Shown here: positions 1-64,000 of the stretch, one piece after another
Layout: every line of letters starts with the position of its first letter
Numbering within the stretch: position 1 is the first letter of the stretch
DNA from: Halichondria panicea
Taxonomy: Eukaryota > Porifera > Demospongiae > Suberitida > Halichondriidae
Direction: 5' to 3'
Assembly: GCF_963675165.1 (NCBI RefSeq)
Contig: NC_087385.1
Location: 4,946,412-5,010,411, forward strand
DNA: 64,000 nucleotides
The notes under the pieces: generated by a model
Database searches by the model: none
Seen by the model: the letters and a program-made list of their open reading frames with translations, nothing else
What the model was told of the DNA's origin: nothing
Translations under genes and position numbers: made by a program

Positions 1-30
1 AGTTGAGTCAGTGACTGACATATGTCTCAC

Positions 31-4499
<4,469 letters not shown>

Positions 4500-4816
4500 G
4501 GTGATTATTGAGGGTGGTTGATTCTAAATAAACCACAACAATTGGTAATAAGTAAATGTAGGTGTGTATAGTGTACATCTTCTCACCTAGTTCCAGTTCT
4601 AAGGCATAGATACTATAGTATAAGGATTTGGCCCAGACGTACTCGAACTCTGGGACGTACAAGCAGTAGTAACAGGGATGGGACTTCGTAATTTAGGTAA
4701 AGATCATTAACATTGAAAACTAATTTAAGTGGTGCTGAAATCTTATCAAGGGCGTCTACAGACTGAGTTATATATGGAAGCCCTATATACACATTGTAGA
4801 TTGGAGTGTGTACTGA

Positions 4817-5241
4817 CAGTGGAGTAGGAACAGGGGGGCCAGGGGGCCAGTGGCCCCCCCAACTTCAGAGCAAGGGGGGGCCGCCAGGCCCCCCCCCAAC
4901 ATTGAATGGGCCTACCCTTCCTGAGTTGGATAGGTGTTCTAAGCAGAATGAATTAAAGAAGGAATTGAATGATAATACTCTTGTAACATGTTTTATTTTG
5001 AACGCAATTTTGGAATTATTATACAACTTGAATGTATAACAAACTTCAGTGTGTATGTGTGTGGGTTTTGAGAGTATGGAACTAATAATCTTGTAGTTTA
5101 GAATTATGATGTCATAATGAGAAGGTATGGCTTCCTGCCTTAAATTTTCCGGCGCTCCGTGCCAGGGGAAGTCCCACTTAGGTGGTGTTTTTACACCACC
5201 CAAGTGGCCCCCCCAACCTTTTAACTGTTCCTACTCCACTG
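4817..5241. mobile_element. Non-autonomous TIR element, 5-bp target duplication
   Basis: Starts CAGTGGAGTAGGAACAG and ends with the inverted match CTGTTCCTACTCCACTG. It is flanked by perfect direct repeats ACTGA (4812-4816 and 5242-5246). GC-rich runs (GGCCCCCCC) lie just inside both ends. No coding capacity. CAGTGG ends resemble hAT-like MITEs, but the 5-bp duplication is shorter than the usual 8 bp. Confidence 0.75.
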
Positions 5242-5246
5242 ACTGA

Positions 5247-5976
5247 GTGTGTTGATACGGAGTGTGTGTGTGTGTGTGCATGTAGCTAGATATAATTATA
5301 CATGTATATACATGGATGCATGTACTCAAACATTTAACTACACTCAGTTTTAATAGGCTAGCTTATGATTTATGCAATAAATACATAAATATACGTACGT
5401 ACAACCCTTCTCAAACGAGAAATTTCTCTTGGAAGCAACAGCTATATGCCGGACCCCATGCAGGTATATAGAATAGGGTATTGGGAAGAATAATGACTCT
5501 TTACACATAGCTAGACCCTAAACCTAGTGGGCAAGTTGTGTGTATTTCAACTGAGGGGAAAGCTATATGGCTATGACATACATGGTATAGATGTATCTAC
5601 AGGGAAGTAGATCTATGTATCTGCTCCTGGTATATACAGTAGCTATAGTCACATCATAGATAATAGAGCACTATGCATGCATGGTCACATGCACATCAAT
5701 TGAAACTACATGCTTGTATATGGCCCGTTATAATCACATGTTTTTATTAGACACAATTAGAACTGTGAATTAAGTAGTAAAACAAACAAGATTCATTGTT
5801 TTGTGTACAATAATGAACTGCACATTCCAGTAGATTCATTGTTGCATGCCCACCAAATCATGTGCAATGGGTGTAAAACTAAGGGTTGCCATTCTGCATA
5901 AACTTGTCATAGTTTGCAGCCATCAACTAACACTGACTCTTCGTCTACTAGCATCAAGTACTGCGCCTAGGTCTAT
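5247..5976. other. Upstream flank of caveolin copy 1; inverted homology to the copy 4 flank
   Basis: No gene seen. From about 5672 to 5976 the sequence is the reverse complement of about 21780-22090, the 5' flank of caveolin copy 4. Homology stops at a GCATGCATG motif, which is also where the large inverted duplication begins at 22090. A short GT repeat is at about 5261-5278. Confidence 0.7.
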
Positions 5977-6651
5977 ATGACTGAAATGGAGACCAAGCTT
6001 CCCATGTATCAACAAGGTGTCTATCAAGAAGCCTCACCCACTGCCCCGGCCGGATCATATCAGCCATATCAGTCGAACGCTCAGCAGCTAGAGGTACAAC
6101 ACCATGACGAGAGAAACGATGATGACAACAATCCGCAGTCCAAGAATGACTCCGACATAATACTTCCAATAGACCCAGGAGATGTCCCACAACAAAAATA
6201 CCTCAGTGTAAGCCATAGCACTGCATGCGATTTCAGATACCTATACCATCTACTTATTACTCACTATACACCATGCACACACACGCAGCTTGAGTTTGAC
6301 GCGGCCTTCCACGAGCATAAGAAGACCAGTTTGGTGAAGCCAATGCATGATATCCTTGGAATTGTCTACAAATGGACGAAGCTCATCACTTATCACGTCT
6401 TTGTGATTATCATTGGGATTCCACTAATGATAGTCTGGGCTCTGGTAAATGGCATAACGGCATTCACCTACTCGTGGCTTTGGAGTCCTGCTATGCGTAT
6501 CACTATCTTCTGGATTGCAGCTACACTACCTCTGGTTACCATGCCACTGGTGACCATCTTTAGGCCTTTGACAGATGTGGCAGCTCGCTGCTTCAGTCAG
6601 ATCCGTGTAAAAGTAGCCCTCGATGGAAAAGGATTTGTTCAAAATGTCTAA
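5977..6651 (+). CDS. Caveolin-like protein, copy 1
   Basis: Two exons, 5977-6207 and 6289-6651, with an 81-bp GT-AG intron (phase 0) that happens to stay open; product 197 aa. Exon 1 gives a hydrophilic Asp/Asn-rich N-terminus ending DIILPIDPGDVPQQKYLS. Exon 2 starts LEFDAAFHEHKKTS, where human caveolin-1 has its FEDVIAEPEG signature, and continues with GIPLMIVW, a long hydrophobic hairpin and FRPLTDVAARCFSQIR. Against caveolin-1 as recalled, about 105 residues align without a gap: signature Phe and Glu, TK, GIP, Trp, the P132 equivalent, PL and FSxxR are shared. The cysteines equivalent to 133, 143 and 156 are absent. Expected to be a hairpin membrane-inserted oligomeric scaffold. Start chosen at MTEMETK; the second Met (5986) matches the start in copies 3, 7 and 8. 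Confidence 0.88.
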   Translation: MTEMETKLPMYQQGVYQEASPTAPAGSYQPYQSNAQQLEVQHHDERNDDDNNPQSKNDSDIILPIDPGDVPQQKYLSVSHSTACDFRYLYHLLITHYTPCTHTQLEFDAAFHEHKKTSLVKPMHDILGIVYKWTKLITYHVFVIIIGIPLMIVWALVNGITAFTYSWLWSPAMRITIFWIAATLPLVTMPLVTIFRPLTDVAARCFSQIRVKVALDGKGFVQNV

Positions 6652-7067
6652 CGAGGAATTTCACTGCCGTAATATATAATCAATGGTACTGTACACTTAG
6701 CTTAGAATTTTATGTGATTGCCACAATCCCTTCCTGTATCTAAATATGAGGAGCTATTTTGATCTGAATGCATGTGTATAGATCTATATAGCTCTCTGTA
6801 CTAATTATACCTATAGTATATAGAATTCCGAATTAATCCGTGTGCATGGTGGTGCAGCTGATAGACAACAAAATTCATTGTTAGTGCACAATTAATACAT
6901 GTGATGTCGATGAGCTTGATCCAGTAAATTCATTTATCCATCCAATCATGCATGTGATGAACTGCAATGGGTGTGGAATTTTAAAACTATGGTAAGCAAC
7001 AAAATTCATTGTTAGTGCACAATACATGTGATGAGCTCGATCCAGTAAATTCATTATCCATCCAATC
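6652..7067. repeat. Copy 1 3' flank with a ~130-bp direct duplication
   Basis: No gene. Sequence beginning CAACAAAATTCATTG at about 6866 recurs at about 6997, each copy continuing with TTAGTGCAC and a CCATCCAATC end. The second copy runs directly into the TIR element at 7068. Confidence 0.7.
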
Positions 7068-8198
7068 TAGCCTCGATCCCAGGCCGAGTTTTCGCTTTTA
7101 TAACGGTTACTCGATCCCAGGCCGAGTTTTCGCTTTTATAACGGTTAGGCGAACAACTGGGCCTGGTACTAGTTGTCTGCGCATGCGTCAGTCGTTCGTC
7201 AGATTCTGACGAATGGATATTCTCGTTCACTTTGGTGACATTTATATTTGTGTACTATCGTGTACTAGAAGTCAGTTCCCGTTTTATCATTATTGGAATC
7301 GATTGGAATGGCTCTTAGCTGAAGCTTCTCTCTTCTCTGAAGCTTATTCTGAAGACTGAACAACAAGGGAAGAGGTATAAAGCTTTGTCAAGCTTGTTAA
7401 GGTCAGATATTTTTGTGTGGGCCCTATGGCCGGCTAGGCTATGCTATCAAGTCTTGTTCATGTTTGGCAAGAATGTAGGTAGACTATAGTTTCATCATTA
7501 ATATGGTGGATCAAGTGAAGAGTGTGAGCTAGAGAACTTGGTGCTGCCATCATCAGCTCGTCGACAATGACACTATAACCGAGAAATTTAATATGTATAG
7601 ATCTACACGTATTTAAAATGTCTACTTCTCTGTACAGGAGCAATGGCTAATATCCAGCTATCCCAACAGTGCTCCTCTTGGCTATACTAACGGACGAGAC
7701 TGGACAGTTTGAGGTAAGGGTTTAACCGTCTTTGGTTTCTTTTAATATTGTCCTATACTCACAGACACAGGACTGGAGTATGACCTGCTCATTCGAGCGT
7801 TGCTGGGTAGCTCAGAGACATCAAGAGAATCTACGTTTTCTCAAGTAATGAGTTACGAGTTGGGGCCTAGAATCAGAGAAGTCCAGCAGCCTGCTAAATC
7901 TTTTTGAAACGTAATTTGAAGGCATTCAATCATCCTGAAGTTGCCCTGGGTCACTGTAATTGTGCTGCAGCACAACTGGCAACTCCCCAGGCCTTTGTGA
8001 AGCAGCTCCCTATGTGCATCTTTTGTGTACTCACTCTGTGCATTTTCTGTGTACAATTTTCTATTATTGATTTATTAAATATTTTTGCCGACCACAAATA
8101 TACAATGAAAATTTGACGCATGCGCAGACAACTAGTACCAGGCCCAGTTGTTCGCCTAACCGTTATAAAAGCGAAAACTCGGCCTGGGATCGAGGCTA
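7068..8198. mobile_element. Mutator-like non-autonomous TIR element (1.13 kb)
   Basis: Ends are TAGCCTCGATCCCAGGCC and its inverse; long terminal inverted repeats of about 80 bp extend to GCGCATGCGTCA. The first ~36 bp of the left end are tandemly duplicated (7073-7147). The interior matches the element at 15605-16692 in opposite orientation, including small open frames that have no known homologue and are probably chance. No transposase. No target duplication is visible at this copy, but 9-bp duplications flank relatives at 15605, 22303 and 29605. Confidence 0.8.
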
Positions 8199-8835
8199 CA
8201 CGTACACAAGCATTAACTGGAGCGGTAAGGATCGACAGTACAAAACACCACTGTTGCTATGGACCTCAAGTGGTTGCTAAGATCAGAGGGGTGTGGCCAT
8301 GCTATCTGAGCATGCTCAGTAGGAAAACAATGGCGACCTCACCTCTGTACCTATTAAAGAGGGCGTAGCTTCCACCCTAACAAATTTAACTTCGAAGGAA
8401 ATAGATTAGTTACTGCACTACCCAAGGCGACAGAGAACAGTACGATGCCATTAGTTTGTCCTGTGGACCTACAGTTCTCTAGATTATCTGACTGAAGAAC
8501 CTGAGGAGAAGAATGACAAAAAGTTGTTGTTTTTTTACTTTTGCTGTTTTTATAACTTTTTCGTACAAAGTTCAATTCAGTTCATATTTCACACAAATGT
8601 CACAAATGATATGGGCAACAGATATATAAAGTCAAAATAACTTTGTCTTGCTTCTTGGGTGAGATCCAGAGGGGGGCTTTTTGCTGTTTTCGACCCAACC
8701 CTACTATTAGCACTACCGTGCTAATGATTATAATTATGGGCGTTTAAACGTATTGGTTAACGGAGTTAATCAGGGAGACTCCTCATACCCCAAAGATTTC
8801 CACATAATCCTGCGCATGCGTACCGCTGCGTAATA
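8199..8835. other. Non-coding interval 5' of the DIRS-type element
   Basis: No gene recognised. Probably includes the left terminal region of the retrotransposon; its exact end was not found. CGCATGCG-type palindromes occur near 8812. Confidence 0.4.
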
Positions 8836-11269
8836 ATGGCCACAGGCACAATTTTAGTGCGCAGGCGCGGTTACGGGGGTGACAACATTACTTTCGCATT
8901 CGCTGCAACTCAAGCAAGCTCTGAGAGACGCTTCTGCTATCTGAATTCAATTCAAAGTCAAATGATGGCTAAAGGCTCAACTCCTGCAATTCTAGGCACG
9001 CTCAACTCACTCTTCGCCATTCCACAAGTGCAGGAGCACCTCAACAGTTCTGGCTCAGTTAGTACTCCCAACAGTTTGGGACCAGCTACCAGCACTACCA
9101 GCAGTACTGCCGTCTCAACAGTTGCTGTTGCAGCTGGTACAGCTAACCCCACTCAACCTTCTCTCCCTTCCACCTTAGGAACGGCTGTTTCCTTGGAAGG
9201 TGAGAGAAATAAATTGTTTTGGTGTTTGTTTTTGGCAAGTGTCAAAAGTTGTGTGCGTACTATAAGTGTTGCTATATATGTGCTTGGCTGAGTGTTGCAA
9301 ATGGAGCTTCTTCTTTTGCACCATTCAGCTCAGTCACTAGCATGGGAGCAAAAAAGCAAGCCCAGCAGGGACAATCCAGCAAACACCACTGCAGGTGTAG
9401 GGTGTTGCAAAAAGAGCTTAGTATTGCACAGCTCAGCTCCAGCCACTAGCAAGTGAGCAAAAAGCAAAAAAACCCAGCATGGGAAAGTCAGCAAAAACAC
9501 CACTGCAGGTGCAGGGTGTTGCAAAAAGAGCTTAGTATTGCACAGCTCATGCAGTTTCAGTCACTAGCAAGTGAGCAAAAAAGCAAACCCAGCTTGGGAA
9601 ATTCAGCAAAAACACCACTGCAGGTGCAGGGTGTTGCAAAAAGAGCTTAGTATTGCACAGCTCAGCTCCAGCCACTAGCAAGTGAGCAAAAAGCAAAAAA
9701 ACCCAGCTTGGGAAATTCAGCAAAAACACCACTGCAGGTGCAGGGTGTTGCAAAAAGAGCTTAGTATTGCACAGCTCAGTTTCAGTCACTAGCAAGTGAG
9801 CAAAAAAAAGCAAACCCGGCTTGGGAAATTCAGCAAAAAACACCACTGCAGGTGCAGGGTGTTGCAAAAAGAGCTTAGTATTGCACAGCTCAGCTCCAGT
9901 CACTAGCAAGTGAGCAAAAAGCAAACACAGCTTGGGAAATTCAGCAAAAACACCATTGCAGGTGTAGGGTGTTGCAAAAGAGCTTAGTATTGCACAGCTC
10001 AGCTCCAGTCACTAGCAAGTGAGCCAAACAGAATGCATTATAATTATTACTGGGCAATTCAGCAAAACACCTCTACATGCAGAGGTGTAGGGTGTTACAA
10101 AAAGAGCTTAGTATTGCACACATGCAGCTCAGCAGTCATGCATGCACTATATATAGCAAGCGAGCAAATAGTATAGCAGTGAGTGTTTCTGGCATTTTCA
10201 GCAAAAAGGCGATCAGAGTATTTGTATACTTCGGCAGTGCAAATAATATACAGCTATAGCTGCATAGGTGGAATCGCAAAATGCATGGAGGATATTGGCA
10301 CTGCAGTCCGCTTTATGTATTAATTCCATTGCAGGCACGATTGCGGGACTAGGGGTGCTACCCCCTTTGCACACAGTCGCATCATTGCTGCCATCCGGTG
10401 CCGGGACACAAGGCATGTGCATCCAACCATCAGTCCCACTCATATCTCAACCAGCTTCAGCAATACCCAATGCATCGACAATATGGCGAGCAGCTGAGGC
10501 TCAGAGTAACTATCTACCCCAACAGTCTATCAGTCACGAGGGATTGGTAGCAAGTTTATACCTCGGTGATGGGGTTGTGCCCGTACCTGAAAAGCTAATG
10601 AAAAAAATATGGTCTTTGGAATACATCGAAATGAACCAGCTACTACCCGAGGCTTGGGTGCAAGATAGCTATTCAGAATCATCGTCACATTGTTGCCACA
10701 ATGCAAGTGCGAGCAAGCCTAAGAAGGGAGTTTCTTCTATATTCTCGTGGATACAGTGCTACAGCACTCTGGTGAGCATACTCGCTCACAAATTCCCGTC
10801 TAAGGTGCCTCAATTGATGGCCTACCAATCCATCATTGTAAGATGCTACACGGATTACGAAGGAGACGGTTGGTTGGCATATGACAGAGCATATCGGCGG
10901 AAAGCGGCATACGAAAAGTGCCTGGACTGGTCGAAGTTAAATGTTGCATTTTATCAATTCTGCCTCGCAGGCAATGCAAAGAGGAACGCGGTTTGCAGAA
11001 TTTGTTTGAGACACGACCACCAGACAGCCGACTGCAATGAAGCAGATAAAAACTACCTGAGGTCAGGGTATCCCACACCCGATGTGGGATTCAGCAGACC
11101 GGTAAATTCAGGGGTGGAGATTTGCAGGCTCTACAATGCAATCGGCGAATCCAAGTGTAAGTATAAAGAATGCAGATTCGCGCATTTATGCAAATTCTGC
11201 AAAAAGCCACATCCAGCCCCAAAGTGCCAAGGATCGGGAAAGACTGCAAAACGTAGTAGGCCATTCTAG
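8836..11269 (+). CDS. DIRS-type gag-like protein, apparently two exons
   Basis: Exon 1 about 8836-9199 (start at 8836 or at the MM pair 8962/8965) encodes a Ser/Thr/Ala-rich segment. A GT donor at 9200 and an AG acceptor at 10333-10334 (GCAG) join it in phase to the open frame ending at 11269. The C-terminal part has a gag-like helical region with FSWIQCYSTLVSILAHKFP and DGWLAYDRAYRRK. It then has a CCHC zinc knuckle (CRICLRHDHQTADC, C-x2-C-x4-H-x4-C) and a second Cys/His cluster near the end (CRLYN to CKFCKK). The 1.1-kb intron holds a minisatellite. Exon joining is inferred from splice consensus and phase only. Confidence 0.7.
9290..10175. repeat. Minisatellite, about seven units of ~114 bp
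   Basis: The landmark GCAAAAAGAGCTTAGTATTG recurs at about 9407, 9521, 9636, 9750 and 9864, then with small changes at 9974 and 10097. Spacings are 114, 115, 114, 114, 110 and 123 bp. A degenerate first unit begins near 9300. It lies wholly in the predicted gag intron. Confidence 0.93.
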
Positions 11270-11628
11270 AGAGACAAACAAGCAAAAAACTGAGAACTCA
11301 ACGAACTATATTACTATATATACATATCTGAGTGTGCTTAGTCATTAATAATTATTATGCTATAATTATTATTACTCATCTCAGCTGTTTATGCTTATCA
11401 GATTGCTCATGGGCCGCTTGCTTTAAATGCGCATGTGGTGAACAGCATTTTGTATTATTATGTGCATGCAATGTCACATTTGCAGCATGCTTGCAGGAAG
11501 TCTGTATCCATCAAGGTGGCTCTAAATCAGTTGTTCAGTTCATTTATGTCTACCCTTGCGGTATGACCTTGAGAGCATTCAGTAGTGATACTGTTTGTTC
11601 TCACACTTCCTGACAATGGCTTTCTTAT

Positions 11629-13275
11629 TTGCTTGCTGCAGGCTATCAATACACAGCTGATTTAGTCGCCCTGGAGCAATTCAGGCAGTCTGAGCATACT
11701 GTTGTGACATCAGCAGAGCTGAGTCGAATTGTCACACCACTAAATGCTGAGGCCTGGGAAGCCTGTTTGCTGAACCATCCGGATAGGTTGTTTGCTTATT
11801 ACATCAGCAATGGTGTTCGATGCGGTTTTCGTTTGGGCTACAATCGAGAGTCTAAGGTAATCTCGGCAAAATCAAACATGATCTCAGCTGCTGCACACCC
11901 CTCAATTGTAGCAGATTATATTGCAAAAGAGCTTGTTAAGGGTCGTACCATTCCTTGGCACTCATTACCGGCTCAAGTCAGTCGATTTGGGGTAATACCG
12001 AAAAAGCATCAGCCAGGCGAATGGCGGTTGATTGTTGATCTCTCAGCACCAGAGGGCAAAAGTGTAAACGACGGTATTCAAAAACAACTTTGCTCGCTGC
12101 AATATATAAAAGTCACTGACGTTGCAGCTCAGGTTTATAAGGCCGGCAAAGGAGCATTAATGGCAAAAATGGATGTTAAAAGTGCGTTTAGAACAATTCC
12201 AGTGCATCCAGATGATCGGCTACTACTCGGCACTTTTTGGGAACGACAATATTACGTGGATACAGTCCTTCCTTTTGGCCTCCGATCGGCTCCCAAGATA
12301 TTCAATGCAGTGGCTGATGCTCTGCAGTGGATCGTGAAGCAAAACGGTGTCACGTACCTTGAGCATTACTTGGATGACTTTATAACAATTGGGGGAGAAG
12401 ATACGGAGGAGTGTGCAGACAATTTGTCAATGCTGCTGCAGATGTGTGCCACTCTGGGCATTCCGGTAGCACCCGAAAAGACAGTCACTCCTACGCCAAT
12501 TATTACATTCTTAGGCATTGAGATAGACTCGATTGCCCAGCAACTTCGCCTCCCGGCAGAGAAAATGGCACGAATATTAAAGATGCTACGTTCGTGGTCT
12601 AGCAAAAAGAATGCAACGAAAAAAGATCTCCAGTCTTTGGCTGGTACACTGGAGGACGCAGCTCGTATCATAAAGCCAGGAAAGGCATTTTTGAGGCGTA
12701 TCTACACGGCTGTAGGGGGTTTATTCAAGCCTCATCATCACGTACGTCTAAACGAGGCAGTTCGATCCGATTTAGCTTGGTGGTTAGCATTTATGGAGAA
12801 ATGGAATGGCATCACCCTGTTCTCTACCTGTTGCACAACAATTCCGTCGGTGATTGTTACGTCGGATGCTTCGGGTTCCTGGGGCTGTGGTGCATATACC
12901 AGGCATCACTGGTTTCAGATCCCATGGGCTCTATATGAAAGTTATGCCGCTGAAAATATCGCAACCAAAGAAATGCTCCCCATTATAGTTGCAGCAGCTT
13001 TGTGGGGTAGTTGTTGGCAAGGGGACAAGGTCCTCTTTCGGTGTGACAATATGGCAGTAGTCGCAGCACTTTCAAAACGGTTTTGCAAGGACAGACAGAT
13101 GATGCATTTGCTCCGTTGTTTGCATTTTTTCGAAGCTTACTACAGGTTCAATCTTATTTCTGAACATATTTGTGGTATCGATAATGATTTAGCTGATGAT
13201 CTGTCACGTGACAATCTCTCTGCTTTCTTACAGAAGTCCAACCTCTCGGCAACAGCGGTATCGGCAATACCTTAG
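11629..13275 (+). CDS. DIRS-type reverse transcriptase-RNase H
   Basis: About 545 aa. The RT core contains MDVKSAFRTIPVHPDD, LPFGLRSAPKIFNAVADAL and the catalytic YLDD box (HYLDDFITIG). An RNase H domain follows with VTSDASGSWGCGAY, the ENIATKEMLPI region, FRCDNMAVVAAL and a final NDLADDLSR. The frame opens at 11629 with TTG, not ATG. A pyrimidine-rich tract ending CTGCAG at about 11640 looks like a 3' splice site, so the protein may be made from a spliced transcript or as a fusion with gag. No internal stops. It overlaps the recombinase frame by 80 bases. Confidence 0.9.
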   Translation: MLAAGYQYTADLVALEQFRQSEHTVVTSAELSRIVTPLNAEAWEACLLNHPDRLFAYYISNGVRCGFRLGYNRESKVISAKSNMISAAAHPSIVADYIAKELVKGRTIPWHSLPAQVSRFGVIPKKHQPGEWRLIVDLSAPEGKSVNDGIQKQLCSLQYIKVTDVAAQVYKAGKGALMAKMDVKSAFRTIPVHPDDRLLLGTFWERQYYVDTVLPFGLRSAPKIFNAVADALQWIVKQNGVTYLEHYLDDFITIGGEDTEECADNLSMLLQMCATLGIPVAPEKTVTPTPIITFLGIEIDSIAQQLRLPAEKMARILKMLRSWSSKKNATKKDLQSLAGTLEDAARIIKPGKAFLRRIYTAVGGLFKPHHHVRLNEAVRSDLAWWLAFMEKWNGITLFSTCCTTIPSVIVTSDASGSWGCGAYTRHHWFQIPWALYESYAAENIATKEMLPIIVAAALWGSCWQGDKVLFRCDNMAVVAALSKRFCKDRQMMHLLRCLHFFEAYYRFNLISEHICGIDNDLADDLSRDNLSAFLQKSNLSATAVSAIP

Positions 13276-14287
13276 AAATGTTGATGGGCTCCAGGCCAGA
13301 TTGGATGTCACAACATTGGAGGCGGATGTTCAACGCTACTTTGAACAAGGTTTAGCTCAGTCCACCCAAAAAACTTACAAAAGTGGAATTAAAAAGTTTT
13401 ATGAGTTTTGTGCTAGGTTACCCCCTCAGTTTGTGTCACTCCCTATTACTCAATCTATGCTTTGCTTATATGTATCATATTTAGCTCGCAGTGGTCTATC
13501 ATATTCCACTATCAATTCTTACCTCTCGGCATTGCGTCACCTGCATATCCTTCATAATTTTCCCGAACCTCAGCAAGCGGCTTGGCAAAAATTCATGCTA
13601 GTCAAGAGAGGCATTAGAAAAGAGAAAGCAATCTCTCACCCCCAAAAACCTAGGCTGCCTATTACCCCAGACATTTTGAGGCAGATAAAAGCACTATGGT
13701 CTGTTGAACCAATACAACCAGATACAGTCATGCTTTGGGCTGCGAGCTGTTTGTGCTTTTTCGGTTTCTTCAGGTTGGGAGAAATTACTTGCTCGTCTGC
13801 CAATGCAGTCAATCACAAGGACCTGCTCCTTGCTGATCTGGCAGTTGATAGCCATGCTGGCCCGACCTACATCTCGGTCACCTTGAAGCAGTCCAAGACA
13901 GACCAATTCCGGAGAGGTGCGCTTGTGATAATTGGCAGAACAGATGACGATTTATGCCCTGTAGCAGCCCTCTTACAATACATCGCGGTTCGAGGTACAC
14001 ATTCAGGCCCCTTGTTTATTTACGCCGATGGGAAGTTCCTGACAAAACAGAGCTTTGTTCCACGCATCAGGGAAGCCTTATCGGCACTCGGCTTGAATAA
14101 TACTCACTACGCTGGCCACAGTTTTCGTATCGGGGCAGCTTCAACCGCTGCCAAAGCGAATATTGAAGATTCAATGATAAAAACGTTAGGAAGATGGGAA
14201 AGCAGTGCCTTCCTGACGTACATTCGTACTCCACCAGCTCTGATAGCAAGGATGGCAAAAACACTATCATCCCCTACCACGGACTAG
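13196..14287 (+). CDS. DIRS-type tyrosine recombinase
   Basis: 363 aa, frame +1 relative to the RT frame. The N-terminal SAM-like core-binding region (QSTQKTYKSGIKKFYEFC) is followed by a catalytic domain with FFGFFRLGEIT (first Arg), HSFRIGAAS (HxxR) and GRWESSAFLTYIRTP (Trp and nucleophile Tyr). All expected catalytic residues are present, so the element could be recently active. Role in the family: integration of a circular double-stranded intermediate without target duplication. Confidence 0.9.
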   Translation: MICHVTISLLSYRSPTSRQQRYRQYLRNVDGLQARLDVTTLEADVQRYFEQGLAQSTQKTYKSGIKKFYEFCARLPPQFVSLPITQSMLCLYVSYLARSGLSYSTINSYLSALRHLHILHNFPEPQQAAWQKFMLVKRGIRKEKAISHPQKPRLPITPDILRQIKALWSVEPIQPDTVMLWAASCLCFFGFFRLGEITCSSANAVNHKDLLLADLAVDSHAGPTYISVTLKQSKTDQFRRGALVIIGRTDDDLCPVAALLQYIAVRGTHSGPLFIYADGKFLTKQSFVPRIREALSALGLNNTHYAGHSFRIGAASTAAKANIEDSMIKTLGRWESSAFLTYIRTPPALIARMAKTLSSPTTD

Positions 14288-14852
14288 ATCTAAGTCATGT
14301 TTTATTTATTCATTTAATCACACTTATTTTTGTTGGAGGAATGGTACCGTATTCACGGTACGGTGGACTCACGTTGTCTATAATGATTAGATTTACACAA
14401 CTTTGGCATTCCTTATCAAAAAATAGACGTTATTGACCGACTGAGTTAGCTAATGCTTAACATGCTAGCAGTGCGATTCTCAGTCAGTCAGGGTAGTGTG
14501 ACGTTTAACTAGCCTCGAGGCTCAGCCGCTTTAAAATAAGTCGTGACTCGAGGCTAGGCTTTTGTGCCTTGCATGATGTTGTGTATTTGAGTCTAGTGCT
14601 CAGCTTTCCTCCAATACTCTTCAAGCTTAGCCCTAGAGGGCGGGCAATCAAGCTAAACCAGCACATTCAACAGGATGTAGACCGTAGATTAATCCGGACA
14701 CTTCGCATGCTCTATAAAAATCTGTTCCAATTATACAATTTCCAAAATAATTATTTATTGCTGTCCGATAAATTAGAAGATATACGGTATTCATAATTAT
14801 TGTTTAAGACTGTCTCAAAGTATTATTGATTTATACAGAAAAAGAGTCCCTA
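14288..14852. other. 3' region of the DIRS-type element and flank of caveolin copy 2
   Basis: No gene. Contains a small TAGCC/GGCTA palindrome at 14510-14556. At about 14762-14790 there is an element end CCGATAAATTAGAAG running to TACGGTA that is also found at 36809-36835. The 3' flank of caveolin copy 2 starts directly after it. Confidence 0.55.
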
Positions 14853-15505
14853 TTATACATTTTGAACAAATCCTTTTCCATCGAGGGCTGCTTTCATACG
14901 GATTTGGCTGAGGCAGCGAGCTGCCACATCTATGAAAGGCCTGTAGATAGTCACAAGTGGCATGGTGATCAGGGGTATAATGGCTGCCATCCAGAAAATA
15001 TAGAGACGAAAAACAGGGCTCCAAATCCACGAGTAGAGGAATGCTGTGAAACCATTTAGCAGAGCATAAACTATCATTAGTGGAATACCAATCACAAAGA
15101 CAAAGGCGTGATAGGTGATGAGCTTTGTCCACTTGTAGACAATTTCGGTGATGTCATGCAACGGCTTTGCCAAACTAGTCTTCTTGTGCTCATGGAAGAC
15201 CGCATCAAACTCGAGCTGTGTGTATGTGTATTGAGATAGATGTAGTTGGGAATTTCAGCGTGTATATATGGTTATACAGGTGGTCCAAAGCTTACATTGA
15301 GATATTTTTGTTGTGGGACATCTCCTGGGTCTATTGGAAGTATTATGTCTGAGTCATTCTCGGACTGCTGATTGTTGTCATCATTATTTCCCTCGCCACG
15401 GTTTTCTAGCTGCTGAACATTTCCCAGATATGGGTGGTATCCAGGGGCAGTGGGTGAGGCCACTTGATGGACACCTTGTTGATATACAGGAGGCCTGGTC
15501 TCCAT
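14853..15505 (-). CDS. Caveolin-like protein, copy 2
   Basis: Exons 15296-15505 (70 codons) and 14853-15215 (120 codons plus stop), GT-AG intron of 80 bp, phase 0; 190 aa. Exon 1 begins METRPPVYQQGVHQ and lacks the ~7 extra residues of copy 1. Exon 2 differs from the copy 1/3/4 type in about 15 positions (e.g. IGIPLMIVYALLNGFTAFLYSWIWSP, Tyr replacing Trp after LMIV) but keeps the signature Phe and Glu, GIP, the P132 equivalent and RPFIDVAARCLSQIR. Closest to copy 6, defining a subtype. Frame open. Same strand as copies 3 and 4 upstream of it. Confidence 0.88.
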
Positions 15506-15604
15506 TTCGTGCTTAATGCTTGATGCTAGTAGATGCAGCCCTAGTTCTAATTGTCATCACATGATTTGGTGGGCAATGAAGCTATATAAATACATGTTCC
15601 TTGT

Positions 15605-16692
15605 TAGCCTCGATCCCAGGCCGAGTTTTCGCTTTTATAACGGTTAGGCGAACAACTGGGCCTGGTACTAGTTGTCTGCGCATGCGTCAAATTTTCATTG
15701 TATATTTGTGGTCGGCAAAAATATTTAATAAATCAATAATAGAAATTTGTACACAGAAAATGCACAGAGTGAGTACACAAAAGATGCACATAGGGAGCTG
15801 CTTCACAAAGGCCTGGGGAGTTGCCAGTTGTGCTGCAGCACAATTACAGTGACCCAGGGCAACTTCAGGATGATTGAATGCCTTCAAATTACGTTTCAAA
15901 AAGATTTAGCAGGCTGCTGGACTTCTCTGATTCTAGGCCCCAACTCGTAACTCATTGCTTGAGAAAACGTAGATTCTCTTGATGTCTCTGAGCTACCCAG
16001 CAACGCTCGAATGAGCAGGTCATACTCCAGTCCTGTGTCTGTGAGTATAGGACAATATTAAAAGAAACCAAAGACGGTTAAACCCTTACCTCAAACTGTC
16101 CAGTCTCGTCCGTTAGTATAGCCAAGAGGAGCACTGTTGGGATAGCTGGATATTAGCCATTGCTCCTGTACAGAGAAGTAGACATTTTAAATACGTGTAG
16201 ATCTATACATATTAAATTTCTCGGTTATAGTGTCATTGTCGACGAGCTGATGATGGCAGCACCAAGTTCTCTAGCTCACACTCTTCACTTGATCCACCAT
16301 ATTAATGATGAAACTATAGTCTACCTACATTCTTGCCAAACATGAACAAGACTTGATAGCATAGCCGGCCATAGGGCCCACACAAAAATATCTGACCTTA
16401 ACAAGCTTGACAAAGCTTTATACCTCTTCCCTTGTTGTTCAGTCTTCAGAATAAGCTTCAGAGAAGAGAGAAGCTTCAGCTAAGAGCCATTCCAATCGAT
16501 TCCAATAATGATAAAACGGGAACTGACTTCTAGTACACGATAGTACACGAATATAAATGTCACGAAAGTGAACGAGAATATCCATTCGTCAGAATCTGAC
16601 GAACGATTGACGCATGCGCAGACAACTAGTACCAGGCCCAGTTGTTCGCCTAACCGTTATAAAAGCGAAAACTCGGCCTGGGATCGAGGCTA
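15605..16692. mobile_element. Mutator-like TIR element with 9-bp target duplication (1.09 kb)
   Basis: Ends TAGCCTCGATCCCAGGCC and its inverse; flanked by GTTCCTTGT on both sides (just before 15605 and at 16693-16701). Interior is the reverse complement of the 7068-8198 element. It interrupts the 5' flank that copies 2 and 6 share. Confidence 0.9.
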
Positions 16693-18074
16693 GTTCCTTG
16701 TGCATTAAATAGCCATACATAAACAATGAATGTTTTTATTGTCTTCCCACTACTTTCTCTTACTAATGCATGGCCGATGTATAACTTATTACTGCTCTGC
16801 ACATTACAGATGGAGTTCGATCTGATACGTACCTCTACATTACTCTAAAATCTACCATTAATCTTTTCACCTCACTTGACATACAGAGCTTGTTCAGTTA
16901 CTATGGAAACTGAACTATTTTGCCACTATTCGGTGGAACCAATTATGGCTATGTGTAATGGTAGCTACTATATATATACGAGTAGGGGAATGCCGTTATG
17001 CCATTGACATGTAAAAGCGGTCCTCCGATGGAAAAGGGAAGGATTTGTTCTAATGAGCCATATAGATAGAAGGCACGGTAAGGAGCTAGTAAGCAAGCCC
17101 TTAGTCTCGAATTCCACGGTTCTCTTGTAAGCGTGGGAGGGAGAGAACCTTCTCTCCCTCCCACGCTTACAAGAGAAATTCGAGCAAGCCGGCCCTGTGG
17201 TTTGGCTACAGGTACAAGGTGTTTATTAATTTTTACATACAGCACATGCAGGCGGTATATTGTAGGTATATTGTATGGTCTTGCAACTCGCTGAACTTTT
17301 TAACATTAACCGGCTCTAGATCTAGTATTTTCTGATTGTGTGCATGTCTGGAAAAGGTAGAAGGATATACCAGCACGGAATGGCTGTACCCATAACCTAG
17401 CTGACTTCATTCAGAGAGAAAGTGAATGTACAGAGGATGTCTACCATGATGTACAGCCGGCCAATGCATGATTGTTTTGTGACATCATAAAATTATGCAT
17501 TTAAATGGGCGTGTTCCTGACATTTTTCGGCGCGCAATTAAGCGCGCACTATTCCAGCCACTGGATCCACCTCTGTTGAGTACGTGCTACACTAACAAAC
17601 CTCCATAAAACGGAAACCATTGGGAATAGCCTTTTTTGTCCGTTTTAGAGAGTTGTTAGTTGGGAGGTTTCAATTACAATTTTAATACATGTATGAGTCG
17701 ATCCTATAAGTGTATCTTGGAGCTATATAGTAACGGAGTAGAAAGGTGGCCGTTCCTGAGAGGTTGCTTTACATTCAGTGTAGTCTAGTTTCAATCCGGA
17801 CTTGAGCTGAGGTTGGTTGCTCTTCAGAGTTATAGACGTTATGGAGGTTCCACTGTAGCAATTGCATGCTAACTAGAAACTAGCAACTACGAGTTGAGTA
17901 GAAGTCAGGGCCATCGACTCAGTTGTAACTTCGAAAGAAAAGTAATGCAAAACTCATATAAAAGCTACATACTACAAAAAACTCATTATAATTGAGAGGA
18001 TCAGGAAGGGAATTGTGGCAATCACATAACAAGATGCGTGTACAGTATACCGTTAGTAACATTAAAAGTCCTCA
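16693..18074. repeat. Intergenic caveolin repeat block (copy 2 to copy 3)
   Basis: No intact gene. The block recurs at about 19260-21110, 27960-30860 and 32990-34625. It holds a scrambled relic of caveolin exon 2 (about 16976-17065), the 54-bp hairpin at 17122-17175, and a GCGCGCAATTAAGCGCGC inverted repeat near 17530. The last ~500 bp are a shared 3' flank ending at the caveolin stop. Confidence 0.8.
17122..17175. repeat. Perfect 26-bp inverted repeat (hairpin), block A
   Basis: Two 26-base arms, the left beginning CTCTTGTAAGCGTGGGAGG, separated by only CC. The same hairpin occurs at 19709-19762 and 33433-33486, and in mutated form at 28383-28439. Confidence 0.93.
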
Positions 18075-18753
18075 TTATACATTTTGAACAAATCCTTTTC
18101 CATCGAGGGCTGCTTTTACATAGATCTGACTGAGGCAGCGAGCTGCCACATCTGTCAAAGGCCTGAAGATGGTCACCAGTGGCATGGTAACCAGAGGTAG
18201 TGTAGCTGCAATCCAGAAGATAGTGATACGCATAGCAGGACTCCAAAGCCACGAGTAGGTGAATGCCGTTATGCCATTTACCAGAGCCCAGACTATCATT
18301 AGTGGAATCCCAATGATAATCACAAAGACGTGATAAGTGATGAGCTTCGTCCATTTGTAGACAATTCCGAGGATATTGTGCATTGGCTTCACCAAACTGG
18401 TCTTCTTGTGCTCGTGGAAGGCCGCATCAAACTCAAGCTGCATGTGTGTATCCATGCATGGTGAGTAGCTAATAACAAGAATAACATGCATGCACCATAA
18501 TATAGGTATCGGGGATTGCAGTGCTATGGCTTACACTGAGGTATTTTTGTTGTGGGACATCTCCTGGGTCAATTGGAAGTATTATGTCTGAGTCATTCTT
18601 GGACTGCTGATTGTTGTCATCATCATTTTTCTCGCCATGGTGTTGTACCTCTAGCTGCTCAATGTCTGCCTCATATGGCTGATATGATCCGGGGGCAGTG
18701 GGTAAGGTTTCTCGATGGACACCTTGTTGATATAGGGGAAGCTTGGTCTCCAT
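18075..18753 (-). CDS. Caveolin-like protein, copy 3
   Basis: Exons 18535-18753 (73 codons) and 18075-18437 (120 codons plus stop), phase 0 intron of 97 bp; 193 aa. N-terminus METKLPLYQQGVHRETLPTA; exon 2 is nearly identical to copies 1, 4, 7 and 8, with a few changes such as MHNILGIVYKWTK and SQIYVKAAL. The caveolin core features (signature Phe and Glu, GIP, P132 equivalent, RPLTDVAARC) are intact. Only ATG at 18753 is available; the ACTGAA codons before it match copy 1 codons 2-3, but the upstream ATG is lost. A possible TTATAAAAC box lies about 95 bp upstream. Best match is copy 7, whose 5' flank is also the same. Confidence 0.87.
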
Positions 18754-19080
18754 TTCAGTCAGATCTATTATAGGTGCTTGATGCTAGAAGAAATGGTGTT
18801 GATTGGCTACAAACTATGCAGCCTGCAGAATGACCAAAGTAGCATAGTTTTATAACCATTGCAGTTCATCACATGATTAATGAATTTACTGAAGCTCATC
18901 ACATGTGTATCATTATTGTACCAACAATGAATTTTATTTTACCTCAGAAGTAATATATACGTGGCCCTGAGTGCTATATACTCATATTCAAACATGTATA
19001 TAGTTTCTAGTTTGCATGCAGTTGCTTTATAGTATATAGAGTTGCATGGCAGTTGGCAGTTTGCAGTTGGTACTTCACAT

Positions 19081-19230
19081 TCCCCAGATATGGGTGGTAT
19101 ATCCAGGGTTAGGGTTAGGGTTAGGGGTTAGGGTTGGCAGTGGGTGAGGCCACTTGATGGACACCTTGTTGATATACAGGAGGCCTGGTCTCCATTTCGT
19201 GCTGCTTGATGCTAGTAGATGCAGCCCTAG
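19081..19230 (-). pseudogene. Caveolin exon 1 relic interrupted by telomere-type repeats
   Basis: Matches copy 2 exon 1 and its 5' flank (METRPPVYQQGVHQVASPTA region in reverse complement). Inside, at 19104-19135, there is GGGTTAGGGTTAGGGTTAGG and a little more, a short interstitial TTAGGG array. No donor or second exon follows, so it is a dead fragment. Confidence 0.85.
19104..19135. repeat. Interstitial telomere-type repeat (TTAGGG)n
   Basis: Four to five TTAGGG units, one with an extra G, inserted within the exon 1 relic. Shorter CCCTAA-type matches occur at about 50535-50550 in an AMPK gamma intron. Confidence 0.9.
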
Positions 19231-19708
19231 TTCTAATTGTCATCACATGATTTGGTGGGCAATATGAATATCTAAATACATGTTCCTTGTGCATTTAATA
19301 GCCATAATTATGCATAGAATGTTTTTATTGTCTTCCCACTACTTTCTCTTACTATACAATTAATGAATGGCCGATGTATATAACTTATTACTGCTCTGCA
19401 CATTACAAGTGGAGTTCGATCTGATACGTACCTCTACATTACTGTAGATCTAATCTTTTCACCTCACTTGAAATACAGAGCTTGTTACTACGGAAACTAA
19501 ACTATTTTGACCACTATTCGGTGGGACCAATTAGGCTATGTGTAATGGTAGCTACTATATATATACGAGTAGGGGAATGCCGTTATGCCATTGACATGTA
19601 AAAGCGGTCCTCCGATGGAAAAGGGAAGGATTCGTTCTAATGAGCCATATAGATAGAAGGTAGGGTAAGGAGCTAGTAAGTAAGCCCTTAGTCTCGAATT
19701 CCACGGTT

Positions 19709-19762
19709 CTCTTGTAAGCGTGGGAGGGAGAGAACCTTCTCTCCCTCCCACGCTTACAAGAG
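19709..19762. repeat. Perfect 26-bp inverted repeat (hairpin), block B
   Basis: Same 26+2+26 hairpin as at 17122-17175, unchanged. Confidence 0.93.
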
Positions 19763-21112
19763 CAGGCCGGCCATGTGGTTTGGCTATACATGTACAAGGT
19801 GTGAAATAGATTATTAATTTTTACAGGCGGTATTATGGTATCACTATGATCTTGCAACTCGCTGAACTTTTTAACATTAACATCTAGATCTGATTGTGTG
19901 CATGTCTGGAAAAGGTAGAAGGATATACCAGCACGGAATGGCTGTACCCATAACCTAGCTGACTTCATTCAGAGAGAAAGTGAATGTACAGAGGATGTCT
20001 ACCATGATGTGTACAGTACAGCCGGCCAACTTTCAATGAACTTGTGTTTTGTTGTGACATCATAATTAATGTAGATACCTAGTAAGGGGGTATTATGGGT
20101 CTCTTTGATAAAATGCTTCCAAAGTTCAAAAAGATAACCTGATTTTCATAATCACCATATTTAGGTGACTCATTGTACCAACATTTACCTTAAGCTGTTG
20201 AGAATGCATGGTTGTGGTCAATTAGTGGTAATTTGATTAATTGATTATTAATTTATACTTTCTACGGTAGTTCATGCTTGTAGTACAAGCCTCTACACCT
20301 CTTTTTTTTAGTGACCCATAATACCATCGTTCCCCAAAATTTGCATTTAGTAAAATTTATTTAAGTGACAATTGGAAAAAATAACCTGATTTTCATAATC
20401 CACCATATCTTAATTGTATTATGGCGTAAATTTTACTTTTTTCAACGATTATCTCCAGAGAAATTTATAATTAAGCTTAGGTGACTCATTATATCAACAT
20501 TTACCTTATGCATTTAAATGGGAGTGTTCCTGATATTTTTCGGCGCGCAATTAAGCGTGCCCTATATATCCCAGCCACTGGATCCACCTCTGTTGAGTAC
20601 GTGCTACACTAACAAACCTCCATAAAACGAAAACCATTGGGAACAGCCTTTTTTGTCCGTTTTAGAGAGTTGTTAGTTGGGAGGTTTCGATTACAATTTT
20701 AATACATGTATGAGTCGATCCTATATAAGTGTATGTTGGAGCTATATGGAGTAGAAAGGTGGCCGTTCCTGAGAGGTTGCTTTACATTCAGTGTAGTCTA
20801 GTTTCAATCCGGACTTGAGCTGAGGTTGGTTGCTCTTCAGAGTTATATAGACGTTATGGGTTGACCGTTCCACTGTAGCAATTGCATGCTAACTAGAAAC
20901 TAGAAACTAGCAACTACAAGTCGAGTAGAAATCAGGGCCATCGACTCAGTTGTAACTTCGAAAGAAATGTGAAATGAAAAGTAATGCAAAACTCATATAA
21001 AAGCTACATACTACAAAAAACTCATTATAATTGAGAGGATACAGGAAGGGAATTGTGGCAATCACATAACAAGATGCGTGTACAGTACCGTTAGTAACAT
21101 TAAAAGTCCTCA

Positions 21113-21764
21113 TTATACATTTTGAACAAATCCTTTTCCATCGAGGGCTGCTTTTACACGGATCTGACTGAGGCAGCGAGCTGCCACATCTGTCAAAGGC
21201 CTGAAGATGGTCACCAGTGGCATGGTAACCAGAGGTAGTGTAGCTGCAATCCAGAAGATAGTGATACGCATAGCAGGACTCCAAAGCCACGAATAGGTGA
21301 ATGCTGTTATGCCATTTACCAGAGCCCAGACTATCATTAATGGAATCCCAATGATAATCACAAAGACGTGATAAGTGATGAGCTTCGTCCATTTGTAGAC
21401 AATTCCGAGGATATCATGCATTGGCTTCACCAAACTGGTCTTCTTGTGCTCGTGGAAGGTCGCGTCAAACTCAAGCTGTGTGTGTATAAGAACAAGATAA
21501 AAACACCAAAATAATATAATTATAGGTATAGGTATGGCTTACACTGAGGTATTTTTGTTGTGGGACATCTCCTGGGTCTATTGGAAGTATTATGTCGGAG
21601 TCATTCTTGGACTGCGGATTGTTGTCATCATCGTTTCTCTCGTCATGGTGTTGTACCTCTAGCTGCTGAGCGTTTGGCTGGTATGATCCGGCCGGGGCAG
21701 TGGGTGAGGCTTCTTGATGGACATCTTGTTGATACATGGGAAGCTTGGTCTCCGTTTCAGTCAT
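21113..21764 (-). CDS. Caveolin-like protein, copy 4
   Basis: Exons 21543-21764 (74 codons) and 21113-21475 (120 codons plus stop), intron 67 bp, phase 0; 194 aa. N-terminus MTETETKLPMYQQDVHQE, ending DPGDVPQQKYLS; exon 2 has an open caveolin core with the same hallmark residues as copy 1. It starts at the first Met as copy 1 does. Exon 1 plus ~310 bp of 5' flank is an inverted copy of the copy 1 locus, so copies 1 and 4 are sister genes in opposite orientations. Confidence 0.88.
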
Positions 21765-22302
21765 ATAGACCTAGGTGCAGTACTTGATGCTAGTAGACGA
21801 AGAGTCAGTTGAAGTGTTAGTTGATGGCTGCAAACTATGACAAGTTTCTGCAGAATGGCAACCCTTAGTTTTAAAAATTTCCACACCCATTGCACATGAT
21901 TTGGTGGGCATGCAACAATGAATCTACTGGAATGTGCAGTTCATTATTGTACACAAAACAATGAATCTTGTTTGTTTTACTACTTAATTCACAATAGGTG
22001 TAGTTCTAATTGTGTCTAATAAAAACATGTGATTATAACAGGCCATATACAAGCATGTAGTTTCAATTGATGTGCATGTGACCATGCATGCATGTACTGT
22101 ATTTACAGCAGTAGTACAATCCTTTGATGTTTGACCACAATGAGCAATAATTACCGTATATGCTCGATCAGAGGCCGCTCTCAAATAGTATCCTAAAATG
22201 AAATGTTTAGTAGCCGCTCTCAAATGGTAGCAGTGAACTTTGACTCCAGTATTTCTGCACGTGGCAGCCATATTAATGCTAGCCTAGCAGCTAGGTGGAA
22301 GC

Positions 22303-22907
22303 TAGCCTCGATTCCAGGCCGCTCTTCCTCGAAGAGAGGGCCTGGTATCGACTGCTTGCGCATGCGCTAACCATTAGCCAGATACCGGCTAACACAGGAT
22401 AACAACGTGTATGCTCAGTAAAACAAAGACGTCACAACGAACGGAAGTGGATTGAAGGAAGTAGATAGAAAGTTCGATTGAAGGTTTCTAGCCCATCTCT
22501 GAGAAAGAGCTGATAGCTACCCGTAGCCTGCTATGCTAACAAAAGACCCACAGCCTGCAACAGTGTGGATGACAATCGTCTGAAGGGAGTGAAAGCTGAC
22601 AATAGCCTAATGGACAGGCCACGCCCATCTAATACTAACTTTGGTGAAAGTCTACTATACTGCTACTGGCTCTATCAGAAAGAAAATAGTTGTGCATAGC
22701 TGTACAACAAAACTACAGCTTTGTCTCTAGCTAGCTAGCTAGCTGGCTAAATAGCTCTGTGTATGACTTCAATACTTTGTCAGAATATTTTCGTGATAAA
22801 TTCAGTATTATAGGACATTTTACGGGAACAAATATCCAATAATGTTGCGCATGCGCAAGCAGTTAGTAGCAGGCCTTCTCTTCAGGGGAGGCTAGTGAAG
22901 GAGGCTA
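22303..22907. mobile_element. Mutator-like TIR element, left arm only, 9-bp target duplication
   Basis: Begins TAGCCTCGATTCCAGG and ends GGAGGCTA, with subterminal GCGCATGCGC. GGTGGAAGC flanks it at 22294-22302 and 22908-22916. The right arm has the uninterrupted single GGTGGAAGC target at about 40590, so the empty site is visible in the same window. No coding capacity. Confidence 0.93.
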
Positions 22908-23311
22908 GGTGGAAGCTTGTTAGTGCTTCACAAAGACTTTCTCATGGTAGAGTTGAGTTTATGCAGGTGATAAAAACTTTTGATGACATACTAAAAGTTG
23001 TTGAATTAGCTGGAGCTAGCTCTTGAACAGTGGTCTTTCTCGAATTGTAGCCTAGCTCCTCTGCCAGCAAAATGAAACATTTAGTAGCCGCGGTCTCTGA
23101 TCAAGCATATACGGTATGTGTACAGCATGTGTTCCCTCTGCAAACATTTTATTATGCCTCGCTGTACAGGGTGTGTATGGTTGTGGATGTGTATGCATTA
23201 ATCAGAGTTTGGTGGAGAAGTGTAAAATTTTGATCTGAGCAAAGTTTGTGAGTTGAGTATTAACAGGAGCCCATAAATAAGATAAGGAGCGGCTAACTTC
23301 AACGTATACTC

Positions 23312-23481
23312 GGGGATCACGTTTCGTAATTGCCGGTGAAACCGCACAGCTTGTATGGAAGCGACTAAGTGCTTGCAAACCGCAGCCCTGTATTGTGTAT
23401 AACACGTGTAGGGATTCAACCACTTAAGTGACTCTGCATATATGGAAGTGCGGTCATAACAACTTACAAAACGTGATCCCC
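23312..23481. mobile_element. Small TIR element (GGGGATCACGTTT ends), left arm
   Basis: 170-bp segment bounded by GGGGATCACGTTTCGTAA and an inverted near-match. The counterpart in the right arm is 40020-40189. No ORF of note. Confidence 0.7.
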
Positions 23482-23667
23482 GTAATCAGGCTCCTGGTAT
23501 TAATTAGACTTGTTTCTTTCTCTTTAGGGTTCTTGAGACTACTCTGAACAAGTCTGCCAATCTACTCATTGGCTCTCTGGCTGTATGTTTTATTTTGTTT
23601 CTGGTGAGTGTTTCCACTGTGCACATTGTTTTACAGTGCACCAACACTCGTCGCAAATGGATGTGTG

Positions 23668-24591
23668 TACCGTATTTACTTGATTAAACGCCCGGGTGTT
23701 TATTTCATATCGAAGTCTGTAGAGAGGGCGTTTAAACGAGACGGGCGTTTGTTCGAAACGGGCGTTTATTGTTAAGTCTACTCCAAACTCTTGCACAGCA
23801 ACAGTTATTATGCTCTTTTTGGCTGCTGCCACAGCTCTCAGCTTAAATTTAAGTCGTAGGAGTGATGTTCCTCCCTCTGTGTCGGTATCTCTCTCTCTGC
23901 CATCATAAATAGTATATATTATTCTATGCTACCATAGATTGAAGAGAGAGGGATAGGAAACGGAGTGGTGCACGTGATGATTTTACATTGAATCTGCAGT
24001 GGAGCCTCGAAAATTATCCGCGCTACGCCCTATGAACGAGGCTATTAAGCACACTTTTGCCGGGTAACTCCCAAAGCTGTGTTTCCTCGAGACATAATCT
24101 CTTTAGCAACTTAAAACACGCCTAGTCCATGAGCCATGTGTAGTACTTGCTAATGACTGACCACACCCAGTAAAAAGAGACTTTCCAATAAAGTTATATG
24201 TTCCCAAGGCTGTTTTAGAGCTATTGGAACATGTAACGTGTAAGCGTGCTGGTTATGACTACTACAATAGGTATAGACCTTGAAATATAAGTGAGTTGCA
24301 CGGACTAAGCACAGTTACTTGTAGTTTATTATGCACTGAGTGTAGAAATAGATATTGCTGTGATGGCCTCGATTAAACCGCACCGTAGCGCGGATGTTAC
24401 TCGAGATACAAACCGTTTCCTATCCCTCTAACTCTTCAATCTATGATGCTACCATGCTTGCAACTGGTTCCACGTGCTAATTCAGCTCCACCCACAGTGC
24501 CATGCCCCACACATGGGTAATTATTTAAGATGGGTGTTTATTGACAAAGACAGAGCTTTTACAGTGGGCGTTTAATCAAGTAAATACGGTA
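23668..24591. mobile_element. TACCGTA-ended element with a nested insertion, left arm
   Basis: TACCGTATTTACTTGATTAA at one end and its inverse at the other, with TA at the tips. Interrupted by the 513-bp element at 23933-24445. Right-arm counterpart is 39429-39832, uninterrupted. Confidence 0.85.
23933..24445. mobile_element. 513-bp TIR element, left arm only, 7-8 bp target duplication
   Basis: Ends CATAGATTGAAGAG and the inverse CTCTTCAATCTATG; inner inverted match GGGATAGGAAACGG. ATGCTAC flanks it at 23926-23932 and 24446-24452 (8 bp if one shared C is counted). The right arm has the single uninterrupted site. An 8-bp duplication would fit hAT; no transposase is present. Confidence 0.88.
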
Positions 24592-25397
24592 TGGTTCATA
24601 CTGTGCAGTTGTGTAGCTACTGTTGTAGTGTGGATTTGAAGTACATTTCTATATAATTATGTGATATTATCCTCCACTAGATTACAGAGATGTTGGGAGC
24701 CTCGCTGGAGTTGGGTGGTTTCCTAGCTGGTGTGGCCGTGAGCTCTCAGGGAGCCAGTGCTAACAGGGTACGGTTTCATAGCATAGCTCTCTTGTCACTA
24801 TAATAATACAGACATGCCGGTCATAGTCTACGCACATGTTTACTTTGGGTGTAATGTGATGCTGTCTGTGTTGTTTTTGTAGGTCAGAAAGTTGGTGAAG
24901 CCACTTAGAGACCTTTTTGCAGTGTTTTTTTTGCATCTCTAGGTCAGTGTAATTAATACATGCATTTCTGTGTTGTCTGTTTACCCTAAAAGCTGTTTTG
25001 TTGTTCTTGGTGTTGCTGTTGTATTGATTTAGGCATTATCACCTTCTGCTTACCATGGCTCGCTCTCTGCATTACTAATACTGAATTGACTTAAAATTTC
25101 GTTTTCTATAGGATTCCATGTATTCCCAACATTCTTGAGGTCGGAGTTTATCACTGTTTGTGCTGTCACACTGTTCATTATATTCCTCAAAGTAAGCCCC
25201 GAGGAGTTGTGAGATGTGGGCACACCCCACGCAATTAATTGGTGTGTCCACACAACTAAGTGGATGCTTAACCAATTAATGTGCTCAACCTGAATGTTTA
25301 AAAGACCCACACATATAAATGTATGTTTAACTACAGAAATTATAATGCCTTAATGCCCTCAAATACTTTCACCATGAGAACATTAATAGCCACTTAT

Positions 25398-25684
25398 CAG
25401 TGGCGTAGGCAGAGGGAGGCTGACGGGGCTAGAGCCCCCCCCCCCCTTTTTGTGCTCCATCAACTCCAACTTAGCTTGAATCACTGATCTGTCGATCTAT
25501 TTTGCATGCCTATAGTTACTAGAATGATGTCATTCAATATATATGTGGGCAGGGCCATCTAATACGCATGCTGACTGCTGAGGATAAGTGATGACCTTGG
25601 TAAAATTTCATGTTGTTCAGCGCCTGGTCTGGCTGCTCAACTGATTTGAGCCCTTCCCTTCCCAAAATCCTGGCTACGCCACTG
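25398..25684. mobile_element. CAGTGGCG-ended MITE in a TMCO3 intron, left arm
   Basis: 287 bp, ends CAGTGGCGTAGGC and inverted GGCTACGCCACTG, flanked by CTTAT/CTTAC (5 bp, one mismatch). Identical length and flanks at 38336-38622, so it predates the arm duplication. Similar architecture to 4817-5241. Confidence 0.8.
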
Positions 25685-26073
25685 CTTACCCTACACACAC
25701 GCACACACACACACACACAGTTCTCGCTGACGGTGGGGGTCCTGGGGCTGTTCCTCGGTCCCTGTCAGCCCAGTACGTGGACTCTCTCCCTCAGTCTGGC
25801 TCAGATGAGTGAATTCTCCTTCGTTCTGGCGAGCAGGGGGCGGAGACTCGGTATCGTATCCAGAGAGGTAAGTTACAGTGCCTTATAGTAGTACCTAACC
25901 ACATTGCACACACTAGCATTGCAACAGCATTCACATATGAAAGTATAATACCTATAAACAGTATACATGTATATATGGCTATAAAAAGGATTCTTTGCTA
26001 GCTTAATTCTAGTATACTACATGTATATACCTACCCTAATTGTTAGTTTTTTAATTGTCAGTTGGAGTAATTC

Positions 26074-26711
26074 TTAGACGTTCTGCACGGCATTCTGCAC
26101 AAATCCTTTTCCATCGACGCCTGCTTTGCAACGAATCTTGCTGAGGCAGCGAGCTGCCACATCTATCAAAGGCCTGAAGATGGTCACCAGTGGCATGGTA
26201 ATCAGGGGTAGTACAGCTGCAATCCAGAAGATAGTGATACGGAGAGTAGGGCTCCAAATCCACGAGTAGATGAATGCCATTATGCCATTTAGCAGAGCCC
26301 AGATTATCATTAGTGGAATACCAATCACAAAGACAAAGATATGATAGGTGATGATCTTTATCCACTTGTAGATTATTCCGAGAACTCCATGCACTGGCTT
26401 GATCAAACTAGTATTCTTGTGCTCGTGGAAGGTTGCAGCAAATTCAAGCTGCAAATAATGTGTTAGAAATGTAACGTGTCGCATCTACTTAATGCAAACT
26501 TACATTGAGGTATCGTTGGTGGTACATCTCTTGGTGACTTATGATCTACTACATCCAATTCTGACTCATCATCTCTGATACTGTTAGTGTCGTGGTGCTG
26601 GACCTCAGGCACCTCAGGCACTTCTGTCTCCTTTGTAGTCATGGGAATCGTAATCTCGTAGTTGTGAGGCTGGGGATCAGGGTAGACGGCAGACTCAGAT
26701 TCAGTAGTCAT
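26074..26711 (-). pseudogene. Caveolin-like copy 5, one-base frameshift in exon 1
   Basis: Mirror of copy 9 in the left arm, nested in the last intron of the TMCO3 duplicate on the opposite strand. Exon 1 is 26504-26711 (208 nt, not a multiple of three) and exon 2 is 26074-26448 (125 codons with stop). Compared with copy 9, exon 1 has one extra base near GATGTACCACCAACG and lacks one 9-bp GTGCCTGAG repeat unit. Splicing at the conserved donor would put exon 2 out of frame. Exon 2 itself is open and retains the caveolin core (FVIGIPLMIIWALLNGIMAF, FRPLIDVAARCLSKIR). A sequencing error is the alternative to true decay. Confidence 0.8.
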
Positions 26712-26762
26712 GGTTGATTTTGATAGGGTGCTATAGAGTGCTAGTTTATCTAGCTTACCTTG

Positions 26763-26771
26763 CTTTTATAG
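26763..26771 (-). promoter_or_regulatory. TATA-like box upstream of caveolin copy 5
   Basis: CTATAAAAG on the minus strand, 51 bp upstream of the ATG; conserved at the same distance before copy 9. Confidence 0.5.
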
Positions 26772-27230
26772 TCGTGGAGCTATCTTGTGTAGGAGGGCTC
26801 AGAGTTATGCTCTTGTTACCAATTATCATAGTCGCTGCTTGCATGTGTAATTACTGGCTATGGTTAGTTCCTCTGTTGGGGATGCACCGAAGCCTGTGGT
26901 GGGTAGACTCACTGCACTATATAACACTTTGACCATAATTATTCTAATAAAGTTTTCAATCACGGTTTAAATGCAGTACTATTCCCATGCAGGTGTACTT
27001 GGTAATACTGAGCACAGCGACTGTGAGTCTCCTCATGGCTCCCCTCCTGTGGCATCTCTTCCGATCCAGACTGAGGAGAGTAAGTCCTCTAATGCTGATA
27101 CGCTCTCTGTTCAGACTGCCTAGAGCTATACTCTCTAAAATCAGACATTCATCATCTAGATCTGTATAGCTTATGGTATTCATAATTATTGTTAAGACTG
27201 TCTCAAAGTATTACAGAAAAAGAGTCCCTA

Positions 27231-27885
27231 TTATACATTTTGAACAAATCCTTTTCCATCGAGGGCTGCTTTCATACGGATTTGGCTGAGGCAGCGAGCT
27301 GTCACATCTACGAAAGGCCTGTAGATAGTCACAAGTGGCATGGTGATCAGGGGTATAATGGCTGCCATCCAGAAAATATAGAGACGAAAAACAGGGCTCC
27401 AAATCCACGAGTAGAGGAATGCCATTATGCCATTTAGCAGAGCATAAACTATCATTAGTGGAATACCAATCACAAAGACAAAGGCGTGATAGGTGATGAG
27501 CTTCGTCCACTTGTAGACAATTTCGGTGATGTCATGCAACGGCTTTGCCAAACTTGTCTTCTTGTGCTCATGGAAGACCGCATCAAACTCAAGCTGTGTG
27601 TATGTGTATTGAGATAGATGTAGTTGGGAATTTCAGCGTGTATATATATGGTTATACAGGTGGTCCAAAGCTTACATTGAGATATTTTTGTTGTGGGACA
27701 TCTCCTGGGTCTATTGGAAGTATTATGTCTGAGTTATTCTCGGACTGCTGATTGTTGTCATCATTATTTCTCTCGCCACGGTTTTCTAGCTGCTGAACAT
27801 TTCCCAGATATGGGTGGTATCCAGGGGCAGTGGGTGAGGCCACTTGATGGACACCTTGTTGATATAAAGGAGGCCTGGTCTCCAT
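27231..27885 (-). CDS. Caveolin-like protein, copy 6
   Basis: Exons 27676-27885 (70 codons) and 27231-27593 (120 codons plus stop), intron 82 bp, phase 0; 190 aa. N-terminus METRPPLYQQGVHQVASPTA. Belongs to the copy 2 subtype (HDITEIVYKWTK, IGIPLMIVYALLNGIMAFLY, YRPFVDVTARCLSQIR), with Thr replacing Ala before the single Cys. Frame open. The 3' flank joins directly to the end of the left TMCO3 arm at 27178. Copies 6-7-8 repeat the order and orientation of 2-3-4. Confidence 0.88.
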
Positions 27886-28382
27886 TTTGTGCTGATACTT
27901 GATGCTAGTAGGATGCAGCCCTAGTTCTAGCATTCATCACATGATTTGGTGGGCAATGAAGCTATATAAATGCATTACATGTACATGTAGCCATCATAAA
28001 CAATGAATGTTTTTATTGTCTTCCCACTACTTTCACAATTAATTCATGGCTGATGTATAACTTATTACTGCTCTGCACATTACAGGTGGATCGATCTGAT
28101 ACGCATAATACGTATCTCTACATTACTATAAAATCTACCATGCTATAAGTCTACCATTACCTCACTTGTAATACAGAGCTTGTTACTACGGAAACTGACC
28201 ACTATTCAATTATAGCTATGTGTAATGGTAGCTACTATATATATATACGAGTAGGGGAATGCCGTTTATGCTATTGACATGTAAAAGCGGTCCTCCGATG
28301 GAAAAGGGAAGGATTTGTTTTAATGAGCCATATATAGAAGGGTACGGTAAGCAGCTAGTAAGCAAGCCCTTAGTCTCGAATT

Positions 28383-28439
28383 CTCTTGTATAAAGCGTGG
28401 GAGGGAGAGAACCTTCTCTCCCTCTCACGCTTACAAGAG
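28383..28439. repeat. Degenerate copy of the block hairpin, block C
   Basis: Left arm has a TA-rich insertion (TTGTATAAAGCG) and the right arm a C-to-T change relative to the other three copies, so perfect pairing is lost. Confidence 0.85.
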
Positions 28440-29246
28440 AAATTCGAGCAAGCCGGGCCCTGTGGTTTGGCTACATAAATAAGGTGTGAAATATTTTTAC
28501 ATACGGCAAGGCGGTATATTGTATGATCTTGAAACTCACTCAGCTGAACTTTTTAACATTAATTAACATCTAGATCTATGATTGTATGCATGTCTGGAAA
28601 TGGTACTCATTGGTAGAAGGATATACCACATTACCAGCAGGGAATGGCTGTACCCATAACCTAGCTGACTTCATTCAGGGAGAAAGTGAATGTACAGAGG
28701 ATGTCTATCATGATGTATACAGTTCATTTAGTCTAGAGAGTAGATTACCACAAATGTGTGAGTAGTTGTACTTAAATGTAAATATCTTTTGATTGGGGCA
28801 TTTCTAAGAAATGGTGTTGATACCCGTGTGTAGATGAATGACTGAACTACAACATATCCAAAAATGTTTCCATGGAAACATAAGATGGTGGGTTTGTGGT
28901 GATTAATAGAACAACAGCAAATTGTTATAGTGGGTAATCGGTTAGAGTAATAAAACACTAACCTTAAACAGCTAAGGTCTTAGACTTTTATCACACAATA
29001 GTTTAATGGTTTAGGTATCCTGACCATCTCTTTATGGGTCTTACATATGCTCACAGTGTCTATAATTCATGATTTACCGATTTTTAGATACACTTTTGGT
29101 TAGAGTAATATCTTCTGAAAATTTTATAGCTTAGCTTTAAAAGTTCTCTGGTAAGTTTACAAATAAATGGGCTACATTTTGATACCAAGAACATCCTTTA
29201 TGCTTATTCCATTGTTGAGATATCACTGAAAAACTACATATTCTAC

Positions 29247-29485
29247 TACCATATAGCGCGAAATTTTCGAGTGGCTTAATTTTCGCGGATTTCGTGGGTT
29301 AGAATTCTACACGAAAATTAAGTCCACAAAAAGTGTTCTTTAATTAGAATTACCTGCTATCATGCAAAGATTTAAAGGCGTGGCTTCCGGTAAGCAGCTA
29401 TTCCGCGAACATTGTGCAACGAAAATGGTTTTTAGAGGCCAATCCACGAAATATAAGTGCCTCGAAAATTTCGCGCTATACGGTA
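29247..29485. mobile_element. TACC..GGTA MITE nested in the foldback element
   Basis: 239 bp, ends TACCATATAGCGCGAAATTT and the inverse AAATTTCGCGCTATACGGTA. Present in one foldback arm only, so it inserted after the foldback formed. Confidence 0.85.
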
Positions 29486-29604
29486 TTTTCTACTGTTTTG
29501 ATGACATCACAAGCTGCTAACCACAAATCGATGACACTCAAATTAACCACGTAAGTGGGCGTACAATAACTGTACGCCCACTTTTAAGTACGTTTGTGGT
29601 TGAT

Positions 29605-29651
29605 TAGCCGCGATTCAAGGCCGTATTTTAATCGGCCTGGAATCGAGGCTA
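29605..29651. mobile_element. 47-bp TAGCC..GGCTA mini-element with 9-bp target duplication
   Basis: Begins TAGCCGCGATTC and ends GAATCGAGGCTA; GTGGTTGAT is repeated on both sides (29596-29604 and 29652-29660). Apparently the smallest member of the Mutator-like family. Confidence 0.85.
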
Positions 29652-30861
29652 GTGGTTGATTAAAGCATCATTGGTTTATGGTCAGCAGCTGCTGATGTCA
29701 TCAAAACAGTAGAAATTATGTAGCTTTTCAGTGTTATCTCAGCAATGGAATAAGCATATAGGATGTTCTTGGTATCAAAATGTAGCCCATTTATCTGTAA
29801 ACTTACTACAGAAATTTGAGAGCTAAGCTATTAATTTTTTAAAAGTTATTACTCTAACCAAAAGTGTACCTGAAAACCAGTAAATCATGAATTATAAACA
29901 CTGTGAACATTTGTAACACCCATAAAGGGATGGCCAGGATACTTAAACCATTGAACAATTATGTGATGAAGTCTAGGACCTTAGCTGTACAAGATTACTG
30001 TTTTATTACTCTAACCGATTACCCACTATAACAATTTGCTGTTGTTCTATTAATCACCACAAACCCACCACCTTATGTTTCTATGGAAACATTTTTGGAT
30101 ATGTTGTAGTTCAGTCATTCATCTACACACGGGTATCAACACCATTTCTTAGAAATACTCCAATCAAAAGATATTTACATTTAAGTACAACTACTCACAC
30201 ATTTGGGGTAATCTACTCAATGAACTGTACAGCCAATGAACTTGAGTGCATAAAAAGAGGCGTGGTCCTGACATTTTCGGCGGGCAAATAATAATAAGGC
30301 GTGTTATAATAATAAGGTGTGTTCTTGGCATTTTTCGGCGCGCAATTAAGCGCGCCCTATTCCTGGATCCACCTCTTGAGTACGTGTTACACTAATAAAC
30401 CTCCATAAAACGGAAACCATGGGGGAACAGCCTTTTTTGTCCAGTTTAGAGAGTTGGTGTTAGTTGAGAGGTTTCGATTACCATTTTAATACATGTATGA
30501 GTTGATCCTATCTTGGAGCTATATAGTAACGGAGTAGAAAGGTGGCCGTTCCTGAGAGGTTGCTCAGTCTACATTGTTCAATCTGGACTTGAGCTGAGGT
30601 TGGTTGCTCTTTAGAGTTATGGAAGTTCCACTGTATAGCAATTGCATGCTAACTAGAAACTAGCAACTATGAGTCGAGTACAAGTCTGGGCCATCGACTC
30701 AGTTGTAACTTCGAAAGAAAAGTAATGCAAAACTCATATAAAAGCTACATACTATCTACAAAAAAAACTCATTACAATTGAGAGGATACAGGAAGGGAAT
30801 TGTGGTAATCACATAACAAGATGTGTGCACAGTGTACCGTTAGTAACATTAAAAGTCCTCA

Positions 30862-31525
30862 TTATACATTTTGAACAAATCCTTTTCCATCGAGGGCTGC
30901 TTTTACACGGATCTGACTGAGGCAGCGAGCTGCCACATCTGTCAAAGGCCTGAAGATGGTCACCAGTGGCATGGTAACCAGAGGTAGTGTAGCTGCAATC
31001 CAGAAGATAGTGATACGCATAGCAGGACTCCAAAGCCACGAGTAGGTGAATGCCGTTATGCCATTTACCAGAGCCCAGACTATCATTAGTGGAATCCCAA
31101 TGATAATCACAAAGACGTGATAAGTGATGAGCTTCGTCCATTTGTAGACAATTCCGAGGATATCATGCATTGGCTTCACCAAACTGGTCTTCTTATGCTC
31201 GTGGAAGGCCGCGTCAAACTCAAGCTGCGTGTGTGTGCATGGTGTATAGTGAGTAATAAGTAGATGGTATAGGTATCTGAAATCGCATGCAGTGCTATGG
31301 CTTACACTGAGGTATTTTTTGTTGTGGGACATCTCCTGGGTCAATTGGAAGTATTATGTCTGAGTCGTTCTTGGACTGCTGATTGCTGTCATCATCATTT
31401 TTCTCGCCATGGTGTTGTACCTCTAGCTGCTCAATGTCCGCCTCATATGGCTGATATGATCCGGTGGCAGTGGGTAAGGTTTCTCGATGGACACCTTGTT
31501 GATATAGGGGAAGCTTGGTCTCCAT
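30862..31525 (-). pseudogene. Caveolin-like copy 7, one-base frameshift in exon 1
   Basis: Exon 1 31306-31525 (220 nt) and exon 2 30862-31224 (363 nt). Near the donor, the run that is five A in copies 1, 3 and 4 (CAACAAAAATACC) is six A here, so exon 1 is one base too long and reads QQKIPQCK. Normal splicing would put exon 2 out of frame. Exon 2 is fully open and keeps all core caveolin residues, so decay is very recent, or the extra base is a homopolymer sequencing error. N-terminus METKLPLYQQGVHRETLPTA, sister of copy 3. Confidence 0.8.
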
Positions 31526-31847
31526 TTCAGTCAGATCTATTATAGGTGCTTGATGCTAGAAGAAATGGTGTTGATTGGCTACAAACTATGCAGCCTGCAG
31601 AATGACCAAAGTAGCATAGTTTTATAACCATTGCAGTTCATCACATGATTAATGAATTTACTGAAGCTCATCACATGTGTATCATTATTGTACCAACAAT
31701 GAATTTTGTTTTACCTCAGAAGTAATATATACGTGGCCCCTGAGTGCTATATACTCATATTCAAACATGTATAGTTTCTAGTTTGCATGCAGTTGCTATA
31801 GTATATAGAGTTGCATGGCAGTTGGCAGTTTGCAGTTGGTACTTCAC

Positions 31848-32935
31848 ATTCCCCAGATATGGGTGGTATCCATGCAGGGGCAGTGGGTGAGGCCACTTGA
31901 TGGACACCTTGTTGATATCTCTTTCCTTGGCAATCTGTTGTAGAAATTACAACAACGGTAACGAATCGTTATGATGAATTAGATGAAGTTGTATGTGAGC
32001 TCCTCCCTGACAAACAAACTGTAGTCTAGGTAACGGCCTTATCAGTCAAGTAGGCTAAAAATCTGTGTCCTTTGATGTAAGCTTTGATGTCTCTTTGTGC
32101 ATAAAAAAAAAAAAAAAAAAAAAGAAACCTTTGACTAGCTAGGAAGAGTAGCAGCAGTAGTAGTAGGAAGAGTAGCAGTAGTAGTAGCAGTGCAAGCAGG
32201 ACTCACTGACTAGACTAGATTAAAAAGTTGGTGGAACGAATAACTGACCGTTTGGACGTCACCTGGCTGCCAGACTTTCATCTGGACTCTTCCCCCTGAG
32301 TAGCTGGCCTTTCTCTAAGCCACAAAACTGAGCAAGAAGCTGAAGAAGCAGCTAGACAGAGACATGTACCTAGCCTTGAGAATTGGGAGGCGTGGCTCAA
32401 CTAGTTAGCCCAGCCCAGAGGAATTGTTACCGTGGGTACTGAACAACCGTAGAAGTAGGGCTACCCCTGGCTTTACTGAATTAACTAGCTGTGTCTGCTG
32501 TCTAGTTGGACCAGATTTAGCTAGATAATGGGGTAGAGAATAGTTGAGCGGTGCTGTGTGTAGCTTGAACTGTACTGGCTGGCAAGAATCTAGTAAGCAC
32601 CCTATGCACTGATAACTCGTCAGAATGGAGGGTATGTTCTAGGGATCTGGACAGCTGTACATCCAAAGGAGCCAGGGAGTGCCAATCATCTTCTCCCAGT
32701 CTCTGACACGCTAAACAAAACGAGCTAGAACTGGGAGTCCCAGCTAGAATTGCTAGCCGGATCTAGACTAATAGAATGACATGGAGGCGTGGTGAGGCCG
32801 GATCCACACTAATTGATCGACCTAAAGACGCTCCTGTTCCAGACTTTCACGAATGGTAAGGAAAGGGTTATACAGGAGGCGGCCTGGTCTCCATTTCGTG
32901 CTTAATGCTTGATGCTAGTAGATGCAGCCCTAGTT
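31848..32935 (-). pseudogene. Caveolin exon 1 relic split by an insertion
   Basis: Same relic as at 19081-19230 (without the TTAGGG insert), broken at GTTGATAT by foreign DNA and resuming at TATACAGGAGG. Only exon 1 and 5' flank sequence is present. Confidence 0.85.
31919..32868. mobile_element. Unclassified 950-bp insertion with short TIRs
   Basis: Imperfect terminal inverted repeats CTCTTTCCTTGGCAATC and (inverse of the right end) CCCTTTCCTTACCATTC; TA or TAT duplicated at the target. Inside are a poly(A) run of about 22 (from 32102) and AGT/AGC-rich triplet repeats (about 32148-32200). No protein recognised. Confidence 0.7.
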
Positions 32936-33432
32936 CTAATTGTCATCACATGATTTGGTGGGCAATATGAATATCTAAATACATGTTCCTTGTGCATTTA
33001 ACATAAACAATGAATGTTTTTATTGTCTTCCCACTACTTTCTCTTACTATACAATTAATGAATGGCCGATGTATATAACTTATTACTGCTCTGCACATTA
33101 CAAGTGGAGTTCGATCTGATACGTACCTCTATACATTACTGTAGAATCTACCATGCTATAAATCTACCATTAATCTTTTCACCTCACTTGAAATACAGAG
33201 CTTGTTACTACGGAAACTAAACTATTTTGACCACTATTCGGTGGGACCAATTATGGCTATGTGTAATGGTAGCTACTATATATATATACGAGTAGGGGAA
33301 TGCCATTATGCTATTGACATGTAAAAGCGGTCCTCCGATGGAAAAGGGAAGGATTTGTTCTAATGAGCCATATAGATAGAAGGGTACGGTAAGGAGCTAG
33401 TAAGTAAGCCCTTAGTCTCGAATTCCACGGTT

Positions 33433-33486
33433 CTCTTGTAAGCGTGGGAGGGAGAGAACCTTCTCTCCCTCCCACGCTTACAAGAG
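33433..33486. repeat. Perfect 26-bp inverted repeat (hairpin), block D
   Basis: Same 26+2+26 hairpin as at 17122-17175, unchanged. Confidence 0.93.
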
Positions 33487-34629
33487 CAGGCCGGCCCTGT
33501 GGTTTGGCTACACATATACAAGGTGTAAAATAGATTATTAATCTTTACAGGCGGTATTATGGTATCACTATGATATTGCAACTCGCTGAACTTTTTAACA
33601 TTAACATCTAGATCTGATTGTGTGCATGTCTGGAAATGGTAGAAGGATATACCAGCACCGAATGGCTGTACCCATAACCTAGCTGACTTCATTCAGAGAG
33701 AAAGTGAATGTACAGAGGATGATTAATTGATTATTAATTTATACTTTCTACGGTAGTTCATGCTTGTAGTACAAGCCTCTACACCTCTTTTTTTTAGTGA
33801 CCCATAATACCATCGTTCCCCAAAATTTGCATTTAGTACATCGTTACAATTAAATTAAAATTTATTTAAGTGACATAATTGGAAAAAATAACCTGATTTT
33901 CATAATCCACCATATCTTAATTGTATTATGGCGTAAATTTTACTTTTTTCAACGATTATCTCCAGAGAAATTTATAATTAAGCTTAGGTGACTCATTATA
34001 CCAACATTTACCTTATGCATTTAAATGGGCGTGTTTTTCGGTGCGCAATTAAGCGTGCCCTATATATCCCAGCCACTGGATCCACCTCTGTTGAGTACGT
34101 GCTACACTAACAAACCTCCATAAAACGGAAACCATTGGGGAACAGCCTTTTTTGTCCGTTTTAGAGAGTTGTTAGTTGTTTTAGAGAGTTGTTAGTTGAG
34201 AGGTTTCGATTACAATTTTAATACATGTATGAGTCGATCCTATAAGTGTATCTTGGAGCTATATAGTAACGGAGTAGAAAGGTGGCCGTTCCTGAGAGGT
34301 TGCTTTACATTGTAGTCTAGTTTCAATCCGGACTTGAGCTGAGGTTGGTTGCTCTTCAGAGTTATAGACGTTATGGGTTGACCGTTCCACTGTAGCAATT
34401 GCATGCTAACTAGAAACTAGCAACTACGAGTCGAGTAGAAGTCAGGGCCATCGACTCAGTTGTAACTTCGAAAGAAATGTGAAATGAAAAGTAATGCAAA
34501 ACTCATATAAAAGCTACATACTACAAAAAACTCATTATAATTGAGAGGATACAGGAAGGGAATTGTGGCAATCACATAACAAGATGCGTGTACAGTGTAC
34601 TGTACCGTTAGTAACATTAAAAGTCCTCA

Positions 34630-35275
34630 TTATACATTTTGAACAAATCCTTTTCCATCGAGGGCTGCTTTTACACGGATCTGACTGAGGCAGCGAGCTG
34701 CCACATCTGTCAAAGGCCTGAAGATGGTCACCAGTGGCATGGTAACCAGAGGTAGTGTAGCTGCAATCCAGAAGATAGTGATACGCATAGCAGGACTCCA
34801 AAGCCACGAGTAGGTGAATGCCGTTATGCCATTTACCAGAGCCCAGACTATCATTAGTGGAATCCCAATGATAAACACAAAGACGTGATAAGTGATGAGC
34901 TTCGTCCATTTGTAGACAATTCCGAGGATATCATGCATTGGCTTCACCAAACTGGTCTTCTTGTGCTCATGGAAGGCCGCGTCAAACTCAAGCTGTGTGT
35001 GTATAATAACAAGATAAAAACACCAAAATAATATAATTATAGGTATAGGTATGGCTTACACTGAGGTATTTTTGTTGTGGGACATCTCCTGTGTCTATTG
35101 GAAGTATTATGTCTGAGTCATTCTTGGACTGCTGATTGTTATCATCATGTTTCTCGCCATGGTGTTGTACCTCTACCTGCTCAATGCCCGCCTCATGTGG
35201 CTGATATGATCCGGGGGCAGTGGGTAAGGTTTCTCGATGGACACCTTGTGGATATAGAGGAAGATTGGTCTCCAT
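34630..35275 (-). CDS. Caveolin-like protein, copy 8
   Basis: Exons 35060-35275 (72 codons) and 34630-34992 (120 codons plus stop), intron 67 bp, phase 0; 192 aa. N-terminus METNLPLYPQGVHRETLPTA. Exon 1 ends LPIDTGDVPQQKYLS, with Thr where other copies have Pro. Exon 2 has VFVFIIGIPLMIVW and otherwise matches copy 4. Frame open; caveolin core complete. The intron matches that of copy 4, whereas the 5' flank resembles copy 3/7, suggesting exchange among copies. Confidence 0.87.
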
Positions 35276-36016
35276 TTCAGTCAGATCTGTATATAGGTGC
35301 TTGATGCTATAGCATCAAGCACCTATATACATATATATATATATATATATATAGTAGATAAAGACACGGTGTTGATTGATGGCTACAAACTATGCAGCAG
35401 AATGGCAATGCAATAGTTTTAAAATTCCACACCCATTGCAGTGCATGATTGGATGGTAGCCTCGATCCCAGGCCGAGTTTTCGCTTTTATAACGGTTAGG
35501 CGAACAACTTGTTCGCCTAACCGTTATAAAAGCGAAAACTCGGCCTGGGATCGAGGCTAGTGTACGTTGAAGCATTTGAAGCTCTTCATTCTGAGGCTCC
35601 GAGCTTGTGCATGTGGTTAAAAAACTTCATGAAAATTATCATGACAGACACAAACTGCAACAGTGCAAATAAAAATTCAGTATAGTTAGCTAGATCTTTT
35701 ATCATAGTAAAGGTGGATTGCCACCTACTGAAGATATTATTTTGATCTAGCTAGCAACCATAGACAAATCTATGCTGGTACCTGTGAAGAAAAAAGTGTA
35801 GGTACAAACAAGTGTAAAAAAACTTTTGTGAAAAAAGAATTGTGATAAGTACGGTTGCATGTTGGATGAGCCACTCAAACGGACGTGAACAAGATGATGG
35901 GTAACCCTAAAAGGAACGCCCCGATTACAAAACGTCATTACTTAAAATATTGTACGTGTTTTCCAGGACCACTTATAAAATGTATAAATAATACATGCAG
36001 TGAAAAAAGTTTACAA
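35276..36016. other. Flank of copy 8 with small palindromes
   Basis: No gene. A short inverted repeat of GCATCAAGCACCTATA around a TA run lies at about 35297-35353, then the 103-bp perfect palindrome at 35457-35559. A partial repeat (ACAAGTGTAAAAAAACTTTT, about 35808) resembles the end of the following foldback element. Confidence 0.6.
35457..35559. mobile_element. 103-bp perfect palindrome made of two Mutator-like ends
   Basis: Two 51-bp arms, TAGCCTCGATCCCAGGCC outward, around a single C. The arms are the terminal repeats of the 1.1-kb elements at 7068 and 15605, with no interior. No flanking target duplication seen. Confidence 0.9.
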
Positions 36017-36547
36017 ACAAGTGCAAAAAACATTTTGTGAAAAAATGGGGAAGAGTAGGGTTGGAAGAGCATGCGCACTGAAGTAACAAAAAGTTCGAAA
36101 ACAAGATTGTGGGTTGGTATAGTCTTGCATGCTCCAACTAGTTGGGGGTGGGGTGCAATCTTTAACAGTTGGGTCCAGCACTACTTCGAGTTTTTGGTGG
36201 GCAGGGCTCATCTGTAGAGTCTCAAATTTAATATTATTTTACACTTGTGTTTCGGTGCTGTGGCAGAAAGAAAAGTTAATTCAAAAAAGCCTCATTCATT
36301 CTTATGTAGAAACACATGCAATGGTAAAATAGGTGATTGAGCGTCTCAAATAAAGAAAGAGGTGTAACGATCGAGAAGTAGTGCTGGACCCAACTGTTAA
36401 AGATTGCACCCCACCCCCAACTAGTTGGAGCATGCAAGACTATACCAACCCACAATCTTGTTTTCGAACTTTTTGTTACTTCAGTGCGCATGCTCTTCCA
36501 ACCCTACTCTTCCCCATTTTTTCACAAAATGTTTTTTTGCACTTGTT
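36017..36547. mobile_element. Foldback element with ~172-bp arms
   Basis: Starts AACAAGTGCAAAAAACATTT and ends with its inverse. The arms share GCATGCGCACTGAAGTAAC and a GTTGGGGGTGGGGTGCAATC stretch; the ~190-bp centre is unique. Short open frames in the arms mirror one another and are not genes. Confidence 0.85.
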
Positions 36548-36842
36548 AGAACAAGCAAGCAGCTGCATGCGAGCTAGCTAAGTTTAATAGAACAGGGTAC
36601 GACTGAATAGTTGCACTAGCTATCTAAAACTAGCTACTCAAAGCTATCTAACTGCAGCACTCTAAGTCTTACTTGCCGTCAATGAATGATAACTCAATTT
36701 TTTAAGGTATTGTCCAGTTTAGAACAAATGTAATATTAAAGTACTGGAGTGTCCGTTGTATTAGAACAACGAAAATTGCCCAAAAGAGTGTCCGGGGTAA
36801 TTAGAAGTGTCCGATAAATTAGAAGATATACGGTACCATAAG

Positions 36843-39800
36843 CTATACAGATCTAGATGATGAATGTCTGATTTTAGAGAGTATAGTTCTAGGCAGTCTG
36901 AACAGAGAGCGTATCAGCATTAGAGGACTTACTCTCCTCAGTCTGGATCGGAAGAGATGCCACAGGAGGGGAGCCATGAGGAGACTCACAGTCGCTGTGC
37001 TCAGTATTACCAAGTACACCTGCATGGGAATAGTACTGCATTTAAACCGTGATTGAAAGCTTTATTAGAATAATTATGATCAAAGTGTTGTATAGTGCAG
37101 TGAGTCCACCCACCACAGGCTTCGGTGCATCCCCAACAGAGGAACTAACCATAGCCAGTAATTACACATGTAAGCAGCGACTATGATAATTGGTAACAAG
37201 AGCATAACTCTGAGCCCTCCTACACAAGATAGCTCCACGACTATAAAAGCAAGGTAAGCTAGATAAACTAGCACTCTATAGCACCCTATCAAAATCAACC
37301 ATGACTACTGAATCTGAGCCTGCCCTCTACCCTGATCCCCAGCCTCACAACTACGAGATTTCGATTCCCATGACTACAAAGGAGACAGAAGTGTCTGAGG
37401 TGCCTGAGGTGCCTGAGGTCCAGCACCACGACACTAACAGTATCAGAGATGATGAGTCAGAATTGGATGTAGTAGATCATAAGTCACCAGGAGATGTACC
37501 ATCACGATACCTCAATGTAAGTTTGCATTAAGTAGATGCGACACGTTACATTTCTAACACATTATTTGCAGCTTGAATTTACTGCAACCTTCCACGAGCA
37601 CAAGAAAACTAGTTTGATCAAGCCAGTGCATGCAGTTCTCGGAATAATCTACAAGTGGATAAAGATCATCACCTATCATATCTTTGTCTTTGTGATTGGT
37701 ATTCCACTAATGATAATCTGGGCTCTGCTAAATGGCATAATGGCATTCATCTACTCGTGGATTTGGAGCCCTACTCTCCGTATCACTATCTTCTGGATTG
37801 CAGCTATACTACCCCTGGTTACCATGCCACTGGTGACCATCTTCAGGCCTTTGATAGATGTGGCAGCTCGCTGCCTCAGCAAGATTCGTTGCAAAGCAGG
37901 CGTCGATGGAAAAGGATTTGTGCAGAATGCCGTGCAGAACGTCTAAGAATTACTCCAACTGACAATTAAAAAACTAACAATTAGGGTAGGTATATACATG
38001 TAGTATACTAGAATTAAGCTAGCAAAGAATCCTTTTTATAGCCATATATACATGTATACTGTTTATAGGTATTATACTTTCATATGTGAATGCTGTTGCA
38101 ATGCTAGTGTGTGCAATGTGGTTAGGTACTACTATAAGGCACTGTAACTTACCTCTCTGGATACGATACCGAGTCTCCGCCCCCTGCTCGCCAGAACGAA
38201 GGAGAATTCACTCATCTGAGCCAGACTGAGGGAGAGAGTCCACGTACTGGGCTGACAGGGACCGAGGAACAGCCCCAGGACCCCCACTGTCAGCGAGAAC
38301 TGTGTGTGTGTGTGTGTGCGTGTGTGTAGGGTAAGCAGTGGCGTAGCCAGGATTTTGGGAAGGGAAGGGCTCAAATCAGTTGAGCAGCCAGACCAGGCGC
38401 TGAACAACATGAAATTTTACCAAGGTCATCACTTATCCTCAGCAGTCAGCATGCGTATTAGATGGCCCTGCCCACATATATATTGAATGACATCATTCTA
38501 GTAACTATAGGCATGCAAAATAGATCGATAGATCAGTGATTCAAGCTAAATTGGAGTTGATGGAGCACAAAAAGGGGGGGGGGGGCTCTAGCCCCGTCAG
38601 CCTCCCTCTGCCTACGCCACTGATAAGTGGCTATTAATGTTCTCATGGTGAAAGTATTTGAGGGCATTTTAGGGCATTATAATTTCTGTAGTTAAACATA
38701 CATTTACATGTGTGGGTCTTGAATGGTACATGTATTTTAAACATTCAGGTTGAGCACATTAATTGGTTAAGCATCTACTTAGTTGCGTGGGGTGTGCCCA
38801 CATCTCACAACTCCTCGGGGCTTACTTTGAGGAATATAATGAACAGTGTGACAGCACAAACAGTGATGAACTCCGATCTCAAGAATGTTGGGAATACATG
38901 GAATCCTATAGAAAACGAAATTTTAAGTCAATTCAGTATTAGTAATGCAGAGAGCCATGGTAAGCAGAAGGTGATAATGCCTAAATCAATACAACGGCAA
39001 CACCAAGAACAACGAAACAGCTTTCAGGGTAAACAGACAACACAGAAATGCATGTATTAATTACACTGACCTAGAGATGCGAAAAAAAACACTGCAAAAA
39101 GGTCTCTAAGTGGCTTCACCAACTTTCTGACCTACAAAAACAACACAGACAGCATCACATTACACCCAAAGTAACTATGTGCGTAGACTACGACCGGTAT
39201 GTCTGTATTATTATAGTGACAAGAGAGCTATGCTATGAAACCTTACCCTGTCAGCACTGGCTCCCTGAGAGCTCACGGCCACACCAGCTAGGAAACCACC
39301 CAACTCCAGCGAGGCTCCCAACATCTCTGCAATCTAGTGGAGGGATAATATCACATAATTATATCATAAAGAAATGTACTTCAAATCCACACTACAACAG
39401 TAGCTACACAACTGCACAGTATGAACCATACCGTATTTACTTGATTAAACGCCCACTGTAAAAGCTCTGTCTTTGTCAATAAACACCTATCTTAAATAAT
39501 TACCCATGTGTGGGGCATGGCACTGTGGGTGGAGCTGAATTAGCACGTGGAACCAGTTGCAAGCATGGTAGCATAGAATAATAGATACTATTTATGATGG
39601 CAGAGAGAGAGATACCGACACAGAGGGAGAAACATCACTCCTACGACTTAAATTTAAGCTGAGAGCTGTGGCAGCAGCCAAAAAGAGCATAATAACTGTT
39701 GCTGTGCAAGAGTTTGGAGTAGACTTAACAATAAACGCCCGTTTCGAACAAACGCTCATCTCGTTTAAACGCCCCCTCTACAGACTTCGATATGAAATAA

Positions 39801-42800
39801 ACGCCCGGGCGTTTAATCAAGTAAATACGGTACACACATCCATTTGCGACGAGTGTTGGTGCACTGTAAAACAATGTGCACAGTGGAAACACTCACCAGA
39901 AACAAAATAAAACATACAGCCAGAGAGCCAAGGAGTAGATTGGCAGACTTGTTCAGAGTAGTCTCAAGAACCCTGAAGAGAAAGAAACAAGTCTAATTAA
40001 TACCAGGAGCCTGATTAACGGGGATCACGTTTCGTAAGTTGTTATGACCGCACTTCCATATATGCAGAGTCACTTAAGTGGTTGAATCCCTACACGTGTT
40101 ATACACAATACAGGGCTGCGGTTTGCAAGCACTTAGTCGCTTCCATACAAGCTGTGCGGTTTCACCGGCAATTACGAAACGTGATCCCCAAGTATACGTT
40201 GAAGTTAGCCGCTCCTTATCTTATTTATGGGCTCCTGTTAATACTCAACTCACAAACTTTGCTCAGATCAAAATTTTACACTTCCCCACCAAACTCTGAT
40301 TAATGCATACACATCCACAACCATACACACCCTGTACAGTGAGGCATAATAAAATGTGTGCAGAGGGAACACATGCTGTACACATACCGTATATGCTTGA
40401 TCAGAGACCGCGGCTACTAAATGTTTCATTTTGCTGGCAGAGGAGCTAGGCTACAATTCGAGAAAGACCACTGTTCAAGAGCTAGCTCCAGCTAATTCAA
40501 CAACTTTTAGTATGTCATCAAAAGTTTTTATCACCTGCATAAACTCAACTCTGCCATGAGAAAGTCTTTGTGAAGCACTAACAAGCTTCCACCTAGCTGC
40601 TAGCATTAATATGGCTGCCACGTGCAGAAATACTGGAGTCAAAGTTCACTGCTACCATTTGAGAGCGGCTACTAAACATTTCATTTTAGGATACTATTTG
40701 AGAGCGGCCTCTGATTGAGCATATACGGTAATTATTGCTCATTGTGGTCAAACATCAAAGGATTGTACTACTGCTGTAAATACAGTACATGCCTAGGTGA
40801 TATTGATATTACCCAGGATGCGATGCAACCTAAAGCACCACCCACCAGATTGGCTTGCATTGCTTATGCATTGATGCATGACGAATCCTAATACAATCCT
40901 GCAATCTGATTGGTCCATAGGTAATGATAAATAAGTAGGTTATTACATCATGCCCTCGTGCTGTACTGCGTTGCATTAGCAGTACATCCCTCTTGCATTA
41001 GTAATAACCTATACTTATATTGCTGATGAAAAACTTTAGCGAATGAGCCAAATCAGCAGAAAAATTGACCCTTCGTGATCTAACTATTGTGTCTGGCAAG
41101 GATCGTGTGTATTTACCAGTACTGATTTAGGTTTTGCGATTTTATTGCTGCGAAGTGATCAACCATCGCAAAGTTTGATGCTCACAAACATTAGTAATAC
41201 GGTGCATATAATTATATACACTACATATTCAACAGATAAGCTCAGGCTTACTTGTAGAACATCTCCAGTAGTCTATAAGTAAGTCCTCTGGTGAGGAAGA
41301 GAAGTAGGGGGAACCCAAAGATGACCTGTATCAACTGTAACGCCCAGAATAGCCAGCTGGAGTCCGAGCCCCTCATGAACGGCATGAGGGCCACCAGTAA
41401 GCCAAGCTGAATGTCCTGAACCACTAGGAGGCCGGCAAGGGGTGTGGCCAAGTCGGAATGGGAACGGGACTCTGTCAGCTCATGTACTGAGGGGGAGGAA
41501 TAATTATGAGAGGTGCACGGAGATGAAAGAATTCACTTACAATCTTTTGAAGAACTGGTAGTTTTCAATTCACCAGTTGGTTTACAGTCATGGTCAACAT
41601 CACCTACACAGAATGAGAAGTCACGGATTGAATATACACACACAAAGAGATTACTGTATGCCACAACCCCGGGCATCTAGCATCCCCCTAGACTATAACA
41701 TGTAAAGTACGTAGCATTACATGGACACTTGACTGTATATTCAATTCACCTATGAGCCGCTGTGCGAGGGGTCCACTGGAGAGAGAGAGACAGGCAGCCA
41801 CAAACAAGCTATGAACAGGGTGTACACTCAGAACCAGTCCCACTAACACTGCCAGGACCATGCTGCAGACAAACATCAGGTTGCCACCATACACTGCAAT
41901 GCTCCACACCTGAATTAATGTACAGTGTGTAGTTAAGCATGGTTTGCATCAATACGGTACAGGGCACACGGGTGCTTGTGGGATATTTTGCAAACATACA
42001 CACAATGTGTGAATGAACTTTAAACTAGCATCAACAAACCATAACCAATAGAGCCATAGACAATAAAGTCATAGAGCATTCACCCCGTACGTTAGGCTTC
42101 ATTGCACGCACACAGCGCACAGTAACGTACAATAACTATTTTTCCGTATGACCTTATTATAATATTATAATTCTGGGGAAAGATCAAAGCAACGATTAGA
42201 AAACAGTGTTTTTTGTCGCCTTCGAAGATCGCCTACAAGTTATAACAAGCCTATTATTTTTCAACCACTGTCTCATTAGCAGCAGTCCATGAAAGTGTCT
42301 AGTTCGCTCAAACAGCTCATTTTTGTGTCCACACACAAACTAGTCACTCTACCCTTGCTGCGCGCTATGCATGCACAGGGTAATTATTATAACAGGGCAT
42401 TGTCCATTATGTTAATAACGCTGTTGGAATTACCGCGTTTACAAACCTTCTTCAACTTACACAAGAATCAAGTAGTAGCCTTAAAAAAGTCACTACTTAA
42501 TACCTATTTGGTACAATAACGAGACTAAAATAAAATCTTACCTTTCTGAGTTTCTCTGGTGTGAACTCTAACCCCACCACAAACACAATGAACATGACTC
42601 CAAACTCTCCAATGGTCTCCACCTGTACTACAGATTCTATGCAGTTGTAGCCGGTCGGGCCGAGGAGGGTACCCGCAAATATGTAGCCAAAACTCGAGGG
42701 AACTTTGAACAGAGATGAGATGCCTCCAAAAAGGAACGAAAGTAGGATAAGGTATACAATGTCATAGATTAGGTTGTGGTCTTCTATCGGTATGGTAACA

Positions 42801-43609
42801 TCATGATGGTGTGATAAGATGTACTGATTACTGGACGAGTCTATTAGTATGGACATGCCCTCTTGTAGATCGATTGGTTTCAACTTGCCATTATAATCCT
42901 TGGCCATATGAAAGAGACCATGATTATACCACCTCGAATCCTTCACTTTGATCACTGTCTCTATTTCTGCGCCCACAGATTTCTTTGAGTAGCTGAATAA
43001 GTGTTCTTGTAGCGTGTTCTCAAGGTCATCTGCAGCGTGAGATATCTCCTTAAATATGCCATTGATAACGTGGTAGTGTGTTTGCATACTACTATTATGG
43101 TCAAGGGATTTCATTTCTTTCTCTAATTCCACTATTATATTATAGTCTTCTTCCACTAGAACGGCAGCGTTTCGAATGTCATTCAATCGCACAAAGCAGC
43201 TATTTTTAATTGTCTCGAGTGATCGATAATCACTGCTCAGTGTTTGGCTCAGGTCGTTGAGAACTGTACTAAGAGATTTTTCTGTCGCTTTCAACTCGTT
43301 CTTGAACACTTTCAACAAATCCAGTTTCAGTTTCAGCTCTGATGATATCTCCGGCTGGCTAGATAATGATTGAATGTGCTCTTCAAGTGTATTCAGTAAT
43401 CGAGTCTTCTTATTCAGAATTAGAAATAAATCACTTGAAGAGAAATTACTGCTCCCCAACTTTCGAGAATACCATAGATTGTTATTCGAATGGTGTTTGC
43501 GATTTGTCCCGTAAAGGGGCTGGGGCAAAACAGCATCTTTGATACCTTCCAGCAGGAGAATTTGAGAGAGTAGCAGAACTGTGAACAGTAGTCTTGAGTA
43601 CAGAAGCAT
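36843..43609 (-). CDS. TMCO3: TMCO3-like putative cation/proton antiporter
   Basis: Ten exons on the minus strand: about 42543-43609, 41751-41910, 41535-41605, 41252-41486, 39898-39974, 39252-39338, 39081-39143, 38828-38908, 38157-38303 and 36843-37025. The start MLLYSRLLFTVLLLSQILLL is a signal peptide, followed by a ~200-residue coiled-coil lumenal region. Then come SILIDSSSNQYIL and a CPA2-type antiporter core: GYIFAGTLLGPTGYNCIESV, VGLEFTPEKLRKV, LSLSSGPLAQRL, LLVVQDIQLGLL, SLELGGFLAGVAVSSQGA and AQMSEFSFVLASRGRRLGI. These match human TMCO3 as recalled, in order. Exons 5-10 lie in the right arm; the last intron encloses caveolin copy 9 on the other strand. Splice phases agree where checked. 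The transport function is family inference. Confidence 0.93.
37241..37249 (+). promoter_or_regulatory. TATA-like box of caveolin copy 9
   Basis: CTATAAAAG, about 51 bp upstream of the ATG at 37301, mirrored before copy 5. Confidence 0.5.
37301..37946 (+). CDS. Caveolin-like protein, copy 9 (divergent subtype, nested in TMCO3)
   Basis: Exons 37301-37516 (72 codons) and 37572-37946 (124 codons plus stop), 55-bp intron, phase 0; 196 aa. The N-terminus MTTESEPALYPDPQPHNYEI differs completely from copies 1-4 and 6-8 and contains a VPEVPEV tandem repeat. GDVP before the splice is retained. Exon 2 starts LEFTATFHEHKKTS and holds VFVIGIPLMIIWALLNGIMAF, the P132 equivalent in IWSPTLRI, and FRPLIDVAARCLSKIRC, with an extra Cys and a longer QNAVQNV end. 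Frame open and TATA-like box present, so probably functional. It sits antisense inside the last TMCO3 intron, perhaps an older arrangement because both arms have it. Confidence 0.9.
38336..38622. mobile_element. CAGTGGCG-ended MITE in a TMCO3 intron, right arm
   Basis: Mirror of 25398-25684, same 287-bp length and same 5-bp flanking repeats. Confidence 0.8.
39429..39832. mobile_element. TACCGTA-ended MITE in a TMCO3 intron, right arm
   Basis: 404 bp with TACCGTATTTACTTGATTAA and its inverse at the tips; inner ends share AAACGCCC. Uninterrupted counterpart of 23668-24591. Confidence 0.87.
40020..40189. mobile_element. Small TIR element (GGGGATCACGTTT ends), right arm
   Basis: Mirror of 23312-23481; the two open frames in it are antisense artefacts of the inverted ends. 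Confidence 0.7.
40385..40730. mobile_element. TACCGTATATGC-ended MITE, right arm
   Basis: 346 bp, ends TACCGTATATGCTTGATCAG and the inverse GAGCATATACGGTA. In the left arm the same element (about 22154-23115) is split by the 605-bp Mutator-like insertion. Confidence 0.85.
40979..41200. repeat. Dispersed repeat in the TMCO3 intron, related to 61437-61530
   Basis: GAATGAGCCAAATCAGCAG and CCAGTACTGAT in this interval match, in inverse, sequence at about 61437-61535 in the coiled-coil gene's intron. A short CATTAGTAATA motif occurs at both edges. Confidence 0.6.
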
Positions 43610-43822
43610 TGCATATGTCTAATCAGAGGCAGAGGAATGTACAAGGCAGCTCTTTTTAAATCTGTAGTCTTCCTGAATGCAATGATCTCCTCTGCTTCTT
43701 GCTCCAAACTCTATGGGGTACACATTATTGTGAAATGAACGATCCTTACCAACAAATTGGCAGCCGTCGCTAGCCTCAAGCCATTAAAATGCTCAAGCTT
43801 CTGTGAGTTGTTGAGCTCTATA
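43610..43822. promoter_or_regulatory. Divergent promoter interval, TMCO3 / ANKMY1
   Basis: The TMCO3 ATG (43609, minus) and the first ANKMY1 ATG (43823, plus) are 213 bp apart and point away from one another, so both core promoters must lie here unless there are unseen upstream exons. No clear TATA or CpG cluster. An alternative acceptor TTGGCAG near 43762 could mean ANKMY1 has an earlier exon. Confidence 0.5.
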
Positions 43823-46800
43823 ATGTCCACCAGCAGTGAGTGCAGCTTGTTACCACTGACCCAATCCCTTCGGTTCAAAAGTGGCTCTCTCTCCAAACCA
43901 TCAACTGATCCTTTGTCTGGAGGTACGTATTCTCATACACTGTCTTGTTTGTATGCTCTGTAAAAGTAAACAATAGTTTCGATCATAAAAAATTCACACG
44001 TCTGCAGCTAATGTATTTGTTTTGTTAAGGTGACGGTGTCTTTGAGTGGCCCTCAGGACTCCAATACATAGGGGAGTATGTGGAGCGGAAACGCCATGGT
44101 TACGGGGTGCAGCTGTGGCCTAGTGGTGCAAAATATGAAGGTTATTTCCAAGAGGACCAAAGGCACGGCTCAGGACGACACATCTGGGAAAATGGAGAGG
44201 TACCTACCTGCATGTTGGACAAATACAGGTGCTAAGTTTTCATACCATTAACACTCTTGCCAGAGGCTAATGCTAGGTATACCGTATATATCTAGCCGTT
44301 ATTTTCGTATGGTGGAAATGTTCATAGATTTCGTATTGAAGAGTATCATATAAAACTACGAAATTATTCTACCGCAATAGATTCAACGTCACTATCCTGA
44401 GCTGTACGAAAATTAAAACTACGAAAAATTTTAAATGGGTTGTTCGTACGAAAATTTGCACCAACGAAAATTACCCGCTATACGGTACATTGCTCCCCAA
44501 CGCCCATCATTGAAACCATAGATATGCTGCCTTTGTATACATTATTGTGATCTTTAGGGGAGCCAGTCGATGATACCACTGACATTCTCCCCCCTCCCCT
44601 CTAGGAGTATGAAGGGGAGTACCAGCGTGACAAGAAGCACGGCCTGGGGACATACAGGTGGCCGAATGGGGCACACATGACGGGCAGATTCAGACAGGAT
44701 TGCAAGGAAGGACACTGTGTCTATGTGTCAGCATGTGGGGAGAAGTTTGAGGTAAGTGAAAACGAGCATGTGCAGTGTGTGGGCTAGCTACTGCTTTTAA
44801 CTCTATCATTTATACAGTACAGTACAGCAATGACTTAATTACTGCTGCTCTATGATGCACAGGGCATGTACCATGGTGATGTGAGGGAGGGGGAGGGTGT
44901 CCTCACTTACCCAGGGGGCAGACAAGATGTCGGTACTTGGAAAGGAACCAAACTGATCAAGCTGAGGTTCATAGTCAAAGAAGCGTACTTTAATCCTGAT
45001 CTCCCTTCGAAGTCTCCTGAGGAGTATAGTCTCGGATCACCTGACCTCAAAGAAAGGGCAAGCTTTGGCCCGAAAGGACAATTAGAGGTACACATGTACT
45101 TAATGCTACAACGGAGTACTTGAAGTACACATTTTTCATGTAGATTGCATCAGAAGAGCTAATCCAGGCAGCTGGGATTGGCGATGTTGCCAAGGTAACC
45201 AGTCTGGTGAAGACTGGAGCCGTCCATGTGGATGTGTCGGACAGAAATGGCCACACTGCACTCTTTGCAGCAGCTGTAAGCAATTATTGTATTAATCATT
45301 GTATTTAGACACTGAGTGTGTATTTAATCATTGACACTGAGAGTGTATTTGGCTCTAGATTCACTGCCATCCCGATGTGATCAATGTGCTATTGGACAAC
45401 TGTGCCAATGTGAACAAATTAGATGACATAGGAGTTACACCACTCAACGCTTGCTATCACATTCTCTACTGCTCAACGCGTCAGGTAAATAATTATCTTC
45501 CATATCCATGGGAAATATTTACACTGTTATCTTCTGCAGGTGAGGGCTCTGCTGAGACTGCTCCCTCGATTGGAGTACCCCTTATCTGACACCTCTCCTC
45601 CACTCTCTACCACACTCACTGACTGCACACTGCACACAGCCGACTTTATGTCCACCCCTCACAACTCACACACCTCTCACACCCCTTGCTCTCACGGACA
45701 TCATCACGACACCATCTCCACTGAAAAATGCTCCGAATGTAAGAGCCTTTGTGGAATACAGGTATCTCAGACGCACAATTTTCAACACACAAACACAAGC
45801 GACTTACAGAAGGTCCGCTCTTACCCTTTCCTTGAAGCACAAAACACTGGGAAAGTCACGTTCGGATCACTTAGCAACTTGTCTATAGAGCAAGAGCAAA
45901 GACTTAGCGACGGGATTCTGGAAAATCGAAGTGGAGAAAAATCGAAATCTCAAAACAACACAACTTTTGTCGAGAATGAGCCTGTTGCAACCTTCAATAT
46001 GGGTCTAGCGATTGTGGAACAGCCTGTTGACTTAGCCGACAATCTCAATCACTTACATGTATATCCTCCGAGCAGTCGGCCAATGTCTAGCAGTCGGCCA
46101 ATGTCTAGCAGTCGACCAATGTCTAGCAGTCAACCGATGTCTAGCCTGCTGGATAGCACACTTCTGAATAGTGCCTTGGGGGATCTGAATGCTGGGTACT
46201 CGGCCACTGCCAGCGTGAATAGCGATATTCTCGGAGTGAGTGTTGCCAGCACAGATTTCTTCTCACCCAGTGCCTGCTTCCCCGAATATGAAGTCAGGGC
46301 AATAAGTCAAGAATCTAGCTCCTCTCAAGAAAGCCTACATGATGTCTCTTTAGCTGTGGAACCTCCTGAGAAGAATGACGAAACTATAATCTTCAAAACC
46401 GACAAACTCGACAAACTCGAAACACACTTACAAGTCTCTCAAAAAACCTCCCCACGTCTGCTTCTGTTGCCCAACCAATTACACTCTGTAGGATTCAAGT
46501 CCCCTCTGGTCAGTTCCAGTGTGTTCTCGTCAACACAGTACGGGCCGATTGTGAGTGCTGCACAGAGCACCAGCCTCTCCTGCAGCTCTGGGAGTCTGGC
46601 CGAGTGCTCAACTCTCTCTGATATCACAGAGGGCAGTCTGGTTGAACTTAGGTAAGAAATGAACTTATTTGTTTGTAGCACTTCAAAAAGCATAATTATG
46701 TACTCTAACTCCAGTATGCATGTATGCACACTTGTATTCGAAAGCTCTTTGCTGCACTGCAGTACATGTGTATATTATTGTAGGCCCAGTTACCAGTTAG

Positions 46801-49647
46801 CATGCGTACATGTAGTAAGAACTTTCACAACTTGTGCAGTGTGAGAAGCTTCACAGTTGAGGAGACTATAGATATACTGCTGAAGAGAGGAGCTGACCCC
46901 AATGCATCCAGTCTCCCCCTCACACCGCTGGTCTATGCTATACGGTCTGGTGATGTGCAGGCAGTGGAACGACTGGCAGAGAGAGGGGCAGACGTCAACC
47001 AAACCTTGCCACTTCAGGTGGGTCATAACATAGCAGCTTGAGGACCACTTAACCTTACGTAGCTAACACTGTGAGTGTAGTATTATCTTAGCTAACTTAT
47101 TGACTTATTAACTTATGGCAGCTGAAAGAGTCCCCAAAACATTGATTGGAGGGGGGTTTGTTTAACATCTTTACCGTTGATCGAATATCAACAATGTTCC
47201 AGAAAATTTTCGAGAGCAAACTTTAGTGGGCAATGTTGATACCATAATTATTTGAATTGGGGAGGCTAGCCCCTCTAATTCCCCCCTGAAATTAACCCTG
47301 CTCTTCTTCTGTGGGCTTGAACGCTTTCTATTTTTAGGCATAATTGACATTTTCCCCACTACCTACCTAGGTGGGTGGTCACTCTTCGCTGATGGAGGCT
47401 ATTCGTCTGGTGGGACCCAACCCAGTCTGCATTATTGAGGTCTTGTTGAGGTACGGGGCTCTTGTCAACATACCTGTACATGCCTACAGTCTGGACCCAA
47501 CCAGGTAGGTAATGAAAGTTGACTTACTTACAGTGTTTAGTAGTCTATGTAGGTGCATGACATTAGGTGCATGACATCAAAATTATAGTCTCGATAATTA
47601 TGATCAGTGTAATTGCCATTGTTTCAGTAATCCTGAAGAAGCTTCTGAGAGTGGCTTGAGATCAACAGATGAGCCGTATAGAGTAGTGGACAAAGGAGCT
47701 ACAAGTATTGAATGCAGTGTGTTGGCTGGTCAGAATAAGGGGGAGGGCAAGTACACTCCACTGCACATTGCCTGTTCACATAGAGAGCTCTCAGACACCA
47801 CACATGAGGAGGTAAACACACACACATGCATGGGAAGGATTTGCTTACATGTGGTTCTCTTCTCACAACAGTTGTCAAGCACAGTACTGGCTATGGTCGA
47901 CCTGTTGCTAGGAGCTGGAGCCAGTGTCAATGTGGTTGCTATGGGACACTCGCCTCTTTCACTGGCCATCATAAATGGTCATGACAAGGTAAGTACATGT
48001 ACACACATAGTGTTGTGAATGCCCATACATTGACTTCAATTAGCATTCTGTACTTGTTTAGGGATGTCTTCAATTGACATAGAGTGTGTGTTTTGATCGA
48101 TGACTTATGTGCAGGTGGTTGAAAGACTACTGGAACATGGTGGTGATCCGAACCTCCGGCTGGGTGCAGGAGTGGGCACAGCACTCTGCTCCCTCACCAC
48201 ACAGCAGGCTCTCAAGTGGAGGGATGGTACCACTTCCCTTCGAATGGTGAGTGGGCAGCCGGCTTTTATAAATGATTGTGTGTGTGTGTGTGTACTTTCT
48301 CATTTGATCATTTCATTGTCTTCTTGTGCTGTTAGGTTGGAGAGCTCTTGCACCATGGAGCCAGTTTCACTCAGCCAGTCAAAGTGGCTGTCAAAGTGGT
48401 TGGCTCTGTGACTGACTTTGCCCATGCTGCACTCAAACAAGTGGGTTTACCATCATACTCCTTTATTGTATGTACATGATTGTACTCTTTCACATAGGAA
48501 CCTTTTGTATGATTGTATTCTTTCACATAGGAACCTTTTGTATACACACTCATTGTGATTACATGTGTGCTACTTCCACACAATGTCTTGCACTTAGTCC
48601 TGTACTTTGCACTGTATATCCTCCATAGGACAAGAAACTGTCCTGCCTCAAGTACAGTGCCCTGAACAAATCCGAGCGAGCTCGTTACATGGCCTGGAAA
48701 AAGTTACTGGACAACTTTGTGAACCTCTTCAAATGCAGAGCATTGTTCTCAATCTCTCTCACCGGTCAGTTGTCTGCAGGATCATGTATGTACAATATCT
48801 AGTACAAGTATTTGTTCGAGTAGACTACTTGTTTTTTTATTAATTGCCATATAATTATAGCTATGTACACAAGTTTGTTTGCTTCAGTATTGTTATTGCC
48901 ATTTAATGTTGCAATTTGGAACATGATTTGCCTTTCAACACTGTACAATCTATGACTAATTACACACCCACACACACAGAGTATGCGTGGGTTCAGGTTC
49001 AAATTGATGCAAAAATGGACAACAAGCTCCAAGTGATACGAGAGAGACCATCCTCAGCCATCCACTTCAAGCACCCCTCATTCCACAAGAGAACGAGGCA
49101 CATACGTAGTGCAGGGGGTATGCCGTGTAAGAGGAGGGGCAAAGCCGAGCTACTCCCTACCTTCCCTCTACACACACTCGGCAGAGCACTTGCGAAGGTT
49201 ACCAAACATCATGGGCCCACTCTGAATGGTGGTGGCAGCAAGATAGTGCTAGAAGAAGAAACTGCTCAAACTCTGAGCTCCAAAAAATCGCAGGAAAAAC
49301 GATTGCTACAATTGAAAGATTTGTTTGGTTCAGCTTTGGAGATGTTTCGACTCAGTACTACTACTACTATTGAAGGGACTGCCTCAGAGGATCATACGTC
49401 CGCCGCAAACTACTCACCCCCCAAACAAGAGCAATGGACCCTATCGTGTTTCTGTTACGAGTGTGGACGGAGTGGGGTGCGACTGATCAAGTGCCCTGGG
49501 TGTTGTTACTTATACTATTGCAGTCAGGCATGTCGAGTGGAGGGCTACAAGAAGGGGCATAAAGAAGAGTGCTCAGGGGGATTCGTCAAACCAGCCAGCA
49601 AAACACCAAAACAGCCACGTAGTAGACAGATTTACAGGGCTTTTTAA
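43823..49647 (+). CDS. ANKMY1: ANKMY1-like protein: MORN, ankyrin and MYND domains
   Basis: About 15 exons: ~43823-43920, 44031-44199, 44606-44751, 44864-45089, 45145-45275, 45359-45484, 45541-46651, 46849-47015, 47371-47505, 47628-47811, 47873-47987, 48115-48246, 48336-48441, 48630-48768 and 48981-49647. The N-terminal MORN repeats are clear (YIGEYVERKRHGYGVQLWP, YEGEYQRDKKHGLGTYRWP, MYHGDVREGEGVLTYPGG). Ankyrin repeats follow (NGHTALFAAA, TPLNACYHILY, LLKRGADPNASSLPLTPLVY, YTPLHIACSHRE, LLLGAGASVNVVAMGHSPL). A C-terminal MYND zinc finger ends the protein: CYECGRSGVRLIKCPGC, then YYCSQACRVEGYKKGHKEEC. The 370-residue exon 45541-46651 inserts a low-complexity region with four tandem SSRPM-type units between ankyrin blocks. 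Domain order is that of ANKMY1. Start inferred; the frame also opens upstream without ATG. Confidence 0.92.
44280..44487. mobile_element. TACCGTA-ended MITE in an ANKMY1 intron
   Basis: 208 bp with TACCGTATATATCTAGCCG and the inverse-type end CCCGCTATACGGTA; internal TTTTCGTA inverted matches. No coding capacity. Confidence 0.75.
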
Positions 49648-49901
49648 TGCGTTTTCCTGTGTACAGTCCATTTTAATCCTGTTGTCAATCTGTTGTCATG
49701 CCATTATAACATTTTTATTTGATATTGCTTCTGAAATTGGTTTCAGTTTACAAGGGATAATTTTTGAGTGCAACATAAAACATAATAATATTTTCTAGTA
49801 CATGATCTAAAACAAAACAATACTGACAATATTAATTGTGCATACTTATGGGAGCAAATCACAAACTAACAACAAATGAATATGTAACAAAGTCACCATA
49901 G

Positions 49902-52900
49902 CTAGGAATCCCTGTGAGGTTTCATGACGAGGAATTTAAGGATGTCCGAGAGTGAGACCACACCCACCACATGGTGCCCAATGTCGACCACCACCAGTCT
50001 GTGCACCTGCACCAAGATGAGAACGCATGTAATTGTATTGCCAACTATTACTTATGGTAGGAATCAAGTCACTAAAAATAATACCGTATATATATAGTGT
50101 GTAAATTGGCGAAGTTTTTGGCGATAATTATAACGATCATGCTGCATGTGTCAATATTCAAAATTATTCGCCGCCAAATTTAACCTGTTACACTGTATTA
50201 TTAACCAGAAGAGCCACATGCAACAACACGGACGTACATATACCTTAGTGGTGATCAGCCTTTGCACTATCGTGTAGAGGGACTCGTGTAAGAAGCAGGT
50301 GTGGACTCCCTCAAATCCCTGCAGGGAAAGAATCCACAATATTTAAACAAATAATAGTTATGAGGGATTACCGTGGAGCGATGCTGGAGGGCATCTCTGA
50401 GGTTAACGTCCAGGTTGTTGTAGGTCCTCTCAGCGGCAAGGTTCTGTGGGTGGAGCATGTGAAACAGGCAGCCACAACACAATCAGGGTACACGGAGGAT
50501 AAATAGCATACGACTGCAACACGTTGTATTAAGCTAACCCTAACCCTAACTACATGTACGTATGAGTAAAGATACAGCAAGATATTATACTGTATACTTA
50601 CAATGACGTCAAACTTGGCGTAGATGTCAATCACTTTGTTGTTTGAGTCCACAATGGGCAGGGCAGACACTCTGTTCTCATGGAAGAGGTTCAGAGCAGT
50701 GATAATGGGTGTGTCTTGAGAGGCCTGGACAGAATCAAAGCGCATGAACACCACCAACCTTAACATCAAATAATGTACGGAATTATGCTGCTAGAGTGTT
50801 TGACATTACACTGGCTCACCGTGACGATTTTCTCGTAGGTCCCCAACCCGAGCTCTTCCAAGCTTTTGAACATATACTGTGGCTGGGACTCCTCTGGGAT
50901 CTGGCGGGGGACAGAACAAAGATTTAAATATCAACTACCTGCGGCCATTCTAACCGATGACAATCACTTTCTAGCTCAGAGGCAACATTGAAGAACGTAC
51001 CTCACTACAGTTACAAGCACAGTGAGCCTCAACCTAATCATCAGACTACAAAAATAATTTGGCCCCTAAATACCTCACAATCAACGACCCCGTTGCTACT
51101 AGTGTGAACTGATAATTTATTGGGATAGGTTAGGTTATCAACAGAGGCTGGCTGCTTCATAGAATCACCTTCTGCATGATAATCTCCAGTATTCTCTTAT
51201 GAGTAAGGATGTAGAGAGCGTTCCCAGTGACCGGGTCGATGACGGGCAGTCTATGGATCTTATGCTCCACTAGCACCTTGATGCCCTCGTACAGACTGTT
51301 TGTGTGGGGCGAGAAAACATTAGTAGGGCTTGCCAAGGAAATAGAGACATCCTGCTTTCCCATGATAATATCATAGGCTCTCTAGTCAAGGTTAATGTAT
51401 TTGATTTCAGTGGAATTGTACCCAAAAGCAATCATACACATCATCTATGAAGGAACTACATGTATTAAAACAAATTTGAGTATATTAGTTGGGCCTCAAA
51501 AAAATTGAGAGAAAAAAGGCTTTGCCTGTTCTAGTCTCACCTCTCCTCAGGGCCTATCTGTATGAGTGAGGACTGGATGTTGACCACCTTTTTCTCAAAG
51601 TCCCTCCACTCCTGAATTGTCTGGTTCTCCAGCTCGTCCATACCCACCTGTGAGGGGTGTGAGTGTGTGTGTGTGTGTGTGTGTGGGAGGGGGGTGTACT
51701 CACAATTGGAGAGCGGTAGTGGTGTCTCAGGATGTTGATGAAGTCAGTGATAGTCAGCATGCCTATGTAAACACAAAGGTACATGAACCCATTGAACCAA
51801 AACAAAGCAACCACTATAATTATTGTATATACCAGAGGGTGAGACAATTGATCAATTGAACCTATTAGATGGTTAATTGTACTAGACATTTACCGACAAA
51901 CTTCTGTTTGGCACTGTCCCACAGTGGGGCAGCTCTAATCCCATTGGCCACCAGTGCAAAAAAAGCTTTCTTCACCTGGAGGAAGGAGGAACATTCAAGT
52001 TGGCAATACAGTTAGAACTACTACTTCCTTGATATACTCAGAGTTTTTACTTAAATAGCATATATACATGCAAACATACACTCACCCTAAGTCTTGTGTC
52101 AAACACCACTATCTTTGTGCTGCTGGGGATAAAGTCGTAGCAAACTCCGCTCTTGGTCAGCTCAGCATAAGCCTCCTCACTGATACCTGAGAGTAGTGAG
52201 CCATGGTAACCAGACATGACATGCAGCTGTAAGCACTATTATACCTTTGTCCTCAAGACTGCAGAGATCAACAGAACTACCTTGAATCTGTGTAACAAAA
52301 TCACTAATTTAGTAACGTGTGGTTGTAATAAGAACAACATTCTTTATGTGGGATAAACGTGCCATTGTTCAATTCGCATGAACAGTATTTTAAACACACA
52401 CACTATACTTACAGAGGTAGTTGAGGGAGCAAGGGATGCTTTGCGAAATGACTTCTTGGCCACTGATGAACCTCTCCCACTATCACCAGAATCAGGTACA
52501 GACGAGCTTAGGTAGGAAGCCAGTCCAAGACAAACTCCAGAGTCATCTCGAAATTTACCAGGTATCGGATTCTTTGTCATTCCCGGAGCATAATTCTTGT
52601 TCCGGCTATTAGCTTCCTCTATGGATTTCGCTCTTGGACGCTCGCCTATAACTTTTGACCCTGGAGGTGCTGTAATCACGGGTCTTCGACTTCCCGGCAA
52701 TTCGGTGGGATTTGTAGTGTCAAGTGGCGTAGTGGTTGGAAAAAACCCCACCTGAACTTTGGTATCATCAGCGCGTACAATACCAGCACCTGAGGGCACA
52801 TTCCTATCTCCTTTGAGCTTGTTGCTATTACGGCTGTTTGAGGCTCCGGTATTGGCCATGTCTCTGTTACCAATGTGTGTGGGTGGCTTCTGTTCTGGTC

Positions 52901-53545
52901 CGCTCTCCTTGGTGACGGGCACTTCTCTTGTCTCGTTTCCAGATGTGTTCCACTCCCAAAGTGCGTCGGAATTGATAATGGCTTTTTCGTAACTATTGAT
53001 GCTAGAATCTGAATAATTTGGCTCTAAAATACCCTTTTCTTTAGCGACAGGCGTGCTGGGAGCAGTAGACCATGAAACGTCACCTGCATAGTATTATTAC
53101 TATTATAATACAATGTAGCAGGAGTATAGTACTGGAACAGACCCAATTGTGGGCTTGTGGTAAAGCAGGTGATGCAACAAGCAGTGACCTCTTATTATAA
53201 ATGTCTACATCACCTACACTGTACATGCACCAATGCATCTGTTCATGTACATAATAATAATAGGCCCAGTAAAATCCTATCCTAGATCCTAGGTACGTAT
53301 ACGTACGTACCTGACTTGAGTGATGATGAACTTTTGTTGGCCTCTAACTGGTCACTGGATTCGGCTGACAATGGGAGATTCAACTCTTCTCGGACCTGAG
53401 CAAGTCAGAGGTGAGAGATATTAAATGGATCCGGTACCCAGCTAGCTATTAATTCTGATATTATCTAATCAAGGGCACGATAAATTAACTGTAGTCTAGT
53501 ATAGTCTAGTTAGCTGGATCTAAAAAATAGGCATACCTTGCTCAT
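49902..53545 (-). CDS. PRKAG: AMP-activated protein kinase gamma subunit (four CBS domains)
   Basis: Energy-sensing regulatory subunit of AMPK. Exons on the minus strand begin at 53537-53545 (MSK), then ~53318-53399 and 52413-53084. These three encode a ~270-residue Ser/Pro/Asn-rich N-terminal extension, as in gamma-2/gamma-3 types. The CBS region follows in small exons: [54 protein letters not shown] (CBS1), [20 protein letters not shown] with [15 protein letters not shown] (CBS2), [18 protein letters not shown] with [10 protein letters not shown] (CBS3), and [20 protein letters not shown] with [12 protein letters not shown] (CBS4). HRLPVID and HRLVVVD retain the nucleotide-site His-Arg motifs. 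The stop is at 49902-49904. No frame break seen. Vertebrate isoform identity cannot be assigned. Confidence 0.93.
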
Positions 53546-55626
53546 AACAGTAAGGTCTCGGTCCTGCAGCGTAGATCTTGTTCGCAGCAGGACCTAGCGC
53601 CTCGGGTCTTTGAATTGCATAGATCGATCGGTGATAATCGAATCATACATGAACTTAATTAACTAAGGGTTGAGGTTAGGTCAAGGTTCAGGTCAGCCAT
53701 TCGCCCCCACTAGCCTCCTACGCAATTAATAAGGAGCGGAAGTGGGCGTGGAGACAAGATTAGGTTTTTAGACAATAGACTGACTGCACATGCGCAAACA
53801 CACATAGCCTGTCTTGGCAAAGGGGGAGATAACCCAAGACATTTTAGGCCTAAAACGTGCACACAGACTGACTAAATTGCATGAACAGCACAATGACATT
53901 GCAGTGACATCTCTGTGCCAGACCAGTTTCTTTCCAGACAGTAAAACTTACTGAAGCCTAGATTTGGATATTGAAAAGACTAGGTTCAGAGAGCTATTGT
54001 GCACAAACACTGTGGGATGGATCCAATGGATGTATACAATTATACAGGTAGCTTGTACAGCTATAATTATGTAATATGTAATCTGGTACTTGTTATTGGA
54101 TTTACCAAGTTGTGTGTGTTGTGGTTATTCCTAAGTGAATGTGGGGTTTTTGAAGGTACTGAAGCCTTAGTAAGTCTGAGTACATTATGTTCCTTTTGTG
54201 AAGAGAGTCACTTCCTCTCTATCGCTTCAATGTACGTGTTTTCTTTAACAATGCTCATTAACATTACAGCTGGCAATTCACCGTGGGAACTGTGGGAGTC
54301 AAGGCAGCAGAATGTCAACAGTTTGGGTACACTTTAACCTCGTCATGTTGAGGTACAATATGTGTGTGTGTACCTACAGCAATACACAGTCACATAATTA
54401 TATTCTCTTTACAATTCCCCTGTGTCAACGTTTCACACTTAAATGGGATGTATGAGTAGTATGCTGTGTAGTACTATGCTGAAAGCAACTACTACTTTAT
54501 TGGGTGTAGAGCATTGTCTCTAAACCAACATTTCCACGTTGAAGTTACTGGAATTGACTGCATGTTCCGTGCAGTGTATGTCTATCCAGTGTAGGCCTAG
54601 TGTATTCTTGGGTACACTTTCATCCCTATATGGCTTGGCGTTTTGTGGCTTTGGTATTAAACCATGGGAATCGATAATCAACAAATCAGAATCAATACCT
54701 ACATGCGCCCAAGGCCAAAGTTCTGCTAGTGTACTGTTAAATATTTAACAATATTCGCTAGTAACTGAATGATTTCCGGTGTATGTGTACTGTCATATAA
54801 CTCCATATATGATGACAATGGCATGTACACTTCATTCCTTTTGCATCTAGCTTGTAAACACCAAGACTGTTGCAGCCATTACAGCTGAACTTGTAGCTTG
54901 CAAGAAATCTTGCAAGATTTCAGGTTTGTTATAATCATATTTTGATATTCAGCTTGCAGTGTAGCTGTAGCAACTATAGATTGATACAGTAACATTTTTT
55001 TGCATCTTACCCATGCTGTAGGTTTCAGAACTTGCTCTCTTGCTCGCAAAAACTGCTGTCTGTTCCTGAACTGAGCATAGGAGCTAGTGTGCTGGTCTGC
55101 AACTGCTTATTGAAAGCACCTAAAAACCACAGGTATGGATCAAGTTGTTTCATTCTTCTGACCAGTATAGTGGGGCATTTACATCATGGAGATTTGTTGG
55201 AAGGGGCAGCATGCAGAATACCACAAAATGCAACTATAAGCTCAAGTGTTTGTAGGGGACTGCTGGTTATCATTAATGAAAACTAAAAAACCGCAATATG
55301 GCTTTAGTTTAGTTGTGGGTATTACCTTCATCATGTTAATTTCCTTACGCCCACAACTAGCCTTGTTTGTTATCTATGTGCAGGGAAACTTTGCTTGAGG
55401 GCTATTTGAATCTCATTAACCGTTTCACATCAGATTCTATCAGAGGAAGTCAGAAGAAGTCAGTTTTTCATCCCCCCACACAACCAAATTCCATGATGTA
55501 AGTGTTTTATTCAAGGGCTGTGTGCACACATTAGGGTAGTTCCAATGTATGGGATATCTTGTCGATCATATAAATATGATTGCAAACTTGTTGTTCACAT
55601 AACTCAAACTTTCCTCAGACTAGAGA
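53546..55626. other. Interval between AMPK gamma and the TNF-like gene; candidate unassigned exons
   Basis: No recognised gene. Three consecutive open, splice-bounded segments (about 54896-54923, 55021-55134 and 55383-55498) can be joined in one frame to give a helical-looking peptide containing RFQNLLSCSQKLLSVPELS, ASVLVCNCLLKAPKNHRETL and LEGYLNLINRFTSDSIRGS. The next acceptor (55619) would lead into the TNF-like first exon in a different frame and stop within 12 codons. This could be a small unknown gene, an alternative 5' region, or chance. Confidence 0.3.
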
Positions 55627-56991
55627 ATGGACAAAGAACGACAGTTGCCTACTAACAGGACCACCTGCAGCAAGATGGGTCTCCTCATTGCCGCTATCCT
55701 TGTTCTCTGCATGCTCTTCTCCGCTGTCGCCATGGTGATGTCAATACTGACATTCAACAACCAAAGCTGGACAACAACAGAAGATGTTATCGTTGTTGAA
55801 GATGACCCAATTTGGGAGAGAGAAACACTATCTGAGGTCAGCCACTAATTAATTGATTGTATCCAACCAGATTTCCTCCCCTTTCCAGTTTTAGTGCATG
55901 CGCATGTGCACTGTATTTGGTTTCTCTCTTGATAGTTATGTGGTACGTTGCTCTATTTCAATCCTTCTTCCCATGTATACAGCTGGAGAATATGCTGGAG
56001 AAAGATGGTCTCATGAGCTTTTCCAAGTATCGTCCTAACAAGACACACCCTGCTGTTGTTGGCATAGAAACTGTACGTGTGCAGAGAGAAGATCGTGAAG
56101 CTTTGTTTGATGGTGAGTTTGTGCCCAATTTCGTATGTTTTCTAAATTTTAAACTCTCATTTTTCTTACATTTACAGATATGTGCAATTCCACCAAATCC
56201 AATTATTCGGTGAGAACTTGCAAAATTTGATAAGGTTTCTAATTTCCTAAATCACATTAGTATTAGTATTTTCTTTCAGTTTTTGATTGATTACGAATCT
56301 TCTTAAATTACTTTCACTCCCACACAGGGTTCCTTACCGTTTGCTCACATTGTGCCTAATGAGGAAATACATGAAGGATTACTAGCTAGTACTATTGGGG
56401 AAAGTAAGTAAATCTCATAATTATATCCAGCTTATTATTAGCGGAAAATTAAACTGTTGTCTTTAATTAGAGGGCCACCGAGATCCCTATGTTGTGATAA
56501 CTCGATCCTGGAAATGTGGAGCCCACCGAAAGAACAATCCGTTTGGGATAATATCTGGAGGAATGGTCTTCAATCGATCGTCTGGCTACCTCATTCTACC
56601 CAAAGATGGTGTGTACTATATCTACTCACATGTGCAGTTCAAGCTACAAGATTCAGACAAGACGTATGAGACAGCTGCTCGAATGGCCGCTTGTATTCCC
56701 GGGGAGGAGTGCACAATGGATGAGTTTTTCTACACCAAACTAACGGAATCTGGAGGAACAGTGACACAACACAATTACAAGCGAACGCCCGGTGAAGGGG
56801 AGCATGGTTTATACCAAGGTGGTCTCTTCCATTTTCCAGCGGGAACTCGAATCATGATTCTGGCAAAGGACCCAAAGTTTAGGCTTCCCAGACGAGAGCA
56901 AAACTTGCCTGATAAACTGTTAACCAGTGTGCTGAAGGAGAAGTCCTACATGGGCGCCTATCTTGTTCAAGAAATAGACTATGTTTTCTGA
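55627..56991 (+). CDS. TNF-superfamily ligand, type II membrane protein
   Basis: Five exons: 55627-~55834, 55982-56112, 56178-56209, 56328-56402 and 56469-56991. The N-terminus MDKERQLPTNRTTCSKMG is a short cytoplasmic tail, followed by one membrane segment (LLIAAILVLCMLFSAVAMVM) and an acidic stalk. The C-terminal TNF homology domain begins at LPFAHIVPN, the position of PVAHV in TNF. It has GYLILPKDGVYYIYSHVQF (strand C region), GLYQGGLFHFPAGTRIMIL (GG.F.L..G motif) and the closing SYMGAYLV. Two cysteines (ARMAACIPGEEC) sit close together within the domain. Signals through TNF receptors in other animals; the receptor here is unknown. No furin-type cleavage site is obvious. Subfamily not assigned. 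Confidence 0.85.
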
Positions 56992-57680
56992 TCACGATCA
57001 TTGTAAGAACACTTTTGTTTTTATGTGCACATTGTATCACATTGTATCTATGTATGTATTGTTTATGTGCACATTGTATCTATATGTATGTATGTACACA
57101 ACAAAACTTTTGTAAAATAATGATGATGTAATTGAAATACAAAGGTGACTTGAATTGAATCAATAATAAAAACACACAATATAACTATTGTCGGGGTTTA
57201 GGGGCTAGCATTGGTTTCATTAATCACATGTACAGTTACTCGCAGTTTGTTCATTGTCTGTGCTTTCGGTTTAAAGTGGGTGCCTCAAAGTGATCTGGCT
57301 GACCCACTCCTTGTTCAACTATGTTTTCTGATCATCATTATAATGAATTGTTGTATTGGGAATACTTTTGTTTATGTGCAAGCATATTGTACCAGGATAT
57401 TTACAATTAATTTTATTGCACAACAAAACTTTTAGTGCAGGCGATGTCATTGAAAACACACTTCATGAATTAGTACAAAAGTGACTTGAATTGAATTAGT
57501 GAAGCATAATAAAAACACACAATATAACTACTGTCTGGGTTTAGGGGCTAGCAAAGGTTTCTTGGTTCCATTAATCACAGTTCCATTAATCACAGTTCCA
57601 TTAATCACAGTTGCTTGTCCCGAATGCAGTTTGTTGATTCTCTGTGCTATCGGCTTAAAGTGGGTGCCTCGAAGTGATCC
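56984..57680. repeat. Tandem duplication spanning two convergent gene ends
   Basis: Unit 1, about 56970-57312; unit 2, about 57312-57680. Each starts with the end of the TNF-like CDS (CTATGTTTTCTGATCA) and ends with the 3' end of the minus-strand coiled-coil gene (AGTGATC then GGCTGACCCACTCCT). Unit 1's copy of the minus-strand gene end is degenerate and unused; unit 2's copy of the TNF end is degenerate. Confidence 0.8.
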
Positions 57681-60600
57681 GGCTGACCCACTCCTCACAA
57701 AGAACTTTGGATTGCTCTCACCCTGATCAACTGGCTGTGTCTTCTTCGTCTCTAGCTCAATAAGAACATGTGTCTTATTTCCTGGGATGACAACATCAGG
57801 AGGCACAATCGAAGCGGGCAGTTTTTTATACTTCTTAGCACTTAAGCATCTTCCTAATGGTGGTCTTGCAGGAGGTGATAAGTTTTCTTCGTCAGTTTTT
57901 CCGTTGGCTTGGTGCAGTGATTTCACTGCTTTCTCATTTGGGAATCTTCCAGTCGATCTTGGTAATATAGGTGGGGCCACAATCACTTGGTTCTTTGTCG
58001 ACTCTGTTGACACTTTCAGAGGACTGTTACAGCTGATAGCATCAAATGGCTTTGAGTAAATGTGCTCATCACTCTCCTGAAGTTTCTCCGACATCTTTTC
58101 TTGCTCCATTTTCAATTTTTTTTGCTGCTCTTTCTTTAGTTTCTGAATATTGTTGATTGATTCATACGGAGAGACACTCCTTCCTTCAGGTATTGGTGGA
58201 CTGGCCATGTTCCTCTTGCCGATTCGATGCTGCCTGTCCCAGTTGTAATTTAGTGGTTCGAAAGGGACAACATCGGCAGGTCTAGCGTAGCCATTGCAGT
58301 TGTCAATATCGGGACTGGTTGATGTGCTGCTCTTTGCCGAAGGGGAGGGGAGTATGGTTATTTGAGCGTATCCTTGATCCAACTCTTCATCACAAGGTAA
58401 GTCCTCCGAGCTTGTGTCTGGTATGGAGATTGTCTCTGAGTCTGTGTCGAGAGGAACAGCTGCTCCTAATAGCCCGTCACTAGGCTCCTTGTATGTGTCC
58501 ACGAGTATGGCACTTCGGTGCTTCTCTGGCATGACTCGACAACTAGTTGCAGGACTGGAGCTCGCTGCAGATGAAGAAAAGGATAATGGCTCACGATAGA
58601 GTTAGTTTTCTGCCAGCTACAAATCTTTGTGTTCGAGAATATGGACCCTCAAAGTAAGCTAACTAAAAACACATGTTGTCACATACTTACATTGCGACCT
58701 CCTCATGGGAATAGGGCTATTGTGGACGGTGGGGAAGGCACTACTGGAGCCTGGTTCAGGGATCATTATCTCACAGTACATGCCCTTTGTGTAGTTGGCC
58801 TCCGGTCGAACTACCTCTTCTTTCAGTTGGGACTTGGGCTCCACTGTCCCAAGATTCTCTGCTGACTTGTGACGCTTCAAGAGCACCCTGAAAAACAAAC
58901 CACATACATAAAACAAACCACGTACATACACTGGCTACAATCTTGTTCACTTCAAGCTAAACAAAGTCTGAGAATCCATGCTTGTAAGGGTAAAGTTTAA
59001 AAAATGATGGTTACGAATGTTATAGCCACACACGTACCCAAATGCAGAGAGGGGGATGGTCTTGTCGGAGTTCTCAGTGGGGGGGCTCTGGTCCATACCA
59101 ACGTGGGGGGGAGGTTGAAAGTCCAGCAAGTTTGACACCCTTTTCACAACGTCTGTCATGCGACGGTTAACCTCTGCAGGACGGGAAAAAGTGTATCTAA
59201 ATGATATGTCACATCCCAGGTAGCTAGATAAGCTACAAATAACAATGTAAACAATTAGCAGACTTTGATACAAAGCACTGTAATTATACAAACCCTCAAG
59301 TGTAAATTGAATTGAGTGTGAGAGAGCTAATTGAATGATTGTAAGTTTTCTAAGCTAATTAAGAGGTAATACAAATACAGGTGGGGCAAACTACAAATCA
59401 TTGGAAGTCTGTGTAAGTTTTGCATTAGACTGACAGTTGCATTAGACTAGCTGTTGAGCTACACAACGCAAAACATCGACTGTAAAGAATTATAAAATCA
59501 ACACTGAAAGTAAATAACATTCCAGCATGCAACATCTCCTTGGCAACCAACTTAAAAGAAAGGTTAAACATGGCATTCACCACACCTCATGTACTTGTAC
59601 AATCCCTATAATTACATTGCATCAAAGACGAGAAATCATTTCGTAGACAAATATTTGGCTAAGAACTGAAGCAAACAAACTCTCAGCAAGTGACAATGTG
59701 ACTTATCAGTGACTTGACGTTAACTAAGGCCTGAGGCAATGTCTATAAGAGAATTTATTTGAGATAGTGCACAATCCTTACAAAACTTGTTAATGAGGAT
59801 GCCCCTTTAATCTTATACTCACCCTCTGCCATCATGTCTGAGCTCTCTAGGGGTGTGTCCGGCAGTAGGTCGATGAGCTGCATCTGTGAGGCGTACAGCT
59901 GCTGACAGTGGCCAGAGAGAGTGATAACTCCCTCCGCTTGACACACGAGCGCTTTCTTCAACTGACTAATCTGCAGGAAACAGAGTGCTATATGGTCTCA
60001 GCTGCACACTCGATAATTATGCATGCACAATAGTTTAGCACAAATCAGAGGCATTTAATGGAAGTTTGTACCATACAGCACATTTAAGGTGTCAGGTATT
60101 GTTCACCCAAGAATAGCTCGATACACATGTATGTACTGTAACGCTACAGCTGGTGATGTGTTCATAGTGTCCATAAAGGAAGGTGGTCATGTTAGACCAG
60201 ACAAGTGGTAAACAAACAAAACCAACCTTGTACAGCTCGTGTTTTTGGGCCTTGATCTCAACAGCTGCAGTGAGGCTCTCACACGAAGAAGTTTGCTGTG
60301 GACAAACACATTGATTTGAAGGCCAGGCTACAATGTATATATAGGAATGTTTATCTACACTTACAGTGTTTAGGTCTGCTTCCAGTGACTGCTTCTTCAG
60401 GTGGTCACCCTTCTTACTAGCAACATCAACCTGGCATTCAAAATAAACCAGCACTCTAAAAGTCTAATCACACAACTACCATATTACATATATTATATTA
60501 TTTTAGAACACTATATATTTCAAGTGGTGTACCAACGTATAGAGTTATTACCTGTTTCTGAAGTTTGGTTATTTTTGCTGATGACCCTTGTAACTCTTTC

Positions 60601-60931
60601 CTTGATTCCTCCAGCACTTTTTCCTCTTGGAAGATCTGCTTGAAAGCTTTACTCAATCGCAAATGCTATAATAGGGGAAACAGAAACCACTGAAATTGAT
60701 TTACCCCAGGCCACAATAAAAAAGCAAGATTCAAGTGCAATTTGATAATTCAATAAAGCCTTTGCCAAAATAGTTATAATAATTATGTAGTTTACATGGG
60801 TAGATGTACCTTCTCAGCCATTTGCTTTGTAGCTTCATTGTACATCCATTGAATGTCAGCCAACCTCTTGAAGAGTGAGAAGATGAGAGAGTTATCCTCG
60901 CCACTGGCCCATCTCAACAGCAGAGTGTGAG

Positions 60932-60980
<49 letters not shown>

Positions 60981-62929
60981 GGGGGGGGGGGGCATAACAT
61001 ATATAGGAGGAAAGATATCCGATTGTGTGAGCTGACATACAAACTGTGAATAGTAACAGACACATGCAACACTTGTGCAGTATATATTATATATAAATAG
61101 ACACAGGTGCATAACTTAGCAACTACAACACGGCTCTAAGAAACCAACCATGTACACAAAACTATACAACAGCATGACTGATTGTTGGTATACAAGTTTA
61201 TAGAGTCTTGCTATAAAGTTTCCAAACTTTAGAGTCACAGTGTGTACACAAGTGTGCAGCCAATCCATATAAATACTAACAGGATCTACTGCTGAATGAA
61301 GTTACATTTGAAGGCTTTCTGATCAGAAGGCTACATGAAGCACACAAGTGTGAATCACTGCATACAATATTACTAGAATGTTTTGCGAGCAACAAACATA
61401 AGTGAGCTTTGATCACAATAAAATCGTAACACCTACATTAGTACTGGTACACACGATTCTTGCCAGAATGCAATTAGATTGCAAAGGGCCAATTTTTCTG
61501 CTGATTTGGCTCATTCGTAAAGGTTTTTACCCACAAAATATTCTAGTAATACAGTCATTTAAAGTATGGTGCAGCTTCGTACAATCATAATTTATCTTAA
61601 TGCTATTGTAGTTTACACAAATTGGTAACAAATGGGGATCTTGTGCCAGATAATGAGGATAATTATAAGCTGTTGTTTGATCAATTATATTATTATCTCT
61701 ACATAATTGAATTTAGCACTTTCACTGTGGGCAGAGATTACGAGTTGCTATGGTACTTAATACAAAAGGAAGAAAGGACTGCGTATGAAAGAGACTCGGG
61801 ACTTCTTGAAGGAATGGCAGGAAATAATGTAAAACCACATATACATCATAGTTTGGTTTCAAGAAGGGATGGTAAGCTTGCTTAATTAATACACGATGTT
61901 CAGAATTATACTGAAACTACAGGATCTTTGCAACATCAACAATAGAGTTGAGCGTTCCATATACTTTGCACCACTGGTCTTCCATTATAACACTCAACCC
62001 TCAACGCTTTTTGTTGATGTTGCAAAGATTCTGCAAAACACACTGTATGGCTGGCTACCTTACAGGGAATAAGTTTGTAAACCACCTTAGTTTACAATCA
62101 TATTAATAACACAATGCGTGTGTAATCATGAACTAGTATAGAACAATATCTCGGTAGTAAGAGTGCATCATTGCGAAAGGTACTAAAATGGTAACCTAGC
62201 AATGATTAAGGAAAGTGTGGAGTAAGCACAAAGGAGGGAGCATAGTGCTGCTCAGCTGCAGTAAATGCTCAGCTGCAGTAAATAGCCAGATGTTGTACAA
62301 GTGTGCATGATCTTAGGGGGCCCTCCACTAATGTGGTAATAGTTGCTAAGCAATTATGTGCTTACACACGTCACAGTGCTCACACCATCCTTTCATGATA
62401 ATATGATGATAACCAGAAGTACACCAATCCACCCTAATCCAGAAGCTAACAGCCATGATTTCACCTACCACGTAAGTAGGAAATCACATTCTACTATGAC
62501 TGCCACTGTAATGGCTCTCTTAGACTAGTGCATGCTCACTTTGATATACAGAGGATTTCAGGTTGGTTGACTGTTAGTCACGACCACACTGTGTGTTTCT
62601 TCCTACTAATGCAATAGTGGTACTTTTAATTAACTAACAGTCAACCAACTTGAAATCCTCTGCACTGTAAACTGCTGCAGAATGCACTGCACAAGTATGT
62701 GTGTGCCGAGTACTTTACAGTGATGGCCATGTTTGCAATAATCACAGCAGCTAGCTGAACAAGCATGGTTTGGTGGTATACTGGAAGTATGGTTTGCTAG
62801 CTGGTTAATTGTTTACAAAGCTAGCTCACCTTTTGTTCTGGAAGATGACACTTTGATAATAGCATCATGCACAGCTTGCTCTCCCTGCAAGAGGTCCTCC
62901 GTTAAGTCTAGAGCTCTGCGCTTAAACAT
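57528..62929 (-). CDS. Coiled-coil, BAR/F-BAR-like adaptor candidate with proline-rich tail
   Basis: Family not recognised with certainty. Exons on the minus strand: about 62826-62929, 60811-60933, 60552-60665, 60364-60432, 60226-60300, 59822-59972, 59035-59176, 58693-58890 and 57528-58565. The first ~250 residues are helical and charged: MFKRRALDLTEDLLQGEQAV, FKRLADIQWMYNEATKQMAE, HLRLSKAFKQIFQEEKVLEE, then KKALVCQAEGVITLSGHCQQ. This resembles an N-terminal BAR/F-BAR module. The C-terminal ~400 residues are disordered, with SH3-type motifs (PPILPR, PPARPPLGR, PKPRQ at the end) and tyrosine motifs (YAQI, YESI, IYSKP). An in-frame triplet repeat of VINGT lies near the C-terminus (57569-57613). 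The ATG at 62929 is preceded by an acceptor-like TTGCAG, so an upstream exon may exist. A membrane-curvature or actin adaptor is inferred, not shown. Confidence 0.6.
60932..60991. repeat. (GT)n plus G-run in a coiled-coil gene intron
   Basis: About 46 bp of GT followed by a G tract. Confidence 0.95.
61922..62033. mobile_element. 112-bp inverted-repeat element
   Basis: GATCTTTGCAACATCAACAA and the inverse TTGTTGATGTTGCAAAGAT bound ~70 bp. Inner inverted repeat GAGTTGAGCG/CAACCCTCAACGC is imperfect. Lies in the large first intron of the coiled-coil gene. Confidence 0.7.
62549..62661. mobile_element. 113-bp inverted-repeat element
   Basis: Outer arms GAGGATTTCAGGTTGGTTGA and its near-inverse ending TTGAAATCCTC; arms of about 27 bp. 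Same intron as the previous element. Confidence 0.7.
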
Positions 62930-63413
62930 CTCACTTGCTGCAACAATCTGTATTTACTTTAATGGTTGGTTCCTGAATCCTGAGGTTAACAGTATATATG
63001 GCAAATTGATGATCTCTAACCACGTGTAGACTGGAGGCAACGCCTTCTTTTATCAAAAGGGGTGTGTCCGAAAACAAATTTCGCTAAGATAGAAATGTAA
63101 AGTGCAAATTTCGGAGGTGTGGCAGCATGCATGCCTGGGCTAGCTGGTCTGCTGGTACATGGTAAACATAGAAGCTCATGAGCTAGCTAGCTGTGAAGAG
63201 GAGACACTATAAACAATTGAATATTGGCTGCTCTACTGAATGTGCTCCCCAGGATCCACTCAAGATGCATGTGTGATTGTCAAGCTGGGCACATTTATAA
63301 CATTAATAAAACTTTGACCTGAGATAATTAAAAGTGGGTGAGTTTGGTGCACCTACTATATTTGTCGTCTGTTTTAGTCACTGTTGTGGGTTATGCATCC
63401 TTGTGGTTGATTC
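62930..63413. other. Interval between the coiled-coil gene and the RCBTB-like gene
   Basis: Divergent 5' ends face one another across about 480 bp. No recognised promoter motif or RNA gene was seen. Confidence 0.4.
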
Positions 63414-64000
63414 ATGACATGCAGCTTGGAAATGGATTGGTCCATGAGAGAGTCAAAGTTGCTGATGTGGCCAATATTCAGTCTACTTGATATCAACTTT
63501 TTACAGAATGTCAAATTGGCATGTGTGTTTGGCTCGGCAGCTAATGAAGCCCTACTAGTGACCAAGGACAACGAGGTGTATGCTCTCGGGGCTAACGACA
63601 ACGGTTGCCTTGGTATCGGCGACTCTAGGAGCTCTCTGTTACCACAGAAAGTGGAGCAGCTCTGTAATAAAGGTATGACATCATTTTCATACCACGAATA
63701 CACTCGTCAAAAAATAATTTTCTCACCAGGTATTTCTCAGTTTGTGTTTGGAAGTGGACCGCATGTGATTGGCATAACTACGGATGGACAACTTTATAGC
63801 TGGGGGCATAACGGATATGGACAGTTGGGGCAGGGAGTGTCAATCATAATTGGACAGGGATGCACTCCCGAGAGAATCCAGGGGGTGCTTGAGGGGGTCA
63901 AGGTGACGAAAGTTGCGTGTGGGGGTCACCACACTCTGGCTCTCACGCAAGGAGGGGACGTGAGTGATGAAATGATCTAATGCAATCAGAAACCATTCTT
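63414..64000 (+). CDS. RCBTB: RCBTB1/2-like RCC1-repeat protein, 5' part only
   Basis: Exons 63414-63672 and 63730-63959; the second ends at a GTGAGT donor, and the rest lies beyond the window. LMWPIFSLLDINFLQNVKLACVFGS matches the N-terminus of RCBTB1/2 (KWPIFTLL and KACVFG, as recalled). RCC1-type blades follow: EVYALGANDNGCLGIGDS, FVFGSGPHVIGITTDGQLYS, WGHNGYGQLGQG and VACGGHHTLALTQGGDV. The 57-bp intron is in frame and open. The start could be 63414 or the Met at 63432. Family role: RCC1 propeller plus BTB, linked to ubiquitin ligase adaptors; the BTB part is not in the window, so another RCC1 protein is not fully excluded. Confidence 0.85.

Follow-up and report, generated by a model that had tools for sequence, protein, structure and literature searches.

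Within the window, the whole 64,000-nucleotide stretch of DNA that we analyzed, positions 5977..37946 hold nine two-exon genes for caveolins, a family of proteins that shape cell membranes. They are near-duplicate copies on one sponge chromosome (n = 9). All nine gene models were rebuilt, and the counts of the first-pass annotation (nine two-exon genes, seven open and two frameshifted) came out the same; its limits, 5977 and 37946, are exactly the first and the last coding base. Its attribution of the DNA to a putative sponge is supported by silicatein genes in the genome, where a silicatein search gave 3 matches and the reversed control pattern 0. For COX1 there was a single short match, on contig C1, which contains two TGA and is probably a nuclear copy. 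The genes, g1 to g9, fall into subfamilies A, B and C as follows:

5977..6207, + strand: g1 (A) exon 1, 77 codons
6208-6288, + strand: g1 intron, 81 nt, itself open in frame (open read-through 5971-6651)
6289..6651, + strand: g1 exon 2, 120 codons plus stop, Pfam Caveolin
15296..15505, - strand: g2 (B) exon 1
14853..15215, - strand: g2 exon 2, Pfam Caveolin
18535..18753, - strand: g3 (A) exon 1
18075..18437, - strand: g3 exon 2, Pfam Caveolin
21543..21764, - strand: g4 (A) exon 1
21113..21475, - strand: g4 exon 2, Pfam Caveolin
26504..26711, - strand: g5 (C) exon 1, frameshift near the 3' end relative to g9
26074..26448, - strand: g5 exon 2, open, Pfam Caveolin
27676..27885, - strand: g6 (B) exon 1, start at the second ATG
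27231..27593, - strand: g6 exon 2, Pfam Caveolin
31306..31525, - strand: g7 (A) exon 1, frameshift within an A-run near the 3' end
30862..31224, - strand: g7 exon 2, open, Pfam Caveolin
35060..35275, - strand: g8 (A) exon 1
34630..34992, - strand: g8 exon 2, Pfam Caveolin
37301..37516, + strand: g9 (C) exon 1
37572..37946, + strand: g9 exon 2, 124 codons plus stop, Pfam Caveolin

Exon 1 runs in frame into exon 2 in seven of the nine genes (g1, g2, g3, g4, g6, g8 and g9), which leaves four intact genes in subfamily A, two in B and one in C. In the other two, g5 and g7, the reading frame of exon 1 is shifted by one base near its 3' end and an immediate stop follows in the spliced frame; most simply, both are recent pseudogenes. 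Each of the nine genes has a single intron of 55-97 nt, with GTAAG at its 5' end and CAG at its 3' end. In the seven in-frame genes the intron is in phase 0 directly before the hook, and it occupies the same site in g5 and g7. The CAV3 exon junction probably falls at this position too, in phase 0 ahead of the hook. CAV3 likewise has two exons (PMC3132216). The second exon is open in all nine genes (120 or 124 codons). The seven intact genes can encode proteins of 190-197 residues (g6 counted from its second ATG), in which exon 1 supplies an acidic tail with proline, 70-77 residues long and Gln/Asn-rich except in subfamily C, and exon 2 supplies the whole caveolin core (about 110 residues) and, after it, a C-terminal tail that is conserved.

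All nine second exons match Pfam Caveolin (PF01146) with 43-49 bits (E 4.5e-11 to 4e-9), where the curated cut-off is 25 bits, and spliced proteins, one per subfamily (n = 3), reach 48-52 bits. A scan of the genome with the same profile gave E<=0.001 for 10 of 11 scored candidates. A tenth, divergent caveolin, absent from the first-pass annotation, lies on another contig of this genome (C4); its spliced protein also exceeds the cut-off, and its predicted intron is in phase 0, two codons further in than those of the cluster. A profile of the nine second exons run against the PDB had three matches at E<=1, 9dn0 (1.6e-4), 7sc0 (2.2e-4) and 9dn1 (7.7e-4), and all three are named caveolin. The caveolin identity first proposed for these genes is thus borne out.

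In an alignment of seven sequences, g1, g2 and g9 need no gap against human CAV1 (PDB 7SC0) across 110 residues and are 17-19% identical to it; a gapless match of about 105 residues had been claimed. Only two columns are invariant across this alignment, both prolines, aligned with what we take to be P132 and P158 of CAV1; these prolines and the hook Phe and Glu, the latter kept in the cluster second exons, are presumably the signature of the family. Of the signature originally listed, Phe/Glu, the P132 equivalent and GIP are indeed shared with CAV1, but FSxxR occurs in g1 only (LSxxR or LSxxY in the other eight). GIP is missing from the two other solved caveolins, which are invertebrate, and is therefore not family-defining.

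Among the three solved caveolins, that of the choanoflagellate Salpingoeca rosetta (PDB 9DN1) has the highest identity to the cluster (21-23% in the same alignment). The two are alike at the hook start (EFDDSF versus EFDAAF) and at the C-terminal end (LSNIQVRLGMEGK versus LSQIRVKAALDGK); the Salpingoeca rosetta protein (233 residues) has a longer N-terminal part, the match starting at residue 112. Taken singly, g9 has its best E-value against CAV1: phmmer gave 4.3e-6 for CAV1 and weaker values, 6.6e-4 and 0.055, for the two other solved caveolins. 

The nine close paralogues gave an AlphaFold2 monomer of poor quality (pLDDT 67, pTM 0.29), with three helices and no strand, and Foldseek with this model returned 0 PDB chains at E<=10 and one viral match (E 2.7, probability 0.06). 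The known caveolin protomer consists of helices arranged in a spiral and a strand at its C terminus. Although this model gave no fold match and identity of the sponge cores to solved caveolins is just 17-23%, we give almost no credence to the view that these are unrelated helical membrane proteins resembling caveolins merely through hydrophobic composition, given the PDB search that at E<=1 yielded caveolins only, the gapless CAV1 alignment with its two kept prolines, and the genome scan, in which all 10 candidates at E<=0.001 pass the curated cut-off, so that the profile does not match membrane proteins at large.

We also considered a pin motif before the hook, as in CAV1, a feature of type II caveolins. 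phmmer places the g9 exon 1 tail on the CAV1 pin, yet shuffled tails reach the real score in 2487 of 5000 cases for g9, 2000 of 5000 for g1 and 3621 of 5000 for g2, and the motif is not supported in the cluster. The C4 tail does better, as 253 of 5000 shuffles reach its score, but its alignment ends off the hook and we do not count it as support.

Outside the sponge, tblastn of the pattern matches in viral (151) and prokaryote (109) genome contigs detected no relative, as expected for an animal gene. A search for cavin (PF15237) found no match in the sponge's own genome, nor in the control genomes, which is no proof that cavins are absent.

The cluster is built of repeated blocks. The order B-A-psiB-A is present twice, with a C gene after each, and both C genes lie inside an inverted duplication:

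24446..27178: arm 1, carries g5; 96.8% identical to 39574-36834 over 2754 columns
36834..39574: arm 2, carries g9
22904-23935 / 40597-39565: further piece of the inverted duplication, 98.5% identical

Both exon 1 relics reported previously were found, on the minus strand, together with four exon 2-like scraps absent from the earlier list. Mobile elements are present within the cluster.

19077..19195, - strand: B-type exon 1 relic in two pieces (against g2, one of 60 nt at 100%, the other of 32 columns at 91%)
31846..31918, - strand: B-type exon 1 relic (against g2, 73 columns at 93%)
16978..17008 (- strand), 19565-19595, 28247-28278 and 33288-33318: four exon 2-like scraps of 31-32 nt, E 7e-8 to 1e-4
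16693-17452, 19282-20010, 27988-28717 and 33001-33721: repeated unit of about 750 bp that holds the scraps

Within a subfamily, A included, second exons are 97-99% identical, and cores across all copies are 74-99% identical. For A-type genes, introns are 60-77% and upstream sequences 51-62% identical, each in 8 of 10 pairs, and the first exons of C diverge from those of A and B at the level of shuffled sequence. In gap-free columns of exon 1, g1 and g4 share 14 sites and g3 and g7 share 1; in the intron, g4 and g8 share 14, g1 and g7 share 8, and g1 and g4 none. The two groupings disagree: each of the two exon 1 types occurs with each of the two intron types. Including gap columns changes the counts of 14, 14 and 8 to 26, 23 and 12 and leaves the picture unchanged; gap columns alone join g4 with g8 at 15 upstream sites and g3 with g7 at 21 downstream sites. 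Upstream sequence with exon 1, and the intron, have been swapped between copies, while exon 2 of the A genes stays 97-99% alike.

This mosaic structure also bears on whether the copy number could be an artefact of assembly, with haplotypes left uncollapsed. Several pairs are 97-99% alike and the count comes from the assembly, but the copies are unlike in order, orientation, introns and upstream sequence and are mosaics of one another, and the near-identical C arms are inverted, unlike a simple haplotype duplication; we regard such an artefact as very improbable.

By analogy with the solved caveolins, the core of each copy would insert into the cytosolic leaflet, and neighbouring cores, about 11 per disc, would pack laterally, with the exon 1 tails facing the cytoplasm. 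Since the cores are 74-99% identical, different copies are probably mixed within one disc. The array would then raise dose, and the variation between copies would affect tails and promoters more than discs.

What accounts for the high copy number is a separate matter. One reading, which we think unlikely, is that the genes form a mix-and-match set, in which upstream sequence and the exon for the N-terminal tail would be one module and the disc exon the other; recombination near the border of exon 1 and intron would reshuffle them, and conversion would keep the discs interchangeable. Here g5 and g7 might make tail-less discs, since their last exon 1 ATG, 24-27 nt 5' of the donor, shares the reading frame of exon 2 (2 of 2 frameshifted genes, none of the 7 others). 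If true, many tails would sit on one mixed disc.

Another reading, given not quite an even chance and compatible with caveolin identity, is that turnover of the array is mostly neutral: the sponge would need one or two caveolins, and the other copies, redundant or decaying, would come and go while unequal crossing-over and gene conversion keep them similar. The two frameshifted genes, the two exon 1 relics, the mobile elements and the near identity of second exons within subfamilies agree with it. So does the C pair, where g5 and g9 differ in exon 2 by 5 non-synonymous and 0 synonymous changes, and thus give no sign of recent constraint. Between subfamilies, however, each of the 24 exon 2 pairs has a dN/dS within 0.26-0.48, with a significant synonymous excess in each of the 7 tested (Fisher p 2e-6 to 0.005; tested pairs not independent). 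For exon 1 the ratio is 0.41-1.03 over the ten pairs where it is defined, and 3 of 11 pairs have a Fisher p under 0.05 (minimum 0.037). Exon 2 is therefore constrained between subfamilies, and exon 1 less so. Against neutral turnover also stand at least one intact gene in each subfamily and first exons as unlike between C and A/B as shuffled sequence. Were it true, the array would tell nothing special about membrane biology. The specialised membrane-domain biology first suggested for the cluster does not follow: the majority of copies are duplicates, almost identical to one another and with hardly any difference in exon 2, and ordinary array turnover fits equally well.

Taken together, the observations are best explained by a sponge array of genuine caveolin genes whose copies recombine and whose cores are predicted to form discs; we hold this with considerable confidence. 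Vertebrates have three caveolin genes, and by that measure an array of nine was fairly called unusual. Another sponge with five caveolins has already been published, however: in PMC12330381 (2025), sponge caveolins are described as 'atypical caveolins' in a sponge caveolin clade, and Amphimedon queenslandica has five, with five UniProt entries, at 11-19% identity to human CAV1. The cluster resembles this description in its Pfam Caveolin matches, its several paralogues per sponge and its distance from CAV1 (17-19% over the core). Here there are nine clustered genes and one distant paralogue, against the five caveolins described for Amphimedon. The literature matches listed included no description of such a cluster in a sponge, which is weak evidence of absence, as subscription journals and preprints were thinly covered.

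Sponge caveolins are thus already known, and what is new is the size and anatomy of a large, recombining cluster. It leaves the definition of a caveolin unchanged and shows that caveolins need not stay a small, stable family. The cluster bears on the role of caveolins in early animals: seven intact clustered genes with three tail types are a natural set for studying disc mixing and the roles of the tails, and would be useful for asking whether caveola-like membranes need cavins.

A six-frame, genome-wide search with the Pfam Caveolin model (131.5 Mb, 39 contigs) scored 11 candidates, and the ten with E≤0.001 all passed the cut-off. These were the second exons of the nine cluster genes (g1 to g9; 43-49 bits), as the first-pass annotation had proposed in assigning exon 2 to the caveolin core, and one gene on another contig, C4 (27.2 bits). 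Spliced proteins scored 48.1 (one gene of subfamily A), 51.5 (one of B), 50.3 (one of C) and 27.4 bits (the C4 gene). When a profile built from all nine second exons was run against 177,635 distinct PDB sequences, the three matches at E≤1 were all caveolins: 9DN0 (S. purpuratus), 9DN1 (S. rosetta) and 7SC0 (CAV1), to which g1, g2 and g9 are 17-23% identical across the core. An AlphaFold2 monomer was a poor model, and a structural search with it gave no match. The C4 gene (L009 4400-5600), the only caveolin match found in the genome outside the cluster, is single and divergent: it shares 16-23% identity with g1, g2 and g9 and 10-15% with 9DN0, 9DN1 and 7SC0. Its predicted intron, in phase 0, falls immediately ahead of the hook Phe, and its C-terminus is rich in lysine.

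Every gene model is a prediction, rebuilt by splice signals, and all nine two-exon genes initially claimed were recovered (subfamily A, g1, g3, g4, g7 and g8; B, g2 and g6; C, g5 and g9). Each has an intron of 55-97 nt starting GTAAG and ending CAG, and an open exon 2 (120 codons in A and B, 124 in C); the exon junction is in frame in seven of the nine. The other two, g5 and g7, are indeed the frameshifted copies announced earlier: a one-base shift near the 3' end of exon 1 relative to their sister copies, in g7 at an A-run, makes the spliced frame stop immediately. The two exon 1 relics announced earlier were also found, and both are of B type (psiB):

19195-19077, minus strand, exon 1 relic (sequence match)
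31918-31846, minus strand, exon 1 relic (sequence match)

Four further scraps of 31-32 nt each resemble exon 2. The 81-nt intron of g1 is open and in frame (read-through frame, window 5971-6651), so that a g1 transcript retaining it would code for a caveolin with 27 additional residues ahead of the hook.

Self-comparison showed that the order B-A-psiB-A occurs twice, as g2-g3-relic-g4 and g6-g7-relic-g8, with counterparts 95% (g2/g6, 816 columns), 92% (g3/g7, 1609 columns) and 92% identical (g4/g8, 1594 columns). Every B gene or relic has on its 5' side a copy of a repeat about 750 bp long, for g2 past a mobile element. One C gene follows each half, g5 and g9 lying on the two arms of an inverted duplication that is 97% identical across 2754 columns, and g1 is an extra A gene at the left end in the opposite direction.

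A 1.09 kb element (window 7110-8198 and 16688-15605), bounded by terminal inverted repeats some 81 bp long, appears to be a young non-autonomous DNA transposon; among 715 first-look candidates in the genome, all 40 scored were full length at 99-100% identity. Its two inverted copies bracket g2 and a retroelement, which we take to be DIRS/Ngaro-like:

10268-14287, retroelement, between g1 and g2
11614-13275, its reverse transcriptase frame
13193-14287, its frame with phage-integrase N-terminal domains (catalytic-domain match below cut-off)

The window also holds about 600 bp of (CA)n repeat (1400-2000) and, at 28738-30218, a palindrome roughly 1.5 kb long (arms 88-96% complementary). Judged by their matches (EMP70/TM9SF, Na/H exchanger, MYND finger, CBS domain, TNF domain, RCC1 repeats and ankyrin repeats), the flanking frames at 2360-2644 and 42500-63977 are predicted to be ordinary animal genes.

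Within subfamily A, different parts of the gene pair different copies. Over the 300 nt upstream, g1/g4 (98.9%) and g3/g7 (99.7%) pair and the remaining eight pairs share 51-62%; at gap-free sites of exon 1, 14 unite g1 with g4 and one unites g3 with g7. In the intron the partners are g1/g7 (100%) and g4/g8 (98.5%), with 60-77% in the remaining eight pairs, and 8 gap-free sites unite g1 with g7, 14 g4 with g8 and none g1 with g4; these counts are alignment-dependent, since the diverged introns were aligned with gaps, but the 98-100% pairs are not. For exon 2, identity is 97-99% in every one of the ten pairs. The downstream sequences of g3, g4 and g8 match at 98-99%; that of g7 is 91-93% identical to these three, and that of g1 shares 55-56% with all four others. 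Since each exon 1 type occurs with each intron type, four combinations in all, recombination or conversion has brought different halves together, and the border lies near where exon 1 meets the intron. Between subfamilies, A and B resemble each other in both exons (80-86% and 82-85%). A and C share 84-86% of DNA positions in exon 2 and 46-55% in exon 1. Exon 1 of g9 aligned to g1 (A) and g2 (B) only as well as its own shuffles did (6 of 40 shuffles matched its score to g1 and 8 of 40 that to g2).

Across 24 between-subfamily pairs, exon 2 dN/dS was 0.26-0.48, and Fisher tests on seven of them, which used rounded counts on pairs that are not independent, gave p from 2e-6 to 0.005. For exon 1, dN/dS was 0.41-1.03 (ten pairs with a defined ratio) and p fell below 0.05 in 3 of the 11 pairs tested (lowest 0.037). 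Exon 2 of g5 and g9 differs by five non-synonymous and no synonymous changes, as expected if g5 is now released from constraint, on counts too few to decide.

PMC12330381 describes caveolin structures with a disc of protomers. By analogy with these, exon 2 would encode the hook, scaffolding helix and spoke of a protomer, and about 11 protomers would pack as an amphipathic disc on the cytosolic side of the membrane. Exon 1 supplies an acidic tail, presumably flexible; across the seven intact genes it has 9-17 Asp/Glu and 3-5 Lys/Arg. Different copies probably mix in discs, because core proteins are 74-80% identical between subfamilies and 96-99% within them, and because one Amphimedon paralogue is predicted to form a disc only as a hybrid with another (PMC12330381). 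A cavin search gave no match, and neither did its controls.

Silicateins are sponge enzymes, and a second clustered family was seen on contig C2. What we take to be the silicatein active-site pattern had three matches there within 11 kb (reversed control pattern, 0), in open frames reading CGASYAF and then papain-family sequence. Both pieces of the one copy tested matched Peptidase_C1. The three silicatein-like genes (L011-L013, about 656,900-667,900) lie in both orientations. They mark the host as a sponge, in all likelihood a demosponge.

In PMC12330381, five A. queenslandica proteins carry Caveolin annotations and group in a separate clade termed atypical caveolins; two chromosome-scale sponge genomes have caveolins or caveolin-like genes. 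Since sponge caveolins already appear there, the array is of a known kind. Among the literature matches listed, no earlier report covers its size, block structure or exchange. The array should be useful to specialists, its kind being in itself unsurprising.
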